A stretch of 64,000 nucleotides of DNA from Planktothrix paucivesiculata PCC 9631 (GTDB taxonomy: Bacteria; Cyanobacteriota; Cyanobacteriia; Cyanobacteriales; Microcoleaceae): assembly GCF_900009265.2 (NCBI RefSeq), contig NZ_LR735021.1, positions 126,436-190,435 of the forward strand, written 5' to 3'. A model generated the notes under the pieces. It was not told where the DNA came from, did not search any database, and saw nothing but the letters and a program-made list of their open reading frames with translations. Shown here piece after piece: positions 1 to 64,000 of this stretch (the first letter of the stretch is position 1; each line of letters opens with the position of its first letter). The position numbers and the translations under genes were made by a program.

Positions 1-436
1 TTTGTCAGGAATTACAAGTGAGAATTACATAAAATTTATAGATTGGCAAGCGGAAAAAGCTGAAAAGCATTTTCAAAATACTCGACAAATTACCGTACTG
101 ATTCAAGATAACTACAGTGTCCATAAAAGTCAAAAAATACAAGAAAAAGAAAGGGAGTGGCAAGACAAAAAATTAGAATTTTTCTTCCTGTCTGCTTATA
201 GCCCTGAATTGAATGAAATCGAACCAGAATGGCATCAATTAAAAACTCATGAACTGGCGGGAAGAATGTTTGAAGATGAATATGATTTGAGCCAAGCTGT
301 GATTCAAGCCATTGAAGATAGAAACGAAAGAAATGATTGTACCTGCGATCGCTTGCGATTTAATTCCCTGAGTAACTCTCAAGAATTATCCTAAACAATC
401 TTTTTCTATTATTGACTTTATTTATGACCACCTACT
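1..436 (+). mobile_element. IS630-family element, 3' part (cut by window start)
   Basis: This is the right end of an IS630-type insertion sequence. It appears base-for-base the same as 46708-47143 of the complete copy further along. Its terminal inverted repeat ends at 436 (outer bases CCACCTACT) and is followed by TA at 437-438, the expected IS630/Tc1 target duplication. The left part lies outside the window. It sits just downstream of cmr4 and appears to cut off the next gene of that operon: on the minus strand a GGAG-ATG start at 446-444 runs straight into the IS after about two codons. Confidence 0.9.
2..394 (+). CDS. IS630 family transposase, C-terminal part
   Basis: C-terminal 130 residues of a DDE transposase, open at the window start. 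The sequence is identical to the end of the 360-residue transposase at 46019-47101. The segments VLIQDNYSVH (second catalytic Asp) and SPELNEIEPEWHQLK (catalytic Glu) carry the IS630 DDE signature. The true start lies to the left of the window. Confidence 0.92.
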   Translation: MSGITSENYIKFIDWQAEKAEKHFQNTRQITVLIQDNYSVHKSQKIQEKEREWQDKKLEFFFLSAYSPELNEIEPEWHQLKTHELAGRMFEDEYDLSQAVIQAIEDRNERNDCTCDRLRFNSLSNSQELS

Positions 437-490
437 TAAACGGCATCGTCTATACTCCTAAATTCAGGTAAACAGAAAAATTTTTCATCC

Positions 491-1366
491 CTATTGATTA
501 ACCTCATTAGTTTGATCATCAGCCGAAGGCTCTAGTCCGTGAATACTGACTAAACAATGACCAAAACCAATAGATTCTAAACCCCCGAGATAAATTTCTG
601 CACTCTTTTCTCCATTAAAAGGTTGCCATTTTCTGCCGTTTGGATCATTCCTTAAAGCAATGGGAAAGGCTAAAATTGTATCTTCGGGTAAAGCTTCAGT
701 ATTAAAAAATTGACCTTTTTTAGCCCGCTTTTCTTGTTCTTCCAAGGCTACGCGAGTTTGGCGATATAGAGCCATATCATGAATCATTCCAATTTCGTTA
801 TCGGAGACAACAACGGCGGGTAATTCCTCTCCCAAGGGAAACCAAGGCGATAAATTATCTGAGTGTTCAATGATGAGAAACCCATAGTTAAAAAATAAAT
901 TTTCTTCCTGATTAATAGCTAGGGGTTGTAAGGTTTGTGATCGCGTATATTCCTGGGGAATATCCAAATCTTTTAGCAGCGTTCCATCTTTAGTTTTAAT
1001 AAACTCACCTGCTATCCGTTGATAGCGTTTTAACAGACGAGGACTACTAACCCAAACCATCGGTTGTCCTGGGCAAAATACCGGAAGCCAGACAATCGAA
1101 GCATATTCTATTTTAACAAAAGATTCACTGGTTTTATCTGATAGTTCAGACTTGGCTTTATTGCCATACCAGTAATTTTCATCAACAGTCGAAATAGGTC
1201 TCATTTCACTGCGTAAACGACCCCGAATTGAACTCCCTGGAACGATCCCCGTTTGCGTAAATTGATCTCGAAAAATTAGATTCAGATTTCCGCTTTCTTC
1301 CCCTGCGGTTGCACCCACATGAAGAGGAGCTAACGTTTTAATAATGCCAAGAGCTTTGTTATACAT
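491..1366 (-). CDS. cmr4: Type III-B CRISPR RAMP protein Cmr4
   Basis: 291-residue RAMP-superfamily protein, full length for Cmr4, the backbone subunit of the Cmr RNA-targeting complex that contacts crRNA and carries the target-RNA cleavage Asp. Family signs are the N-terminal segment LGIIKTLAPLHVGA, then FRDQFTQTGIVPGSSIRGRLR (residues about 31-51) and the C-terminal glycine-rich YLGGLESIGFGHC. Its ATG overlaps the end of cmr3 by 8 bases, so the two are translationally coupled. No Cas10, Cmr1, Cmr5, Cmr6, cas1 or array is visible: the next gene to the left is cut by the IS630 copy. Family call is confident; activity is doubtful. Confidence 0.8.
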   Translation of the reverse strand: MYNKALGIIKTLAPLHVGATAGEESGNLNLIFRDQFTQTGIVPGSSIRGRLRSEMRPISTVDENYWYGNKAKSELSDKTSESFVKIEYASIVWLPVFCPGQPMVWVSSPRLLKRYQRIAGEFIKTKDGTLLKDLDIPQEYTRSQTLQPLAINQEENLFFNYGFLIIEHSDNLSPWFPLGEELPAVVVSDNEIGMIHDMALYRQTRVALEEQEKRAKKGQFFNTEALPEDTILAFPIALRNDPNGRKWQPFNGEKSAEIYLGGLESIGFGHCLVSIHGLEPSADDQTNEVNQ

Positions 1367-2348
1367 CCGTTACTCCTTGAATTGTTAATGGTAAACTTAA
1401 ACCGCACCCAACACGGCGAAGACTATAACCCTCTTGAGGAAACCAGCTTTCGTCCCAGCCCCACCAGGTTTGATTGAGAGGTTTTTCTAAGATATAAACA
1501 CTCCCAGGAGGTACAGCATAGCGTCCTCTCCCTAACCGTCCCTGACCTGTTCCTTTTCCATCTCCAGTTCGATAACGATAGGGAACAGGTTTATCGGTAA
1601 GCATTTTAGAAATTGGAAAATTTGATTGCGGATAACGATAGGAAAAACGAGTAGATCCCCAAACAGCCGGAGTGATTAAAGCAAATGCTTTTTGAATTGA
1701 ATCTCGAAAAGGCTGAAAAAATTTATCATTTTCTGCTATTTTAATAGAATTAATTTCTACAACATGGTTTTCTCCTCCAAAACGATACCATCCTGATTCT
1801 AAAAATTCAGTGGATAGATAAACAATGCAAGTGTCATCTTCCATTTGAACCGCATATTCGAGAAACAAACCATCTTCATCTTTAACGTGACGTTGATTCG
1901 TTTCTAAATCTGGGTGCAGCATCGGAATAAATTTCCAAGGCGGTTTAGCTGCATTTTCATTGTTTAAAATTAGATCAGGGGGATCATTCCAACTGTTAAT
2001 CGTTTGCCATTGATAGTCCGGTTCAAGCTTATGGTTTTGTCGTTGCCATTTCTGGTTTTCAATAAACCATTCATCACAACCATCATCAGAAATAATTTTC
2101 GTCCAAGGAATCGGAACATAAAAATATTCAGGAGCATCTAGTTTAGCCCAAAACGGCCCAGCTACATACAAGTTATCCCGAAGTTTTTTTTGAATCTCTG
2201 TTTTTTTCAATACACTTTTGGTTTGATTTTTTTCTCGGCTAGAACTAAAGATAAGCCCTGATAAAGTAGCAGCTTCGGGAGGGAATTTAGAACGAGAACG
2301 TCCCACCAAATTTTCAGGAGAAAGAAAACCGCCTGCACTTCCATACAT
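1359..2348 (-). CDS. cmr3: Type III-B CRISPR RAMP protein Cmr3, 5' end truncated by IS
   Basis: Cmr3-like RAMP protein, the subunit that pairs with Cas10 and binds the crRNA 5' tag. Signs are SKFPPEAATLSGLIF near the N-terminus, GWYRFGGENH in the middle and the C-terminal LRRVGCGLSLPLTIQG. The reading frame continues upstream of the first ATG for several family-like residues (VTVTPLGL) until it hits the inverted repeat of an IS at 2371. The natural start codon and promoter are therefore lost, and translation would have to begin at the internal ATG at 2348. Treat as a slightly N-truncated remnant. Confidence 0.75.
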   Translation of the reverse strand: MYGSAGGFLSPENLVGRSRSKFPPEAATLSGLIFSSSREKNQTKSVLKKTEIQKKLRDNLYVAGPFWAKLDAPEYFYVPIPWTKIISDDGCDEWFIENQKWQRQNHKLEPDYQWQTINSWNDPPDLILNNENAAKPPWKFIPMLHPDLETNQRHVKDEDGLFLEYAVQMEDDTCIVYLSTEFLESGWYRFGGENHVVEINSIKIAENDKFFQPFRDSIQKAFALITPAVWGSTRFSYRYPQSNFPISKMLTDKPVPYRYRTGDGKGTGQGRLGRGRYAVPPGSVYILEKPLNQTWWGWDESWFPQEGYSLRRVGCGLSLPLTIQGVTDV

Positions 2349-2370
2349 TAATCCTAAAGGCGTAACTGTA

Positions 2371-3443
2371 ACAGGACTTACGCAGTGACGCTATATGTAG
2401 CGTACTAAGGAGTTAGCGATCGCTAACCCAAAAGAAATCTGGAAACGGAGAATAAGGAATGTTAAAATAGCATCAGAATCTATGCCCAAAAATATGAGCA
2501 TCAATTATCTATACTATTGCCAATATCTCCTGAGTAGCCAAATCAATTATACTCTAACCAACTTCGCTGAACATATTCAAGAGTTTAGCCATGATACAAT
2601 TAATCGTTACTTGAATTCAGAAAACTTAACACCCGAAGTGATTTGGGAAAAAGTGCATTCAGAACTTCAGAGCCATCCCGAAGCTTGTTTAGTTTTTGAT
2701 GATACGGTACTCGACAAAAGATTTTCCTCGAAAATTGAACTTGTCCGCCGTCAATATATATGCAGCGCAAAAGTTAATGGCTTTGATTGATAATTTAGGG
2801 AAAATTTATTATGTTCCGCTCAAAAAAAACCGGCTGGTTGATGATACAGGAGGTCAAAAAAAATATCAGCCTATTGAACAGTTAATTTGGTCTGAAATTG
2901 AAGAAAAACAGGGAAAGCTAATCAAAATAAATAAATTCCCTAGAGATAAAAAAGTTAAACTATTTCGGGTAACTGTTTCTGCCAACAGAACGGAATATGT
3001 AGCTACAAATGATTTAAATCAGTCTTCAATAGATGAAGTCATCTCTCAATGTAAACTGCGATGGAAAATTGAGGAATTTCACCGAGAAATTAAACAATTA
3101 ACGGGGATAGAATCTTGCCAATGCCGTAAAGCGAGTATTCAAAAAAACCACATTGCTTGCGCTTTATTAGTTTGGGTTTTTCTGACTCGTATGGCTAAGA
3201 AAGTTTCTCAAACTGTCTATCAGTTAAAAGCTAGTTTGTTAGCAGATTACCTGAGCCAAGAGCTTAAACATCCCTCTCTCAAGCTTTCTTTTATTTAGTT
3301 TACTTATCAATTCAAACACAGATTAATTCTCTTTTTATAAGCGCGCTCGCGTAGCGTGCCGGACGCATATCGCCCTTCTGTCTGAATCAAGCGATCGCCT
3401 GATCCTGAATGCGCTATATATAGCGTCCTTGCGTAAGTCCTGT
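2371..3443 (+). mobile_element. Internally deleted IS (IS4/IS701-type DDE)
   Basis: Element of 1,073 bp bounded by inverted repeats starting ACAGGACTTACGCA (2371-2384) and ending with the complement (3430-3443); both ends continue into a palindromic GCTATAT-rich stretch. It carries a transposase with a large internal deletion, so it is non-autonomous. I see no convincing target-site duplication (flanks CTGTA and TTAAT), which suggests that a rearrangement rather than a single clean insertion placed it between cmr3 and the plasmid operon. Confidence 0.8.
2482..3298 (+). pseudogene. DDE transposase with internal deletion/frameshift
   Basis: The N-terminal part (2482-2790) ends in the first catalytic motif CLVFDDTVLDK and ELVRRQY. 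It then jumps at about 2755-2765 into another frame that carries AAQKLMALIDNLGK onward and the C-terminal WKIEEFHREIKQLTG (catalytic Glu region) up to 3298. From my knowledge of this cyanobacterial transposase family, the stretch between these blocks, including the second Asp (DSWYA-type motif), is missing. The two pieces are out of frame, so no active transposase can be made. Confidence 0.8.
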
Positions 3444-3628
3444 TTAATACAGACTCCCTTCAACAGCTTGCTGAAATTATTGGTTACTTGTCTCGACTTC
3501 ATCAACTGCTCCAAGAAGAAAAAAAGCAAGAAATGATGACCCAGTTAAAATCTCTAAATTTAGCTTTTTCTCTTCCTAATTTTTCGGAGATACATCAGGA
3601 AAGCTCTCAAACTGAACTTCCGTTCTAG
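3444..3628 (+). pseudogene. C-terminal ORF fragment abutting IS
   Basis: Open frame of about 62 codons running from the IS edge to TAG at 3626-3628 (ends FSEIHQESSQTELPF). It has no start codon of its own and would be the 3' end of a gene lost to the IS-associated rearrangement. Product unrecognised. It could also be chance, as the stretch is short. Confidence 0.3.
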
Positions 3629-3703
3629 TCTAACAATTTTCCCCTTCGGAAAATGCACTCTGTACACACCCCTAGTCCTTATTAATTATTTCTGGGAGAA
3701 CCC

Positions 3704-4594
3704 GTGAAAAATAAAACTACTCAATCAGAATCAGCAAGTTTTTCTGACCCTAATGAAATCATGAATAACACAGAAACTCCCGAACTCGAATTAGAACGAG
3801 ATGAATTTTCTGACCCTCAGTACCTTGACCCCAATGCTCGGTTGCCACGCATCCAAGCCTTACGAGGCAACACTCCTAAACTGTGTGGTTACTTTATCCC
3901 TACCAAACAAATGGCAAAAGCAGGATGGTTGAACTTTGATGAAAAATTACTGACAACCTACACCTTTGAGGTCACGGGAATAGAGGAACAAGGACTTCTC
4001 ATTTCCACACCCCGAATGTTGGTCTGTCCTCGAACTTTTACCTTGGCTTATGACCGCAAAGCCACCAAAGAATCAAAACAAATTACGCTTTTGGGACGCT
4101 ACCTACCTGAACACAAAGATGATGAAAATATTGGTAATACTCAGTATTTTGAGGTGTTTTTAGTTGATGAAAACAATCAGCCTTTGCATCAAGTTCCCCT
4201 ATCCTACCGAGCTAGTGGTGCAAACCAAGCTACTTTTGCCACCCATTGGCAAGAGTTTATTGATGAAATGACGGCTTGCCATGCTATCACCAACCGTATT
4301 GCGGCTCGGGGTAAAAATAATCTCTTTAAATGCTTGTGTGTATTTTGCTTTACAACAGCACGGGAACTCGCTGGCACGAAACAGAAAAGCCCTGCTTGTA
4401 AAGTCATTTCTCATGAAGTTCCTACCCTTGAAACCTGGAAGCAGTATTTTGTTGGATTTAACAAAGAAGACAAACAAAAAGTTTGGGAAGCCTTGCAACC
4501 TGCTCAACCTTTACTAATTCCAGAACATCAAGCTAATCCCAATACTCGGCATCAACTTCCCTCAGCATCCTCAGTTCAACATCCCGATTATTAA
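3704..4594 (+). CDS. Cyanobacterial plasmid protein, DUF5895-like
   Basis: 296-residue soluble protein starting at GTG 3704 behind a GGGAGA Shine-Dalgarno sequence (3694-3699). The N-terminal 40 residues are acidic and low complexity. The core has LPRIQALRGNTPKLCGYFIP and later QATFATHWQEFIDEMTA, which I associate with the DUF5895 family found on cyanobacterial plasmids, of unknown function. It is the first gene of the block that continues with dnaN, dnaX, polA, holA and holB in the same direction, so a role in plasmid replication or recombination is plausible but inferred only from position. Confidence 0.6.
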   Translation: MKNKTTQSESASFSDPNEIMNNTETPELELERDEFSDPQYLDPNARLPRIQALRGNTPKLCGYFIPTKQMAKAGWLNFDEKLLTTYTFEVTGIEEQGLLISTPRMLVCPRTFTLAYDRKATKESKQITLLGRYLPEHKDDENIGNTQYFEVFLVDENNQPLHQVPLSYRASGANQATFATHWQEFIDEMTACHAITNRIAARGKNNLFKCLCVFCFTTARELAGTKQKSPACKVISHEVPTLETWKQYFVGFNKEDKQKVWEALQPAQPLLIPEHQANPNTRHQLPSASSVQHPDY

Positions 4595-4667
4595 ACACTC
4601 TATTTCTTTATCCATCCTTCATGAGTTGGATGGATAATGTCCCCTCATTAATTACTTCAAAATTGCC

Positions 4668-6017
4668 ATGAAATTTTCCTGTCCTGCTAAACAACTCACG
4701 ACAGCCCTTAATACTGTCATGGGAGCAATACCCACTAAGCCTAATCATCCAATTTTGGCTCATGTTCTTCTGTTAGCAACTCCTCAAACCATAGAAGTTC
4801 GAGCTTTTGACCTCAGCTTGGGTATCACTGCCCAATTTAATGCTCCTGTTGAAGTTGAGGGAGCTTTGACTCTCCCAGCTAAACACTTGCTGAATCTGAT
4901 TGCTAGTTTACCGAAAGACGAAGAACTATCTTTTGAGGCGCAACTTAATCAAACTGAAGCTATATTAACCAGCGCAGGTAAACGTTATACATTTCGAGGC
5001 TTCAAAGCTTCTCAATTTCCGCAGTTACCCACAGAGTTCCCCTTAACAGTCCCAGCAATCCGATTAACTGCTACTGTTCTAGCTCGTGGTTTAAAAACCA
5101 CTTTATTTGCAGCAACAATCGATGAGATGAAGCCAGTTTTAAGTGGCATCAGATTAACTATAGAAGCCGCGCAAGTGGAATTCGCCGCCACCAATGGAAA
5201 AGTCCTTGCCATTGTTCAAGATTCTATCCCGACTCATGAGAATCAACAACAATCCGATACCACCAAAAAACACAAAACTAAACGCAAATCCCTCCCTTCT
5301 GCCTCAAGCCCATGGGGAATTACAATCCCCAAAACCGCTTTGAAAGAACTACAAAAACTCTTAGGAAATCCCACAGATAACTTAACCGATTCTGAAGTGC
5401 TATTGCATTTTAATGACAGCCAAATTCTCTTTACCAGTGCTACCTTCAGTTTAGTTTGTCGGGCTTTAACAGGGGATTATCCCGATTATACTCAATTACT
5501 TCCTAAACAATGGAGTCATGAAGTTACGGTTAGTTCTCATCAACTTTTAGCAGCCGTTACTCGTCTAGCTACTTTCGACAAGCATAAAATTATTCGCTTA
5601 GTTCTTAATCCGACTGAGCAAGTGCTTTCTTTATATGGGCAAGGACAAGACATTGGTTCAGGGGCAGAATCTTTACCTGCTTTAATTCAAGGTGAGGGTT
5701 TGGAAATTGGTTTCGATGCTGAAGTTTTAATTCCAGCCCTCAAAGCAATTCCGACTTCTGAGGTACACTTTTTATTCAATGAAGCGAATACTCCGGCTAC
5801 ACTCAACACAGTTGCAAACTCTCTGGGAACTGCAACAGTTTTGGTGATGCCTGTAGAATTGTGGAGTGCAGAACTTCCTTCACTTTCATCGACTTCACAA
5901 GCTTTAACAGTATCTTCCGATGAATTTCAATCCATAGATACAGAATCAGAAGAAGCTTCAGAACCTAAGATTGATTCCGAAGATTCTCAACTAGAACTTG
6001 CTACACTACCCATGTAA
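4668..6017 (+). CDS. dnaN: DNA polymerase III sliding clamp (beta subunit), plasmid-encoded
   Basis: 449-residue beta clamp (chromosomal clamps are about 370-390). The N-terminus MKFSCPAKQLTTALNTVMGA, LTLPAKHLLNLIASLP (domain I), ATNGKVLAIVQ (domain II) and the final GTATVLVMPV are clamp signatures. The three domains are recognisable. A Lys/Ser-rich insert of about 20 residues sits near residues 190-212, and a 50-residue acidic Ser/Glu tail follows the usual C-terminus; both explain the extra length. The clamp encircles DNA and tethers polymerases. It is followed by loader genes on the same strand, so the plasmid seems to bring its own processivity system. It is divergent enough to be functionally distinct from the host clamp. 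Confidence 0.93.
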   Translation: MKFSCPAKQLTTALNTVMGAIPTKPNHPILAHVLLLATPQTIEVRAFDLSLGITAQFNAPVEVEGALTLPAKHLLNLIASLPKDEELSFEAQLNQTEAILTSAGKRYTFRGFKASQFPQLPTEFPLTVPAIRLTATVLARGLKTTLFAATIDEMKPVLSGIRLTIEAAQVEFAATNGKVLAIVQDSIPTHENQQQSDTTKKHKTKRKSLPSASSPWGITIPKTALKELQKLLGNPTDNLTDSEVLLHFNDSQILFTSATFSLVCRALTGDYPDYTQLLPKQWSHEVTVSSHQLLAAVTRLATFDKHKIIRLVLNPTEQVLSLYGQGQDIGSGAESLPALIQGEGLEIGFDAEVLIPALKAIPTSEVHFLFNEANTPATLNTVANSLGTATVLVMPVELWSAELPSLSSTSQALTVSSDEFQSIDTESEEASEPKIDSEDSQLELATLPM

Positions 6018-6078
6018 AACTTTCTTAGATTCCATATCCCCATAAACTCAATTAATGTAAAATAGGAAATTAAAGAAT

Positions 6079-6131
6079 ACCCCATTTGGGCTTCTATGAT
6101 TGCTTTTTGATTTGAGCTTTATGGGGTTTTA
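6079..6131 (+). terminator. Possible weak terminator after dnaN
   Basis: ACCCCAT (6079-6085) pairs with ATGGGGT (6121-6127) followed by TTTATT. The loop is long (35 bases), so this is a weak candidate. It may instead attenuate transcription into dnaX. Confidence 0.35.
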
Positions 6132-6155
6132 TTAACTTTAGTTTATTTGCAAACA

Positions 6156-7544
6156 ATGTATCAGCCTTTTCATCAAAAGTACCGCCCCCAATGTTTTGCT
6201 GATTTAGTCGGTCAAGAAGCAATTGCAACCGCTTTAAGCAATGGAATTAATTTAGGACGCATTGCTCATGCCTATTTGTTTACAGGGCCAAGAGGAACAG
6301 GAAAAACATCTTCGGCTCGAATTCTTGCCAAATCTCTCAACTGCCTTAATCATCCAAACCCTACCAGTTCTCCTTGCGGTCAATGTGCCTCTTGTCAAGG
6401 AATTACGAGCGGCATTGCCTTAGATATTTTAGAACTTGATGCTGCTAGTAATAATGGTGTTGAACAAATTCGAGAAATTTGTACAGGGGCGCATTTAACT
6501 CCCGTACAAGCTCGCTACAAAATTTATGTCATTGATGAAGTACATGGATTAAGCGGTGCTGCGACTCAAGCTTTATTGAAAACCCTTGAGGAACCTCCCC
6601 ATAATGTAGTCTTTGTTCTCTGTACTACTGAACCCCAAAAACTTCCTAATACCATTATTTCTCGGTGCCAACGCTATAATTTTCAGCGTATTTCTATTGA
6701 GGCAATGGTTAAGCATTTAAATCAAATTGCTCAGTTAGAAGACTTAGAAATGGATTCAAAGGCAAGCCATTTAGTGGCTCAGTTAGCAACGGGAGGATTG
6801 CGTGATGCCCTATCCTTATTAGAACAACTAAGCTTGTTAGAATCGGTGATTACTTCTCAATTGGTATGGGAATTAGTGGGTGCAGTGCCACAGCAGGAAT
6901 TACTATCTTTGGTTGAAGCGATCGCATCGGACTCCGAATTGGATACAATTAATCAAGTACAAACTTTGCTCAACTTTGGAAAAGAACCGTTGGTTATTCT
7001 TCACAATTTAACTCAATTCTATACTCTCTTATTAATCGCTCAAACTGGAAAAATTCCTAGGGAGTTGTCAACAACCGAAGTTGAGCTAGAACAGTTGCAA
7101 CAACTGGCAAAGTCCTTGGGTCGCAATGGAATTTTAGCCAGCATTCAACACTTGAGAACTTGCGAATCTCAAATCAAATTTTCAACCCAATCTTGGCTAT
7201 GGCTTGAGGTGGCTGTATTAGGATTATTACCGAGTTCTCAACCTAATCACTCTCCTGCTAATACTCATAGCAAATTTTCACCCAATTCCTTACCTCCTGC
7301 TTCACTTTCAGGGGTTTCAGTTCCTCCCCAGCAGGTTTGGCAAACTGTACTGGCTAAAGTTCCACCCTCTTTAAAAGTGCTATTGTCTCAACACTGCGCT
7401 TTAGCAAGTTTCTCTGAAGATAGCGCAACAATCCAAGTCAATAGCACTGCTTTAAAAGCTAGAGTAGATCACCAACGTGCTACCCTAGAATCAGCATTTG
7501 CGATGGCAACACAGCGAACAATTAAAGTTTCCATTTTGGCTTAG
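6156..7544 (+). CDS. dnaX: Clamp loader ATPase subunit gamma/tau
   Basis: AAA+ clamp-loader ATPase of 462 residues from ATG 6156; an in-frame TTG at 6147 is possible, but MYQPFHQKYRPQ matches the family N-terminus. Seen in order: HQKYRPQCFADLVGQ, Walker A GPRGTGKTSSA, four-Cys zinc module with CGQCASC, Walker B-like VIDEVHGLS, and the SRC arginine-finger motif ISRCQRYNF. DnaX C-termini in cyanobacteria are much longer. This one ends soon after the collar region with a Pro/Ser linker and a small C-terminal domain, so it resembles gamma rather than a full tau. It would form the loader together with HolA and HolB encoded downstream. Confidence 0.93.
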   Translation: MYQPFHQKYRPQCFADLVGQEAIATALSNGINLGRIAHAYLFTGPRGTGKTSSARILAKSLNCLNHPNPTSSPCGQCASCQGITSGIALDILELDAASNNGVEQIREICTGAHLTPVQARYKIYVIDEVHGLSGAATQALLKTLEEPPHNVVFVLCTTEPQKLPNTIISRCQRYNFQRISIEAMVKHLNQIAQLEDLEMDSKASHLVAQLATGGLRDALSLLEQLSLLESVITSQLVWELVGAVPQQELLSLVEAIASDSELDTINQVQTLLNFGKEPLVILHNLTQFYTLLLIAQTGKIPRELSTTEVELEQLQQLAKSLGRNGILASIQHLRTCESQIKFSTQSWLWLEVAVLGLLPSSQPNHSPANTHSKFSPNSLPPASLSGVSVPPQQVWQTVLAKVPPSLKVLLSQHCALASFSEDSATIQVNSTALKARVDHQRATLESAFAMATQRTIKVSILA

Positions 7545-7630
7545 TTTTTTAGGGAGAAGTTTATTTCCATTCAAAATTGATTAAGATTTTCTAGCTTCTC
7601 CCTTCTTCACCATCTTTCGAGGTTTAAACA

Positions 7631-9697
7631 ATGCACTATCAATATACTTTGTTCTTGCAGCCCGACGAAGAACTTTTACCTCAAATTGTTTTACTTGATC
7701 ATCCTCAATTTATTCCTCTATTAAAACAATGGAAAAGCTCCACCAAATTTGGGTTTGATATTGAGACTTTTTCCTCCTCAGCAGAACCCAACAGTGCTTT
7801 ATTTCCCCATCAAGGAGAAATCCGCATTCTTTCTTTAGCTATTCCAACTGGTAAAGGAATCAAAGTTTTAGTCATTGATTTAGGATTTGATCCCCAACAA
7901 AGAAATGAGATTAAACAACAGTTGTCTCAATTGGGATTTTGGGAAATTTTTCAGGAAAGATTAGCGAATCCTCAAGTAGAAGTTGTGGGTCATGCCTTAA
8001 ATTTTGAGCAACAATGGATGCTCGTCAAATATGGTTATAAAATTCGGGGAATCCAAGATACAAAGTTGATGAGCCAAATCTATTGGGCAGGTCTTGATCC
8101 TTGGTTAGATAAAATTAACAATAAACCTCACTCCTTAGCTTCTGTATGTTGGAGGCTCGGCATTACAATTGATAAAACCCAGCAAACATCTGATTGGGGG
8201 TGGGGTGATAAAAGTGGTGGTAAATTAAGCCGTAATCAACTTAATTATGCAGCTTACGATGCTGAAGTTGTGTTGCACGTTCATAATCAACTTGAACCTT
8301 TATTAAAAGAAATTGGAGTTTGGAATTCTTACCAAGCAGAATGTAGTGCTTCTCCTGCTTTTGCACAAATGAATCATCGAGGAATGCCTGTGAATGAGGA
8401 GGTTTTACTAGATGTTATTCGTCAATATGAAAGTGCTTATCAAGATTTAATTGAGAAATTGGGAACTACATTTCCTGAAGCAGTTCTTCATCTTTATTCA
8501 ACCAAAGAGTTACCCAAACTCATTAATACTCAATTTCAGCTTAAGATTTCTCAAGCAAATGCTGATACTTTAAGCCAATATTGGCAAATCCCAGAATTAA
8601 GGTTAATCTCAGTGATTAAAACCACAAAAACCTACCTGGATTATCTGTACAATCTTCAAGAAGTATTAACAGAGGGATATGTTAGAGGAAGTTATACCTT
8701 AATTAATAGTGCTGCTTTTGGACGCAGCAGTTGCCAGAATCCCAACCTACAAAATCCCCCTAATCCTAGTAACTTTCCCTCTGAACTTACTGCTTATAAT
8801 TTGCCCCCGATTCGTTCTGTTTTTGTTGCTCACCCCCAAACCCAATTAATTATTGCTGACTTATCTAAAGCTCATACCCGAATTGCCTGTGAAGCATCAG
8901 GAGATCAAGAATTAATCGAACGATTTCACTCACAAAGTCAAGAAGTTTTCTGTTCAATTGCTGCTAAAATTGCTCAAATCCAAGGATTAGGGAAAGATTG
9001 GACAGAAGAAAATATCCAGCTTTGGGTTAAAGATAAATCCCACTTCAATCACAAAACGGCTGCGATGTTACGCTCTATTAGTAAAACAATTCATTATGGT
9101 TGTTTAAATCTCCAAGGCTATAAAACATTTCAAAAAACCATCAGAACGGGAGGAAATATCAATTTAACCGATGAACAAGCTAAAACGAGTCAATTAGGTT
9201 GGAAAAAAACCTATGCGGGTGTTGCTAATTTCTGCCAAAAAATTATTCAACAAGCTAATAGCACTCTACCTCCTGTTTTAGGAATTGAAGAGATTAAAAG
9301 TCGCACAAAATTTGGCTTAGGTTATGTCCGTTGTTTGACAGGACGAGGCGTATTTCTGCCTAAATATCCTCAGAAGTTCAGTCAACAGAAAAGCCTTAGT
9401 GTTCAAGGGCCAGATGCAACAGCCGCCTATTGGACAATGGCAGAAGCCGATATTATTAAGAAGGCGCTGGGTGAGCTTGTAACTGTTTTAGATCAGCATC
9501 CCCATTGGCAAGCTCATCTCGGAAATATGGCTCATGATGAAATTGATGGGATTGTTAGTGCTGATCAAGCTCTAGCTTTTGCAACAGCAATTCAAAATGC
9601 CATGAGAAATGCCATGAGCCAATTTATTAAGAGTATTCCTGTTGACGAGGGGGAAGAACCGAGTCGTTTGATTTATGACTCTTGGGCAGAAAAGTAG
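7631..9697 (+). CDS. polA: Family A DNA polymerase (Klenow-like), with atypical active-site residues
   Basis: 688-residue DNA polymerase I homologue without a 5' nuclease domain. The 3'-5' exonuclease domain has FDIETF (D43, E45), GHALNFEQQ and YAAYDAEVV. The polymerase domain has the template motif SSCQNPNLQNPP, motif A IIADLSKAHTRIA (D410), motif B LRSISKTIHYG (R481, K485, Y489) and motif C AHDEIDG (D636, E637). Catalytic Asp, Arg and Lys are kept, but aligned to E. coli Pol I the steric-gate Glu710 becomes His, Phe762 becomes Tyr and Tyr766 becomes Asn. It lies between clamp-loader genes, and no DnaE/PolC alpha subunit is present, so it may be the polymerase served by this clamp. That partnership is an inference. 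Confidence 0.9.
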   Translation: MHYQYTLFLQPDEELLPQIVLLDHPQFIPLLKQWKSSTKFGFDIETFSSSAEPNSALFPHQGEIRILSLAIPTGKGIKVLVIDLGFDPQQRNEIKQQLSQLGFWEIFQERLANPQVEVVGHALNFEQQWMLVKYGYKIRGIQDTKLMSQIYWAGLDPWLDKINNKPHSLASVCWRLGITIDKTQQTSDWGWGDKSGGKLSRNQLNYAAYDAEVVLHVHNQLEPLLKEIGVWNSYQAECSASPAFAQMNHRGMPVNEEVLLDVIRQYESAYQDLIEKLGTTFPEAVLHLYSTKELPKLINTQFQLKISQANADTLSQYWQIPELRLISVIKTTKTYLDYLYNLQEVLTEGYVRGSYTLINSAAFGRSSCQNPNLQNPPNPSNFPSELTAYNLPPIRSVFVAHPQTQLIIADLSKAHTRIACEASGDQELIERFHSQSQEVFCSIAAKIAQIQGLGKDWTEENIQLWVKDKSHFNHKTAAMLRSISKTIHYGCLNLQGYKTFQKTIRTGGNINLTDEQAKTSQLGWKKTYAGVANFCQKIIQQANSTLPPVLGIEEIKSRTKFGLGYVRCLTGRGVFLPKYPQKFSQQKSLSVQGPDATAAYWTMAEADIIKKALGELVTVLDQHPHWQAHLGNMAHDEIDGIVSADQALAFATAIQNAMRNAMSQFIKSIPVDEGEEPSRLIYDSWAEK

Positions 9698-9725
9698 TTA
9701 ACAATTCAGTTATCATTTATCAGTC

Positions 9726-9750
9726 ATTAGGTTACTTTATTTAACCTAAT
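9726..9750 (+). terminator. Hairpin between polA and holA
   Basis: Perfect 9-bp inverted repeat, ATTAGGTTA and TAACCTAAT, with a 7-base loop. It lies in the 105-bp gap between polA and holA and has no clear U-tract, so it may be an RNA processing or attenuation structure rather than a full terminator. Confidence 0.35.
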
Positions 9751-9802
9751 CAGTATTAATTTTTAGTTGAATTACTGACTTTTAGAAAAGGAGAATTTTG
9801 CC

Positions 9803-10762
9803 ATGCCTGTTTATTTGTACTGGGGAAATGATGATTATCTAATAGAGCGTCATATTAATCAATTACGCAGAAGTATTGTTCATCCGGGCTGGGAATCTTT
9901 CAATTTTTTCAGTTATCCGTTTAGTCCAGATCACTTCAAAGTTGCTCTTAATGATATCCGCACTATACCAGTTGGTGCTGGGGGACGCTTAGTAATTCTT
10001 TCCAATTGTACTGAGTTGAAAACAATTAATAACGCACTCTTAGAACAGTTTAAGCACATCCTGAAAAATTTACCAGAAAGCAATCATTTATTATTCACTT
10101 CTCTAGGTTCATTAGATCAACGGCTTAAATTTACTAAGCTACTTTGCCAATTTGCTACAGTTCAAGAGTTCTCTTTAATTCCATCTTGGAATACCCAAAA
10201 GCTAACAGAACAGGTTAAAGATACTGCCTCCAGTATGGATATTTCTTTATCTCATTCTGCTGCTGCGCTCTTAGCATCTGCTGTGGGAAATAATACCCGA
10301 TTATTATACCAAGAATTAGAGAAACTTTCGTTAGTTACTATGGGAAAATCCATTGATATTCACGCTGTAGAAACTTGGGTTACTATTACAACAACAAATA
10401 CCTTCCAACTTGCTCAAGCTATCTGTGTGAAAGATGCCAACAGAGCTACACAGGTTTTTACAACGCTTCTGAATCATAATGAACCCATTCTCAAGATAAT
10501 TGTGACTCTAAGCAGCCTATTCCGCACTTGGTTAGCCGTTAAAGTCATGGTTGATGAAGGTGAAACGGATTCTCGTGCTATTGCTGCTGTTGCCGGAGTG
10601 AGTAATCCTAATCGAGTTTACCACATCAAACAAGAAGTTGCTTCTATTTCTTTAACTCGGCTGCAACATATTCTGACTCAATTATTAGACTTAGAAATTC
10701 TTGCTAAAACCCATGAGGATGCCACACTATGTACGAGCCAAATTATCAATCTTTGTCATTGA
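9803..10762 (+). CDS. holA: DNA polymerase III delta subunit (clamp opener)
   Basis: 319-residue HolA-type protein beginning MPVYLYWGNDDYLIERHI, the usual delta N-terminus that contacts the clamp. The AAA+-like domain lacks a P-loop, as expected for delta. The collar domain contains NTRLLYQELEKLSLV. A strong AAAGGAG ribosome site lies at 9787-9793. Delta opens the beta ring in the loader. The holB start codon overlaps the last 34 bases, indicating translational coupling. Short for the family but complete. Confidence 0.88.
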   Translation: MPVYLYWGNDDYLIERHINQLRRSIVHPGWESFNFFSYPFSPDHFKVALNDIRTIPVGAGGRLVILSNCTELKTINNALLEQFKHILKNLPESNHLLFTSLGSLDQRLKFTKLLCQFATVQEFSLIPSWNTQKLTEQVKDTASSMDISLSHSAAALLASAVGNNTRLLYQELEKLSLVTMGKSIDIHAVETWVTITTTNTFQLAQAICVKDANRATQVFTTLLNHNEPILKIIVTLSSLFRTWLAVKVMVDEGETDSRAIAAVAGVSNPNRVYHIKQEVASISLTRLQHILTQLLDLEILAKTHEDATLCTSQIINLCH

Positions 10763-11769
10763 TTAACTTTCCCAAATTTTCACCTCTTTCTGAAATATCT
10801 AATCTCAATAGTATTAGAAGTCAATCAATCCCCACTCAACTCCTCCAAAAAGCAATTGCAATTAATCAAGTTCCTACTGCGTTTCTCTTTACTGGCTCTA
10901 ATGATCTCGAAAAGCGACAAATTCTAAAGTATTTTCTCCCCCTGTTGCTACATCATTCTCAGAGTTCAGAAGCCCTAGAAAATTGCAGGTCTCTAATCGA
11001 GGTAGGAAATCACCCCGATATTTTATGGATAGAACCGAGTTACCTTCATCAAGGCAATTTGATCTTAAAGAGTATTGCTTGCCAAGAGCAACTAACATTT
11101 AAACACTCTCCTCAAATTCGCATTGAGCAAATTCGAGAAATTAATCAATTTTTAGCTTATCCTCCCTTGACGGCTTCTGTTAAAATTGTTGTCATTGAGA
11201 ACGCTGAATTAATGAATAATAATGCTGCTCATGCCGTGTTAAAAAGGCTTGAAGAACCTGGAAAAGCGACGTTTATTTTATTGGCTTCTCATGCTGAACT
11301 TCTCCTGCCTACCATCTGCTCACGTTGCCAAATTATCCCTTTTAAAAGTTTGAGTTTGTCAGAAATGAGCGAAGTTTTGCAGATGAATGGATTTTCTCAA
11401 ATTTGTGAACACCCTGATATTCTCCACATGGCACAAGGCAGTCCAAATCAGGCTTGTGAGATTTGGACTGCAATCATTAAAATTCAAGAAATTGACTCAA
11501 CTTTACTGCAACTTTCTTTCTTTAATCAAAAATTGTCTCAGCTTCTTATTGCTGCTAAAATGGTTAGCCAATCCTTAGATTATTCATCCCAAAAGTGGCT
11601 ATTAAGTTATTGGCAATATCAATTTTGGACGACTCAGCGTAACCGAAAAAAAATCGAGATTTTGGAGGCTGCTAAACAAACACTTAATCGTGCTTCTAAT
11701 CAGTTAGTTTGGGAAGTTTGCTTGTTAAAATTAGCGGAGCAATCAGGAAAGGCTGATGCCTTTCTATAA
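10729..11769 (+). CDS. holB: DNA polymerase III delta' subunit
   Basis: 346-residue delta'-like clamp-loader subunit. It has a degenerate P-loop position (FLFTGSNDLEKRQ, no GKS/T), as is normal for delta', then VKIVVIENAELMNNNAAHAVLKRLEEP (DnaX-like AAA core) and the arginine-finger motif ICSRCQIIPF. The collar region follows. It starts inside holA (ATG 10729). With DnaX and HolA this completes a minimal loader (gamma3-delta-delta') on the plasmid. Confident by motif set and gene order. Confidence 0.87.
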   Translation: MYEPNYQSLSLINFPKFSPLSEISNLNSIRSQSIPTQLLQKAIAINQVPTAFLFTGSNDLEKRQILKYFLPLLLHHSQSSEALENCRSLIEVGNHPDILWIEPSYLHQGNLILKSIACQEQLTFKHSPQIRIEQIREINQFLAYPPLTASVKIVVIENAELMNNNAAHAVLKRLEEPGKATFILLASHAELLLPTICSRCQIIPFKSLSLSEMSEVLQMNGFSQICEHPDILHMAQGSPNQACEIWTAIIKIQEIDSTLLQLSFFNQKLSQLLIAAKMVSQSLDYSSQKWLLSYWQYQFWTTQRNRKKIEILEAAKQTLNRASNQLVWEVCLLKLAEQSGKADAFL

Positions 11770-11796
11770 AGACAAGTATCAGTTGAAGATAAAACG

Positions 11797-12348
11797 ATGA
11801 ACCATTCTACCACTTTATATACTCAGAAAGTTTCTCTAAGTGACCTCAATATTTTAGCCTTTCAACTTAGAGAAGCCGGAGCTAAGTTTCGCTCTACCAT
11901 TCATAAGCACGAAGCCACAATTGTTTTCTCAGCTTTACCAACATCTGCTTTATCCATTTTAGGGAAAAGCCAAGAAGCTAACACGAATGGAGACACTTTA
12001 CTCCCTGAACAAGTTTCTGCATCAACGCCAGAAAAGTGTTTTAAATCTGACCCTGAAGAAACAACTGTTATCAATGGATTTGAAAGGGAAAATTCAGATG
12101 ACCTCATAGCTTCAAAAAGCGATGAAGCTGTGCAGGATATCAAGGAATCTGTTGAGCCTACTCCAGAACCTTCTTCCAATCCCAATCCGATAACTGATTC
12201 CTTAGCAACGGAGAAACAACTGTTGAAATTGAGTAAAACAAAACTCAAAAAGTTAGCGCATCAATACAATATTGAAGGTCGAACTAAATTAGACCATCAT
12301 CAATTAGTGAGTGCCTTAGCTCATCTAGTTCCACTCAACAAATTATAA
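11797..12348 (+). CDS. Hypothetical protein with C-terminal Rho-N/SAP-like motif
   Basis: 183-residue protein starting 27 bases after holB. Residues 1-50 form a small folded region (SLSDLNILAFQLREAGAKFR). The middle is acidic and Ser/Pro-rich linker. The C-terminal 40 residues (LSKTKLKKLAHQYNIEG to LVSALAHL) look like a Rho N-terminal/HeH/SAP helix-extended-helix nucleic-acid-binding motif. Position between holB and ssb suggests a replisome accessory or DNA-binding adaptor. No specific function can be assigned. Confidence 0.6.
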   Translation: MNHSTTLYTQKVSLSDLNILAFQLREAGAKFRSTIHKHEATIVFSALPTSALSILGKSQEANTNGDTLLPEQVSASTPEKCFKSDPEETTVINGFERENSDDLIASKSDEAVQDIKESVEPTPEPSSNPNPITDSLATEKQLLKLSKTKLKKLAHQYNIEGRTKLDHHQLVSALAHLVPLNKL

Positions 12349-12438
12349 GGGATTAAGTTCAAAACTCATCATGAAATGCCTAAAGATTGATAAAGGCGCT
12401 GTCGCGCTATTTTCAAGAGATTTCACGAGGAAAATATC

Positions 12439-12846
12439 ATGTCAGATAATCTCAATGTTATTAACTTAGTTGGTCGGGTAGGTCAACAACCTGAAACTCA
12501 ATATTTCGAGAGCGGTGCTGTTTTAACTAAGCTGTCTCTTGCTGTTAATCGACGCAGTAATAAAAAAGACAGCGAGCCGGATTGGTTTGCGCTAGAAATT
12601 TGGGGAAATATTGCTGAAGTAGCTGCTAATTATACAGATAAAGGCAGTTTAATTGGAATTCAAGGAGAACTCAAACTGGATGAATGGATTGAACAAACTA
12701 CGGGTCAACAAAGAGTTAAACCTGTAATTCGAGTCCATAATTTAGAATTACTAGGATCTAATTCTAACTCCAATTCCCGCACTCATACCTCCGATAATTC
12801 TGACACTACTTCTTCAATTCCCGACGAAGATACCAGTGACTTTTAA
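12439..12846 (+). CDS. ssb: Single-stranded DNA-binding protein
   Basis: 135-residue SSB: MSDNLNVINLVGRVGQQPET, LAVNRR, DWFALEIWGNIAEVAANY and GSLIGIQGELKLDEW are classic OB-fold SSB segments. A Ser/Asn-rich linker leads to an acidic tip DEDTSDF, a modified version of the DDDIPF tail that recruits repair and replication proteins. It coats ssDNA and here belongs to the plasmid replication block. A rho-independent terminator follows directly. Confidence 0.92.
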   Translation: MSDNLNVINLVGRVGQQPETQYFESGAVLTKLSLAVNRRSNKKDSEPDWFALEIWGNIAEVAANYTDKGSLIGIQGELKLDEWIEQTTGQQRVKPVIRVHNLELLGSNSNSNSRTHTSDNSDTTSSIPDEDTSDF

Positions 12847-12860
12847 GATGTCGGACTAAA

Positions 12861-12900
12861 AAAAATCTCTCGGAACTTTTTAGGGTTTCGGGAGATTTTT
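12861..12900 (+). terminator. Rho-independent terminator after ssb
   Basis: Stem of 16 pairs (AAAAATCTCTCGGAAC with GTTTCGGGAGATTTTT, two G-U wobbles) and an 8-base loop. The 3' arm ends in a T-run. It closes the ssb transcript 15 bases after the stop codon. Confidence 0.8.
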
Positions 12901-12950
12901 GAATCACCAAGCTTTTGTTAACCATTAACTTAAACTAGGACAAATAAACC

Positions 12951-13385
12951 ATGAATAATGCACAATTGAGAGTCCGAATTAATTCTCTGCAAACCAACCA
13001 TACTCAAGACGGTACTTTAACCATTTCTGGAGACTCTTCCTTTAAGTATTACGACCGAGGTGGGTTTAAAGTTCGTTCCTTACAATTTCAAGCTTATGGG
13101 GAAGCCGCCGTTACACTTAATCAGGGCGGAGTGGGCGCAGTTCATGTTTTATCAGGACGGCTGAGTATTTTTAAGCCTAATGATAGCCATCCCAATCATC
13201 AAATGTTGCTTACCGTAGAAAGAACTGTAATTATGGGTGAGTCTACCGATTTTCAATCCACTTCTGCTAGTGCTGAGGTTCCTACTTCCGAGTCGGTTCC
13301 CACAGTTACTAATACTCAGTCTGTTCCTGTTCCTACTACTAGCAATGGCAAAGCCACCGCAGATTACAGTGCTATTCCTTTTTAG
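12951..13385 (+). CDS. SSB-like OB-fold protein with DYSAIPF tail
   Basis: 144-residue protein with N-terminal beta-rich region (QLRVRINSLQTNHTQDGTL, VRSLQFQAYGEAAVTLN, VHVLSGRLSIF), then a low-complexity Ser/Thr/Val/Pro linker and the C-terminal peptide DYSAIPF. The domain-linker-acidic/IPF tip layout is that of bacterial SSBs, although the OB core is too divergent to call by motif alone. It lies directly behind ssb but with its own terminator, so two SSB-type proteins with different tails are encoded. It could act in replication restart or mobilisation. Confidence 0.6.
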   Translation: MNNAQLRVRINSLQTNHTQDGTLTISGDSSFKYYDRGGFKVRSLQFQAYGEAAVTLNQGGVGAVHVLSGRLSIFKPNDSHPNHQMLLTVERTVIMGESTDFQSTSASAEVPTSESVPTVTNTQSVPVPTTSNGKATADYSAIPF

Positions 13386-13417
13386 TTAACTCACTATTAA
13401 TTTTAGCCTTAACTTAG

Positions 13418-13447
13418 CCAGCAGGAATAACCTGTTGGTTTTTTTTT
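13418..13447 (+). terminator. Rho-independent terminator
   Basis: CCAGCAGG pairs with CCTGTTGG (one G-U pair) around a 5-base loop and is followed by nine T residues. It ends the SSB-like transcript. Confidence 0.85.
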
Positions 13448-13517
13448 GTTGGTTTCTTAGCCGTTGATTAAAAAGGCTCTGACGAGCAAGTTGCAGTAAT
13501 GAATTGAGAGAAATTGA

Positions 13518-13745
13518 ATGATTACTGTTACCATTTCTCATAATGCTGCTAATGTTGTTGGCTCTTTATCTCAACGAGCTATCAAGACGTTACAACAAGC
13601 TGATTTTTCTGTTGTCAGACAGGAAGCTTCTTATGGGTTTACAAATAGTTTAACAATCCCCTTATTTCCTCAGTTTGGTTTAACTTGGAAGGGGGTTAAA
13701 AACTGTTTAGAGATTGCAGGTTATCAGGTCAATATTATTTGCTAA
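13518..13745 (+). CDS. Small hypothetical protein
   Basis: 75-residue protein (MITVTISHNAANVVGSLSQR...). No domain recognised. It is flanked on both sides by good terminators, so it is an independent short transcription unit inside the replication block. The absence of overlap with any better frame and the terminator placement support it as a real gene. Confidence 0.55.
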   Translation: MITVTISHNAANVVGSLSQRAIKTLQQADFSVVRQEASYGFTNSLTIPLFPQFGLTWKGVKNCLEIAGYQVNIIC

Positions 13746-13755
13746 TCATTCTTGG

Positions 13756-13795
13756 TTATCCTGGCTCATTCAACAACAGCCAGGATAATTTTTTT
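13756..13795 (+). terminator. Rho-independent terminator
   Basis: Perfect 11-bp stem TTATCCTGGCT/AGCCAGGATAA with an 11-base loop and a run of T residues. It lies 10 bases after the preceding stop codon. Confidence 0.9.
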
Positions 13796-13816
13796 ATTTG
13801 AAAGGAGCAACATACA

Positions 13817-14215
13817 ATGATGTACAATCAACAGTTAAAAGTTGTTATTAGCGGTTCTCGAAGTTTGAAACAGCTTCCCAAAGAGGCAATTGCAACAATT
13901 CAACGGATAATTCAGCTTAATGCTATTATCTTGATTGGGGATTGTTATGGGACAGATTTTTTAGTACAAACTTACCTACAACAAGCGGGTTATCATCAAG
14001 TTAAAGTTTTTCATATTGGTAAGTCTCCTAGAAATAATGCAGGATTTGTTACTGTGAAAATTAAGGGTTCGTACAGTGAACGCGATCGCATTATGTGTTC
14101 AGAGGCAGATTTTGGTTTAGCTATTATTCAAAATAATTCCCCAGGAACTCTTAAAAATATTCAACGAATGCCCCATCGAGTAAAGGTTATTAGAGTTCCT
14201 GTTAATTTCCCTTAA
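13817..14215 (+). CDS. SLOG/YAcAr-like Rossmann protein
   Basis: 132-residue protein with KVVISGSRSL, IILIGDCYGTDFLVQTYLQQAGY and SERDRIMCSEADFGLAII. This is the pattern of the SLOG superfamily (YspA/YAcAr, related to LOG and the DprA Rossmann core), which bind nucleotides or nucleotide-derived ligands. A strong AAAGGAG lies ahead of a double ATG. In plasmids and phages such proteins often act as ligand sensors or processing enzymes. The exact ligand is unknown. Confidence 0.65.
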   Translation: MMYNQQLKVVISGSRSLKQLPKEAIATIQRIIQLNAIILIGDCYGTDFLVQTYLQQAGYHQVKVFHIGKSPRNNAGFVTVKIKGSYSERDRIMCSEADFGLAIIQNNSPGTLKNIQRMPHRVKVIRVPVNFP

Positions 14216-14219
14216 AGTT

Positions 14220-14253
14220 AAGGAAGTCTACCTAGAATTAGTGAGACTTCCTT
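14220..14253 (+). terminator. Bidirectional hairpin between convergent genes
   Basis: Perfect 10-bp inverted repeat AAGGAAGTCT/AGACTTCCTT with a 14-base loop between the stops of two convergent genes. It probably terminates both transcripts. Confidence 0.6.
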
Positions 14254-14259
14254 GAATAA

Positions 14260-15252
14260 TTAGAAATGAGAATCAGGTTTAAGTTGCCATTTAGGATGCT
14301 TAATAGTATTGATTTTTTCAGTCGATAAGACCTGATTAGATTCAATAGAATAGCCCCGTCGTTTTAATTCACTTTGAATCTGGTAAAGTTCTAATTGGAA
14401 CTCCTCAATAATAGCTTTTATCTCCTCATTAATGGCGGTTTCCCAAGCTTCTCGACTAATTAACCCCACCGGACTTTGATTTAACTGGCGTCTTTTCTCC
14501 TGAATTGCTTTTTGCCCTTGTTTCAAGACTTGATTATATTGATGAATTAGCAGTTCTATCCAAACTTGATTTTCTTTTTGATTGCGTTGTTCAGGGGTAG
14601 ATTGAGGATGATCTAACACATACTTAGTTAGTTCTTCTAATACCCAAAACTCACGACTGGCGTGTTTAATTCCATCGGGGTTTTCTTGATGACGTTGTTG
14701 GCTATAGACTTCAAATTTGTGGGAAATTTGCCATTTGTATTCAGGATAACGAATGATTTTTCCGGTATAAAATCCTGTCATTATTGTTAAAATGATTCCG
14801 AGTAAGGGGACAATATAGATAATCCAATCGGTATCTTCTCCTTGAAAACGCACATAAAATAGAGTGGCTGCATATTCCACAATTAAAAGCCCAGTGGCAA
14901 AAACAACAAAGACTTTTGTTTTTTGATGCAAATAATCTTTCAAAACTGCATTAAAGACCATTTGTTCTGCTTCTGCACGGGCTGCAATTAGTTGATTTTT
15001 GGTTCTTAGAGCGTTTCTTTTTTTGGCTTCTATTTGCTCTTGATCATGGTGAATATCCCGTTTAATACTGGAAATTGCCACATCATAAGCAATAGCCCAT
15101 TCTGTAAAATAAACGAGAGGAAAACTAACTGCGATCGCAATAACCCAGCGCCATTCGCCAGGAAATCCCGCTAAAGCCGCATAAGGTGCTCAACTATTCA
15201 TTAATGCAGCAATTGTGATACAGAAAAGAACGATAAATTTGTGTAAGTTCAT
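14260..15252 (-). pseudogene. Membrane protein with coiled coil, in-frame TGA at codon 21
   Basis: The natural frame starts at ATG 15252 (MNLHKFIVLFCITIAALMNS, signal/TM-like), hits TGA at 15192-15190, then reads on without interruption through two more hydrophobic segments (EWRWVIAIAVSFPLVYF; VFVVFATGLLIVEYAATLFY) and a third (IIYIVPLLGIILTIMTGFY) to a long charged helical C-terminus. After the stop, the only usable restart is GTG 15081, which loses the first TM regions. One base change (TGG to TGA) would explain it. Function unknown. It follows the vWA gene on the same strand, so both belonged to one operon. Confidence 0.7.
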
Positions 15253-15290
15253 AGGATAATTTTCCTCACAAAGTAAGATGGATTAAAAAT

Positions 15291-15343
15291 TTAGGAAAGT
15301 GTACTAAAGTAGCATTGAATAGAAAATAGCAACACTTTCCTAA
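15291..15343. repeat. 12-bp inverted repeat in intergenic gap
   Basis: TTAGGAAAGTGT (15291-15302) and ACACTTTCCTAA (15332-15343) are perfect inverted copies with a 29-base spacer. It sits just after the stop of the 64-residue minus-strand gene and before the membrane-protein start. It could be a processing hairpin or a miniature element. Confidence 0.5.
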
Positions 15344-15349
15344 CAAAGT

Positions 15350-15544
15350 TTACTTGTTCGACTGGGAAGGATAATTAACTTGATACCGTCGCTTCATTTC
15401 TAAGGCATACTTTAACGGGGCTAAAATCGTCAAGTTTTGGCTTAAGCGAGGGTAAAGCACAAAGATATTGGGGAGTTGTTCAGGTAACAACTTCTCAGCA
15501 ATAAATTCCTGTAAAATCACATCTTCATCAAATTTAGAAATCAT
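15350..15544 (-). CDS. Small hypothetical protein
   Basis: 64-residue protein (MISKFDEDVILQEFIAEKLLPEQ...), starting 4 bases after the stop of the upstream vWA gene, so it is clearly part of that operon. No known domain. The spacing and coherent composition favour a real gene. Confidence 0.5.
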   Translation of the reverse strand: MISKFDEDVILQEFIAEKLLPEQLPNIFVLYPRLSQNLTILAPLKYALEMKRRYQVNYPSQSNK

Positions 15545-15548
15545 AGGT

Positions 15549-16262
15549 TTACTTCTCCTGAGCAGAACGAATTTTTTGAATCGAATCTTTAATGCAACTT
15601 CTGATATTTTGGTTGCAAAATTGAGTATTAGGTAAGCCTTTTAGACTATCCCAAAGTTGTGAATTAAAGCCCGTATTGCCATCATTGGTACTCCCAACCA
15701 CTAATAACGTCCCATTTCGGGAGGACACTTTATCAGCTAAATTCGTTAAGGTTTCGGGACAAAATTCTTCCTGTTCGTTGGCTTGAGCTTGTAGAATAAT
15801 CATCAGAGTTTCAGAATGGCGATCGCTCATTTCTGCTGCTAGTTCTAAACCCGGACAAATATAGGTTCCTTGTCCTTTAGGTTCAGGTTTTTGATGGCAG
15901 AGAGAATACAGATCACTCTGGTCTTTGATGACAACCGGATCAGATGCAATCAGATCTTGGCTGACCTGAATTAAAGCTGCTTTATCCCCAGATTTAGCAA
16001 CATCAGCCACCCCAAAACAAGCATCTTTAGAGACTTTGATTTGCTGGGAATCATTCAAGGCAGAAGCACTAATATCTGCTATTCTGATTAACAATAAATT
16101 GGCTGGCTTCTCACACCCAGTAAGCACTAAAACCAGAAAAAGAAAGCCTAAAATACAAATCAGTAACCAGCCCCAATCAATATCACCTCCTTCTCCTTTT
16201 TTAATAAACTCAGATTGGCATTCAGCACAAAGCCATTCTTTATGATTCGGGAGTTGTACTAA
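15549..16262 (-). pseudogene. vWA-like lipoprotein/membrane protein, 3' part (IS-interrupted)
   Basis: Main part of a gene split by the IS701 element. Reading from the IS edge: CAEC zinc-ribbon half, then a TM segment WGWLLICILGFLFLVLVLTG followed by Cys (lipobox-like LTGC), then a vWA-type domain with IADISASA (MIDAS DxSxS) and TYICPGLELAAEM. An internal GTG (16127) could still start the vWA part. Joined to 17623-17668 after removing the IS and one CTAA copy, it gives an uninterrupted frame of 251 residues. A metal-dependent adhesion or assembly role is typical of vWA domains; the specific role is unknown. Confidence 0.7.
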
Positions 16263-17622
16263 TGGGACTTAAACAAAAATCAAGCCCAAATCAAGCCTAA
16301 ACTTGCTTTGTAGGCTGCAAATACATCCCTATTATGTTGGAGCCACTCCACAAATCGAAAAGAAATCGCTGTGCGAAAGGCTTCAAGGGCATCAACAAAT
16401 GTGTTTAAGGGTTTGTTCGCCCATCGACGTCTTAACCCTCCAGTTAAACTATGCCAGAGAATAAAAGTATAGGCACAAAATACCAAAATCCAATGTCTGA
16501 TTAAACTTCTTTTATCTCGGACTTGATATTCTTTCAGCCCCAACCAGCCCTTAGCTTCCCTGTAAAAAACTTCTATCCAATTTCTTTGTGAATAGGTCGT
16601 TACTATCCATTCTCCTGTGGCTTTTGAAACCTCAACATTAGTCATTAAATAATCAATATCACTGGCTTGGTCGAAAGTGGCAGCATTCATGACGATGGCT
16701 ATTACTTTCTTCCCGGCATACTTTGATAATTCAATTTCTTGTGTTGCTACCCACACAGTTTTGGTTTTTTCTACTGGGAGTTGAATTTCACTAAAAGCTC
16801 CTTGGGGCAACGATTTAGCTAAATTATCTAATCGAGTTTCCTCTGTTTCATCTTCCCCTTTTTTGAGGATTACCTTTCGATTCTTGGCGACTCCCCCTAT
16901 ATATTTTAATCCTTTTTTCTCTAACTCTTGTAAAAAACTTGTGTTATTTCCATACCCGGCATCTGTTAGCACAATTCCCGGTCGATATCCTCTGTCTAAG
17001 CTCCTCTCTATTAATTCTAATGCTATTTCTGGTTTCTTTTTAAATTCGGGGTCGGCTTTTCCTAAGGGTAATGACTCGGCTTTTTGATATAATTCTATAT
17101 CTAATGGTAAGTTTTTTTTACCATCGTATAGATGGCTCGTTACTGCTACAATTCCATTGTCGGTTTTTCCGATTTCTCCGATGTATTGCCGTCCCACTCC
17201 CTCGGTAAAGTTCCCGCTTTTTCGATGTCCTGAATCATCAATAATTAGAGCAAATCCCCGACTAATCTGGGTTTGCCTACACTGATTCATTACCTCCAGC
17301 CGACGCTGATTCAGTTTCATTGCTGACCAAGGAGCTTCGGTTAAAAAGTGGTGTAATCGGTGGTAAGTTACCCCTACGGCGTTATTCGCCATTTGCGACA
17401 GGTTTTTTCGCTCACTTTCTCCCAATAATCCCCCTAAATAGTTCCTAAATTCCCGTTTTTGGGCTTGATGGCCGAAAATATCGTCAAATCGACCACACCA
17501 TCTATCGAAGCAAGGGGGCATCGCTGCCGGGGTTGTCTCTTTCATGGGTTATTCTTTAACGTTATTTGCTTGCTCTATAATCATTATCATCTATTTCCCT
17601 CCTTATTTTTGTTTAAGTCCCA
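16263..17622 (-). mobile_element. IS701-family insertion sequence, complete
   Basis: 1,360-bp element with terminal inverted repeats TGGGACTTAAACAAAAAT (16263-16280, complement 17605-17622), flanked by CTAA at 16259-16262 and 17623-17626. A 4-bp YTAR-type duplication is what IS701 elements make. One transposase gene is inside. It interrupts the zinc-ribbon/vWA gene. Confidence 0.9.
16280..17545 (-). CDS. IS701 family transposase
   Basis: 421-residue DDE transposase, full length. Catalytic region: ALIIDDSGHRKSG (first Asp), GIVLTDAGYGN (second Asp) and NWIEVFYREAKGWLGL (Glu), with the long beta-rich insert between them typical of IS4/IS701 enzymes. It occupies nearly the whole element, and no frameshift is seen, so the copy may be active. 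Confidence 0.93.
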   Translation of the reverse strand: MKETTPAAMPPCFDRWCGRFDDIFGHQAQKREFRNYLGGLLGESERKNLSQMANNAVGVTYHRLHHFLTEAPWSAMKLNQRRLEVMNQCRQTQISRGFALIIDDSGHRKSGNFTEGVGRQYIGEIGKTDNGIVAVTSHLYDGKKNLPLDIELYQKAESLPLGKADPEFKKKPEIALELIERSLDRGYRPGIVLTDAGYGNNTSFLQELEKKGLKYIGGVAKNRKVILKKGEDETEETRLDNLAKSLPQGAFSEIQLPVEKTKTVWVATQEIELSKYAGKKVIAIVMNAATFDQASDIDYLMTNVEVSKATGEWIVTTYSQRNWIEVFYREAKGWLGLKEYQVRDKRSLIRHWILVFCAYTFILWHSLTGGLRRRWANKPLNTFVDALEAFRTAISFRFVEWLQHNRDVFAAYKASLGLIWA

Positions 17623-17668
17623 CTAAGTCACACATTCTGTGGCCTTTTTTATCTCTCAAACAATCCAT
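17623..17668 (-). pseudogene. 5' end of the IS701-interrupted vWA gene
   Basis: Start ATG at 17668 with AAGGAGG 9 bases upstream (minus strand), coding MDCLRDKKGHRMCDL before the IS. Precise removal of the IS joins it in frame to QLPNHKEWLCAECQSEF of the 3' part. This reconstructs a protein with an N-terminal Cys-containing stretch and CxxC, probably a zinc ribbon, ahead of its TM segment. Confidence 0.65.
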
Positions 17669-17684
17669 AAAATAAAACCTCCTT

Positions 17685-17802
17685 AGCTGTTGATACGATC
17701 TCACACTCGACTCAGTAACCCAAAATTCTGATCAGGTTTTGATCAGGATTTCATCGCGTAACGATTAGGAATGACTAACAAAGTTAAGGTTTCACCAGAG
17801 GG
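17685..17802 (+). repeat. Degenerate copy of promoter and first codons of the 18643 gene
   Basis: About 118 bp closely matching 18551-18675. It includes the direct repeats CTGATCAGG and TTGATCAGG, GCGTAACGATTAGG, and an ATG (17771) followed by MTNKVKVSPEG. The reading frame then diverges and ends in the adjacent palindromic repeat. It is a remnant of a duplicated gene start, left on the other side of the cysteine dioxygenase gene. Confidence 0.75.
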
Positions 17803-17830
17803 AAAAATCAGAATTGACATAAAAGGAATG

Positions 17831-17895
17831 AGAAACCGGGTTTCTTGTCTTGTTTTTATCAAGAAAGCATTTTCTCTCAGAGAAACCCGGTTTCT
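17831..17895. repeat. 65-bp palindromic dispersed repeat, copy 1
   Basis: AGAAACCGGGTTTCT (17831-17845) and AGAAACCCGGTTTCT (17881-17895) enclose 35 bases. The same arm-spacer-arm design with the same total length occurs at 24038-24102. This behaves like a REP-type short mobile repeat. It lies at the 3' end of the cysteine dioxygenase gene and may also fold as its terminator. Confidence 0.7.
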
Positions 17896-17912
17896 ATTGA
17901 GTCCTATAATCC

Positions 17913-18419
17913 CTAGTCTCTGACGGGTGAATACACGTGCAATGTCACACAATCTTCATCACTGTTATTAACTAACTGGTGGTATTCATAACGGTCAGTC
18001 CAGGTAATTTCCCCAGCACTTACGGTTTCTTCTTTCCACCGCACTAACTTCCGTTTTTCGTCGGGAATATAGCGCTGTTGGCTAATAGAACCTTGGAGGA
18101 CTTTGGTAACATTTAAAGCCGAGTTTTTGTGAGGGTGCACGCCAGAGATTTGACCTGGCGCCCAACAAATGATCATGAGCTCAACTTGATCGTTACGAAG
18201 GAATGTTTGATACCCATAACGGTCAGGAAGAAACAAAACGAATGCTTCCCAACATTCCTTGGGTAAGTCGAAGCAAGTCACCAGATCTTTGAGTGTGTCC
18301 AGGGTTAACAGGTGAGATGGGATTTTCTTGAGTTGGAGCAAGAATTTCTCGATATTCAGGGGCTGACTAACCCTTTCTCGTGAGGAAAAACCGTTATTGT
18401 GCTGTACAATTTGAATCAT
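17913..18419 (-). CDS. Cysteine dioxygenase (type I, cupin)
   Basis: 168-residue cupin of the cysteine dioxygenase family, which oxidises L-cysteine to cysteine sulfinate using Fe(II). Metal ligands are expected in GVHPHKNSALNV (HxH) and YHQLVNN (third His). CWAPGQISGVH and TLHVYSP frame the two cupin boxes. Length is slightly short of the bacterial enzymes (about 180-200). It is a stand-alone gene between two copies of a duplicated promoter segment, so it may have been inserted with that rearrangement. It could act on a related thiol. Confidence 0.8.
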   Translation of the reverse strand: MIQIVQHNNGFSSRERVSQPLNIEKFLLQLKKIPSHLLTLDTLKDLVTCFDLPKECWEAFVLFLPDRYGYQTFLRNDQVELMIICWAPGQISGVHPHKNSALNVTKVLQGSISQQRYIPDEKRKLVRWKEETVSAGEITWTDRYEYHQLVNNSDEDCVTLHVYSPVRD

Positions 18420-18550
18420 TGGATTTCAAGCCGTTGGTTTACTTGTCTGGACAGATAACTGAATCAATGGCCTTTTATGCCAACCCAAAGGTTGCTAGTT
18501 GCCAAGGTTTAGGCTTGATAGTCTAGGGTCGTAAAACCCTTGTTTTCTCA

Positions 18551-18675
18551 AGCTGTGGACACGATCTCACACCAGACTCACTAACCCCAAATTCTGATCA
18601 GGTTTTGATCAGGATCAGGACTTCACCGCGTAACGATTAGGGATGACTAACAAAGTTAAGGCTTCACCAGAGGGA
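18551..18675 (+). promoter_or_regulatory. Upstream region of the conflict-system operon (duplicated)
   Basis: Control region ahead of the 18643 gene. It contains CTGATCAGG, TTGATCAGG and a further ATCAGG within 30 bases, in part palindromic (TGATCA), a plausible operator. The segment including the first codons is duplicated at 17685-17802. Confidence 0.4.
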
Positions 18676-19920
18676 CAAAAAATAATTGAGACAGCACGCA
18701 CAGAGAAAGGACGGGGGACAGGATGGGCAAAGGAAGACTGTCACCAAGCCTTAACAGATGCTAGTTTGTATCAATTGCAAAATGTAATTCTTCCAGCTTT
18801 AGAAATTTCTGTTAAGGATAATCCCAACCCAACTCTTAACTTGAAAAAGTTAAAAGCAATTATTGATAAAAATTGTATTAAGCCCCCCATTAATGAATAT
18901 TCAAAAAGCACATTAATTTTTTTTACCGATGATTCTCAAGAAAAAATTTTAACAATCATTAATCAATTAGTTTCCAAGAATTATACTGATTTACATTTGA
19001 ACGATTTTTATAAGTTTTTTGATAAATATAAATTAAGATTAGATCGAATCACTGATCGAAATTGGCGTGATTTTTTATCGGGTAAGCTAATTGATGAAGA
19101 TATTTTTACTGCCTTTTGCTCAATTTTAGGCATTTCTTGGCAGGAGGTTATAGCTCAGGAAACACCCTTTGAATATAAAGATAGTACAAACACAACTTTA
19201 TTAGTAGAAGTTTTAAATACATTTAATCATAAAGAGCAAAAAGATTTAGTTTGTAGTAATTTAGCTTTAAGTCATGCACCTAAAGCATTTTTAGTGATTA
19301 ACCCTTGTTCCTATCGTCGGACTTGGATGCTGCGAAGAATTGAATATGAGATTAAAACTTTTGGCAAAGAAGTACAACCGGAAGATTTTTTTAGTAAATC
19401 TCAATACACCTCTCTTTCAATCAAAGATTTAAAGTCAAGATTCAATCAAAAATATCCTGATCAATCCCTTAATGAAGTTTTGAAAAGTAAATATATTTTT
19501 TTAATTATTAATGTTGATAATTATAACTTTAATAATTTTAAAGACTTGATTAACGAATTTTGGAAACCAATTTTAGCTAGGGTGAATCCAGAAAAACCAG
19601 GTAAAATTTTAATGTTTATGATCTCTAGTGATCAAGGAAATGATTGGCAAACAGAATGGAAAAATTGTGATATGTTAAAAGATGCGATCGCAGAACTCAC
19701 TCCAGCCAATTCTTTTAAAGCACAAGATTTAATTGAAATTCTCCCTAGAATTGCTTTAAAATTTGATATAACGCTTACAGAAGATCCAGCCACTCTTTCT
19801 CAAAGTATCCTAGAAAAAGGTCAAGGAAGAACAGAAGAAATAATTAAGGCTTTATATCAACAATTCAACTGTAAACATCAGGACTTAATTCGACAATGGC
19901 AAACCTACCCACCCCGATAA
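18643..19920 (+). CDS. HTH/STAND-like signalling protein of a ternary conflict system
   Basis: 425-residue protein. The N-terminus MTNKVKASPEGQKIIETAR plus NWRDFLSGKLIDEDIFTAFC and ILGISWQEV (about residues 138-168) is the divergent HTH found at the front of many cyanobacterial STAND and caspase/WD signalling proteins. The rest (AFLVINPCSYRRTWMLRRIE, YIFLIINVDNY, FWKPILARV) resembles an inactive STAND-type NTPase fold without a P-loop. Its stop overlaps the MoxR gene by 25 bases. In published MoxR-vWA ternary systems the third partner is a sensor or effector scaffold, and this gene fits that slot. Assignment of the second domain is tentative. Confidence 0.6.
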   Translation: MTNKVKASPEGQKIIETARTEKGRGTGWAKEDCHQALTDASLYQLQNVILPALEISVKDNPNPTLNLKKLKAIIDKNCIKPPINEYSKSTLIFFTDDSQEKILTIINQLVSKNYTDLHLNDFYKFFDKYKLRLDRITDRNWRDFLSGKLIDEDIFTAFCSILGISWQEVIAQETPFEYKDSTNTTLLVEVLNTFNHKEQKDLVCSNLALSHAPKAFLVINPCSYRRTWMLRRIEYEIKTFGKEVQPEDFFSKSQYTSLSIKDLKSRFNQKYPDQSLNEVLKSKYIFLIINVDNYNFNNFKDLINEFWKPILARVNPEKPGKILMFMISSDQGNDWQTEWKNCDMLKDAIAELTPANSFKAQDLIEILPRIALKFDITLTEDPATLSQSILEKGQGRTEEIIKALYQQFNCKHQDLIRQWQTYPPR

Positions 19921-20876
19921 ACCCTAAATATATAAAAGATGAAACTGGAGAATTCCAACCCCCTCAAGGGGGAGAATGGAGTGATTTAGTTGACGAAGAA
20001 ATTTATCCCTATTATCCCAGTGATGGGTTAATAGAAGCGGTTAATTTAGCCATTCTTCTTAACCGTCCGTTACTGTTGGAAGGAGAGCCCGGATGTGGGA
20101 AAAGTCAGTTAGCGGCGGCGGTTGCTTATCAACTGAATAAACGTTATCCTGATATTCAATGGAAATATAGACTCTGGAATATTCAATCTACCAGTAAAGC
20201 TCAGGATGGCTTTTATACTTATGATTATGTGGGGAGACTTCAAGCCGCACAACTGGCAAAAGAACAGGTGAAAGATGAAAACATGAACCCTAGTAACCCA
20301 GAAAATTTTATTAATTGGGGGCCATTGGGTTATGCGTTTCGGGAACAGGACTGTCGGACTATTGTTTTAATTGATGAAATAGATAAAGCCGATAAAGATT
20401 TACCCAATGATTTATTATTAGCTATTGACCAACAGAAATTCTTAGTTAAAGAACTCCGAGAAGAAAATGGCGAACCCCGTTGGGAACGTGCTAATAAAGC
20501 TGCACCACCGATTATTATTATTACCTCTAACCGAGAACAGGAACTTCCCAGCGCTTTTTTGCGACGGTGTTTATACCATTATGTTGAATTTCCTGATAGC
20601 AAACGGTTAACGGAAATTATTAATAGTCGGTTTAAGAATCCTCCGGCTACAATTGTTAAACCCGCTTTACAAAAATTTCTTAAACTACGAGCAGCAATGG
20701 AGGAAGATGAACTATCTAAACAAGTGAGTACCAGTGAATTAATTGATTGGTTTGAAACCCTCTATGACTATCCTGAGAAGGAAATTAAAGCAATGCTTAA
20801 AAAAGCAGGAATTCCTCTAGCAAGTACGTTATTGAAACGTCATCAGTATTATAATAGTTATCAAGATTTAACCTAA
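19896..20876 (+). CDS. MoxR-type AAA+ ATPase
   Basis: 326-residue MoxR/RavA-like AAA+ ATPase. Walker A GEPGCGKS (residues about 63-70), Walker B IVLIDEIDKADKDLPNDLLLAID, sensor 1 IIIITSNREQELP and an arginine-finger region FLRRCLYHYVEFP are all present. MoxR ATPases work with vWA proteins as chaperones that insert cofactors or activate complexes. Here the vWA partner is the next gene and the preceding gene overlaps it, so the three form one operon. Confidence 0.9.
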   Translation: MANLPTPINPKYIKDETGEFQPPQGGEWSDLVDEEIYPYYPSDGLIEAVNLAILLNRPLLLEGEPGCGKSQLAAAVAYQLNKRYPDIQWKYRLWNIQSTSKAQDGFYTYDYVGRLQAAQLAKEQVKDENMNPSNPENFINWGPLGYAFREQDCRTIVLIDEIDKADKDLPNDLLLAIDQQKFLVKELREENGEPRWERANKAAPPIIIITSNREQELPSAFLRRCLYHYVEFPDSKRLTEIINSRFKNPPATIVKPALQKFLKLRAAMEEDELSKQVSTSELIDWFETLYDYPEKEIKAMLKKAGIPLASTLLKRHQYYNSYQDLT

Positions 20877-20902
20877 AATCTCCCAACCCTTTAATTTTCT
20901 GG

Positions 20903-20947
20903 TTTCTAGGTTCTACCTAGAAATCCTTAAAAGGTGGCTCTGCCACC
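20903..20947 (+). other. Two hairpins between moxR and vWA-FGE gene
   Basis: TTTCTAGG/CCTAGAAA (20903-20923) and GGTGGC-TCT-GCCACC (20933-20947) are two adjacent perfect stem-loops in the 117-base gap. They could set relative expression of the two genes or be short dispersed repeats. Confidence 0.45.
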
Positions 20948-20993
20948 AGACAACCCCGTTTAGGGTAGAATAGATTAGGTTAATATCAATAAA

Positions 20994-23738
20994 ATGACAA
21001 CTGCTTTCCCTCTGCGAACATTATTTGAACAACTCCGAAAAACTGGTTTTCGCCTAACCATTGACCAGTATCATTTTGCAGTGGAAGCCTTAACACTCTC
21101 GATAGCAGATGGGTTAGACCCAACTAATATTGATGCAGTTAAACACCTTTGTCAAACGGTATGGGTTAAATCTCCTGAAGAACAGCGTCGGTTTGAAAAA
21201 TTTTGGCAAGCTTTAATTCCTAAAAATCCTGATCAGATCCCCCCAACTCTTTTTAGAAAGGGAAACGATGGAGAATCCTCTAATGTTAATTTAGAAGCAA
21301 ATACCCAATTAGAAAATACCGATAATCTCGATAATAATAACCTAGACCAACCGGAAGAATACCTAACATTTGAAACCCCAAACTTGCAAGTGGGAACTGC
21401 TATTTCTGTAAATTGCCAAGAAGGGTATTATTTCCCCGTCAGTCGTCAACAACTGCGGGAAGGATGGGAAACCTTTAAACCTCAACGTCCAAAAACCTTT
21501 TTCAAGGAAATAGATATTCCCGCTACCGTTGAACAAATTACCAAAGATGGTTTTTTCATTAAACCTGTTTTCGCCCCCACCCAGACCCTAGAAATACCCC
21601 CAAAAGTCCTATTACTCCTCGACCAAAAAGGGTCAATGGCCCCCTTTCATCCCCTTTGTCGCCATTGGGTTAACCTGTGGTCAGACGCGACGGTTTACTA
21701 TTTCCATAACTGCCCAACGGATAGCTTATATCTTGACCCCCAACTGCGAAAAGGGGAAGATATCGAAACGGTTTTAACCCAATTTTCCCCTAAGAATACC
21801 GTTGCTTTAATAATTAGTGATGCTGGTGCGGCAAAACAGCGTTCTGTTCCTGACCGTTGGGACGAAACCGTAGAATTTCTCAACCTCCTCACCGATACCG
21901 TTTCCCGTGTCGCTTGGTTAAACCCTCTCCCCCGTCACCGTTGGTTAGATACGACTGCGGAGGATATCGCCAAAATATACCCCAAACAAGTCCCGATGTT
22001 TGCCCTTGACCCCGCAGAATATCAAAAAATGCTGCGTTGGTTACGTTGGGGTGACTCTAACTTTAACTTTAACTCCCCCCTTACCAACGAGAGCATGGGG
22101 GGATCTCTTAACTGGGACTTCGACGCCACCAGTCGAATTAATAGCTTTACCCAACAATACGGTAATTCCTATTTAAACCTAGCGTCCCATGCCGCCTTTC
22201 CCCTAACTTTAACTCCAGACCTTCTCTATCGTCTTTGGAAAAAATTTTTAGTCCCTAATTACCCTGAACTTGAACTTCCTTGGTATGCAGTAGCGGATAT
22301 ATTGTTATCAGACTTTTGCCAACCCGTTGAAGAAGAATTAATAGAACTCTATGAAATAGAACCAGATATCCGTAATCAATTATTGATCAAACTCACAGAC
22401 CAAGAAGGAGAACAACGACTGAAAGAATTATCTGATTTTATCATTGAATACCTAAAAAAACAGCTAAAATCTACACTTCCCCATTGGTTAGGAAGTCTTT
22501 ATGAACGACAACAATGGGCAGCTTTAGCCTATACTGACCAACAGGATGAAGCCGTGCAACAGTTGGCAAAATCCTTGAAAAAAGCCTATTTACAAAATAA
22601 TAAATCCGAGTTAGTTCAGTGGTCGGAGTTAGCGCAAACCATATCCTCGGTTTTAACCGATAAAAAATATCAACCCTTATTAATTGCGGCGAAAGGATAT
22701 GGCGCCGAAGCGCGAGGTATTCGTCGAGAAACCGAAAACGCCCAACGGGACTGGGAACAATATTTAGGTCAGGAGGAAATTGTTACTTTAGCGGGAGTCG
22801 AACTAGCAAAACCCGGTAGTGTCCTCGGTCGCCTTCCTCTAAAAAGATTTTCCTTTAAAACCGTTACTGTTAACAAAAAGGGTGAAATTATCAACCGGGA
22901 AACTAAACAAGCCCGATATTTCACCGAAGACCTGGGGAATGGCATCACCTTAGACATGGTTTATATTCCTGGGGGGACATTCCTCATGGGTTCACCAGAA
23001 GGGAAAGGAGACAAAAACGAATACCCCCAACATCAAGTTACAATTCCCCCCTTTTTCATGGGTAAATATTCCATTACTCAAGCCCAGTGGAAAGCCGTTG
23101 CTAACTGGCCAAAAATTCAACGGGATCTCGACCCTGACCATTCTCCTTCTCGCTTTAAAGGCGATAACAAACCTATAGAAAGAGTTGAATGGAACGATGC
23201 AGTAGAATTTTGTGCCCGACTGCTACAACGAACCGAACGCCCCTACCGTTTACCATCAGAAGCCCAATGGGAATATGCGTGTCGTGCCCGAACCCAAACC
23301 CCGTTTTATTTTGGGGAAACCCTAACCAGTGATTTAGCCAATTATGATGGAACCGTAACCTATGCAGACGAACCCAAAGGGAAATTTCGCGGAGAAACCA
23401 CCTCAGTCGGCAAATTTCCCCCTAATGCCTTTGGATTGTATGATCTCCATGGTAATGTCTGGGATTGGTGCGCCGATCCTTGGCATGACAACTATGAAGG
23501 AGCGCCAACAGGAGGAGAAGTTTGGGATGAAGAGAATGGTAATAATAATCATTATCAAATTTATAGTGCTGAAAATTTAGTCAACTTATTGAACGACGAA
23601 AGAAGTCATTGTCTGCGGGGCGGTTCGTGGGTCAGCGTTCCTGGTACCTGCCGTTCTGCTATTCGTAACTGGTATGCCGCCATCAACTCCTACAACTACA
23701 ACGGCTTTCGGGTTTGTTGGGTTGTTGGTGCGTCGTAG
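20994..23738 (+). CDS. vWA protein with C-terminal FGE-sulfatase domain, putative DGR target
   Basis: 914 residues. N-terminal helical domain (1-75) and acidic linker; vWA-like domain around 200-350 with an altered MIDAS (LLDQKGSMAPF, D at about 209) and LIISDAGAAKQRS; helical middle; C-terminal formylglycine-generating-enzyme/C-type-lectin domain (about 655-914) with DMVYIPGGTFLMGSPEG, RPYRLPSEAQWEYACRA and FGLYDLHGNVWDWCAD. The last 40 residues (LRGGSWVSVPGTCRSAIRNW and the Asn/Tyr-rich stretch before NGFRVCW) match the layout of DGR variable regions. With MoxR upstream it forms a vWA-MoxR conflict module whose binding face is probably diversified. The FGE fold here is more likely a ligand-binding scaffold than an enzyme. 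Confidence 0.85.
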   Translation: MTTAFPLRTLFEQLRKTGFRLTIDQYHFAVEALTLSIADGLDPTNIDAVKHLCQTVWVKSPEEQRRFEKFWQALIPKNPDQIPPTLFRKGNDGESSNVNLEANTQLENTDNLDNNNLDQPEEYLTFETPNLQVGTAISVNCQEGYYFPVSRQQLREGWETFKPQRPKTFFKEIDIPATVEQITKDGFFIKPVFAPTQTLEIPPKVLLLLDQKGSMAPFHPLCRHWVNLWSDATVYYFHNCPTDSLYLDPQLRKGEDIETVLTQFSPKNTVALIISDAGAAKQRSVPDRWDETVEFLNLLTDTVSRVAWLNPLPRHRWLDTTAEDIAKIYPKQVPMFALDPAEYQKMLRWLRWGDSNFNFNSPLTNESMGGSLNWDFDATSRINSFTQQYGNSYLNLASHAAFPLTLTPDLLYRLWKKFLVPNYPELELPWYAVADILLSDFCQPVEEELIELYEIEPDIRNQLLIKLTDQEGEQRLKELSDFIIEYLKKQLKSTLPHWLGSLYERQQWAALAYTDQQDEAVQQLAKSLKKAYLQNNKSELVQWSELAQTISSVLTDKKYQPLLIAAKGYGAEARGIRRETENAQRDWEQYLGQEEIVTLAGVELAKPGSVLGRLPLKRFSFKTVTVNKKGEIINRETKQARYFTEDLGNGITLDMVYIPGGTFLMGSPEGKGDKNEYPQHQVTIPPFFMGKYSITQAQWKAVANWPKIQRDLDPDHSPSRFKGDNKPIERVEWNDAVEFCARLLQRTERPYRLPSEAQWEYACRARTQTPFYFGETLTSDLANYDGTVTYADEPKGKFRGETTSVGKFPPNAFGLYDLHGNVWDWCADPWHDNYEGAPTGGEVWDEENGNNNHYQIYSAENLVNLLNDERSHCLRGGSWVSVPGTCRSAIRNWYAAINSYNYNGFRVCWVVGAS
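23613..23735 (+). other. Putative DGR variable region (VR)
   Basis: 3' end of the vWA-FGE gene, codons about 874-913. The positions expected to vary are almost all NNC or NNT codons (GTC, AGC, GTT, ACC, ATT, AAC, TAT, ATC, TCC, TAC), as left by adenine mutagenesis of AAC/AAT-rich template codons; TGG is an exception. Fixed anchors GGSW, CRSA and GFRV flank them. No template repeat or reverse transcriptase gene is present in the window. Confidence 0.65.
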
Positions 23739-23872
23739 GTTAGTGTGCAGGATTCTTAGCCCTGTTTTCTTTAGCTCTTTTGCCCTCTGCCCTTCTTTTT
23801 TCTTTTCCCTTCTTCCCTTTTGTCCGAGCGAAGCGAGAATTTTTATTTTTTCTAAAATATTAAGTTTTGTTA

Positions 23873-24070
23873 ATGGAAGAACTCCCAATTATCCAAAAAA
23901 CCTACGATTTGATTAAATGGTATGTTCCCATTTTAAACCGTTTGCCCAAGGATCACAAATTCATGTTAGGCGATAGAATGATTGCCCGTCTCTATAATAT
24001 CTTAGAAACCCTAATTTTGGCAAGATATTCAGCTATCAGAAACCGGGTTTTTCAGTTAACTTTATACTAA
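23873..24070 (+). pseudogene. avd: avd-like DGR accessory protein, truncated
   Basis: The N-terminus [20 protein letters not shown] and the following [21 protein letters not shown] match cyanobacterial Avd four-helix-bundle proteins, which bind the DGR reverse transcriptase. Homology stops near LILARYS at about 24033, where a 65-bp palindromic repeat begins. The remaining residues come from the repeat and run to a stop, leaving roughly half of a normal Avd. It lies 135 bases behind the VR, the usual DGR gene order, which strengthens the DGR reading of the vWA-FGE gene. Confidence 0.75.
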
Positions 24071-24102
24071 GCATCAAAATCTGGATTAAAAACCCGGTTT
24101 CT
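24038..24102. repeat. 65-bp palindromic dispersed repeat, copy 2
   Basis: AGAAACCGGGTTTTT (24038-24052) and AAAAACCCGGTTTCT (24088-24102) enclose 35 bases of unrelated spacer. Same size and arms as 17831-17895. It disrupts the avd gene. Confidence 0.7.
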
Positions 24103-24122
24103 AACTCCCGCAGTTAGCTATC

Positions 24123-24245
24123 GGCTCTCCCGAATGCAGGGTGTAAAAAGTATTTTATGACCCAAATTTTTGCCATCATAAAGGCTGGAAATTTTGACAG
24201 GAGTGGATTATAAACGTGCGTTATCACCCTAAGTACAGGAGAGCC
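24123..24245. mobile_element. MITE-like element or solo IS ends
   Basis: GGCTCTCC (24123-24130) and GGAGAGCC (24238-24245) are inverted, and similarity continues inward through AGGGTG on both arms (about 21 bp, imperfect). The 123-bp interior has no ORF. This is probably a deletion derivative of an IS. No target duplication is evident. Confidence 0.45.
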
Positions 24246-24247
24246 AT

Positions 24248-24658
24248 TTAAAATAACTCTCCCGATTGCTTTTCTAACAAAGTTTGCTCAGATTGTGCAA
24301 TTTCTTGCTTGTGTTCTACCTCCTGTGAAGACTTGACGTAATCCTCAGTTTGACTTTTATCCTCTATCAAAATTTGAGGTGTTTCTGGTAACAATAAGGA
24401 TTGGCGAACATAATAAGCGTGCTGTAATAAAGCATTGAAATTATCCAATCCTAACTGTCGCAATTGTTGAGCCGTGAGGTTGCCCCCTTCCAGATAAGCG
24501 ATCGCTGCATAAGCCATTCGGAGAGCTTGCCATACTTTTTGGTTTTGCTGCTTCACACCATCACGCTTAATGTAATGTAAGATTTGAGCATCCAACGTAT
24601 CTTCAAAAGGTTGCAATCTTACAGTTAAATTTTCTCGCTTCTGATTACTCTTGCTCAT
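24248..24658 (-). CDS. parR: ParR-like plasmid partition adaptor
   Basis: 136 residues from ATG 24658 (AAAGGGA site upstream); an upstream in-frame ATG at 24682 is possible. It overlaps the end of the ParM-like gene by 14 bases. Small, charged, with a helical N-terminal half (ENLTVRLQPFEDTLDAQIL) and an acidic Gln/Glu-rich tail, as expected for a ParR/StbB-type DNA-binding adaptor. No sequence motif proves it; the call rests on size and on pairing with the actin-like gene. Confidence 0.6.
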   Translation of the reverse strand: MSKSNQKRENLTVRLQPFEDTLDAQILHYIKRDGVKQQNQKVWQALRMAYAAIAYLEGGNLTAQQLRQLGLDNFNALLQHAYYVRQSLLLPETPQILIEDKSQTEDYVKSSQEVEHKQEIAQSEQTLLEKQSGELF

Positions 24659-26039
24659 GTTTTGTCCCTTTCCAAATTCCATAAATATCTACAAATCGAG
24701 TTAAGTCTGAAGATTCTAACTCAGTCGATTTCCCCGACTTAAACAATGTTTTTTCTAGTTGGTCTATCATCTGAGTCGCTTTCTTTTGAAGTTGTGCTGT
24801 AGGCGCTGCATCCCCCTGAGCAGTTGTGGCTTGCATTAGTTCAAGTTGCTGTGAGTAATTCAAATTCTGCCGTTCATCACACTCAGCTAACCAACTGCGG
24901 TAACGTTTTTCGCCCTCCACATCTCCCCAGTTGCGCCGATAAGTTGCAGCCTTAGCATCATCCCACTCAGGAGGCTTAGGAGGTGAAGGAAAGGGGGGCA
25001 TAATTGTCTGTTGTGAAGGCAAAGCGATCGCTTTATATAAAGGAATAGAAGGAAATGTAGCTTCAATGTTATCCAAATATAAAGGGGCAGCACCGCCCGC
25101 AATAATGAGTTCCGACGTATCTTCTATGATGGGTGTCGCCCAAGTTGAGAGTTGTTGCCACAAATGACGCTTCGCAGAAGTCATAGCTTTAACCAGTTGT
25201 TCCAATTCAATTGGTTTCTGGCTTTTATCAGTTGTAGCTAATCGTTGAATCAGAGGATTATCAATCGAGAAATCTTTACCAAGTTGGAGCAGGACAGCCG
25301 TTAAGTCGGATGCTGATTGTCCCAAACTCGAAGTTTGTACCGTCGCAACTAAATTGTAAAAACCGAGGTTATTGGTAAAGCCCAAAGCCGACCCATGATC
25401 ATAAACAATTAAACTGGTATTTCGTTCGCCAAACATCCACACCACAACTTTATTTTTCAACAGCCAATCTGCGCCACCTTCTTCTTGGTAACGCAACATA
25501 ATTAACCCAGCACCTTCTGGCTTACAGCTTAAATCGCGCAGTTTAATTCGCAAGCGATTTCCCCGAAACTCAAACTCTGATAGTGCCTTAGTGAGTTCAG
25601 TTTTTAAATCATTCTGGGGAGTAATGGCAAACTTATATTCTGGATAAGGCAATAATAAGATGAGATCTAACTCCCATCGAGGAGGCAAATCGTAGAGTTC
25701 CTGTATTACCCCAGAAATCGCCAACAGCTTAGGAATGGCAGTCATTTGCTTGGGTTGTTTTTGTTCAGATGAGCGAGTAGCATCTACCGCATATTTTTCA
25801 GCCAGTTGCCCCACTGCATAGTATTGTGTTCCCAATCTGATCCACGCATCTGTTTGGGGATAACTTTTAACGAGTAAACTGCCTTGATGTTGAGTAATTT
25901 GGAAATCATCCAACTCCACAACTCTCGAACCCATCATTAATTTTTGAGGGGGATGATTAGGAAGTTGCACGATTACTTTGAGGGAGGAGTCTCCTAAATC
26001 CGCCCAAATTTTGATGAGTCTCGTTGTATTTTTTTCCAT
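24645..26039 (-). CDS. parM: ParM/StbA-type actin-like ATPase
   Basis: 464 residues from ATG 26039; a GTG at 26096 would add 19 residues but leave the actin fold farther from the N-terminus. IKIWADLGDSSLKVIVQLP is the phosphate-1 strand pair, NLGFYNLV lies near phosphate 2, and ELIIAGGAAPLYLDNIE is the adenosine/connect-2 motif of ParM-like filament proteins. A 100-residue Pro-rich/helical C-terminal extension follows. It would push plasmid copies apart through ParR bound to a centromere; a repeat array lies just upstream. Confidence 0.78.
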   Translation of the reverse strand: MEKNTTRLIKIWADLGDSSLKVIVQLPNHPPQKLMMGSRVVELDDFQITQHQGSLLVKSYPQTDAWIRLGTQYYAVGQLAEKYAVDATRSSEQKQPKQMTAIPKLLAISGVIQELYDLPPRWELDLILLLPYPEYKFAITPQNDLKTELTKALSEFEFRGNRLRIKLRDLSCKPEGAGLIMLRYQEEGGADWLLKNKVVVWMFGERNTSLIVYDHGSALGFTNNLGFYNLVATVQTSSLGQSASDLTAVLLQLGKDFSIDNPLIQRLATTDKSQKPIELEQLVKAMTSAKRHLWQQLSTWATPIIEDTSELIIAGGAAPLYLDNIEATFPSIPLYKAIALPSQQTIMPPFPSPPKPPEWDDAKAATYRRNWGDVEGEKRYRSWLAECDERQNLNYSQQLELMQATTAQGDAAPTAQLQKKATQMIDQLEKTLFKSGKSTELESSDLTRFVDIYGIWKGTKHEQE

Positions 26040-26087
26040 ACCTCTGTGACTCCCATTTAGTATTTTCACCCTTAATTTAACGAGATC

Positions 26088-26155
26088 TTTCTGCACCTAT
26101 TTGTGCCTTTAGATATAAGTTTCTGCACTTTTTTGAGTTTCTTTTGCACTTGTTC
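26088..26155. promoter_or_regulatory. Candidate parC centromere repeats
   Basis: Direct repeats TTTCTGCACCTATTTG (26088), TTTCTGCACTTTTTTG (26120) and TTTGCACTTGTTC (26143) have their GCAC cores 32 and 21 bases apart, about three and two helical turns. They lie immediately upstream of the ParM gene, where ParR-binding centromeres are found. The rest of the gap to 26384 (AT-rich) probably also holds the oriT for the relaxase, but I cannot point to a nic site. Confidence 0.5.
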
Positions 26156-26384
26156 TCACTCACTCCCTTTAGTTTCGCCCTAGTTTTCGGTGATAATTAG
26201 TGCAGGAATTACTCAGACTTCACTACAATTTGGGCGTAAATCACTCCCCCTCTACTCACGAAAGTTTCAGACAAATCTTCAGGTTTTCCGATAAGAATTG
26301 AAGGAGCAAGCAATAGGATTGTCCGTACAAATGTATATCTAAAGTTAGAGTTAGGTTCATAAAAATCTTGGCTAATTTAAGGCT

Positions 26385-26714
26385 ATGAAAAATCCTACTA
26401 AATTTCAAAATCAATCTAAACTCAAACGAATTGATGTGCGCGTTAGTGAAGCTGAGTTACTTTTGTTGCAGCAGTATTCAACAGAGCGTCAGCTTTCCAT
26501 CTCTGAGTATGTGCGCCGTTGCAGTTTGAGCCGCAATTTACCCCGCCCTCCAACTCATTCCTCAAAGACAACTCTTTCTATATTGGTGTCAAAGCTGATT
26601 GAGGAACTAAGTGCGTTGAATACGATCGCTCGCAGCAGCAACCATCCCGATATTAGTGAACGGGCTGTTAGCATTGCCCAACTGCTATCGGAAATTTCTC
26701 AGGTGTCCTTATGA
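26385..26714 (+). CDS. MobC-like relaxosome accessory protein
   Basis: 109 residues: basic N-terminus, then RIDVRVSEAELLLLQQYS and SISEYVRRCSL, the ribbon-helix-helix pattern of plasmid mobilisation proteins (MobC family). It overlaps the relaxase start by ATGA, the tight coupling typical of mobC-mobA. It would bind oriT DNA and load the relaxase. Confidence 0.8.
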   Translation: MKNPTKFQNQSKLKRIDVRVSEAELLLLQQYSTERQLSISEYVRRCSLSRNLPRPPTHSSKTTLSILVSKLIEELSALNTIARSSNHPDISERAVSIAQLLSEISQVSL

Positions 26715-28192
26715 TTGCCAACATTACCCGTGGCTCTAACTTTACTGGAGTATTGCGCTATGTGATGGACAAGCCCCATGCTGAATTGATGATGACTAAT
26801 GTAGCGAGTGCATACGGAGAATTAACCGATTTAGCCAAGGCGTTTCGAGTCACAGCAGCAACTAATCCTAGAGTCAAAAAGCCAGTGTATCACCTTAGCA
26901 TTTCTCCAGCACAAGGAGATACTTTATCTATGGCTCAATGGCTTAAATTGATCAAGGATTTATTAAAGCAACGCCATCTAGCGGAGCATCAATATATTGC
27001 GGTACTTCATAGGGATGCCACTTACCCCGATGGTTCTATGCGTCCCCATGTCCATTTAGTCATTAATTTAGTCGGTAGTACAGGACAAGTCGCTAATGTC
27101 TGGTGGGACTACCCCAAAACGGAGAAGGTACTGCGACATTTGGAGAAATGCTATGGTTTAACTTCTGTGCCTTGTTCTTGGGAAGTTGCTAAACGCAGTA
27201 ATTCCAAAGGGCAAGTTCAACGTTTAGCACGGGAAACGGCAGAATTTCTAGCTCTAAATCATCCCCGCACCCAACAGCCTCAACCGAATGTTCGGCAACT
27301 TCTTCAGCAGGCTGTTGATGAAGCTGTTATAGATACCACCTCTACTGCGGAACTAACGAAGGCCCTTCAGTCGAGGGGAATTGTATCAACTCTGACTTCC
27401 CAGGGAATTCAATATGAACTGGGGGGGATTCACTTTGCCGGCTATCAATTGGGTGAGAGTTATACATTAAAGGCAATTGAGCAACAACTTCGTCTTCAAC
27501 AAAAACGAAAAGCACAACAACAACAGCAATGGGAGCAAAAACTAAGCTCAGAGTCTTCCCCGTCTTTGAGTTCTCAAGCCAGCTTACCTCAATCTCTATT
27601 GGCTCAAAGGGATAAGGAGAAAGACAAACTTCCTCTGCCACCCTATAGTTTAAGTCGTTCTCCTGGCATATTTGAGACTGAACAACAGGAGTATGAGAAA
27701 CGAATGAGTCAGCTACAGCAACGCATCAATTTTGTAGCTGCTAGGGTAGCTTACTCTCTCATTACAGCTAACACTACCCAGGATTCTATTTCAACCCCCA
27801 ACGCTACCTACACGATGACTTGGGATGATGCTATGAAAGAACTTAGGCTTTATTGTACTCAACCCGATTTAGGCGATCGCTCGTTTCCCATTCTCTTCGC
27901 TCAATATGACCCTTGCCATCAACAATGGATCGGGAAAGGAGTAGTTTCTCATTACCTCAATGAATCCCATTTAACAGATTGGGCATCGTTTGTGACTACT
28001 CCTGAATTGCTTAATCTCCCTAATAATGGCTCTTCTCACCCTATTATTAAGGCGCTGGAAAGCTCTATTATTACTACAAATCAAATTACTACAAATCAAA
28101 CGGAACAAGTTTTGCCTTTGTCCTCATCTCAACTTCCGGTTCAACCCTTTCCCCGTACCCAGAAAAAATCAAACTTGTTAGATAGAGCCTGA
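26711..28192 (+). CDS. Relaxase/mobilisation nuclease (VirD2/MobA type)
   Basis: 493 residues. N-terminal relaxase domain: MIANITRGSNFTGVLRYVMD (candidate catalytic Tyr at 17), KPVYHLSISPAQGD and the histidine triad RPHVHLVINLVG (HxH metal site). The C-terminal half is Gln-rich and of low conservation, with a possible small helical domain. It nicks oriT to start conjugative transfer. No coupling protein or type IV secretion gene is in the window, so the plasmid looks mobilisable rather than self-transmissible here. Confidence 0.87.
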   Translation: MIANITRGSNFTGVLRYVMDKPHAELMMTNVASAYGELTDLAKAFRVTAATNPRVKKPVYHLSISPAQGDTLSMAQWLKLIKDLLKQRHLAEHQYIAVLHRDATYPDGSMRPHVHLVINLVGSTGQVANVWWDYPKTEKVLRHLEKCYGLTSVPCSWEVAKRSNSKGQVQRLARETAEFLALNHPRTQQPQPNVRQLLQQAVDEAVIDTTSTAELTKALQSRGIVSTLTSQGIQYELGGIHFAGYQLGESYTLKAIEQQLRLQQKRKAQQQQQWEQKLSSESSPSLSSQASLPQSLLAQRDKEKDKLPLPPYSLSRSPGIFETEQQEYEKRMSQLQQRINFVAARVAYSLITANTTQDSISTPNATYTMTWDDAMKELRLYCTQPDLGDRSFPILFAQYDPCHQQWIGKGVVSHYLNESHLTDWASFVTTPELLNLPNNGSSHPIIKALESSIITTNQITTNQTEQVLPLSSSQLPVQPFPRTQKKSNLLDRA

Positions 28193-28203
28193 TCTTTAGC
28201 TTG

Positions 28204-28233
28204 CTGAAAATCTTATTATTTCAATATTTTCAG
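28204..28233 (+). terminator. Hairpin after relaxase gene
   Basis: Perfect 8-bp stem CTGAAAAT/ATTTTCAG with a 14-base loop, 12 bases past the relaxase stop. There is no strong T-run, so termination is only possible. Confidence 0.4.
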
Positions 28234-28419
28234 TGCTATAAGTAAAATTAATTCAATAATCTATCTAAAGACTGATATAAATTGACAAGCCTTTAGGAAA
28301 AAATATTAGTTACTAATAACAAACCTTTGCACTGCGTCACTATTCATTTTTTAATCCTCAAACTTTCAAGCGTGCCTGCTGTGCTCTTTTGTTGTGTAAA
28401 ATTTCAATTTAGTAATCCT

Positions 28420-29661
28420 ATGCGTATACCATCTCAAAGCCCCCAATTGGAGGCTCAACCTACATACCGAGTTCACGTTAAACTTATAACTTGGAAATGG
28501 AAAGATTTTTCAGCTAACGCCTATCAATTACCCGATGGCTCAATTGCTATGTCCTACAGACAAATGGCTCTCAAGGTTTGTCAGAACAAAAATGCAGCTA
28601 AAGAATTTGTTTTAAAGGCTAACTTACCTCAAATTCAAGTGCGATTTGAAAACTCACTATCGGGTACTCTTGTTCCTCTATCTAGCGTTGCTGATTACTG
28701 GAAACACGTTAATTTCTCTAACCCTAAAACCATCCCAGCTTTTTTAGGATGGAGGGCAATTGAAGAATATTTAGCAGAAGTGGAACAACGACCTTTGTGT
28801 TCTTGGCCCACTCAACCTTTTCTGATTTTAAAAGCCGTGTACAACCTAAATATCCTAACCGATAAACCCTTACTTCAGGTTCTAGCACTAGCTCAAGCAG
28901 ATGGTCAACGACAATATCGGATCGAGATTGCCTCGGCTTTAGCATTAATTGGAGTAGCCCCCCAATGGTTACACAAATGTAGGTCAAAAACTCGAACTAA
29001 ATTACACAACCAAGGTTTCACAGGTGTACAGCTAACTCAATATCTTCTTGAAAGTCAACAATATCCTACCCTAATCTCTCCCAGAGAATCTCAACAATTA
29101 GTGAGTAGCAACACCATTAGTTTGAAAGAGTGTTTGATTATTTGGGAATATTTTGCCGAGCGTCAATTTAGTTGTGCCATTGGTTGTCTTAAAGCTCTAG
29201 CTTCTGAATCTTTTGAACATAGAATTGCGAAAATAGCTGGTTCGAGAGAACCTAAAAACTTCCTTAAAATTGCCAATCCTTTCAGGCTTACTTATAGCCT
29301 CGAAAATTTCTATCAGTCCTGGCAAATCTTACAGCTTATTATCAACCATATTCCCCAAAACATTTTTTGGAAAAATCGGAATTCTGTCTATCTGGGTTGT
29401 AATCAGAATTTTGCCCGTTTAGCAGGAATAGAAACTCCAGAACAGATTGTGGGAAAAACGGATTATGATTTACCTTGGAGGAAAGAAGAAGCCGATTGGT
29501 TTCGCCAATGTGATGCTCGAATTATGAATAACAATGCTCCTGAGTATGGGATTGTCGAAACTCAACTTCAAGCTGATGGTCAACGTCCTTTAGTTAATAC
29601 TACTAAGATTCCTTTGCTGGATAGGGAAGGGAACGTTACTGGCTTAGTAGGAATTTACTAA
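28420..29661 (+). CDS. Protein with unknown N-terminal region and C-terminal PAS domain
   Basis: 413 residues from ATG 28420. The N-terminal ~300 residues contain a segment ([20 protein letters not shown]) that recalls nuclear/phage antirepressor-like or replication-associated proteins on cyanobacterial plasmids, but I cannot name it. The last 105 residues ([56 protein letters not shown]) are a clear PAS sensor domain of the kind usually feeding histidine kinases. No kinase or GGDEF output follows. A ligand or redox input on a plasmid protein is unusual. Confidence 0.7.
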
Positions 29662-29677
29662 TATTCTCTTAATCAGA

Positions 29678-30115
29678 TCAATGTTCAGAACTCACCCAAG
29701 ATCCTTTAGCTTCTATCGTTTGCAGTGCGACTTGAGCGACTTGAACCGCCGCTTCAAATGGCAAAGCTCTGACTTCCGCTAGCAAATCTGCAACCGATAA
29801 ACCCAAAGGTTGAGTTGAATCTGTAGGTTCTACATTCCGAGCTTGACCTTGACCCATAAAGCTATTGTTGAGTGAGGTTGAGGGTGCTAGTTGAGGAATA
29901 TGTAGATATAGCTGAAGTTGCTCTTTAGTCCATCCTTTTAAATTTGCCAACTTTTCCAAATTGTCATCATCAGGCCAGACTGATTGCTTCTCCCAGGTTT
30001 GTACTGCATAGTAACTCACACCCAAAAGCTTGGCAAAGCTGCGTTGGCTTTTGTCACCCCGCATTTCTCTAACTAGACTCGCTAACTTTTCTTTAGGTGT
30101 AGTCTCCAGCAGCAT
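29678..30115 (-). CDS. XRE-family HTH regulator
   Basis: 145 residues. The N-terminal helix-turn-helix SQRSFAKLLGVSYYAVQTWEK (about 23-43) is XRE type. The C-terminal half is Ala/Glu-rich helix. Divergent from the ParB-like gene, with shared control DNA holding repeated AAATGTCA sites, so it probably regulates that promoter and itself. Confidence 0.8.
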   Translation of the reverse strand: MLLETTPKEKLASLVREMRGDKSQRSFAKLLGVSYYAVQTWEKQSVWPDDDNLEKLANLKGWTKEQLQLYLHIPQLAPSTSLNNSFMGQGQARNVEPTDSTQPLGLSVADLLAEVRALPFEAAVQVAQVALQTIEAKGSWVSSEH

Positions 30116-30175
30116 TCTTGGTTCCCTTTACTAACCCAAAACGACGATTACAACAGACCAGTATACAATCAAAAT

Positions 30176-30237
30176 TTGACATTTTATAAATGTCAATTTA
30201 GAATGACATCAGCTTTTAAATGTCACTTTAAATGTCA
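30176..30237 (+). promoter_or_regulatory. Promoter and operator array of the ParB-like gene
   Basis: A consensus-like sigma-70 promoter: TTGACA (30176-30181), 17-base spacer, TAGAAT (30199-30204). The -35 box lies in a perfect palindrome TTGACATTT-TAT-AAATGTCAA (30176-30196). Further copies of the half-site are TGACAT at 30204-30209 (inverted), AAATGTCA at 30218-30225 and 30230-30237, the last covering the ATG start. This is a strong candidate autoregulatory operator for the XRE or ParB-like protein. Confidence 0.7.
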
Positions 30238-31332
30238 AAGTCAGAGGTTTTCAGACAAGAAGTATCTATAGACATTCTAACCCCTCACCCATTGAATATC
30301 AAAATCTATGGTGAGCATGAGGATGTCTCGTCTTTGGCAAAATCAATTGAAATCAGCAAATGGGTCAAACCATTGGTTGTGACGAAGGATTATGTCATCG
30401 TTTCTGGTCATCGGCGCAGGATCGCACTTCAACAACTCGGATGGCTAACAGCCCCGGTGGAAATCCAAGAGTTTGTGGACGAGATAGAGATCCTAGAAGC
30501 ACTGCTGTTAGAAAATGTCACCCGTGAAAAAACCCTAGAGATGCGAATTCGAGAGGGGATGGCTTGGGAAAGCATTGAAGCGGAAAAAGCTACCTCTCGC
30601 AAAGGAACTCGGACAGATTTAGGGAACATGGTGGAAAATTTTCCACCATGTTCACCACGAACAAAATTTGGTAAGTCTCGTGATGCTATTGGCTCTCGTA
30701 TTAGCCTTTCGGGTAAATCCTATGCCAAAGGACGAAAAGTGGTAGACATGATTGACTCCGAAGATCGTGAGGGAAACCTTTCATCGGCATCAACATTGCG
30801 AACTGCTTTAAGCAAAAGTATAGATGCTGCCTATAAATTAGCGATCAAGCCCAAAAACACTAGAGAGGCGATCGCCCAAATGCTCGAAACAGGCAAAGTT
30901 AGCAATATTACCGCCGCTATCCGTCTGGCCAATCAACAGTCTGAAACCAAATCATTGCCATTAACGCCCTCCTGTTGGAACTGCGGACACCGAGGGGAAC
31001 AAATCAATAACCACAGTATTTACTGCTACAAGTTTGGTCTTCTCGACCTAGTAGACAAATCGGGGGAAGAACAAGGTCAGAACTGTAGTGAATGGACAGA
31101 CCCGACTTTATCCTCGCCTCTCCCGAAAAAAACAACTTTTCTCCTTTCCTTGTTACTTCCGGTCGAGTGGCAAACTCAATTAGAAGAAATAGCCGCCACT
31201 ATGGGTTTAGATGCAGCAACATGGGTCAAACATCTCATCGGTGCCAACCTGCATCTGCATCCTGAATTGGCTCAGATGGCTCAGAGTCAGTCGAATTGGG
31301 TGGGGAGGAATAAAGTATCAAGAGAAAACTGA
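30232..31332 (+). CDS. ParB-like nuclease-fold protein, copy 1
   Basis: 366 residues. N-terminal ParB/Srx domain: ILTPHPLNIKIYGEHEDV, WVKPLVVTKDYVIVSGHRRR (ParB box-II type GHRR) and EALLLENVTREKTLEM. It is followed by a helical region (AIGSRISLSGKSYAKGRKVV), a Cys-rich segment (CWNCGH ... YCYKFG ... QNC, possible zinc site) and a C-terminal helical domain. No ParA is next to it, so it may be a DNA-binding regulator or an orphan partition/occlusion protein. The gene itself contains a 30-bp palindrome also found upstream of the second ParB-like gene. Starts at ATG 30232 inside its operator. Confidence 0.8.
   Translation: MSKSEVFRQEVSIDILTPHPLNIKIYGEHEDVSSLAKSIEISKWVKPLVVTKDYVIVSGHRRRIALQQLGWLTAPVEIQEFVDEIEILEALLLENVTREKTLEMRIREGMAWESIEAEKATSRKGTRTDLGNMVENFPPCSPRTKFGKSRDAIGSRISLSGKSYAKGRKVVDMIDSEDREGNLSSASTLRTALSKSIDAAYKLAIKPKNTREAIAQMLETGKVSNITAAIRLANQQSETKSLPLTPSCWNCGHRGEQINNHSIYCYKFGLLDLVDKSGEEQGQNCSEWTDPTLSSPLPKKTTFLLSLLLPVEWQTQLEEIAATMGLDAATWVKHLIGANLHLHPELAQMAQSQSNWVGRNKVSREN
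30624..30653. repeat. 30-bp perfect palindrome inside ParB-like gene 1
   Basis: GAACATGGTGGAAAA followed directly by its reverse complement. It encodes NMVENFPPCS in the ParB frame. The same palindrome with A for G at the seventh base (and T on the other arm) is at 59639-59668 ahead of the second ParB-like gene. Confidence 0.85.
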
Positions 31333-31422
31333 ACTCTCTATTCTGCATACAAGAACCCCAGATCAAGCCTAACTAAAGCCTACAGAAAGCCCAATTTTAA
31401 AAACATTTTCTAATCACAGCAA

Positions 31423-32943
31423 GTGGGAACTAATATAGATAGTACAGATTCTAGGGTTGATGCCATACAGCTGGAAATTTTCGGGTTAGACAGTCCACAA
31501 ACTCCTGTGGTCAGGAAACGTACCCGCAAAGCCATCAACCTACCTTCAACAGAACTGCCATTGTTCGCAAGCAAGGATATAGAAATGATGGCAACAGGAG
31601 CCCCTGTAACTAGCGCAACTCAAGCTTACCTCAAACCGCCAGATTGGGAGAAATATAACGAGGGTAGTTTATATTTCTCAAAGGAATTTGGCAAGGGCCG
31701 ATTTGTTGAATTCTACATTCTCAACAATCAAAAGCAGCAGCCGGAGTTTATTACTGAACAAGCCGAGTCAGAAATTCTTGAACGATATGGGGTCATGGCC
31801 GCCCGACTTCACGTTTTATTTGCTGCCTACGCCGCCCGTCAAGAGCAACCCTGGAAAGATCCATTTGATTTGCGAGGAACTGATTTAATCAAGAGTTTGG
31901 GATTACATCAAACCAATCGAATGAACAAATCCGCAAAACTCAAAGCTGTTGCTGACTTAGCCTGGATTGTTGGCACTCTGGGAGCAAAAATTCATTGGTA
32001 TGAAGGCGAACTTAATTTATGTATTCGGCATACTAGCCCAATTTGGACAATTCTTTATGTAGAAGAGTTTTATCAACCGGATTTATTTCAGGAAATGGGA
32101 GAGTTAATCGAAGTCGTCATTCGAGTTATGCCTGGAGCTTGGACTGAAAAATTTCTCAATAAACAAGATGAACAATCAAAAAAAGCTCTTTATCAATATG
32201 GCTTTGTTAATTCAGACATCTTTAAGCTCAATCATTATAAACACAACCTTGCCTCGGCTTTAGCATTATATTTAGTTCAAAATCGCCGTTTTCATTCCCA
32301 AGGAAACTATCGTATTGAAAGCTTACTTAAAGGAATCTTATCACAAGAAAAAATTGAAGAAGTTCGTCGGAAAAAACAATATCGCTCCCGCTTTTTCAAG
32401 CAATTTTATGAAGCGTTAGAAGCATTGACAGAAATCGGATTCAAGTTCAAGTTTGCCCAATCATTTCCTCAAGCCTTGCTACCCGTTTGGGCTGAATTGC
32501 CCGATGAAAAACTGAACGAGCTAAATCCCATTGAAACAGCACCTTTAGAACAGTCCTTACCCAAAGGATTTTTTGAGACATGGCTCAATAGTGTGGTATT
32601 TGTAACAGCCCCACTAAAGATTGAATCAGCAATGAAAGTATTTGAACGCAAAAAAAGAAAAGCTCTTCCCCCAAAATCCCCAAAAGTACCTAAGCAATCA
32701 AATCCAACTCAAAAACTAGAACAGGTAGAAATCATTGACTCTCAAACTGACACTCAACTTGAACCACACCCAGCACTCACTGGAGAAATGGTTAAGCAGA
32801 TGCGCCAATCTCAAGGATGGACTCAAGTTTATTTAGCGTCTAAAATTGGTAAGAGTGTTAGTTGGGTCAAACTGGTTGAAAGTGGGCGACGGAAAATTAA
32901 TGAAAGTTCCCAGGAAACACTCCGAGAAATTTTGGGAATTTAA
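31423..32943 (+). CDS. Large plasmid protein with C-terminal HTH
   Basis: 506 residues from GTG 31423. The middle (residues about 80-400; EILERYGVMAARLHVLFAAY, ALYLVQNRRFHSQGNYRIES) is an uncharacterised helical region. The extreme C-terminus MVKQMRQSQGWTQVYLASKI and GKSVSWVKLVESGRR is a well-formed XRE HTH. Size and winged-helix-like central segments would fit a replication initiator, but no Rep family is recognised. It lies 90 bases behind the ParB-like gene, in the same direction. Confidence 0.6.
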   Translation: MGTNIDSTDSRVDAIQLEIFGLDSPQTPVVRKRTRKAINLPSTELPLFASKDIEMMATGAPVTSATQAYLKPPDWEKYNEGSLYFSKEFGKGRFVEFYILNNQKQQPEFITEQAESEILERYGVMAARLHVLFAAYAARQEQPWKDPFDLRGTDLIKSLGLHQTNRMNKSAKLKAVADLAWIVGTLGAKIHWYEGELNLCIRHTSPIWTILYVEEFYQPDLFQEMGELIEVVIRVMPGAWTEKFLNKQDEQSKKALYQYGFVNSDIFKLNHYKHNLASALALYLVQNRRFHSQGNYRIESLLKGILSQEKIEEVRRKKQYRSRFFKQFYEALEALTEIGFKFKFAQSFPQALLPVWAELPDEKLNELNPIETAPLEQSLPKGFFETWLNSVVFVTAPLKIESAMKVFERKKRKALPPKSPKVPKQSNPTQKLEQVEIIDSQTDTQLEPHPALTGEMVKQMRQSQGWTQVYLASKIGKSVSWVKLVESGRRKINESSQETLREILGI

Positions 32944-33049
32944 CTATATTCTAGCCGCCTTTCTTACAATCTTGGAACATTTCTTCAATTAATATAGATA
33001 GATTCCACCGACACGCTATATCAATAACCTACCCCTGCTCTCATTAGCT

Positions 33050-33697
33050 ATGGTTCAAACTAAACCGATTTCAAAAACCATCACCAGTTTGCTTAACCTG
33101 CGAGAAAGATTTAATCTTACTCCAACAAGCAACGATCAATTCTCTCCAGAATTTACCCAAGACTTACCCGAACTCACAGACTCGGAAACAGCCGCCCTAG
33201 ACCAAATCAGAAACCGATTTTTACGCCATAGAGAACGCGGTTCCCTAGCCGAAGGAACCATCAATCACTTAGTTATTTCTCCCTTATTAGCCCTAGCTAA
33301 TTTATACGACGAACCCTTTTTTGTCACCACAGAACCCGAAGTTGAACTGTTCCTAGAAGACAGAGACAAAATATTAAGAGGACGCATCGACACCCTAATT
33401 ATTCAACAGCAATTCTGGGTATTAGTTGTAGAATCTAAATCAACAATCGCCTTTTCTGTAGCCCTGCCCCAAGCCCTCACTTACTTAATAGCAAACCCCA
33501 ACCCAGAACGCCCCGTTTATGGATTAATTACAAACGGTGACGAATTCCAATTTATTAAACTTTTAAATCAACCTAACCCGAACTACGATTTATCTAATAT
33601 TTTCTCCCTATTACTTCCCCATCGCAATCAACTTTATGACATCATGCGAATCCTCAAACAAATTAGACAAATTATGATTGAAACCCCTGTCGAATAA
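33050..33697 (+). CDS. HsdR N-terminal-like PD-(D/E)XK nuclease
   Basis: 215 residues. Core ILRGRIDTLIIQQQFWVLVV followed by ESKSTI gives the Asp and ExK of a PD-(D/E)XK nuclease as in the N-terminal domain of type I restriction HsdR subunits. It is free-standing with no helicase, methylase or specificity gene. Such short homologues are common in cyanobacteria and of unknown role. Confidence 0.72.
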   Translation: MVQTKPISKTITSLLNLRERFNLTPTSNDQFSPEFTQDLPELTDSETAALDQIRNRFLRHRERGSLAEGTINHLVISPLLALANLYDEPFFVTTEPEVELFLEDRDKILRGRIDTLIIQQQFWVLVVESKSTIAFSVALPQALTYLIANPNPERPVYGLITNGDEFQFIKLLNQPNPNYDLSNIFSLLLPHRNQLYDIMRILKQIRQIMIETPVE

Positions 33698-33744
33698 TAT
33701 CAAAATCAGTAGATTTGATTTTTTATAAGCCCGATTATTCTCCT

Positions 33745-33999
33745 ATGACCTACCAACTTAAAATCGACTACCCCGAAACCTTCCCCGATGCCCTCCAACA
33801 AACAAAAGAACAATTTGAACAAGAAGCTAAATGGGCAATGGCAGTTAAACTCTTTGAACTCAAACGACTTTCTTCTGGAATGGCAGCCGCGTTAATTGGG
33901 GTAGATAGAGTTACATTTCTCCTCAAATTAAAAGATTATGGTATCCCCATGATTGACTTAACAGAAGAAGAACTATTATCTGATTTAAAAAATGCCTAA
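33745..33999 (+). CDS. UPF0175 family antitoxin
   Basis: 84 residues from ATG 33745 (a TTG at 33715 would add ten). AKWAMAVKLFELKRLSSGMA, then AALIGVDRVTFLLKLKDYGI, is the UPF0175 winged/HTH signature. It overlaps the downstream DUF3368 gene by 8 bases. In cyanobacteria this pair is a recognised type II toxin-antitoxin arrangement; this member would neutralise and repress. Confidence 0.85.
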   Translation: MTYQLKIDYPETFPDALQQTKEQFEQEAKWAMAVKLFELKRLSSGMAAALIGVDRVTFLLKLKDYGIPMIDLTEEELLSDLKNA

Positions 34000-34492
34000 C
34001 CCGGAAAGAATTGTTATTAACACCTCCCCGCTAATAGCCCTTTTGGCTGCCTTGGGTGACTTAACTATTTTGCAATCCCTTTATCCAGAAGTATTAGTTC
34101 CTTTTGAAGTCTGCCAAGAAATTCTTAGTGGCGGTTCTAGTAACTTTGCTGTTGCCGAATTTACTGCTGCTAATTGGCTACAAAAACAGCCTAACCCTCT
34201 GAATATTTCTCCTCTCCTCCTCAACTCATTAGACATTGGCGAAGCCTCAGTGATTCAATTAGCTTTAAATGAAAATATCCAAACCGTTTGTATTGATGAA
34301 TCGGTCGGACGGCGAATTGGTAGATTAAGCAGTCTTTCCGTTACAGGTTCCATTGGGATTTTATTACGTGCCAAACAGGAAGGCTACCCCTTATCAATTA
34401 AACAATCTATTCAACAAATGATTAACCAAGGAATTCGATTAAGTACAACTGTAATTGAATTCGCCCTCAAGCAAGCCGGAGAAAATAATTAA
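33992..34492 (+). CDS. DUF3368 PIN-like toxin
   Basis: 166 residues. RIVINTSPLIALLAALGDL (N-terminal acidic/Asn site), LNSLDIGEASVIQLALNEN and VCIDESVGRRIGRLSSLSVT, then GSIGILLRAKQEG, are DUF3368 PIN-fold motifs, a putative ribonuclease toxin. Partner of the preceding UPF0175 antitoxin; likely a plasmid-stabilising pair. Confidence 0.85.
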   Translation: MPNPERIVINTSPLIALLAALGDLTILQSLYPEVLVPFEVCQEILSGGSSNFAVAEFTAANWLQKQPNPLNISPLLLNSLDIGEASVIQLALNENIQTVCIDESVGRRIGRLSSLSVTGSIGILLRAKQEGYPLSIKQSIQQMINQGIRLSTTVIEFALKQAGENN

Positions 34493-34536
34493 TCCAACTC
34501 AAAATTAACCTATCTTTTAATCTAATACGAGAAACT

Positions 34537-34982
34537 TCATCGGCCAATATTATAAATACTTTTTACTTGAGTTAAGCGAGTAGCAAAGAGTAAAGCCGCT
34601 AAAATATCATCCCGTTCTAAATCATCATAGTCTGCTAAAATTTCCTCAATACTCATCCCAGAACTCAGTATCCCTCTTCTGTCACTCTCCGGTTTTTCCT
34701 ATGATTAGTAATTTCCAAAGCCACGTTATAGTCAACTATCTGGGATAGGGCGATCGCATTTTAGCCAATTTCGCACTCTCAGGAACTGCTACTCGGAAAA
34801 AATAGCGTGATCACTTACTGTGTCTACGCTCTAGGACTCAAAAATGCAAGATTTTTCGGAGAGTGACAGAAGAGGGATAACTCTAAAATAAACTCAATTG
34901 GATAACGCAATCCCCGGATACAAGGTTTGCCATGACAAATATTTAGATCGAGAGTAACTCGTTGCAAGAGGGAGTCATTCAT
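34537..34982 (-). pseudogene. DUF433 antitoxin gene interrupted by MITE
   Basis: 5' part from ATG 34982: MNDSLLQRVTLDLNICHGKP and CIRGLRYPIEFILE; 3' part LSSGMSIEEILADYDDLERD to a stop at 34537. Both belong to the DUF433 family (HTH antitoxin for DUF5615 PIN toxins). A 207-bp MITE (34671-34877) sits between them. Removing it with one TA joins the halves in frame across GAG TTA CTG AGT. No DUF5615 toxin is next to it. Confidence 0.8.
34671..34877. mobile_element. 207-bp MITE with TA target duplication
   Basis: Inverted ends TCCCTCTTCTGTCACTCTCC and its complement (24-25 bp), flanked by TA on both sides (34669-34670, 34878-34879). No ORF inside. The TA duplication points to mobilisation by an IS630/Tc1-type transposase, but its ends differ from those of the IS630 copies in this window. 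Confidence 0.85.
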
Positions 34983-35039
34983 GAAACTATATTCTGAAAT
35001 AAACTCATTATAATAGCAACTAATTTGCTTTAGCAAGAA

Positions 35040-35889
35040 GATTTTTATTAATAATTAATTAACTTAATCAAAAACTACTGTGGCAAAAAAAACTGTTATT
35101 TATAACGGTAGTTACATCAAGATTGTTCCTCAAGTGTTCAGTACAAATTGATAAGATGATTATGCAAAGAAAGTGGAAGAATAGGCTTTTTTAAATATTC
35201 CTAAAAATCAAGAATTATAGTAAGCCCTAAAAAGCTTAAGTGAAAAAAAGTTAGTACACCCACAGTACCAAGTTAGATCATTAGGTGATTGACTCTGATT
35301 GATTCTAACCTGCAAAAGATAGCTAGTGATATCAATCCCTGCTCCGACTTACTCCACACATGAATTCGTCGATTGGCATCCTTTGATTTTCCGTCAAATG
35401 CTACGTCTCTAGCTTTGCACAAAACTTCCCATCCTGTTACCCATTAATTGCTCATCGCTACCCCAGTAACGCAGGTTACAGTCGCCATGTCATTGCAAAT
35501 TTGCTCCCGCTTTCCTCATGGTTACAAAACTTGTAACTATTGATTTATATAGCTTTAGCGCGTTTTTTGCATCTTCTAAATTCTCCCATGCTGTGACTTT
35601 ATTTTCCCGTGCTGTGACTTTATCCTCCCATGCTGTGACCTGAAAAATTTTAAACCTTTATACAGCAAGGGTTTCAGCGATGGTTACAAGCCTGATCATA
35701 TTGATCAGTCTTGATCCACACGAGGTAAAAAAGCCAAAAAAAGCAGGGCGGTAGTATGGGAAAACTCAATTCCCAGTCTCGTTATGAAACCTTACTCAAC
35801 CCACTACAGGCTGTTTAAACGCCATCAACACGCCTTAACTGCTCAACTAACAAAACACCCCTACTCCTCCAAAACAACGCTTCTAGGGG
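35040..35889. other. 850-bp intergenic region: probable replication origin
   Basis: The longest gene-free stretch of the window, directly upstream of CyRepA1. Three 21-base-period iterons of CCCATGCTGTGACTTTAT type start at 35585, 35606 and 35627. A palindrome GTTACAAAACTTGTAAC lies at 35521-35537 and TGATCATATTGATCA near 35693-35707. An extra iteron core recurs at 36524-36537 inside the Rep gene. The left 500 bases are AT-rich without recognisable features. Confidence 0.65.
35585..35644 (+). repeat. Iterons (3 direct repeats, 21-bp spacing)
   Basis: CCCATGCTGTGACTTTAT, CCCGTGCTGTGACTTTAT and CCCATGCTGTGACCTGA, each starting exactly 21 bases after the previous one, two helical turns, on the same face of the DNA. 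This is the arrangement of Rep-binding iterons. Confidence 0.8.
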
Positions 35890-38800
35890 GTGAATTCTTT
35901 GGCTAAATTCATTTCTAGTAAACGGTCTAACCCCTGCCCGATCTGTAACGACATCAAAGGCAAGTGTCGTATCCTCCCCGATAGTGACCTGGTGTTGTGC
36001 ATGAACAGCACCGTTGACCTTGACGGTTGGCGGTTTCTCGGACTTTCACAAGGAGGGTTATGGGGAAAATATGTACCCCTACATCCTGGCGAGTTAACCC
36101 CAGAAGACAAAATACTCCGACGCCAACAAGCTGAAGAACGCTCATTAGAACGACTTGCCATCAAACAAGGGATTGCAGAAAGTTTGTCGATGCAACAGCG
36201 CGATCGCAACTTCCGACAACTCCTGAACCAACTTAGCCTTCACCCCGATGACCGAAAAGACTTAGAACGCCGAGGGTTATCTGCTGAACAAATTCACCGG
36301 GGAATGTTTCGTTCCGTTTCTCCAACAGTCAAACTCGATGAACCCGTCTCCCCTCAACTTCCTGGTATGGCGGTAGACGGACGACATCTAACCGTTAAAC
36401 ATCAAGGTTACTTCTGCCCCATCTTCAACCCAGAAGGATTAATTATTGGCGGTCAAATTCGGCTTCGAGATACCGTAAACAGCAAATATCGATGGTTACT
36501 TTCTCCTCAAAATCGTAATCGTTCCCATGCTGTGACCTCCCACCTTCAAGAAACAGGTGAACTTCCCCTACAATGTGTCTGGGTTAATCCTCTACAACGA
36601 GATATTCGACTCGCTGAAGGAATTCTCAAACCTTGGATTGCTGCCCACCGCAGACATCAAAACTATTTAGGTGCCGCCGGAGGACAATTTACCAGCAGTC
36701 CCCAACTACTCAAACGTAACCTTGAAATTTTCCAACCCCAACGAATTATTCTCACTCCTGATGGGGGTGCTAAAAATAATCCCCACGTCATCAGACAGTA
36801 TCAACATCTTTATCAACTACTGCAATCTTGGGGTTACTTTTTATGGGTTGAGTGGTGGGGTCAGGAAACCAAACAACATCCTGATGTTGATGAAATTACC
36901 CCAGATACCGCCACAGAAATTATTCCTTACTCTGAATGGGATGTCACAGTAGGGGAAGAAAGGATAGCCTTCGGTGAAAACGCCTTCATCTCTGCTACTG
37001 AGTGGGAAAACCGTTTTAAACTGCCTCAACTCAAAGCCGAGTTAACCCAAACCCTAAAAACTTTTTTTACTAAACTTCTCAAGAAACCTTCAGTAACACA
37101 AGGATTTGCACCGCAACTTCCTAAAAATCCTCTCCAAAATCCAGAGGCAAAATTACCCGTTTCTACCAGCGCCATAGTTAAATGGCAAGCCCCCAAATTT
37201 TCCCAAATTAACTACCAACCCGGAGAATTACCTGAGTTTGAGGATTGGTTACAAATCGGTTCACCCAGTATTCAGTTTGAAGCAGGGCAACGTCTAACAC
37301 TCCTAAAAGAAGCATACAATAAGGGTTATCAAACCATCAAAGATTCCACTCCTCCAGGTTACGGAAAATCTTATGATGCAGGGCAAATTAATTTATCAAC
37401 TTTTGACATTGACCCAAACGACAAAGACAACAAAACTCGGATTTTCTATCTTTCCCCTGACCATCGAAATCCCACTAATATTACCCTTGAACAAAATTAT
37501 ATTGATCTCGAAGCAAGACACGAAGGATTAATTCAAGACACCACCCGCACAACGGCGATGGGAAATCCCTTCTTAGAACGTTGGAAATTTTCTAAGCAAT
37601 ATCAAGCCCCTACTATTCCCACCAACTGTCCTGAAACTCGCACGTTTGAACTGACAGCACAACGGAATTTAACTGTTTTTGGCGGCCAGGATTCTCCCAT
37701 CTGCCAAAGTTGTCCTCATCTGCACGGATGTAGCTTCTTAAATCAACGATGGGAAACCTTAAGTCATCAACGGTTAATTCGGGCTGACATTCACTCAATG
37801 TCAAAACCAGCCGAGACTGACATTGGCATTATTGAGGAGTCAGGAGTTAACTTACATCCCACTCAAACCGTGAGTGTAACCTTGGCAGATATTGAGAGAA
37901 CGGCGGGAAAACTACAATTTGCAAAAGATCTCCGTATCTTTAAAGCATTGCGTCCTATTTTAAGTTCTGTTTATCAAGCAATTAAAGATTTATCTTCTCA
38001 AAATAAACGCTATGGAATGAGCCATTTTGAGTTGATGAAAGTATTACCCACACCGGAAGAACTTAACGATAAAATTTGGGAATTGTATGCAGACGATTGG
38101 TTAAAAACTAATAATGTTTGGGGAAAACCTCGTTATCACTATGAAATGATTGATGGTGAACCTGTTGCTACCCATATTATCGGTGAAGATTGGGAAATTC
38201 CGTCTCTCCACGACCTCAAAAAAGAATGCTATCGTTTGTTAGGACATAACCTGGATAAATTGTTAAATGGAACAATGAGCCCCCAGGAAAAGCAACAAGT
38301 TATTGAAGAAAATCTGATCCTGAATTGGATAGCTCCCCTTGTTAATGCTTTATGTGGAAATCGAAGAATTAGTTTACAAGTTGTTGGCAATACCTTAACG
38401 ATTACTCAACCTTGGAAACGTCACTTAGAGATTGTTAAATCCTTTGGGTTTAGAATTTTTCTGGATGCGACTCAAACGAAAGAAGATTTAGCTCTAAATC
38501 TCAAGATTGGTTCAACACAGATCTTAGAAATTCGCCAACGTCAACAATCGATTCCTAATTTACAAATTCATATTATTCGAGGATTAGGACATTGTGGAAA
38601 ACAACGACGCCAAACCCAACAGGATAGAATTAGAATTGCAGTAGAGGCGATCGCCCATCGTCATCAAGGTCAACGAATTGCTGTTAATGATCATAAGGCA
38701 GTTACAGAAGACTATCAACCTTTACTCCATACCTTGTTAGAAAAATTGGGTTATTGGCATCGAGATACCAGGGGTTCTAATCAGTTTCTCAACACTCAAA

Positions 38801-39606
38801 TTCTCTTAAATGTTGGTTTACCCATTCCCAATTTAGGACAACTTGCGGCTCAATGGCAAGCCCTCACAGGACAGTCAAGAAAGCCAACTCAATTAACAGG
38901 AGAATATGGAGCCTGGGTATATCGTAAAATTTGGGCGGAACTGATTCAAGCGGATGCTCGACTTCGCGCCCATTTGAGACAGAATGAACAATTGCACGTC
39001 TATCATTTGGCTGATTTAGATAATGCTGCGGTATTACAGTTACGTTTAGCATTTCCAGGTGCAACGGTTACTGTTGAAGATGTTTATGATTATGCACCGG
39101 AAGCAGCCTCGAAAGGGATACAAATTGAACGAGGAATTATAGCCACTATGTGGGATTTAATAGAAGGTGGCAATAAAACAACGATTGATCAAGTTGCTGA
39201 ATTGGTAGGGGTTACACAAGGGCGAATTAGTCAATTTTGTTCATCATTAGGGGGGTTTAAGCAAGTCAAAAAAACTTTAATTTTGTTATTAGAAGCTCTT
39301 AATAGCAAAACTAAACTTTTGGATTTACCCGAAGAACTCAAATGGATGGCTCAAGTTTATCTTCCTGCGGTTGCTCAAACTTTAGAATCTGAAACAATAA
39401 CGGCGGAGGAAAATACAATTGAGGTGGTTCGTGATTTAATGACTGTTACTAAGGTTTACAGTATTAAGCCGTTGAGATTGATTTTAGCTAACACTCCCCT
39501 ACCTACTTTATGCCAGTTATTTAGGGTATTAGTCCGTGTATTGCCAATTGAGATTCAGGATGCTTTAAAATCGTTCTTTTTATGGAAAATGGCTGTTACA
39601 GCTTGA
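35890..39606 (+). CDS. Plasmid replication protein, CyRepA1 family (DUF3854)
   Basis: 1,238 residues from GTG 35890. N-terminal zinc module NPCPICNDIKGKCRI (residues about 14-28) as in primases; TOPRIM-like DUF3854 segment around 235-350 (GILKPWIAAHRRHQNYLGAA, RIILTPDGGA, QHPDVDEI); helicase-like P-loop STPPGYGKSYD near 490; four-Cys cluster (CQSCPHLHGC, about 605); C-terminal HTH TIDQVAELVGVTQGRISQF near 1100. This primase-helicase layout is that of the large cyanobacterial plasmid Rep proteins now called CyRepA1. It would initiate at the adjacent iterons. Confidence 0.85.
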   Translation: MNSLAKFISSKRSNPCPICNDIKGKCRILPDSDLVLCMNSTVDLDGWRFLGLSQGGLWGKYVPLHPGELTPEDKILRRQQAEERSLERLAIKQGIAESLSMQQRDRNFRQLLNQLSLHPDDRKDLERRGLSAEQIHRGMFRSVSPTVKLDEPVSPQLPGMAVDGRHLTVKHQGYFCPIFNPEGLIIGGQIRLRDTVNSKYRWLLSPQNRNRSHAVTSHLQETGELPLQCVWVNPLQRDIRLAEGILKPWIAAHRRHQNYLGAAGGQFTSSPQLLKRNLEIFQPQRIILTPDGGAKNNPHVIRQYQHLYQLLQSWGYFLWVEWWGQETKQHPDVDEITPDTATEIIPYSEWDVTVGEERIAFGENAFISATEWENRFKLPQLKAELTQTLKTFFTKLLKKPSVTQGFAPQLPKNPLQNPEAKLPVSTSAIVKWQAPKFSQINYQPGELPEFEDWLQIGSPSIQFEAGQRLTLLKEAYNKGYQTIKDSTPPGYGKSYDAGQINLSTFDIDPNDKDNKTRIFYLSPDHRNPTNITLEQNYIDLEARHEGLIQDTTRTTAMGNPFLERWKFSKQYQAPTIPTNCPETRTFELTAQRNLTVFGGQDSPICQSCPHLHGCSFLNQRWETLSHQRLIRADIHSMSKPAETDIGIIEESGVNLHPTQTVSVTLADIERTAGKLQFAKDLRIFKALRPILSSVYQAIKDLSSQNKRYGMSHFELMKVLPTPEELNDKIWELYADDWLKTNNVWGKPRYHYEMIDGEPVATHIIGEDWEIPSLHDLKKECYRLLGHNLDKLLNGTMSPQEKQQVIEENLILNWIAPLVNALCGNRRISLQVVGNTLTITQPWKRHLEIVKSFGFRIFLDATQTKEDLALNLKIGSTQILEIRQRQQSIPNLQIHIIRGLGHCGKQRRQTQQDRIRIAVEAIAHRHQGQRIAVNDHKAVTEDYQPLLHTLLEKLGYWHRDTRGSNQFLNTQILLNVGLPIPNLGQLAAQWQALTGQSRKPTQLTGEYGAWVYRKIWAELIQADARLRAHLRQNEQLHVYHLADLDNAAVLQLRLAFPGATVTVEDVYDYAPEAASKGIQIERGIIATMWDLIEGGNKTTIDQVAELVGVTQGRISQFCSSLGGFKQVKKTLILLLEALNSKTKLLDLPEELKWMAQVYLPAVAQTLESETITAEENTIEVVRDLMTVTKVYSIKPLRLILANTPLPTLCQLFRVLVRVLPIEIQDALKSFFLWKMAVTA

Positions 39607-39862
39607 CTAAGCCTACTAAAAATCAAATTGCAGAATGTAGAATATAATATTAGCTTCCGTAATTTCTGTAAATTTGAGGGACGCATAGTAGGGATAATAA
39701 AGAAGTTTTAGCCGGAGAATAACTCTCCATTACTTCGTTAACCATTGATTGTAATTCTGACTAATAACTCCTAGCTCCAGATTGAATCTTATGGCTCAAA
39801 TTATTCCTAAATTTTCAATAAAACCGGGCTATTGACCTCAATCTTCAGTGTTCAATTCAGAA

Positions 39863-40165
39863 TTAGGATAATTTTAAGTTAAGGGATAATTGCCCTGGGG
39901 AAATATTTCCTCGACTGCGACGATGACAAGCTAGATGGCAACTTGTACATAACGGAACCAAATTTTCTAAACGATTATCAGCCGGGTTATGGTTCCAGTG
40001 ATGGACTTGCAGTGTATAAGCTCGGCGTCGTGATTTGATGGCATCTGATAAAGGTTCTCCAGGTTTTATACAGAATAAACCACATTTTTGACATTGCCAA
40101 TTCGCCGCTTCTTTAACCGACCATGCCAGTTCCTTCCAATTTTCAGGATAACGATTTGAAGCCAT
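39863..40165 (-). CDS. HNH endonuclease family protein
   Basis: 100 residues: CQKCGLFC, YTLQVHHWNHNPADNRLENL and VPLCTSCHLACHRR give a textbook HNH fold (two CxxC zinc knuckles around HHxxxxxxDN). Stand-alone HNH proteins of this size occur widely and may act in DNA processing or defence. It converges with CyRepA1 and has no partner. Confidence 0.85.
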   Translation of the reverse strand: MASNRYPENWKELAWSVKEAANWQCQKCGLFCIKPGEPLSDAIKSRRRAYTLQVHHWNHNPADNRLENLVPLCTSCHLACHRRSRGNISPGQLSLNLKLS

Positions 40166-40217
40166 GAATAAATTTGGTGATTTTCCTTAAACTCTAGTTT
40201 AGTTTTAATACTTGTCC

Positions 40218-41762
40218 TTAACAAGAGGTTTGTAAATAGTCTGTAAGTTGGTCAAAAAGATCAGCGTTAATAGGGTATGTTCCGAGAATGGGATACTTAA
40301 CACCACCCCAAATACTACCCGATCGCACCCGATACAATGCTAATAATTCAGGAATTTTCGGGGATATAAAAACTTGTGGGGGTGCAAGTTGATCAAGTAA
40401 TCGCGCCCGTTGGTATTGAATTGATTGTGATAAAGCTATATCTAACTGTTTAGCTAGAATTTGTGGGTTTTCTACGACTTGATCCAGTAATAAAATATAG
40501 TGAGGTGGATTAGCAACTGGAACTAAGCTTTTAAAGCAAGTTTCTGGAATATTTAATTGCGCTAAAATATCACAAACAAAGCTTTCTTGTAGCTTTTCGC
40601 CTACTAGATCGCTGATGGCTTCATTTCGTCCTAAAAACTCTAAACAAGGAGTGTGATGATATATCCCCGATACGCGAATGCGATCGCCAATTCGATAACG
40701 ATATAATCCTCCCTTTTGCGATAAAATAATGGTATAGGTCTGCCCAATATTAAGTTCGTGTAGTTGATAAAAGCAACCCTGATCATCTTCAAACTCAAAA
40801 AAGACTTCATCCAAAACAGGAACATATCCGTTAGCTCCTATTAACGGAATTGTCATTGGGGCTTCTGTGGCTAATAAACCTTTACCTTGAACGAAGACAT
40901 TAGGAAATTGTAATTGCAACCCCTTCGCCCCATCTCCTGAATTAGCAGCATCCCAACAGGAAATTAGCTTTAAATTAGACCAAAGTTGTTGCCAAGGAAT
41001 CTGAGGTTCTGCGAGTAATTGCAGACGTTCATTTGATATTTTTTTCTGTAATTCTTTTGACAATAATTCCTGATATTCTTGAATATATTTTAAATGAGTT
41101 TGGAGAAAGCTAGGACTCCAAATTGAAATAATTTCGAGTTGTTCAGCTTGTAATAGTGCTAAAGAAAGCAGATGTTTAAATTGCTGGTAATTCTGCAAAC
41201 TTTTCAGTTTTTCTGGCATGACTAACCAAGGACGCAAAAACCATCGCAACCCATTATCTAAGTAATCTAAATCATTTTGCAAAGAAAGGGGATGATTGGA
41301 TTCAGAATCTAGGGAACCGAATTGAGGTGAAATACAAGCATAGAGTTTACCTGTGGAAAATTTAGGGCCATTTTGAATTAAGTCATACGCCCATACACAA
41401 AACATTTGATTGAAGGATTTTCGCAGCGATCGCGTGTAAGGAATCCATTTCACTGCACCGCTACTTCCAGAGGTTTTTTCATAAAATAAAATTGGTTCGG
41501 GTGTTAGTGGAATTCGCTGGCGTTGAGAATTTTGTTCTCCTAATATCCAATGTCTAATGTTATCATAATCAACGATAGGAACGTGCTGCCAATCTGCTAC
41601 AGAGCGAATGTTTAAGGATTTGCCGTACTCGCTTTGAATCAGGCGATCGCAAATTTCTCTTTGCACCAATTCTTGTGTCGCTTGCGGGTTATCTAATGCT
41701 CGATAAAATCGCCGATAACTTGGGGCTAGAAGTTGCCCAAATAGTTGAATAAATTCACGCAT
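40218..41762 (-). CDS. GH3 family acyl-adenylate amide synthetase
   Basis: 514 residues. GH3 (auxin-responsive promoter) superfamily enzymes activate an acyl group with ATP and join it to an amine, usually an amino acid. Seen: YEKTSGSSGAVKWIPYTRS (ATP-binding motif I, about 94-112), CWDAANSGD, GLLATEAPMTIPL (motif II), YRYRIGDRIRVSGIYHHTPC and LEFLGRNEAISDLVGEKL (motif III). Last gene of the minus-strand oxidative cluster; it shares its start with the stop of the LbH gene (1-base overlap). It probably makes the amide bond of the cluster's product. Confidence 0.85.
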   Translation of the reverse strand: MREFIQLFGQLLAPSYRRFYRALDNPQATQELVQREICDRLIQSEYGKSLNIRSVADWQHVPIVDYDNIRHWILGEQNSQRQRIPLTPEPILFYEKTSGSSGAVKWIPYTRSLRKSFNQMFCVWAYDLIQNGPKFSTGKLYACISPQFGSLDSESNHPLSLQNDLDYLDNGLRWFLRPWLVMPEKLKSLQNYQQFKHLLSLALLQAEQLEIISIWSPSFLQTHLKYIQEYQELLSKELQKKISNERLQLLAEPQIPWQQLWSNLKLISCWDAANSGDGAKGLQLQFPNVFVQGKGLLATEAPMTIPLIGANGYVPVLDEVFFEFEDDQGCFYQLHELNIGQTYTIILSQKGGLYRYRIGDRIRVSGIYHHTPCLEFLGRNEAISDLVGEKLQESFVCDILAQLNIPETCFKSLVPVANPPHYILLLDQVVENPQILAKQLDIALSQSIQYQRARLLDQLAPPQVFISPKIPELLALYRVRSGSIWGGVKYPILGTYPINADLFDQLTDYLQTSC

Positions 41763-42370
41763 TATTTTACTTTTTGATTAGGATAAAGGTTAGTTGTAAC
41801 CGGCAGATAAACACCATTTTCAATAGTTACACCGGGCGCAAGATTCGATCCAGCACCGATAAAAACATCATTGCCAATTTTGACTTTTTTGACATACAAC
41901 ATTAAGTTTTGCTTACGGGGTTTAATGATATGAGAATAAATGCCAACTCGATGTCCAATTACAACGCGATCGCCAATTTCTAACAAACCGCGATCGGCAA
42001 TTTCTAGCCCTGGTGTCCAGTATACATTTTGCCCGATTTTCGCCCCCCACAACCGCAACCAACCAGAAAATACCCCTGGAATTAATCGCAATACCGCCTC
42101 TAAAGCTGGAATTGCAATATATATTACTTGAATTTGATGGCTACCCCACCAAGGGCTATATTCTTTTCCCTGTAAATAACTAATCCCTTCTTTAATCGGA
42201 TAAATCCACTGATGTAATCGATAAATAAAAACGGGCAAACCATAAAGAGAAAACAAGATAGTCAAAGCACTAAAAATGCCGGGTGAATGGGCAAAGTAGA
42301 TTAACGATCCGCCAATGAATAGTAAAATGATAGCCGGAAATAATAAAAGAATTTGACTCAGTAGTGTCAT
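41762..42370 (-). CDS. Membrane-anchored left-handed beta-helix acyltransferase
   Basis: 202 residues. Two N-terminal TM segments (LLFPAIILLFIGGSLIYF; SALTILFSLYGLPVFIY) followed by hexapeptide repeats (AKIGQNVYWTPGLEIAD, LEIGDRVVIGHRVGIYSH, VKIGNDVFIGAGSNLAPGV) that form a trimeric LbH fold. Such enzymes acetylate or acylate hydroxyls or amines. It overlaps both neighbours by a few bases, so it is firmly in the operon with the fatty-acid hydroxylase and GH3 synthetase. Confidence 0.8.
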   Translation of the reverse strand: MTLLSQILLLFPAIILLFIGGSLIYFAHSPGIFSALTILFSLYGLPVFIYRLHQWIYPIKEGISYLQGKEYSPWWGSHQIQVIYIAIPALEAVLRLIPGVFSGWLRLWGAKIGQNVYWTPGLEIADRGLLEIGDRVVIGHRVGIYSHIIKPRKQNLMLYVKKVKIGNDVFIGAGSNLAPGVTIENGVYLPVTTNLYPNQKVK

Positions 42371-43113
42371 GAAAAAGGAAATAAAAATTTTTGAGTAAAA
42401 GTTAATGAAATTTTAGTTCCAAGTTGAGTTGGCAATTCACTGTTTTGATAATAAGTTCCATGCAACCGATCCCAAAGTTTTAAATTAGCACCGTAATTGC
42501 AGTTAGAAAACTGGCTGGAATGATGCCATGAGTGATCCTGGGGCAAAATTAACCAAGGAGATAGAAAACGGTAAAACCAACTATTTGCAGGAACAATCAG
42601 TTGGCTGTGTCGCCATAAATCTAGCACAGAAGTTAAGCTAACTCCTAAAAGATAGGCTATGGGGTCGGCTAGCACATACAAAAAAACTGAATGAATCCAC
42701 AAATAAACAATAAAAAAGCTTGCCCAAATCGTGTTACGAGATGTTCCCAAAACATCCAAATGAGTCACGGTATGATGCACTTGATGAACGTTCCAAAAAA
42801 AAGTAGAATGCAACAAGCGATGATTCCAGTAATAGAGATAATCAACGACAATAAAGCTAATCAGAAAGGTTAAAATTGGAGACACATGAAGATATCCGGG
42901 TGATATCGGTAGCCAGTCACGATAAAATTGATAAATTATCGTCGCTTGCAGAAGTGGAATTAGCATTCCTTGTACAAACAATCCAGCGCTATCTAATAAC
43001 CAATCTTCAAAAGATTTTGCTTTGAGTTGAGTTCTCCCTAATTTATTGCAGATAGTCCAGCCGACCAATCCGATAAAAGCAACAAACACTATAATTTGAA
43101 CAAGAATCTGCAT
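42367..43113 (-). CDS. Fatty acid hydroxylase/sterol desaturase family protein
   Basis: 248-residue integral membrane non-haem diiron enzyme. Histidine boxes NHRLLH (97-102), HQVHHT (110-115) and a C-terminal HSWHHSS match the FA_hydroxylase family; hydrophobic segments surround them. It would hydroxylate or desaturate an acyl chain or terpenoid. Next to GH3 and a Rieske oxygenase; overlap with the LbH gene is ATGA-like. Confidence 0.88.
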   Translation of the reverse strand: MQILVQIIVFVAFIGLVGWTICNKLGRTQLKAKSFEDWLLDSAGLFVQGMLIPLLQATIIYQFYRDWLPISPGYLHVSPILTFLISFIVVDYLYYWNHRLLHSTFFWNVHQVHHTVTHLDVLGTSRNTIWASFFIVYLWIHSVFLYVLADPIAYLLGVSLTSVLDLWRHSQLIVPANSWFYRFLSPWLILPQDHSWHHSSQFSNCNYGANLKLWDRLHGTYYQNSELPTQLGTKISLTFTQKFLFPFS

Positions 43114-43122
43114 AAATAAAGA

Positions 43123-44145
43123 TTAAACAAAAAATTTAACTTTAACTGATTCATCGGGTAATTGTCGCGGATCTTTTCCAGAGGCGATCGCATTTCGGAT
43201 CGACTCTACAAATACATGAATTGTATCAGCAGGGGTGTTAGAAAATTGGGTTCCATATTTGGCAATTGTTTCTCCTTGAATCCCTAATATTTTCACATCC
43301 TGCTGAATAATATGTTGTGCTGTCCATCTAACAAATGGACGGGCTAGTTTATTCCAAATGCCATAGTTATAAGTAACATCTGTGTAAACTAGGGTCGCAT
43401 TTTCGCTTTCAGGAATGGATTGACTGGTAATAAACAAATGGCGGTTTTTTCCCATCTGATATTCTACACTGGTAATATTTGGCATATAAAAGCGATCCCA
43501 ATGTTTAATTTCCGCACCCTGCTGATTTAAAAAGCGACTGTACCATCCTAAATTAATGGCTTCATTACTATACTCCACTAAAACCGAACCATTTTTTCGT
43601 TCTACAATCATTTGTAGCATTTGTTGACGAGGTTGGCGGAAAATACCGGGATGCACAAAGGCAGTATGGGGAATATCAATAAAGTTTTCTACACAATTCG
43701 TCACATTATTTTTAAAACGGTTAATCACTCGTATTGTTTCCCATCCAGATTCTTGATAATGGGGCATATAAAACGGGTTAGAATCTTCTTTAGGATGGTC
43801 ATTTAAACGTACATAAATATAACCATCTTGTTCTTTTGTTGCATAACATTTAGCTCGACGTTGTTGGGATAATTTGATTGAATTTCCCTCCGAAGGAACA
43901 GCGATCACATGACCATTTTGATCGTAAACCCATCCATGATAAGGACATTGTAATGCACCGTTACAAACCTTTCCAATAGATAGACGACTACTGCGATGCA
44001 AACAGCGATCTCGCAACGCCACAGCTTCTCCATTTTCTCCCCGAAATATTGCTAACCATTCTCCCAAGAGCGATCGCGCCAATACCGTGTTAGGCTTTAA
44101 TTGGTCACTCAATGCAACAATGTACCAGAAATCTGCAAATTGCAT
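43123..44145 (-). CDS. Rieske non-haem iron oxygenase (1 of 3)
   Basis: 340 residues. Rieske [2Fe-2S] site C48-x-H50 ... C67-x2-H70 (CLHRSS, CPYHGW) and mononuclear iron site ENFIDIPHTAFVH (H160, H165). PaO/VanA-type oxygenase; its reductant could be the ferredoxin of this cluster. The first 76 bases of the gene and its leader are repeated at 44962-45037, flanking a toxin-antitoxin pair. Confidence 0.9.
   Translation of the reverse strand: MQFADFWYIVALSDQLKPNTVLARSLLGEWLAIFRGENGEAVALRDRCLHRSSRLSIGKVCNGALQCPYHGWVYDQNGHVIAVPSEGNSIKLSQQRRAKCYATKEQDGYIYVRLNDHPKEDSNPFYMPHYQESGWETIRVINRFKNNVTNCVENFIDIPHTAFVHPGIFRQPRQQMLQMIVERKNGSVLVEYSNEAINLGWYSRFLNQQGAEIKHWDRFYMPNITSVEYQMGKNRHLFITSQSIPESENATLVYTDVTYNYGIWNKLARPFVRWTAQHIIQQDVKILGIQGETIAKYGTQFSNTPADTIHVFVESIRNAIASGKDPRQLPDESVKVKFFV
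44070..44145. repeat. 76-bp direct repeat, left copy (5' end of Rieske gene)
   Basis: Starts GCGATCGCGCCAATACCGTG and ends at TGCAT (start codon of the Rieske gene on the minus strand). It matches 44962-45037 with roughly ten differences. Confidence 0.85.
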
Positions 44146-44168
44146 ACAGTAAAGTTTATGAGGTAGAT

Positions 44169-44543
44169 ATGCTGAAAACTTTTTGGGCTACTGTTCGAGA
44201 AGGAAAAATTGAACTATTGGAGTCATCAGAGTTACCCGAAGGGACAAAAGTATTAGTAACAGTTTTACCTGATAAAGAAGCTGAGTTTTGGCTTCAAGCC
44301 AGTCAAACATCACTGGATACAGTTTGGAACAACACTGAGGACAGTTCTGAACTAAAAGAGCCGATACCAACGTTAACAACACTCACCAGTCCTCTACAAA
44401 AATTGTCATTGCAGCAAGAAACCAGTTCTCAATTGAAAAAGGGAAACCTTTCTCGATTACGAGGAATTGCCAAAACGACAGAAACATCGGGTGAAGATGT
44501 CGAAACAGATTATATTAACTATCTTACCAAAAAATATCAGTAA
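44169..44543 (+). CDS. Antitoxin partner of PIN toxin
   Basis: 124 residues from ATG 44169 (a start 57 bases earlier is possible). The N-terminus MLKTFWATVREGKIELLESS plus ELPEGTKVLVTVLPD is a swapped-hairpin-like antitoxin domain seen before PIN genes in cyanobacteria. The C-terminal tail (GNLSRLRGIAKTTETSGEDV) is the likely toxin-neutralising arm. Stop and toxin start overlap by one base. Confidence 0.72.
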   Translation: MLKTFWATVREGKIELLESSELPEGTKVLVTVLPDKEAEFWLQASQTSLDTVWNNTEDSSELKEPIPTLTTLTSPLQKLSLQQETSSQLKKGNLSRLRGIAKTTETSGEDVETDYINYLTKKYQ

Positions 44544-44956
44544 TGCGAGTTTTAATTGACACAAATGTTGTTCTTGATTTTTTGCAAGAGCGAGAACCTT
44601 TCGTTGATGATGCAGCCAAAATATTTGCAAAAATTGATGCTGGAGAACTTGAAGGGTTTATTTCAGCCATAACAATTACTAACATTTATTACATTATTCG
44701 TAAAGTATCTGGAAAGATAACTGCACAAGATGCACTAGCGCAAATTATGACAGACTTACATATTTGTGCGGTCGATAGAGAAATTTTAGAACAAGCGATC
44801 GCATTGAATTTTCAAGATTTTGAGGATGCAGTGCAGTGTGCTTGTGCAATAGCAAATGAAGTAGATGTGATCGTCACTCGTGATACTTCTGGATTCGTCA
44901 ACGCGGAAATTTTAGTAATTGCACCTGGGGAGTTAGAAAATATTATGGGTAGGTAA
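44543..44956 (+). CDS. VapC-type PIN domain toxin
   Basis: 137 residues: MRVLIDTNVVLDFLQEREPF (first acidic residue D6), NFQDFEDAVQCACA and VIVTRDTSGF carry the PIN acidic constellation. Putative ribonuclease toxin paired with the preceding antitoxin. The pair is inserted between two copies of a Rieske-gene 5' fragment. Confidence 0.88.
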   Translation: MRVLIDTNVVLDFLQEREPFVDDAAKIFAKIDAGELEGFISAITITNIYYIIRKVSGKITAQDALAQIMTDLHICAVDREILEQAIALNFQDFEDAVQCACAIANEVDVIVTRDTSGFVNAEILVIAPGELENIMGR

Positions 44957-44961
44957 ATTAA

Positions 44962-45037
44962 GCGATCGCGCTAACACCGTGTTAGGCTTTAATTGGCTGC
45001 TCAATACAACAATGTACCAGAAATTTTCAAATTGCAT
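44962..45037. repeat. 76-bp direct repeat, right copy
   Basis: Degenerate copy of 44070-44145, separated from it by the toxin-antitoxin genes. It holds a dead copy of the first 25 codons of the Rieske oxygenase. The following 180 bases to 45218 contain no gene; they probably hold the promoter of the HEPN gene. Confidence 0.8.
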
Positions 45038-45218
45038 GGTGTATGGTGATAAAAACCGAGAGCAATCGTATTTCAATTATGGCAAATTCTTGAGGATAAC
45101 TGGGATATTTACATCATATTATTAGGTCTTAACTGGTATAAATACTACAATTATGTTGTATTGTAGTATAAATCTTAAAATTGCTGATTTGTAAGGTATT
45201 CATACAGAGGTACTTTAT

Positions 45219-45965
45219 ATGACTCATCCAGGATGGTTAGGTGGTTTTCCAGGAGATTGGACATATCATGGTGATGCCAAACTTTTAATTGGTGACGCTG
45301 TTCAATCCATAACTATTAGCCTACGCCTCCTCTTTGTAGAGCAAGCCGATATAGATGTCAAGCTAATATGGAAAGGTATTACTGATGATGAGCAATTAAA
45401 AACTGCCGTAAAGATGCAAGAAGAAAGGCAGCAACTTCTAGTTATTCAAGAAAGTATATTTTTAATTGGATATTCTAGGCCACCTTTTGAGGCTAATAAC
45501 GGAATAACAAACTTTCATGTGACAAGATTTATAACTTCTTCTGGGCTACCAAAAGATTGTTTTACCGAAGAACAGACAGATTATTTTATTCAATTAAGAG
45601 CTTACTTAAATGACGATTTTTCATCAATGGATGATATTTTTGCTACAGAATTTGAGAATATCCCCCAGCGAAGAGACAGAAACTTTAGCACTATAAGAAC
45701 TCACCCAAGTTTGTATTGTGCGTTGAATTCAGGCTACGAAGTCAAGTGTGGTAAAAAGTATATCACTCACAAAGATCACAATATCACTTATACAAAAAAT
45801 ATAGATACTCTCTATAAATTTAGTTTTATAGATGTTAGTATTCCATTAAAAAATAAACATCTAACTAAGCTGATAATTGATGAGGCCCAAGAAATTGAAG
45901 TTTCGTTAGCTAGACATTTAGAGCAGGCTCTCAATGATACTTGTGCTTTTCTCAGTATTAAGTAG
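45219..45965 (+). pseudogene. ApeA-like HEPN protein, N-terminal half (IS630-interrupted)
   Basis: Codes 247 residues from MTHPGWLGGFPGDWTYHGDA onward. The stop TAG at 45963-45965 is supplied by the inverted repeat of the inserted IS630. The host frame breaks at TA 45959-45960. Removing the IS joins it in frame to the HEPN half at 47146 (499 residues in total). The N-terminal beta-rich region is of the type that precedes HEPN domains in ApeA-like abortive-infection proteins. Family name is tentative. Confidence 0.72.
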
Positions 45966-47143
45966 GTGGTCATAAATAGAGTTAAAATAAGAAATGAAGA
46001 AATATCAGAGGAATAGTCATGCCACTGAGGTTAAGAATTCAACTAACAGAAGAAGAAAAACAAGAGCTACTAACTCTGTATCAGCAAGAGAAAGTTCCGA
46101 AAAGAACAAGGCAGAGAATAGATATATTAATGTTTAGTGATGGAGGATGGATGGTCTCAAAAATAGCCCAGACTTTAAGGTGTTCAGAAGCCATGGTAAG
46201 AAAAACAATAACTCGATGGATAAATCAAGAAAAAGAAGGATTATTTGATGCTCCTCGTTCGGGAAGAAAACGGAGGTGGAAAGAAGAAGATATAGAATAT
46301 TTAGAAACTTGTATAGAGTCAGATGAAAGAACTTATAATAGCCGTCAACTGTCGGAAAAACTTCTGCGAGAGAGAGCGATCGCACTAAGCGCAGAAAGAA
46401 TTAGAAAAATCTTAAAAAAAAAAGACTGGCGCTGGAAAAGAACAAAAGCCAGTTTAAAGAAAAAACAGAATCCCGAAAAAACAGCGAGCAAGAAAAGAGA
46501 TTTGGAGACGTTAAAGCGTTATGAAGAAGAGGGTTTGGTCAGATTAAAATATTTAGATGAGGCAGGTTTTTGTTTATGGAGTCCTGTGAGTTACACCTAT
46601 GTAAAAAAGGGGAAGCAGAAACAAATAAACCAGACGAAAAAGCGAGGAAAAAGATTGAATGTAATTGGAGTATTAGAAAAAGGAAAAAGTTTTGAGTACG
46701 GTTTAAGTTTGTCAGGAATTACAAGTGAGAATTACATAAAATTTATAGATTGGCAAGCGGAAAAAGCTGAAAAGCATTTTCAAAATACTCGACAAATTAC
46801 CGTACTGATTCAAGATAACTACAGTGTCCATAAAAGTCAAAAAATACAAGAAAAAGAAAGGGAGTGGCAAGACAAAAAATTAGAATTTTTCTTCCTGTCT
46901 GCTTATAGCCCTGAATTGAATGAAATCGAACCAGAATGGCATCAATTAAAAACTCATGAACTGGCGGGAAGAATGTTTGAAGATGAATATGATTTGAGCC
47001 AAGCTGTGATTCAAGCCATTGAAGATAGAAACGAAAGAAATGATTGTACCTGCGATCGCTTGCGATTTAATTCCCTGAGTAACTCTCAAGAATTATCCTA
47101 AACAATCTTTTTCTATTATTGACTTTATTTATGACCACCTACT
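45961..47143 (+). mobile_element. IS630-family insertion sequence, complete
   Basis: 1,183 bp with terminal inverted repeats AGTAGGTGGTCATAAATA and its near complement, flanked by TA at 45959-45960 and 47144-47145. One transposase. Same orientation and same sequence as the partial copy at 1-436, so the two bracket about 45.5 kb as direct repeats. It disrupts the HEPN gene. Confidence 0.95.
46019..47101 (+). CDS. IS630 family transposase
   Basis: 360 residues in a single frame. N-terminal HTH region (MVSKIAQTLRCSEAMVRKTI), HTH_29/winged part with GLFDAPRSGRKRRW, then the DDE domain: VRLKYLDEAGFCLW (first Asp), VLIQDNYSVH (second) and SPELNEIEPEWHQLK (Glu). No frameshift, so it is probably active. 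A weak AGAGGAA ribosome site lies ahead of ATG 46019. Confidence 0.95.
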   Translation: MPLRLRIQLTEEEKQELLTLYQQEKVPKRTRQRIDILMFSDGGWMVSKIAQTLRCSEAMVRKTITRWINQEKEGLFDAPRSGRKRRWKEEDIEYLETCIESDERTYNSRQLSEKLLRERAIALSAERIRKILKKKDWRWKRTKASLKKKQNPEKTASKKRDLETLKRYEEEGLVRLKYLDEAGFCLWSPVSYTYVKKGKQKQINQTKKRGKRLNVIGVLEKGKSFEYGLSLSGITSENYIKFIDWQAEKAEKHFQNTRQITVLIQDNYSVHKSQKIQEKEREWQDKKLEFFFLSAYSPELNEIEPEWHQLKTHELAGRMFEDEYDLSQAVIQAIEDRNERNDCTCDRLRFNSLSNSQELS

Positions 47144-47145
47144 TA

Positions 47146-47903
47146 TTTGTGATTATGAAATTATGCCAATTTATTATGATTATTCGATGTTTTATAAACA
47201 GAAATATATTTATGGTCGAATAATTCCTATTTGGGATAGACGAAGAATACCTAGAACTAGCAAATCTTGGCCTACAAAAGGAATCCATTTTTTAGGCAAT
47301 ATTACTTCATTTCTTGAATGTTGTCCTTTAAGCAAACAACTGAGCCGAGGAATTGAACACCTAAAGATTACAGTTTATGAATCTACTGTAGAGTTGAAAT
47401 TAATGGCAGCCTGTTCTGCAATTGAATACTTCTATTCCTACTGGTTTCGGGAAATGAATGGACTCTCAAAGCTAATCAACGCTGTTTCGGAAAATAATCA
47501 ACTTGTAAAGTTGAAGCAGGTTTCTCCTGGTAGAACACCGTCCCTTTCGACTGTCATCCGATTCTTCATTGATGATTTAGGCATTGATTGGAAGAAATAC
47601 ATGGGTGATAAAGCTAGTCCTCAGTTCATTCAAGTTAGAAATGACCTTTTACACGGGAGTTTTATCTCAGATGATATAAAAATTTTTGAAGCAGAGGAGG
47701 TTGCTCAAAAGTTGGGAACAGAAATTTTATTCTCGATTATGAAAAATATTTCCAAATTAAAGGACTCTGAAGAATATGAAAGTTTGCCTATTCGGACTCC
47801 AGAAAAAGATTTTTATAAACTTTCAGATGGCTGGAATGAAATTAGAGATGTATTAGATGAGTTGCATACTGATAAAAACTACAAACGATTCTGGGATCTA
47901 TAA
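47146..47903 (+). pseudogene. ApeA-like HEPN protein, C-terminal half
   Basis: Continuation of the interrupted gene; the first ATG after the IS is 47163. Helical domain with LKLMAACSAIEYFYSYWFRE and the HEPN ribonuclease motif FIQVRNDLLHGSF (R-N-x3-H, Arg at 47637, His at 47652). HEPN nucleases of this type act in phage-triggered abortive infection. The half protein could still be made from 47163, but without its N-terminal sensor part. Confidence 0.75.
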
Positions 47904-47956
47904 TGGCAATAAATTAGAAAGTAAACTATTCACAGTAATTAATTCTGCTTTATCTT

Positions 47957-48253
47957 TCAACATTCGCCATCTAATCTAAAAATTTTAACATTAGCTGTGA
48001 GGTCAATTTGACAGGCTAATCGAGCATTTGGAACATTAGGTGCTAATGTATCCAACAATTCCTGCTCATCTACTTTAGCAGCAGGAATATCACCAATTAC
48101 TTTAACTAAGCAAGTTCCACAGATTCCCGTCCGACAGCCAAACAAAACAGGTGAATTTTGAATGGTTAGATGTTCAGACAAATTTTGATGAGGTTGCAAA
48201 GTAATGGGAGGATAATCAGTTCCAGGAAAGGAGATTTTACATAAATTAGACAT
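47957..48253 (-). CDS. Plant-type [2Fe-2S] ferredoxin
   Basis: 98 residues from ATG 48253; an upstream in-frame start at 48298 lies within the neighbouring gene. Cluster ligands C40, C45, C48 (GCRTGICGTC) and C81 (LACQIDL). It overlaps the AurF-like gene by 8 bases, so it is co-translated and is the obvious electron donor to the oxygenases of this cluster. Confidence 0.92.
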   Translation of the reverse strand: MSNLCKISFPGTDYPPITLQPHQNLSEHLTIQNSPVLFGCRTGICGTCLVKVIGDIPAAKVDEQELLDTLAPNVPNARLACQIDLTANVKIFRLDGEC

Positions 48254-49430
48254 GGGAGAAATCCTCTCGATATTGCCGTTCAAAGCGTTGAAAAGCACTT
48301 TTTTGAATTGCTAAATATTGGGGAATGGAATTAGATGCCATTAGCGTCATTTCTCGATTGCGTTTCCATAGGTAATCGATCTTTTCCACATACACTTTAT
48401 AAGATTCCATTGCTTCTTGATGGGTTAAATAACTGCGGTGTAATCCCTCTGATTCCTCAGTAAAGCAGCGTCGCATCATGTCTTTAGCTTCTTTTTTAGT
48501 TAAGTTAAAAATAGGCGATCGCAACACCCGATAAATTTTGCTATACAATGCTGGATCATACCAAAAAATCCCATTAATAGCAGCAGAAAAATGAAAGTGA
48601 TCCCGTTGACATCCCCATAATCCTAAATTTCCCACTAACGTTTCAAACGAGGTGGGTGGTGTAAGACAAGTGACAACATCGTGAGATAAAATTGTCGAAC
48701 TATTAAAATGAAAGCTTTCATCGAGAAAATGATAGTAAGAAATTTTAGCGGGAATGGGTGCTAACTCTTGATGGGGATGTTTCTGATAGTAGTTGCTGAG
48801 TTTATGCTGGATTAATTTACCATTTAATGTTCGCACGCCTCGGACAGTAAAATACTGACAAGCCAAAAAAGTATTATTTGCAGAAATTAAACCAAAGTAT
48901 TGAAGTTGAATCTTTTTCCACCAGGTTTTTAACGCATTTGTATCCGCATAAACCATTGTTTCTGTAAAGGGCGATCGCATTGGGTAAGTAAAAATTAATT
49001 CACCAAACAATGCTTGTTCAACTTGTTTAGAAATCGTGCGAAATGCGTTAATATGGGCGCGTTCTTGAGACGATTCTAAATCTAATGTATCGCAAATTAA
49101 ACGGAAATCTTCATAGGCGTAAAGACCCGTAGCGCTAGTTTGATTAAAAAAGATAGTGGCAATTTCAGCCGAGACAATTTGCGAATAGTAAGCGACCCAG
49201 TAAAGTTGATTTAGAATTAAGCGCTGATCTGGACTCGATTGCTCCCATAAAGGAGTACCATACAGTAAAGAAAACTCCTCTGGATTCCAATACTCATTTT
49301 TACAATCTTCATAACAAAACTTTTCAACAGCTTCATCCATTAAAGTCGTCTGATCTTGCTGTTTGTTGCGTTTATAATTAATTTGTAACTTGCGATAAAT
49401 CGTGGGATGATTGGTTAATTGATTTTCCAT
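48246..49430 (-). CDS. AurF-like diiron oxygenase
   Basis: 394 residues. Helical ferritin-like core with iron ligands suggested by SAEIATIFF, LESSQERAHINAF (ExxH) and YYHFLDESFHFNSS (ExxH). This pattern fits the p-aminobenzoate N-oxygenase AurF family, which oxidises amines to hydroxylamine, nitroso or nitro groups, though related proteins do other oxidations. It starts 9 bases after the ferritin-like gene stop and is followed by its ferredoxin. Substrate unknown. Confidence 0.65.
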   Translation of the reverse strand: MENQLTNHPTIYRKLQINYKRNKQQDQTTLMDEAVEKFCYEDCKNEYWNPEEFSLLYGTPLWEQSSPDQRLILNQLYWVAYYSQIVSAEIATIFFNQTSATGLYAYEDFRLICDTLDLESSQERAHINAFRTISKQVEQALFGELIFTYPMRSPFTETMVYADTNALKTWWKKIQLQYFGLISANNTFLACQYFTVRGVRTLNGKLIQHKLSNYYQKHPHQELAPIPAKISYYHFLDESFHFNSSTILSHDVVTCLTPPTSFETLVGNLGLWGCQRDHFHFSAAINGIFWYDPALYSKIYRVLRSPIFNLTKKEAKDMMRRCFTEESEGLHRSYLTHQEAMESYKVYVEKIDYLWKRNREMTLMASNSIPQYLAIQKSAFQRFERQYREDFSHV

Positions 49431-49438
49431 ATTAAAGT

Positions 49439-50362
49439 TTAACTAAAGTTAACGCATTGGTGAGCAGGTAAGGGAACAAAAGCACCTTTTTCTTCTAACG
49501 CTTGAATGATCGCCTCTGCTGATTTTCCCCGCATCAGCGATCGCAATAATTTTAACCGAGTTCCGCTATGGGTTTCCGTATCCAATTCTTCTAGGATTTT
49601 GATTTTTTGCGATCGCGAAATATCTCCTTTCACCTGTGCGATCGCACTTAGCACATTTTGGGGGCCAACTCGTACCATCATTAAAAACTTTGCCAATAGT
49701 TCAATCATTAATTCTTGACTAGATTTTGAAATTAAAATTTTCTCAAACAATAAACTTCCGGTTGCCTGATGGCGCGCTTCTGCCTCCAAAAAACCAGAAA
49801 AAATTTCTGCAAGATTTTGATAACAACATTCCTTTGCCAGTCGGCGATAGTGACTTAAACCCCATCCTTCTAACACCACTTGTAACACAAATAATAACAC
49901 AGTTTTATCGGTACTTTCAACAACTTCTGCTAATAAGTTTAGAAACGGATCTTGATGATTCGTTAATTCAATTTCTGGCAAAAAATAGCTGATTTGACTC
50001 AGATGATTGGCTTCATCGGCTGCAAATAAACCGTAGAGCATTCGTTCTTCAACGGTTTCTGCTAAAAGCGTCATTTTTGCCATATAACCAACGCCTGCAT
50101 TCTCAATATAATATGCTTCTTCTAATAAGCTGCGGTTAACAAATTCAAGAATAGCAGACTGTTCGCGATCGCTGGCATCTTGAAACATTTTAACTCGATT
50201 CAAATTAAAAAATTCCGCATTCCAATATTGGTAACTTAAGTCTATTTTAGGACGTTCTTGCTTGGGCAATGCTGCCGTCAAAACCTGTCTTAATTTGTGA
50301 TTCGAGGTGACATGAGGTAAATTTAATCCGGCAATTTGGGATTCTGATAAAGGTTGATTCAT
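49439..50362 (-). CDS. Ferritin-like diiron protein
   Basis: 307 residues from ATG 50362 (a TTG at 50416 is the frame limit). Iron-binding helices: SLLEEAYYIENAG (E81/E82), DEANH (E117-x2-H120), EGWGLSHY and LEAEARH (E195-x2-H198), the two-ExxH carboxylate-bridged diiron pattern. Distinct from the AurF-like neighbour. May be an oxygenase acting in series with it, or a partner subunit. Confidence 0.72.
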   Translation of the reverse strand: MNQPLSESQIAGLNLPHVTSNHKLRQVLTAALPKQERPKIDLSYQYWNAEFFNLNRVKMFQDASDREQSAILEFVNRSLLEEAYYIENAGVGYMAKMTLLAETVEERMLYGLFAADEANHLSQISYFLPEIELTNHQDPFLNLLAEVVESTDKTVLLFVLQVVLEGWGLSHYRRLAKECCYQNLAEIFSGFLEAEARHQATGSLLFEKILISKSSQELMIELLAKFLMMVRVGPQNVLSAIAQVKGDISRSQKIKILEELDTETHSGTRLKLLRSLMRGKSAEAIIQALEEKGAFVPLPAHQCVNFS

Positions 50363-50402
50363 ACTAATATACTTAAAAAATAGATGGATTGCGATCGCGA
50401 TT

Positions 50403-51416
50403 TTATACCTGATCAACTGCTTCCCAAGTTTTCCAGTTCAGTGCTTTCTGGCGGTTAACCTGTTGCATAAATTCTCGAATGGAATGATCCGCTTTTGTGG
50501 GGGTTTTTAGGTCAAATTGAATGGTTTGAAAGACTTGTGTATCCCCCTTAGCAAAGTAATTACCAACCTGTTGAGTTAACCACAGTAACCCCTGATTAAT
50601 TCCCCATTTCAAACATCCCGATCTTTTCGGGGTTATTAAAATTGTTTGTCCCTCGGTTTTTCCTCCCTCAATCATTCGGAGTGCAAAGACAATATAGAAG
50701 TGCAAAAAATCGGGGCCAAGGGTTACTGTTCCCGTGCTACCATACCAATAACACATACTATAAGTCACTTCATTTTTATAGAGGGGACGAATCAAACGAA
50801 TTAACCCATAATCATCACCTCCCCTGGTTGTATTGCTAAAAGTAATAGCATGAGAATTCAGTTCTTTAGAATCAAAAATAATCTCTAAAGGTAAATTGTG
50901 AACTGTATTAAAGTGGTGAGCATCGATCGCATTAATTAGCAGCACATTCGGATGACAGTTTTTAATAAATCGAGTCCCCAAACGATAATCGCAATCTACC
51001 TGTTCTAATTCCGGTACAAAAGGCAGTAAATTAGGTGAACCTTCTCCCACCCACACCCAAATTAGACCATAATTTTCTGCCGTTTGCCAAGTTTTTATAG
51101 ACACATTTAGGGGTTTTTCCAACGAAGGAATATCGATGCAAATTCCATCCCCATTATATTTCCAATTATGGAAAAAACAGCGAATTTCATCCCCTTCTAC
51201 CTTCCCTTCTGCCAAATGAGCACCCATGTGGGGGCAATAAGCATCTAACGCCACCACCTGACCGCTAATACCCCGATAAATGGCTAAATTTCTTCCCAAA
51301 AGTGTGACCGCTTTCACCTTCCCAACTTTTAATTCTTTAGAGGGTAATGCCCAGTACCATCCCTCAACAAATTGAGTGGGATTATTAAAAATAGCATGAG
51401 GTTTTTGATCAGACAT
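50403..51416 (-). CDS. Rieske non-haem iron oxygenase (2 of 3)
   Basis: 337 residues from ATG 51416. Rieske ligands C61, H63, C80, H83 (YCPHMGAH, CFFHNW) and an iron-site motif NAIDAHHFNTVHNLPL. Its start lies 6 bases after the GNAT-like gene stop. More similar in layout to oxygenase 3 than to oxygenase 1 (both have IDAxHxxTxHxL and lack the CPYHGW form). Confidence 0.88.
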   Translation of the reverse strand: MSDQKPHAIFNNPTQFVEGWYWALPSKELKVGKVKAVTLLGRNLAIYRGISGQVVALDAYCPHMGAHLAEGKVEGDEIRCFFHNWKYNGDGICIDIPSLEKPLNVSIKTWQTAENYGLIWVWVGEGSPNLLPFVPELEQVDCDYRLGTRFIKNCHPNVLLINAIDAHHFNTVHNLPLEIIFDSKELNSHAITFSNTTRGGDDYGLIRLIRPLYKNEVTYSMCYWYGSTGTVTLGPDFLHFYIVFALRMIEGGKTEGQTILITPKRSGCLKWGINQGLLWLTQQVGNYFAKGDTQVFQTIQFDLKTPTKADHSIREFMQQVNRQKALNWKTWEAVDQV

Positions 51417-51421
51417 AAGAA

Positions 51422-52162
51422 TTAAATTAAAACCGAGTTTTGCACAAATTCTAGGGGTGATTCTGCATCCCACATTCGTTGTCCCGCCGGGGTGAGATTT
51501 TCATAACAAATTTCTGTTAAACAAACCAATTCATCACCTAATTTATAACCTGGGTTTTGAGTTGTAAAAAAATGAATATGAGGGTTAGTTTGTCGTCCCG
51601 ATGGAATTTCTATTAATTTATCCTGAAGAATCTGGGGAGATTGAAAGCGGACAATTCCCGTTGCTTTGTTATAAAAATCACCATAATATTCTTCGGCTAA
51701 ACTTGCCATTAACTTTTCAGTAAAAACAGGGGTATTTGTATTGTATTGAGGATAGAACTCTTTCCAAAATATGGGCAGAAACCGATAGGTACGAAAACCC
51801 GAACAAATGAGAAGCCAATAGAGTTTATTTTCAGTATGTTTTTGACGTAAAAAATTAACGGCAGCGATCCAAGTTCGAGGTAAGGTGGTGCTTAACCAAA
51901 CACTGGGATCGACGATCGTATCCCCTGAATAAATAACACTAATTTTTTCCCCTAAAAAACTCGTCTGACACAACATTAAGGTCGAAAAGCCTTTTAGAGT
52001 ATTAGTTGTTTCATCTCTTAACAATAATACCCAATTTTTGCGATCAAGATCGGTCTGGAACCCATCCCATGTAATACCCAGAAAATGATTGTCTAAAAGG
52101 GTATACATAGAAGTACGATCGCTAAGATGTAGCTTTGTAACGGGAACTAGCCAACTTTTCAT
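51422..52162 (-). CDS. GNAT-like hypothetical protein
   Basis: 246 residues. The central part (TLKGFSTLMLCQTSFLGEKI, VIYSGDTIVDPSVWLS) and overall alpha/beta pattern suggest a GNAT-type acyltransferase, but the acetyl-CoA motif is not clear. First gene of the second half-operon, behind a 150-base gap. Could transfer an acyl group during biosynthesis; low certainty. Confidence 0.5.
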   Translation of the reverse strand: MKSWLVPVTKLHLSDRTSMYTLLDNHFLGITWDGFQTDLDRKNWVLLLRDETTNTLKGFSTLMLCQTSFLGEKISVIYSGDTIVDPSVWLSTTLPRTWIAAVNFLRQKHTENKLYWLLICSGFRTYRFLPIFWKEFYPQYNTNTPVFTEKLMASLAEEYYGDFYNKATGIVRFQSPQILQDKLIEIPSGRQTNPHIHFFTTQNPGYKLGDELVCLTEICYENLTPAGQRMWDAESPLEFVQNSVLI

Positions 52163-52312
52163 GATTTGGAGACTACCGGAACTCGGTTTTCAAGTATACT
52201 CTTCTAGTTTACTCAATGTTATTTGAGAACAGCAATAGCTCACCTTTATTAAGATAATAAACTTAATGCAAATGAGTTCCTATTTTTTAGGATTAAGTGA
52301 TTTTTAATAGAT

Positions 52313-53323
52313 TCATCTTAAATGACAATTTTCATCCCGTGACCATTCAGAGGGTTGAAGCTGATTAACATACTCTATATATTGAACTAAGGGTTGATCA
52401 ATACTGAGGATTATCTGGGGATTAAACCGAATATTATCATAAATTTTGCCATCTTCATCCCTGAGCATATAATAAGCCAAACGGGTACAAAATAATAAAA
52501 ACTGACTGAACAAATAACCCAGGATTCCCTGACGTTTTTCGGTGACATAAATCGGTTGAATTCGGGTTCTTTGTGGTGCGATCGCCGTGTAAGCATAAAT
52601 CATGTGAAGGGGAGGAAATAGCCGTACATTTTTCATCATTGTCAGTAAACCAATGCAGCCATCTGCATAACGCATAGAATACTCATAACTAGACCCTAAA
52701 AAATATTGCCCTAACCTTTCTCGCCAAGTTGTTTGGGGGAATTGTCCCCGCATCGTAAAGTCAATTTGTGTCCCTAATTCATTTCTGTTTAAAGATAGCT
52801 CCATTTTAATATCTAAATGATGAATGGTTTTCAAATGTTGAGCATCAATTCCATTCATCATACAAATATGATGATGGCAACTTCTTTCAAAAGCGGTATC
52901 AGCTTGGCTAATAATCTCTTTTCCCTTCAATTCATCAAATTCAACCACACCTTCCGATGCTTTAGCATCAGGATAAATCCAAATAAAGCCGTACTTTTCC
53001 TCCGTTGCGTAAGCTGTTAATTTAGCTTGAGTAGGGATTTCCACTTGACAAGGAATATTTTGACAAACTCCTGTTTCATCAAATGCCCAATGATGAAATG
53101 CACAGCGAATCCAATTTCCCTCAACTTGCCCAATTCCTAAATCTGTTCCGAGATGAGGACAATAGGCATCTAAGGCCCGAACTTTTCCATCTTCACCTCG
53201 AAAAATGACAATTTTTTGACCGCAAATTTCTACAGATTTTGCTTTTTTTTGAGGTAATTCTTGACTAGGGCAAGCAATATACCAACCTTTGGCAATAATA
53301 TTCCAGTTATTAAATTTTTGCAT
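52313..53323 (-). CDS. Rieske non-haem iron oxygenase (3 of 3)
   Basis: 336 residues. Rieske ligands C55, H57, C74, H77 (YCPHLGTD, CAFHHWA); catalytic domain with MNGIDAQHLKTIHHLDI. Forms an operon with the amidohydrolase and DUF962 genes upstream (24-base gap). A C-terminal hydrophobic stretch (FSQFLLFCTRLAYYML) may associate with membrane, as in PaO-like oxygenases. Confidence 0.88.
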   Translation of the reverse strand: MQKFNNWNIIAKGWYIACPSQELPQKKAKSVEICGQKIVIFRGEDGKVRALDAYCPHLGTDLGIGQVEGNWIRCAFHHWAFDETGVCQNIPCQVEIPTQAKLTAYATEEKYGFIWIYPDAKASEGVVEFDELKGKEIISQADTAFERSCHHHICMMNGIDAQHLKTIHHLDIKMELSLNRNELGTQIDFTMRGQFPQTTWRERLGQYFLGSSYEYSMRYADGCIGLLTMMKNVRLFPPLHMIYAYTAIAPQRTRIQPIYVTEKRQGILGYLFSQFLLFCTRLAYYMLRDEDGKIYDNIRFNPQIILSIDQPLVQYIEYVNQLQPSEWSRDENCHLR

Positions 53324-53347
53324 AAAAAACCTTAATTTTAAAATTAG

Positions 53348-53758
53348 TTAATTGACTTTTAACTGATACTGTTGTAAAATTTCTTGACGTTGACGAATAT
53401 CCTCTCTATATTTTCCCGATAGAACCCTAAATAACAGTTTACCTAAACAAAAAGATGCTCGCCATGAGAAGATAGCATCCTGTAAATCAATAGCACTTCG
53501 TTCAAATAAAAAATGTCCAGCTAATCCGATTAACTGCGTAATAGGCAAACCGAAGAGTAACCAATAATTGTGCGATTTCCAACTGATGAAAAGTAAGCCG
53601 TAAAAGAAGAATATACCGATAATGTGAAGGCTTATATTGAGCGGGTGTTGGTGTTTCAGAACAAAAATATCCCAGTAGTCTGTAAAAGGATGATTGAGAA
53701 TGCGATCGCTAATTTTATTGTTCAATTTTGGGTTGAAATTAGGAGTGATAAATTTCAT
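53348..53758 (-). CDS. DUF962/Mpo1-like membrane protein
   Basis: 136 residues with HQHPLNISLHIIGIFFFYG, the His-rich signature of the DUF962/Mpo1 family, plus three to four hydrophobic segments. The yeast member is an Fe(II) dioxygenase of 2-hydroxy fatty acid alpha-oxidation. In this cluster, beside a fatty-acid hydroxylase and Rieske enzymes, a role on hydroxylated acyl chains is attractive but inferred. Confidence 0.6.
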   Translation of the reverse strand: MKFITPNFNPKLNNKISDRILNHPFTDYWDIFVLKHQHPLNISLHIIGIFFFYGLLFISWKSHNYWLLFGLPITQLIGLAGHFLFERSAIDLQDAIFSWRASFCLGKLLFRVLSGKYREDIRQRQEILQQYQLKVN

Positions 53759-53769
53759 AAACGATTTGA

Positions 53770-55503
53770 TTAATAAGAAGGAGATAAAAGGGTTCCCAGA
53801 CGTTCTCGACCTAAAATTTCCCTAACTTGACCTCGATTAACAACTTGAATTCCCTTAATATAAACCGCTTCCACAATTTCTTCCGATCCCCGTTTAACCA
53901 TGCGAGGTTCGCCATCTAAAATTGGATCTAAAATTTCGACTTGGGGACTAATGGGTTGGTTGAGCGCTTGAGGATTTAGTAGTAATAGATCCGCTTGAGC
54001 GCCAACCTTCAGAACACCCGTATCCAGCCTAAACCAACGAGCGGGTTCTCCGGTAACGCGAGCGATCGCCTTTTCCGGTGTCAAGAATTCTGTCGTCACA
54101 GCTTGCTTGAGCAAAGATAACGCCCCATCGTAGTAACCCAAGTTACGGACATGAGCCCCCGCATCAGTGAAACCGGGCAAAATATAGGGATGCTGCATCA
54201 GTGCTAAACGAGGTGCTAAACGATCATTTGCTCCCGTCGCCACCCAACGCAAATCCGTGTCATACTTCCGCAATGCTTCAATAAACAAATCTACAGGTTC
54301 CTGGTGTTTTTGAGCAGCAATTTCAGCAAAACTTAATCCTTGCCAACTCGTTTCAGGACAACGCACAATTTCCATTAAATCTAACTGACGATGAAATGAT
54401 TTTCGCCAATTATTTAACCATTCTTGGCGAAATTGACGGCGAAAAGTTTCCGAATCCCATAAAGTTTGTCGTTCTTGTCGTGAATTGCAGCTATTGAGTT
54501 GTGCGCCTGTGGGGAATTCTTCAAATAAAGGAGTCACGGAACCATCAGAATAAATTGTGAAGGGTTCGGTTAACGTTTGAAAGCGAACATTCCCCTTAAG
54601 AATGTGGTTCCAAAAATAGAGCAAGGGAGAAAAAATGCGCCACAATTTGCGATCATGAACGGCATCTAACGCTGATAAAACGGTCAGCCTTAACGGTTTT
54701 TGCCCAATTCCAGAACCCATGCGAAGAATATCTAAAAAAGAGGCAAGTCGCTGTAAATTTGGAGTGACTTGAAACACTAAATCTCGTTCTCGACAAAGAT
54801 CAGCAAGCATCGCATATTCTGGAAGTTTGGCGTGTTGGGATGGGATTGTACAACCCCTCCATTCTCCACTCATCCGATGCCAGGGAAACATATCTATTGA
54901 AATGCCAATAAATCCAGCATCTAAAGCATTTGTGGCAATTTGTTGCATAGTTTTAAGTTCAGTTTCTGAAGGTTGAACGGTTAAGCTACGTTCTAATCCC
55001 ATCACATGAGCGCGTAAGGCACTATGCCCCAATAAAGGCGCCACATTAGCACCCAGTTTTAATTGTTTTAAATGTTTTAAATACTCTGCGGGGGTCTGCC
55101 AAGAAACCGATTGTTTTAACCATTTTTCAATCAATTTATGGGAAAGAGTTTCGACTCTCTGAAATATATCTGCCAGCATTTGGGGTTGACCCACGGCAAC
55201 CGATAAGCTGCAATTACCAATCACCACGCTGGTCACACCATGACGCACTGATTCGCTTAATCCGGGTGCAATTTCTAACTCTAAATCGTAGTGAGTGTGA
55301 ATATCGATAAATCCCGGTGTTACCCATAAACCGGACGCATCGATAATTTGATGAGCATTGGGGGGGAGAGAAGATGCGATGCCTTGGCAGGCGGCTAACG
55401 CCATCGCCACAATCTTACCCTTTTCAATCCCAATATCTCCTCGCATTGGTGCGGAGCCTAAACCGTCGAAAATTAACCCGTTTTGAATTAGCAAATCTAA
55501 CAT
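53770..55503 (-). CDS. N-acyl-D-amino-acid deacylase-type amidohydrolase
   Basis: 577 residues. Amidohydrolase superfamily: PGFIDIHTHYDLELE (H69, H71), VIGNCS (the Cys found in D-aminoacylases), GHSALRAHVMG, GFTDAGAHV (catalytic Asp) and the C-terminal LLLLNPQAL/DLRWVATG segments. It hydrolyses N-acyl amino acid-like amides. First gene of the cluster; in the same pathway as the GH3 amide-forming enzyme, it could process, recycle or detoxify the product. Confidence 0.82.
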   Translation of the reverse strand: MLDLLIQNGLIFDGLGSAPMRGDIGIEKGKIVAMALAACQGIASSLPPNAHQIIDASGLWVTPGFIDIHTHYDLELEIAPGLSESVRHGVTSVVIGNCSLSVAVGQPQMLADIFQRVETLSHKLIEKWLKQSVSWQTPAEYLKHLKQLKLGANVAPLLGHSALRAHVMGLERSLTVQPSETELKTMQQIATNALDAGFIGISIDMFPWHRMSGEWRGCTIPSQHAKLPEYAMLADLCRERDLVFQVTPNLQRLASFLDILRMGSGIGQKPLRLTVLSALDAVHDRKLWRIFSPLLYFWNHILKGNVRFQTLTEPFTIYSDGSVTPLFEEFPTGAQLNSCNSRQERQTLWDSETFRRQFRQEWLNNWRKSFHRQLDLMEIVRCPETSWQGLSFAEIAAQKHQEPVDLFIEALRKYDTDLRWVATGANDRLAPRLALMQHPYILPGFTDAGAHVRNLGYYDGALSLLKQAVTTEFLTPEKAIARVTGEPARWFRLDTGVLKVGAQADLLLLNPQALNQPISPQVEILDPILDGEPRMVKRGSEEIVEAVYIKGIQVVNRGQVREILGRERLGTLLSPSY

Positions 55504-55563
55504 AATTTTTTGTTGTTTGGGTTGTTAGTTGTTGTAATTCATCCTAATGCAATAGAAGTTAAG

Positions 55564-56469
55564 CTATAATTGTTCGATTCTTGAGCGTAATTCCATAATA
55601 TCGGGATGTTGAGTAAAGTCAAGGTTATTAATTCCCCAACGAAAATATTTTGTTAGAGAAATATAGTGATGTTTTTGTTGCTGCAATTGCTTCTGCATTT
55701 CCATTTGCCTTTGAATATCTTTTCCATGAAACCATATTAAATACTGTTTCTGTGTCCAAAAGTTCTCTTGTTCAAACTGATTTTGATACATCGCAAGGCT
55801 GTCTTCAAATTTTTCTGTTGTGACTGTTTCAACAGCTTGTCTAAATTCGTTAATTAACCCTAAAGCTTCACTTTTACAATCTTGTAAATCCAATGAAGCG
55901 GGCAGTGTACCACTATTGCCTGTCCATGTCGTTTTGAGTTGTTCTCGTGCTGCACTCATGTTAACCAAGTCACTCAACGCCCAGCGTACAGCTTGGTAAG
56001 CTTGCAGGTTCTTGGCACTACTTTCAATCCATGCTGAAATGAGATCAATTCCTGGTGAATCTTGATGTCCCCACTTAGAAAGTTTAGGATTTTCCTGCTT
56101 CTGCCTGTAATTTTCTAGCCAATAGGTGTGAATTAAATTAGGATCTAAGAGATAGTTCTCAATACAAGCGCGATAAGTTAAAACAATAGAACTATTACCT
56201 AACCTATTACCTAGTGGAAGTAATTGGCAGTTAGCAGTTGGTTGAATATCGAAATCGCGATCGCGAAAAACAATGTATTTCTGATTTACTGCTTGATTAT
56301 TAGAGAGGTAGCCTTCAGCAAAGATTGAAAAAGTAAATTTACTACCCGCAGGCACAATTGTGCATCGATCACCTGGTATGCCATCAACTACTTTGTCAAG
56401 CAAGCTATAATCTAAGCTGCTCCCCTTCCCTTCACAAAAAATTATTTTTCCACCGCTAACAACACTCAC
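55564..56469 (-). CDS. DUF4435/TOPRIM-like effector (AriB-like)
   Basis: 301 residues from GTG 56469. GGKIIFCEGKGSSLDYSLLD (TOPRIM Glu motif), YIVFRDRDFD (DxD) and RACIENYLLDP match the DUF4435 pattern. It begins 2 bases after the ATPase gene. AAA-15 ATPase plus DUF4435 is the PARIS (AriA/AriB) arrangement, in which the TOPRIM protein is a released nuclease effector. Other OLD-like pairs share this layout, so PARIS itself is not proven. Confidence 0.68.
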   Translation of the reverse strand: MSVVSGGKIIFCEGKGSSLDYSLLDKVVDGIPGDRCTIVPAGSKFTFSIFAEGYLSNNQAVNQKYIVFRDRDFDIQPTANCQLLPLGNRLGNSSIVLTYRACIENYLLDPNLIHTYWLENYRQKQENPKLSKWGHQDSPGIDLISAWIESSAKNLQAYQAVRWALSDLVNMSAAREQLKTTWTGNSGTLPASLDLQDCKSEALGLINEFRQAVETVTTEKFEDSLAMYQNQFEQENFWTQKQYLIWFHGKDIQRQMEMQKQLQQQKHHYISLTKYFRWGINNLDFTQHPDIMELRSRIEQL

Positions 56470-56471
56470 AA

Positions 56472-57530
56472 TTATACCTCGATGCGGACAATGGATGCTT
56501 CAGGTATTAACTGCTCTACATAATCGGAGTGAGTTGTAATGATAAATTGATTATTTTTCCCTAATTTGGGTAAAGCTCTCAACAATGCTTGTTGCATAGG
56601 TGGGTGTAAATGTAACTCAATCTCATCAATCAATATCACCGAATTATGAATATTCCAATTGGCAAAGTCCATCAAGATGGGAAAGGTAGCACGCTCACCC
56701 CCAGACATCTCAGAAATTTCATAGTGATTTTTACCATCGTAGAGATAAAACCAAGGTTCGCTGAGAATATCATCGATACCCTCTCGTGGAATTGAACCTT
56801 CAAAGCTACGTTCTGGAAAAACGGCTTTATAAGCTTGTTCAATTTCAGCATATAAGTCTTTCTGCCCAGGACGCAATTGCAGATTTTTGTCTTTCACATC
56901 TTGATGAAATATTCGCCACTTTGATAGGCGATCGCGTAAAATATCATCTGTGATTTCAATTTTGCCATCCACGTTTTCAGTAGTTAAGCTAGTTGAAGTT
57001 CTTTGCTCTGTATACCAAAAAACTGTGCCAACTCGTTCAAACACCTGAAACCCTTCTGAACGAAGTAATTGCTTTGCATATTCTCGTCCTTTGAATTGAA
57101 ACAATTCAGCCGCCGTGTTTGCTTGAACGCCCTCACCTTGCCATCTAAGAGATACACTATGTTCGTTAGCGGGAGAAACTGGTAAATCGTGGCTCATCTT
57201 TTGTAATTTGTGATGAAACTCACCCACTGCTTCGAGTTCTGGGCTAGGAAATTGTACTTTTAGAGTTACTTCTGGTTCAAACCTTCCCCAATTACTCCCT
57301 AACAATTCATAGTTAAATCCTGGCCATTGTAATTTAGGAAGTTTTTTTAATCGCCCAGTTGCAACTCCCAGTGTAGCAGCTATTGCTTGTAAAAGGCTTG
57401 TTTTTCCAGAGCCGTTCATTCCTATTATGACTATAATATCTCGTGCTAATCCAGTTTCTGGATCGGTGAAATCGAATGACCGCTCCCGAAACTTTTTGAA
57501 ATACTTTAACTGGACAGATTGAACTTTCAT
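56472..57530 (-). CDS. ABC/AAA15-type ATPase (AriA/OLD-like)
   Basis: 352 residues: Walker A IIGMNGSGKTSLLQAIAA, Q-loop region, signature ISEMSGGERATFPILM, Walker B SVILIDEIELHLHP and H-loop FIITTHSDYVEQL. An SMC/Rad50-like ATPase without a long coiled coil, as in AriA. With the following DUF4435 gene it forms a probable anti-phage pair. Confidence 0.85.
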   Translation of the reverse strand: MKVQSVQLKYFKKFRERSFDFTDPETGLARDIIVIIGMNGSGKTSLLQAIAATLGVATGRLKKLPKLQWPGFNYELLGSNWGRFEPEVTLKVQFPSPELEAVGEFHHKLQKMSHDLPVSPANEHSVSLRWQGEGVQANTAAELFQFKGREYAKQLLRSEGFQVFERVGTVFWYTEQRTSTSLTTENVDGKIEITDDILRDRLSKWRIFHQDVKDKNLQLRPGQKDLYAEIEQAYKAVFPERSFEGSIPREGIDDILSEPWFYLYDGKNHYEISEMSGGERATFPILMDFANWNIHNSVILIDEIELHLHPPMQQALLRALPKLGKNNQFIITTHSDYVEQLIPEASIVRIEV

Positions 57531-57572
57531 GTCGGAAGTTTATTGAAAAGGATAGAGACTGTTTGTATAGAG

Positions 57573-58880
57573 TTACTTTATGCTTATTTTATAACCCTTT
57601 TGCCCATAATGCTCTGTTTTTATCCACTGCGCTCGCCTCCCTTTCACACACATCCTTAAAGTAACAAAAATCATCACAGGAATCCAATGCACCATATAAA
57701 ACGAACCTTGAATTGTTGCCCAAATTAATTGCCATCCTCGTAAACTTTGATATTGGTAAACTCCTGCCATAAACCCAACCGTTAGAAGTAACCCAAGTAA
57801 AGTTTGTAGAGGAAAAAGAACGGGATGGTGGCTATAAAAAACTGTCCATAAGAGATCGGCAATTAACCCTATAGGAAGTAGAAATTGTAACAATAAAAAT
57901 AATAATAAATCAAGTTCTTTTTTCCAATTTAAAGTTAAAATGTGGGGAAAATAATCGAGGTAACGTTGATAGCCCCCTTCTGCCCAGCGACAGTGTTGAT
58001 GCCAAAGGCTTTTCCAGTTTGTCACACCTTCCTCCTGAACTGCTGATAACGTAACAAACTCGATTTCTGCACCGATTAAATATAGCTGGAAAGTGAGATC
58101 TAAATCTTCAGTTACCGTATCTTCACTCCAACCGTTACACTGTTCTAGCAATTCTCGCCGCACTAACATTCCATTCCCCCGGAGTTCAGTCATTCCCGCC
58201 GCCGCAATGCGATGAGTTTGCAGAAAAGCATCACAATTCATTTCCATTTGTTGGCAACGAGTCAGGAAATTGGTATCTGCATTAGAAATCGTTTTTCGGG
58301 TTTGTACGGCACCGATGGCACTTTGCCTAAATAAAGGAACTGTTTGCATTAAGAAATCGGCCGGAAGTTGAGCATCGGCATCACAAATTAACATAATCTC
58401 TCCCTGGGTAAAGGGAAAAACTGAGTTCAATGCCCCAGCTTTACCACCGTTTGATTCTCGACGATGTACTTGTAATTGGGGAAATTGACTTTGTAATTGA
58501 CTCAAAATATGGGGAGTTTGATCCGTACTCCCATCATCAATTACCCAGATATCCAAAAGAGAAGTTGGATAATTTAGGTGAAATAAGTTATCAATTAAAT
58601 CAGTTAAAACTGCACTTTCATTTTTAGCAGGAACTAAAATAGAAACTCTGGGTAAATCGACATCAACTTCCATCTGGAGCGAAGTTGGTTTTGCTATCAA
58701 CATCCGTAGGATTTGAATCGTCAGGATTGCTGTTAATCCCCCCATGAACCATTGCGTTTGGGGTTGCCAGTGCAGTAGACTGACCATACCCCAAATGAGT
58801 AGAACCACCAGCCTTGCTTTCCAATGTCGATCCGACTCGGCACGGAGATCATGACTTGAGCGATCAATACGAGTTTCCAT
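57573..58880 (-). CDS. Family 2 glycosyltransferase, membrane-bound
   Basis: 435 residues from ATG 58880 (a TTG at 58919 overlaps the upstream gene). N-terminal TM pair, GT-A domain with VSILVPAKNE, VIDDGST, ICDADAQ (DxD) and TEDLDLTFQL (catalytic Asp), then QHCRW (QxxRW), and C-terminal TM helices. This is a processive-type GT2 (cellulose/hyaluronan/poly-GlcNAc synthase-like). Co-directional with the NTF2-like gene 8 bases upstream. Confidence 0.88.
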   Translation of the reverse strand: METRIDRSSHDLRAESDRHWKARLVVLLIWGMVSLLHWQPQTQWFMGGLTAILTIQILRMLIAKPTSLQMEVDVDLPRVSILVPAKNESAVLTDLIDNLFHLNYPTSLLDIWVIDDGSTDQTPHILSQLQSQFPQLQVHRRESNGGKAGALNSVFPFTQGEIMLICDADAQLPADFLMQTVPLFRQSAIGAVQTRKTISNADTNFLTRCQQMEMNCDAFLQTHRIAAAGMTELRGNGMLVRRELLEQCNGWSEDTVTEDLDLTFQLYLIGAEIEFVTLSAVQEEGVTNWKSLWHQHCRWAEGGYQRYLDYFPHILTLNWKKELDLLLFLLLQFLLPIGLIADLLWTVFYSHHPVLFPLQTLLGLLLTVGFMAGVYQYQSLRGWQLIWATIQGSFYMVHWIPVMIFVTLRMCVKGRRAQWIKTEHYGQKGYKISIK

Positions 58881-58888
58881 TCTATTAG

Positions 58889-59527
58889 CTACAGCTTTGA
58901 CGTTACTTGTCTGCGCCAACGATGCCAGAACAGCATCCCCACAGCCCCTATTATGGCACCGCCCAACCCCGTAGCAACTGCGATCGCACGCCCCGCTTGT
59001 TGAGCGCCATGCAGTACCGGGTTATTCAGTAGATTAGACGAGAAATGCAGGGATTGAATCGTCCATCTGCCCTGAAACTTCTGCATCACGGCTGTCCACC
59101 GCATTGCCATATTAGCAGAATTACCATCTTGGAAAGAGAAGGTTGCGATCGCATCTCCATAGGAAACCGCAGTCTCCGGCGCGAGAAAGCTTCTCGGATC
59201 ATCCACCTTAACTTCCATTGCGATCTTTTGGATCGAATTGGAAAACTGCTGATTCCAGTATGTCTCAAACTCTTGCACCTTATGAAACACCTGGTTATCC
59301 ACAGTTGTAATCGTGAATGAGGGGTGTAAGTAAGGCTCAATTTTGGAAAAATCACGAGTGTTGATAGCTTTTAAGGCTATCTCCCGCGCCTGAATAATCC
59401 CATTGATGTCCTGTTGATTAACCTCTGCTAAGGCGCATTGAGGCATATTCCAAATTGTCAGCACTAGCAAAACGCTCCAAAGTAGCTGCCAATATTGATG
59501 TGCAATTGTGAGTTTTTGTTTGCTCAT
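58889..59527 (-). CDS. Secreted/anchored NTF2-like protein
   Basis: 212 residues. N-terminal signal or TM segment (LLWSVLLVLTIWNMPQCALA), then an NTF2/SnoaL-like domain (EIALKAINTRDFSKIEPYLH, RWTAVMQKFQGRWTIQSLHF) and a C-terminal TM (AVATGLGGAIIGAVGMLFWH). Likely a periplasmic domain tethered next to the glycosyltransferase. Function unknown. Confidence 0.7.
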   Translation of the reverse strand: MSKQKLTIAHQYWQLLWSVLLVLTIWNMPQCALAEVNQQDINGIIQAREIALKAINTRDFSKIEPYLHPSFTITTVDNQVFHKVQEFETYWNQQFSNSIQKIAMEVKVDDPRSFLAPETAVSYGDAIATFSFQDGNSANMAMRWTAVMQKFQGRWTIQSLHFSSNLLNNPVLHGAQQAGRAIAVATGLGGAIIGAVGMLFWHRWRRQVTSKL

Positions 59528-59638
59528 AGCCGCTTATTTTTCGACTTCAGTGCTAATCTAACATCTGATTGAAGTGGAAGTGAAAACTTCTGACCGTTGG
59601 AGTTAGAGATTTGACACAAAGGAACACGAACTAATTTA

Positions 59639-59668
59639 GAACATAGTGGAAAATTTTCCACTATGTTC
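59639..59668. repeat. 30-bp perfect palindrome upstream of ParB-like gene 2
   Basis: GAACATAGTGGAAAA followed by its reverse complement, 90 bases ahead of the second ParB-like start. Near-identical to the palindrome at 30624-30653. Confidence 0.85.
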
Positions 59669-59758
59669 GGTTTGATTCATTTCGTTCAGTGAAGCGATCG
59701 CTTAAAATGGCGAGTATACTTAATCCCAAATAATTAAACTGTCAACAAACTATCCCAC

Positions 59759-60865
59759 TTGTCCTCTCTACCCGATGCCCACTCCACTCTAACAACCGTA
59801 GACCCCAAACTCCTCAAACCCCATCCCCGCTACCTGAAAATCTATGGTCGGATGAACATCGAGGAATTGGTCGAACAAATTCAATTGTCCAATTGGATTA
59901 ACCCCATTCTCATCACCCCAAAACAGATTATTGTTAGTGGTCATCGACGCTGGCAAGCTGCCCTACAATTAAAGTGGAGCGCCATTCCCGTTGAAATTCG
60001 AGCCTTTCCCAACCGACTCTGTGAACTCGAAGCCCTCCTGAGTGAAAATCTCGCCCGACCCAAAACCCGGGAACAAAAAGTTCGAGAAGCCAACTCTTGG
60101 AAAGAAATTGAATCGGCGCGCGCCAAACAACGGCAAGAAGCCGGACTTAAAATTGATGAACCCGACAACCTTATGGATATATTTTCAGAAGGTAGGAAGG
60201 GAACCACCCGTGATTTAGTTGCTGCTAAGGTGGGTTTGGGTTCGGGTGTCACTTATACTAAAGCGGCTAAAGTCGTGGCTCAGATTGATTGGGAAATCAA
60301 AGCCGGAAACGAAGAATGGGCTGATGCTTGGCGTTCAATTCTCAACACCGTTAGTATTCAAGCGGCTTATTCCTTACTGAAACTGCCTCGAAAACAACAA
60401 AAACAAATCTTAGATTTAATTGCTACAGGTCAAGCTCGGACTCCCAAAGAAGCTGCTCTACTGCTGGCCGAAGAAGCCAGTCTTGATGACCCCCGCTTAT
60501 TTGTATCGGGGGACTTTGCCGTTGTCAACATTGACCCGAACCTAACCTTTGCTCCCTCGGACAATCGCTGGAATGGGTATTGGGGAAGGGTGGAAGGCAC
60601 AGGAACTTCTGGGTTAATTGTGCTGAACTTGGGGAGTGAAATGCTGCAATTTTACAGTCGAGATTTAGTAGAAATTGATGAGCCAACAGAGGAATTTTTA
60701 CAAGTTGCTTCAAAGGTATTACGACTCCGAAGTTTGGACTTAGATGAACTGGAAATCGCGTTGCTGGATGTGTTGCAACAGCGTGTAGAATTTACGCCTC
60801 GACAACTGCTGTATCTGGAATATTTGGAAAAAGTTTTAACGTTACCTCGACTTTCCGGCTCTTAA
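59759..60865 (+). CDS. ParB-like nuclease-fold protein, copy 2
   Basis: 368 residues; no ATG is available, so the start is probably TTG 59759. LLKPHPRYLKIYGRMNIEEL, WINPILITPKQIIVSGHRRW and EALLSENLARPKTREQKVRE align with ParB-like protein 1, as do VAAKVGLGSGVTYTKAAKVV and the following helices. The C-terminal part differs (KOW/SH3-like segment FAVVNIDPNLTFAPSDNRWN). A paralogue of the 30232 gene, also without ParA next to it. The TTG start and palindrome suggest low, controlled expression. Confidence 0.78.
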   Translation: MSSLPDAHSTLTTVDPKLLKPHPRYLKIYGRMNIEELVEQIQLSNWINPILITPKQIIVSGHRRWQAALQLKWSAIPVEIRAFPNRLCELEALLSENLARPKTREQKVREANSWKEIESARAKQRQEAGLKIDEPDNLMDIFSEGRKGTTRDLVAAKVGLGSGVTYTKAAKVVAQIDWEIKAGNEEWADAWRSILNTVSIQAAYSLLKLPRKQQKQILDLIATGQARTPKEAALLLAEEASLDDPRLFVSGDFAVVNIDPNLTFAPSDNRWNGYWGRVEGTGTSGLIVLNLGSEMLQFYSRDLVEIDEPTEEFLQVASKVLRLRSLDLDELEIALLDVLQQRVEFTPRQLLYLEYLEKVLTLPRLSGS

Positions 60866-60885
60866 TTTCTCAACCCGTGTGAAAA

Positions 60886-60913
60886 CAGCCTTCCCCAAGA
60901 GAGGAAAGCTGTG
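60886..60913 (+). terminator. Hairpin after ParB-like gene 2
   Basis: ACAGCCTTCC pairs with GGAAAGCTGT (one mismatch) around an 8-base loop, 20 bases past the stop codon. A probable terminator without a clear T-run. The 190 bases to the next gene hold nothing else recognisable. Confidence 0.45.
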
Positions 60914-61106
60914 TTGCTTGCGTAATAATGATTAGGGAGAGTTAGGTTAAGATAATGCACGTTCTCTGACGCTTAGTTTTTCATTTGAAATTGGCGTTTG
61001 AATGGGGAATGAAAACCAATCATAATATCTGAAGTGGGTACACCCATCTCGACATGATCTCATTCAGGATTAAATTTCCAGGGTTTATATTCAAGGAGAT
61101 GTGGCA

Positions 61107-62501
61107 ATGACATCAAACCTGTTCAACGAATTTATCGACGCCGGCCCAGAAGCCAAACTAGAATTGATCGAATCCAAGCTAATCGTCGGTAATACCCTAG
61201 TTGGCAGCCGTCTGCTACTCAAACAAATTCTCACCGGATGGGGAGCGCGGGCCGCCATCGCCCTAGCCCCCATACAACAATGGTTAGAAGCTCTCCGTCT
61301 TACCTATAACGCGCCCATTCCAGACAGTACAGAAGCCATCATTACCACCTTACAAACCTGGGCTGCCAGTTTCCCCTACCAACCAGAAGACCTGATACCC
61401 GGCTTTAGAGGAGAAGAAAACCATCACAATCCCATCCGCAGTTATATCAGCCACTCCTTGTGGGAAATCGCAGAAAGACTAGGAGGACAATCATTCAGCC
61501 GCGATTTTGTCATGCGCCTGGGTAACAATGGCTTCACCCCAGACATCCTATTATTTCTGGGGCCACCGCGCAACACACTCAGAGAATACTACCTGGAAGG
61601 GCCAGCCGAAATGGTCATCGAAATACTGCGACCCGGACATGAATACGCAGACCGCATCATTAAACGAGACTATTACGCAGCAGGTGGAGTGCCAGAGTAC
61701 ATTATTCTCAGTCTGGCCCAAAAAGAAATCGAATTTTGGCGCTTATTCAACGGAAAATACGAGCGCATGGCTCCTGACGCATCAGGATGCTACCGACCGC
61801 AGAGCGTACCGGGGTTAGTTTTTGCCCCCGACAATCTGTGGAGAGAAGATGAAGACTGGTATAGCTGGCCCCAAGACCCTCCAATTGTTTACATTGAAGG
61901 CACACAGCCAAAAGGTCGAAGACTGCGAACGGTAGAGAATGGTTTAGGTTGGGGATGTTTACCATTTAATCCGCAATTGCAGCTAGAGCCAGTACCGATT
62001 TCTTTTGAACAGTATATTTCTTGGTCTCCAGAAGCCAAGTTTGAGTTTTGGGATGGCAAACCTCAAATTGGCAGTAAAGAAGGCATTCGTAACTTGATGG
62101 GAATGTTACTGATGACCTTTGGTTTAGCAGATGCTTTAAAGGTCTTGCCACCCGTTGAGTGGGTAACAGCGTTATTAGAAACAGAAACTCTAAGCTGGCA
62201 AGATGCCCAACGGAAAGCAGTTTGGTGGGATTTGGCTCGTCAAGCTGCTACCCTATTGCGTTCTAAATATGGGGTAACTCGCTTGGGAGTCATTGGAGAT
62301 TTGGTCAAACCTGAGCCCTTAAATTTTTGGTCAGAAATTACGCTGGTTGTTTGGGATTTAACAGAGAGGAAAGATTACGAGATTTACCATGATTTGTCTA
62401 ATTTAAGTAAGGAACCTGAGATTAACTTTATTGAGGCAGATAGTAAGTATGCTACGCTGGCTCAACAGCAAGCAATTTCTCAATTGTTGGTTGAAATTTA
62501 G
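61107..62501 (+). CDS. Uma2 (DUF820) family protein with internal duplication
   Basis: 464 residues from ATG 61107 (AAGGAG 8 bases upstream; GTG 61101 would be too close). The central part is a Uma2-type PD-(D/E)XK nuclease fold (FTPDILLFLG, EMVIEILRPGHEYADR, RDYYAAGGVPEYIIL). N-terminal FNEFIDAGPEAKLELIESKL and C-terminal FEQYISWSPEAKFEFWDGKP are two copies of the same flanking module. At 464 residues it is about twice normal Uma2 size. These genes are abundant in cyanobacteria and of unknown role. Confidence 0.8.
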   Translation: MTSNLFNEFIDAGPEAKLELIESKLIVGNTLVGSRLLLKQILTGWGARAAIALAPIQQWLEALRLTYNAPIPDSTEAIITTLQTWAASFPYQPEDLIPGFRGEENHHNPIRSYISHSLWEIAERLGGQSFSRDFVMRLGNNGFTPDILLFLGPPRNTLREYYLEGPAEMVIEILRPGHEYADRIIKRDYYAAGGVPEYIILSLAQKEIEFWRLFNGKYERMAPDASGCYRPQSVPGLVFAPDNLWREDEDWYSWPQDPPIVYIEGTQPKGRRLRTVENGLGWGCLPFNPQLQLEPVPISFEQYISWSPEAKFEFWDGKPQIGSKEGIRNLMGMLLMTFGLADALKVLPPVEWVTALLETETLSWQDAQRKAVWWDLARQAATLLRSKYGVTRLGVIGDLVKPEPLNFWSEITLVVWDLTERKDYEIYHDLSNLSKEPEINFIEADSKYATLAQQQAISQLLVEI

Positions 62502-62533
62502 GGCTGGCTGAATTAAATTCTTAAATTAATTCC

Positions 62534-63151
62534 TCAAAAACTGGCTTGGAAAATCTCGGAAGCGGTTAAACTCAACTCTGGAAAAGTGAGTGATTCAATG
62601 CGTTGATTTTCTCGAAATTGACTGACTTGATACTCGCCTTCAACAAGCTGGTAAATAGAAAGAGTCGGTTGTTTAGGATTTCCGATAAATCTTCTTCCTC
62701 CTAATCCTAAATAATCGACAATCCAATATTCAGCAATCCCTAAAACCTCATATTCTTCTAATTTTAAAGCATAATCATCACTCCAATTGGTTGAAACTAC
62801 TTCAATAACCAAGGGGACAGAACTTCCTTGAGTGATAATCGATTCTTTTTCCCATCGGGGATTCTCTGCAACTCGTCGTCCATCGATGACAATCACATCA
62901 GGTTCATATCCAGACTCATCACGCGCCGATTTAATCACGCTTTCTTTAGGGATAAAATAGGGAAGTTTTAATCGTCTAATTTCAAAGTTCAGTTCAGCAA
63001 TCAGAAAACCAGCTACCCGCGAATGTGTGCCTGTGGGTTTAGGCATTTGTACAATTTCTCCGTTGTGTAGTTCATAGTGACATCCCGACTCTTCTGGATA
63101 CCAAGCAATAAATTCATCAAACGTTACAGTTTTAGGTATAGCTTGAATCAT
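62534..63151 (-). CDS. Uma2 (DUF820) family endonuclease-like protein
   Basis: 205 residues, normal length. FDEFIAWYPEESGCHYELHN, YEPDVIVIDGR, VPLVIEVVSTNWSDDYALKL and YEVLGIAEYWIVDYLG are Uma2 hallmarks (Asp and Glu of the nuclease fold). Convergent with the larger Uma2 gene. Confidence 0.9.
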   Translation of the reverse strand: MIQAIPKTVTFDEFIAWYPEESGCHYELHNGEIVQMPKPTGTHSRVAGFLIAELNFEIRRLKLPYFIPKESVIKSARDESGYEPDVIVIDGRRVAENPRWEKESIITQGSSVPLVIEVVSTNWSDDYALKLEEYEVLGIAEYWIVDYLGLGGRRFIGNPKQPTLSIYQLVEGEYQVSQFRENQRIESLTFPELSLTASEIFQASF

Positions 63152-63272
63152 AATCTTTGTTTAGGGTTAATTGAGATAAAATCAAACCTAGATTCTATTC
63201 TAATCTTCCTCAACTCTATCTAAATCGCACTCCGCACCCCGCACTCTCCACTCCGCACTCTTAAAACTTCCT

Positions 63273-64000
63273 ATGAACACCCTCCCGTCTAATTCTGCTG
63301 TTGAAATTGTTCCAGCTTTTGTTGCGGGGACATTAACTGAACGTAATGTGATGGAGGATTTGTTAGCCACAAAGCGTTCGGAGAATACCCGGAAAGCTTA
63401 TCATCGGGATTTGAAGGATTTCTTTTGGGCAGTTGCTCATCAAGAACCCACCGCTCAGTTAGTGATTGAGTTTTTACAGTTATCCAAGGAACAAGCCTTA
63501 AGTTTGGTATTAGGTTATAAGCAACAATTACTGTCGAGGAAGTTATCAGAAGCAACGGTGAATCGACGTTTAGCCGCGATTAAAGCGTTGGTTGCATTCG
63601 CTTATCGGATTGGACAATGTGCTTGGACATTGGCAGAATTGAAGGGGGAGAAGGTTAAGACTTATCGGGATACGACGGGAATTCCCCCGGTGGCGTTTAA
63701 GAGGATGTTACAAATTCCCAATCGTCGCATACTTAAGGGCAAACGAGATTATGCGTTATTAAGGTTGTTATGGGATAATGTCCTACGGCGGGAGGAGGTG
63801 TGCCAAGCCAATCTTGAGGATTTGGATTTGGAGGGGAAAACGTTGAAGATTTTGGGGAAGGGGAAGGGAACACAGAAGGAAGCGGTAACGTTATCGAAGC
63901 CGACGGTGGAAGCTTTGCAAGATTGGTTGGTAGCTAGACGAGAATTAAAACGCTCTAAACCGTTGTTTATTGCGTTAGATAGAGCGAGTTATGGACATCG
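63273..64000 (+). CDS. Tyrosine recombinase/integrase, N-terminal part (runs off window)
   Basis: Open frame of 242 codons from ATG 63273 to the window end. N-terminal SAM-like core-binding domain (KRSENTRKAYHRDLKDFFWA, SEATVNRRLAAIKALVAFAY), then the catalytic domain with RDYALLRLLWDNVLRREEV (first catalytic Arg) and LKILGKGKGTQKEAVTL (beta-hairpin Lys). XerC/D-like in size and order. It could resolve plasmid dimers or serve a mobile element; the HxxR and Tyr lie beyond the window. Confidence 0.9.
   Translation, partial: MNTLPSNSAVEIVPAFVAGTLTERNVMEDLLATKRSENTRKAYHRDLKDFFWAVAHQEPTAQLVIEFLQLSKEQALSLVLGYKQQLLSRKLSEATVNRRLAAIKALVAFAYRIGQCAWTLAELKGEKVKTYRDTTGIPPVAFKRMLQIPNRRILKGKRDYALLRLLWDNVLRREEVCQANLEDLDLEGKTLKILGKGKGTQKEAVTLSKPTVEALQDWLVARRELKRSKPLFIALDRASYGH

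Follow-up and report, generated by a model that had tools for sequence, protein, structure and literature searches.

A GH3 synthetase-like gene as the constant partner of a CylC-like diiron enzyme in a Rieske-containing gene cluster of Planktothrix paucivesiculata

In the gene cluster described here, a GH3 acyl-acid amido synthetase-like enzyme is the constant partner of a halogenase-like enzyme, a homologue of the CylC-type diiron halogenases. The cluster lies in a 64,000-nucleotide stretch of Planktothrix paucivesiculata PCC 9631 (the window; contig NZ_LR735021.1), and this analysis establishes its gene content, its conserved order, its intact catalytic residues and the co-occurrence of its genes. 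It is widely shared and was catalogued in 2021; its class is known but its chemistry is not. The patterns detected are tentatively read as a conserved, oxygen-dependent, carrier-protein-free lipid-tailoring pathway combining GH3 amidation, CylC-type chlorination and further oxidation, a reading that we consider plausible if somewhat short of probable. The product would most likely be an oxidized, and probably a chlorinated, fatty-acid derivative.

Gene content, order and co-occurrence

The twelve minus-strand genes of the initial annotation (40218..55503) are all present and intact, interrupted by a plus-strand insert (44112-47903), and comparison with related loci enlarges the set by a glycosyltransferase and a SnoaL-like gene, as far as 59527 (coordinates below are on the minus strand unless marked plus). 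The reading of a biosynthetic cluster without PKS held as well: the cluster is genuine, a Pfam domain search of the twelve proteins found no carrier-protein, FAAL, PKS or NRPS domain, and ketosynthases lie only outside the window. The recurring order in cyanobacteria is GNAT-Rieske-ferritin-like-CylC-like-ferredoxin-Rieske-hydroxylase-LbH-GH3, rearranged in other phyla. Of the loci with full flanks, 30 of the 44 from cyanobacteria and all 4 non-cyanobacterial ones hold the nine-gene core inside 10 kb. N. punctiforme NIES-2108 carries such a cluster (L023). Several Nostoc loci show loose spacing and insertions.

The GH3 enzyme (40218..41762, 514 aa) scores 101.6, 60.4 and 24.2 bits against the Pfam GH3 N, M and C models, each above its cut-off, and contains the P-loop TSGSSG and YRIGD motifs, whose columns are conserved across 49 aligned sequences; the literal strings, both present in the window, are found in 33 and 31 of 51 GH3 ORFs of related loci, and the protein aligns with plant GH3 around YRxGD. 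By analogy, it is proposed to activate a free long-chain acid and to form an amide from it. Identity with the lyso-ornithine lipid synthetase OlsH was rejected (NCBIfam 27.1 bits against an equivalog cut-off of 620), and because the match is so weak the likeness to OlsH does not fix the acid or the amine. The initial annotation had placed GH3 at the center and suggested looking for its co-occurrence with Rieske and AurF-like genes in other cyanobacteria. The central place of GH3 was borne out: among 386 genomes of the cyanobacterial phylum, the 21 that carry a GH3 orthologue are exactly those that carry a CylC-like one, at bit-score thresholds chosen after inspecting the lists; at a looser cut (E<=1e-3) 53 of the 386 have GH3 and 33 have a member of the CylC-like family. 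Of the 44 cyanobacterial loci with full flanks, 12 show no GH3 inside the 10 kb that this count covers. In genomes G076 and G125 it is on the same contig as the CylC-like gene, about 1 and 2.9 Mb away, and in G076 the CylC-like, ferritin-like and R2 genes (R2 being one of the Rieske oxygenases) stay together with GH3 about 1 Mb off. Separation in relatives, foreseen as an objection to a cluster, is therefore seen for GH3 and the CylC-like gene in these two genomes, but the genes still co-occur. Among 240 genomes of Bdellovibrionota, the phylum of locus L074, 18 of 19 CylC-like carriers also have GH3, 17 of them within 10 kb, and GH3 is common in this sample (79 of 240). All 5 of the non-cyanobacterial genomes examined have it as well, even G438, whose locus (L077) is without GH3.

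The 246-aa protein at 51422..52162 belongs to no Pfam family, and its GNAT fold, suggesting an acyltransferase-like protein, is assigned from an AlphaFold2 model and VIA-align matches. It is present in all 29 genomes with a GH3 of 100 bits or more. Its profile found nothing credible among PDB sequences, only 4 of 33 family members matched a Pfam GNAT model, weakly (best 0.0011), and kinship with another family of GNAT-like appearance in the related loci was unsupported (hhalign probability 17.6%). A GH3-GNAT pair is also seen where the halogenase homologue is missing, and in three genomes its neighbors are radical SAM genes. The LbH (hexapeptide) acyltransferase-like protein (41762..42370, 202 aa; Pfam Hexapep 39.8 bits) has His147 in 50 of 50 aligned sequences.

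Rieske oxygenase R1 (43123..44145, 340 aa; Pfam Rieske and VanA_C) keeps the motifs for the Rieske cluster and the mononuclear iron in all 64 sequences and is nearest, among solved structures, to SxtDIOX and NdmA, while R2 (50403..51473, 356 aa; Pfam Rieske 82.6 bits; motifs in 68 of 68) and R3 (52313..53323, 336 aa; Pfam Rieske 90.5 bits; mononuclear-iron motif in 55 of 57) are nearest KshA. The initial annotation would have been refuted by oxygenases mapping to a known pathway such as pigment or carotenoid breakdown; they fit no curated pathway model, and the sterol demethylase SdmA was rejected for R1, R2 and R3 at 81, 75.7 and 71 bits against a 600-bit NCBIfam equivalog cut-off. A hopanoid or sterol substrate was rejected as obligatory because 8 of the 21 carriers lack PF13249, the triterpene cyclase N-terminal domain, and 7 of these 8 genomes are 94% complete or more. 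The membrane protein of the fatty-acid hydroxylase/sterol desaturase family (42367..43113, 248 aa; PF04116 87.2 bits), which in the conserved order is the second gene after the ferredoxin, keeps nine His in every one of 56 sequences; it was rejected as the ornithine lipid hydroxylase OlsE (73.9 bits against an NCBIfam equivalog cut-off of 475). The ferritin-like diiron protein (49439..50416, 325 aa, with an alternative ATG at 50362 giving the 307-aa form used in alignment A2) is recognized by ligand columns, Glu, ExxH, Glu and ExxH, that are invariant in 35 aligned sequences, the spaced pattern recurring in 72 of 73. It has no PDB sequence match at E<=1; its profile finds only designed diiron proteins in the PDB (best 0.00098), with aldehyde deformylating oxygenase at E 0.47. 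The [2Fe-2S] ferredoxin (47957..48298, 113 aa; Pfam Fer2 34.5 bits), whose gene overlaps the CylC-like gene and is found in 72 of 80 loci, keeps four Cys in 69 of 69 sequences and is presumed to be the shared electron donor.

Other genes of the region appear inserted or optional. Between Fer2 and R1 are embedded an antitoxin (44112-44543, plus) and a PIN_3 toxin (44543-44956, plus; Pfam PIN_3 86.1 bits), present in 11 and 8 of 69 cyanobacterial loci and always in this position. An insertion specific to the window (45219..47903, plus; 0 of 80 related loci) holds, all on the plus strand, an ORF (45219-45965), a DDE/IS630-type transposase (46019-47101; Pfam DDE_3 and HTH) and another ORF (47163-47903), and a pair detected by PADLOC, AriB-like (DUF4435) with an AriA/PtuA-like AAA ATPase (55564..57530), is missing from 80 of 80 related loci and is probably outside the pathway. 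The Mpo1-like DUF962 protein (53348..53758, 136 aa; PF06127 33.7 bits) keeps conserved His/Glu in 25-26 of 26 sequences and is possibly an alpha-oxidation dioxygenase. The N-acyl-D-amino-acid deacylase-like amidohydrolase (53770..55503, 577 aa; Pfam Amidohydro_3 60.2 bits) is nearest PpOngB, N-acyl-D-glutamate deacylase and D-aminoacylase among solved structures. A GT2 membrane glycosyltransferase (57573..58919, 448 aa; Pfam), found in 6 of 80 related loci and adjoining the amidohydrolase gene in L013, L022, L034 and L071, and a SnoaL_3/DUF4440-like protein (58889..59527, 212 aa; Pfam), with relatives in 8 of 80 loci, all of which adjoin the amidohydrolase gene or are separated from it by a single GT gene, are probable optional members.

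The CylC-like protein and its class

The CylC-type dimetal-carboxylate halogenase homologue (48246..49430, 394 aa), recognized by its catalytic motifs and by tree, is the single match in its own genome and has E89, QExxH at 122 and HxxDExxH at 234, with Gln208 replacing Glu. With residue roles in NocO/CylC assigned from PMC12101540, 8 of 9 catalytic residues are kept in alignment by 79 of 79 Rieske-clade CylC-like proteins, the window's included, whereas the ninth (AurF-E196/NocO-E252) is Gln in 79 of 79 and Glu in 11 of 11 other-clade relatives. None of the six predicted iron ligands is lost in the clade, and QExxH still opens with the Gln specific to halogenases, where AurF has Asp. The initial annotation had proposed an AurF-like diiron protein and a possibly N-oxidized product, which gives way to a homologue of CylC-type halogenases on the QExxH and HxxDExxH signature: Pfam AurF scores 16.6 bits against a cut-off of 29.6, and D135 and E196 of AurF are both replaced by Gln. 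What is shared with AurF is a ferritin-like diiron fold predicted from common ligands. The signature makes chlorination, before N-oxidation, the first guess. Compared with the CylC/NocO/ColD-type halogenases, QExxH, HxxDExxH and the first Glu are alike, but here Gln occupies the NocO E252 position clade-wide and no carrier protein is nearby. Since NocO E252A is inactive, chlorination may have been lost or changed in this clade. A small subset of CylC homologues is reported to have Gln at this position (PMC12101540). No PDB sequence matched at E<=1. In a tree of 51 of 90 CylC-like sequences, built without the own sequences of Eusebio et al. 2021, the protein falls in a Rieske/PriA clade apart from FAAL/PKS-linked homologues, the Rieske clade being split 100/100 from 11 other-clade sequences, and it shares about 27-35% identity with the FAAL- or ACP-linked relatives in the comparison.

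The combination of genes was at first thought to match no described pathway, but it agrees with the Rieske-containing orphan class that Eusebio et al. described in 2021, as presented in the main text of PMC8406957, the largest of seven CylC-cluster classes, with 36 of 95 clusters and no product. The match is by described features and not gene by gene against Fig. S4: a single CylC homologue, a sterol-desaturase-family protein, two to four Rieske proteins (three here, all above the Pfam cut-off), no carrier protein or FAAL, and Nostocales/Oscillatoriales hosts. A difference is that a substrate-activating enzyme is stated there to be absent whereas GH3 and GNAT are constant partners here; GH3 has 0 occurrences in that main text. 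PriA-containing clusters of Synechocystis are called similar there, with other functions dispersed in the genome, a pattern resembling G076, which we would guess to be a Synechocystis. Among the matches listed, CylC and Rieske appear together only in PMC8406957 and PMC7024214, and the latter was rejected as a second source, being a conference book with one unrelated Rieske passage and no CylC in the portion seen; PMC8401325 merely cites the 2021 paper. In a literature search that excluded preprints and most subscription papers, none was found joining GH3, Rieske, cyanobacteria and biosynthetic gene cluster, and none among the matches listed assigned a product to the class. The OlsH/OlsI pathway of planctomycetes (PMC12493201) is alike in a bacterial GH3 beside acyltransferases and thought to form N-acyl compounds from free fatty acids, OlsH taking free fatty acid, ATP, Mg and ornithine; its OlsI and OlsG are not here, and many oxygenases are added.

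Proposed pathway and alternatives

Every reaction, the reaction order, the amine and chlorination itself belong to a route that we infer from the genes, counting in its favor the intact catalytic residues of the GH3, Rieske, ferredoxin, hydroxylase, LbH, ferritin-like and Mpo1-like proteins. GH3 would adenylate a free long-chain acid and couple it to an amine or an amino acid, as GH3 chemistry, particularly that of OlsH, suggests. The CylC-type homologue would functionalize the chain, most likely by chlorinating an unactivated carbon, and would draw its electrons from the [2Fe-2S] ferredoxin encoded in the cluster, for which NocO assays with ferredoxin and reductase are a precedent. Three Rieske oxygenases, the ferritin-like protein and the eight-histidine membrane hydroxylase could oxidize further, the GNAT-fold and LbH proteins could add acyl groups, and the optional Mpo1-like, deacylase, SnoaL-like and GT2 genes may trim or glycosylate the product. 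Of the heavily oxidized, possibly N-oxidized N-acyl molecule first envisaged, the central GH3 finds support and the N-oxidation does not. N. punctiforme ATCC 29133 makes an orphan chlorinated lipid, C31H59O2Cl, that is nitrogen-free, and the amide part of the pathway would fall if that lipid stemmed from such a cluster.

It is possible, if rather doubtful, that the pathway is the same with the CylC homologue acting as an oxygenase or desaturase, the Glu-to-Gln change having retuned the diiron site, to give a halogen-free, heavily hydroxylated N-acyl lipid. The clade-wide Gln (in 79 of 79, where 11 of 11 other-clade relatives have Glu), at a residue essential in NocO (PMC12101540), is consistent with this, as are six other cluster oxygenases that already suggest oxygenation, but the full set of six predicted iron ligands is kept, as is the Gln that marks QExxH as a halogenase motif, and the small subset of CylC homologues with Gln there also argues against it. 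An aminolipid pathway parallel to ornithine lipids, with a GH3-made N-acyl amino acid, O-acylation by LbH/GNAT, OlsE-like action on the head group and Rieske/diiron modification of membrane lipids, might likewise be envisaged, although we think it fairly unlikely. OlsH and OlsE are the best NCBIfam matches of the GH3 and the hydroxylase, but far under equivalog cut-offs (27/620 and 74/475 bits), and relatives of OlsI, OlsG, OlsB and OlsF were unrecognized among the twelve genes; in favor are the GH3-GNAT(-LbH) sets without oxygenases, with radical SAM genes in three genomes, which suggest a lipid core with exchangeable oxidation modules.

A sterol-, hopanoid- or pigment-modifying pathway is suggested by the resemblance of the Rieske proteins to KshA, nearest R2 and R3 among solved structures, and to SdmA, but SdmA matches of 71-81 bits against a 600-bit cut-off and the lack of PF13249 in 8 of 21 carriers (7 of them at least 94% complete) leave it quite improbable. 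The loosely spaced Nostoc loci with their insertions, and the toxin-antitoxin, transposase and ATPase inserts of the window, could be expected of an accidental neighborhood of unrelated genes; this was already disfavored and is extremely improbable, as gene content is common to many phyla and co-occurrence persists where linkage is lost.

Implications

A bolder extension of the GH3-amidation and chlorination reading, which we consider unlikely, is that the Gln removes the last carboxylate able to fill the open iron site and so makes a committed carrier-free halogenase acting on free or amide-linked fatty acids, GH3 then yielding new chlorinated N-acyl lipids in cyanobacteria, predatory Bdellovibrionota and other phyla, with a variant of the GH3-GNAT lipid in anaerobic relatives, where radical SAM enzymes would take the place of the oxygenases. 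As the main text of PMC8406957 itself notes, an aliphatic C-H halogenase that needs no carrier protein would be valuable for biocatalysis. Tying GH3 and GNAT to the pathway indicates the inputs of an assay (free acid, ATP and amine) and where the product should be sought, among amide lipids and dependent on chloride, and the Gln signature offers a one-residue test of halogenation versus oxygenation in diiron enzymes. There are hints that the GH3-GNAT lipid core may be older than the oxygenases, being paired with radical SAM enzymes in oxygen-poor relatives.

Gene set, inserts and replicon

The twelve open reading frames of the cluster (40218..55503) lie intact on the minus strand, positioned as the initial annotation had proposed, and Pfam scans bore out its domain assignments. 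Overlooked were a plus-strand block of 3.8 kb (44112-47903) separating the ferredoxin gene (Fer2) from R1, one of three Rieske oxygenase genes (R1 to R3), and extra likely members past 55503. Searching genomes with the CylC-like protein (48246..49430, minus strand) as query gave 123 relatives, and the best 80 of the 123 loci, 69 cyanobacterial and 11 from other groups judged by their record titles, were analyzed. Embedded between ferredoxin and R1, and divergent from R1, is a plus-strand antitoxin-PIN pair (44112-44956) that takes this place in relatives too, among them Planktothrix rubescens and a number of Nostoc loci; the antitoxin occurred in 11/69 and PIN in 8/69 cyanobacterial loci, and the pair is possibly an addiction module keeping the cluster in place. 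The transposase and two ORFs of the block are specific to the window (0/80 loci). Past 55503, a PARIS-like minus-strand pair (55564-57530), consisting of an AriB-like DUF4435 protein and an AAA ATPase with about equal AriA and PtuA scores, parts the amidohydrolase gene from glycosyltransferase (GT2) and SnoaL-like genes, and was absent from all 80 related loci. SnoaL relatives in eight of the 80 loci, four of them non-cyanobacterial, adjoined the amidohydrolase or lay one GT gene away, and the GT2 and SnoaL-like genes are likely further cluster members. At the other end, a small HNH protein (39863-40165) with weak ZorE-like matches adjoins the GH3 gene.

The 314-kb contig is likely a plasmid, judging from a relaxase-like gene (25984-28202) and a ParB/integrase stretch (59672-64000) common to Planktothrix plasmids and about 90–95% identical to them. 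The P. rubescens PCC 7821 copy of the cluster sits on a record titled chromosome I. The window's contig also encodes, 25-106 kb upstream of the window (G000 C137:20057-101677), a modular type I PKS of very large size in giant open frames of 4507-5777 aa, which contain 18 of the 20 ketosynthase-domain matches in the genome.

Conservation and class membership

The co-occurrence check called for in the initial annotation found all nine core genes together in 30/44 full-flank cyanobacterial loci among the best 80 of 123, and in 4/4 full-flank non-cyanobacterial loci. Among those 44, R2, ferritin-like and Fer2 were each present in 43, GNAT in 42, R1 and R3 in 40 each, the fatty-acid hydroxylase FAH in 38, the acyltransferase LbH in 35, GH3 in 32, Mpo1 in 21 and the amidohydrolase in 16. 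The 11 non-cyanobacterial loci were from Planctomycetota, Gamma- and Alphaproteobacteria, Myxococcota, Bdellovibrionota, Elusimicrobia, Chloracidobacterium and Melainabacteria. At one locus (L046) R3 was the only cluster gene beside the CylC-like gene, and 24 of 53 Nostoc genomes had a CylC-like orthologue. One genome without a GH3 or CylC-like match (G058, L137) had GNAT, ferritin-like and LbH relatives together, and another locus (L138; G305 C132:8348-10728), apparently a decayed cluster, had a short GH3 stretch containing three stops, together with a GNAT fragment, next to an intact R2-like Rieske gene.

The claim that this combination had no description was not borne out. The cluster is real and conserved, and it belongs to an orphan class already described, the Rieske-containing CylC clusters of Eusebio et al. 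2021 (PMC8406957), which by that survey's account make up 36 of 95 clusters, have no known product, contain two to four Rieske proteins and a sterol-desaturase-family protein, and include some non-cyanobacterial homologues. The survey's passages on this class report no substrate-activating or carrier proteins and propose fatty-acid intermediates as substrates; a term search of its main text gave zero occurrences of GH3.

A glutamine signature in the CylC-like protein

The CylC-like protein, annotated initially as AurF-like, falls under the Pfam AurF cut-off. Its distant relatives (27–32% identity) on Planktothrix and Gloeothece plasmids show the gene order FAAL-ACP-X-PKS, the context in which the 2021 survey places CylC homologues (PMC8406957). 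Work on CylC/NocO describes nine catalytic residues, QExxH and HxxDExxH among them, with NocO alanine variants inactive at all nine (PMC12101540). In an alignment of 79 sequences, the window's and 78 ORFs of >330 aa from the best 80 of 123 loci, eight of the nine were invariant (79/79). The ninth (NocO E252; AurF E196) was Gln in 79/79 and Glu in all 11 other-clade relatives. Gln at this position is noted in a small subset of CylC homologues (PMC12101540), a subset that may correspond to this clade. The two sets separated at 100/100 in a tree built from 51 of the 90 sequences (79 clade, 11 other-clade), which also grouped the cyanobacterial rows together (99/96), with the window's protein adjoining P. 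rubescens and Microseira wollei.

GH3, GNAT and a possible lipid core

GH3 is a constant partner of the CylC-like protein. When both were searched in the same 386 genomes of the cyanobacterial phylum, orthologues (CylC-like at least 515 bits, next 253; GH3 at least 286 bits, next 250.5) occurred in the identical 21 genomes (hypergeometric 4e-35, kinship ignored); relaxing the cut-off to E<=1e-3 raised the counts to 33 genomes for the CylC-like family and 53 for the GH3 family. The two genes were 26 kb apart in G027, about 1 Mb in G076 and 2.9 Mb in G125, on one contig in each of the latter two; in G093, G116 and G038 they fell on separate contigs, perhaps owing to breaks in the assemblies. In a second sample, 240 genomes of the phylum of locus L074 (Bdellovibrionota by tree label), 19 had a CylC-like orthologue, one 20-bit fragment left out, and 18 of these had GH3, 17 within 10 kb; the exceptions were G594, with GH3 on another contig, and G627, without GH3. 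GH3 itself is common there (79/240), and the hypergeometric figure for this sample is 7e-9.

Of the cluster's products, seven are predicted to be O2-activating iron enzymes (the three Rieske proteins, the CylC-like, ferritin-like and Mpo1-like proteins and the FA hydroxylase), presumably with one ferredoxin serving all of them; domain and family scans recognized no reductase gene among the twelve. The bacterial GH3 enzyme OlsH joins free fatty acid and ornithine with ATP (PMC12493201), so that with similar use of free acid a carrier protein would be unneeded. On this precedent we propose that a free acid would be amidated by GH3, with the chain oxidized and probably chlorinated and acyl groups transferred, perhaps last. 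One chlorinated feature of N. punctiforme ATCC 29133, C31H59O2Cl, is reported not to be a product of the ngl cluster (PMC10849952); lacking nitrogen, it would speak against an amide product if it were tied to a Rieske-type cluster.

The GNAT-fold protein, its fold shown by modeling, was present in all 29 genomes with GH3 of at least 100 bits and in 31/386 overall. In the eight GH3 genomes without a CylC-like orthologue, GH3 and GNAT were at most 5 kb apart. GNAT-GH3-LbH lies beside homologous radical SAM genes in G100 (L129) and G297 (L130), as do GNAT and GH3 in G077 (L132); these loci look like an oxygen-independent counterpart of the cluster, and in G100, the one genome of the three given a domain scan, one radical SAM gene has a B12-binding domain. 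The surroundings in G199 and G062 include a fatty-acid desaturase (domain scan on G199). To our knowledge and within the searches described, what is new here is the coupling of GH3 with GNAT and the Gln signature, and the differing surroundings of the GH3-GNAT pair suggest an older lipid core with exchangeable oxidation modules.
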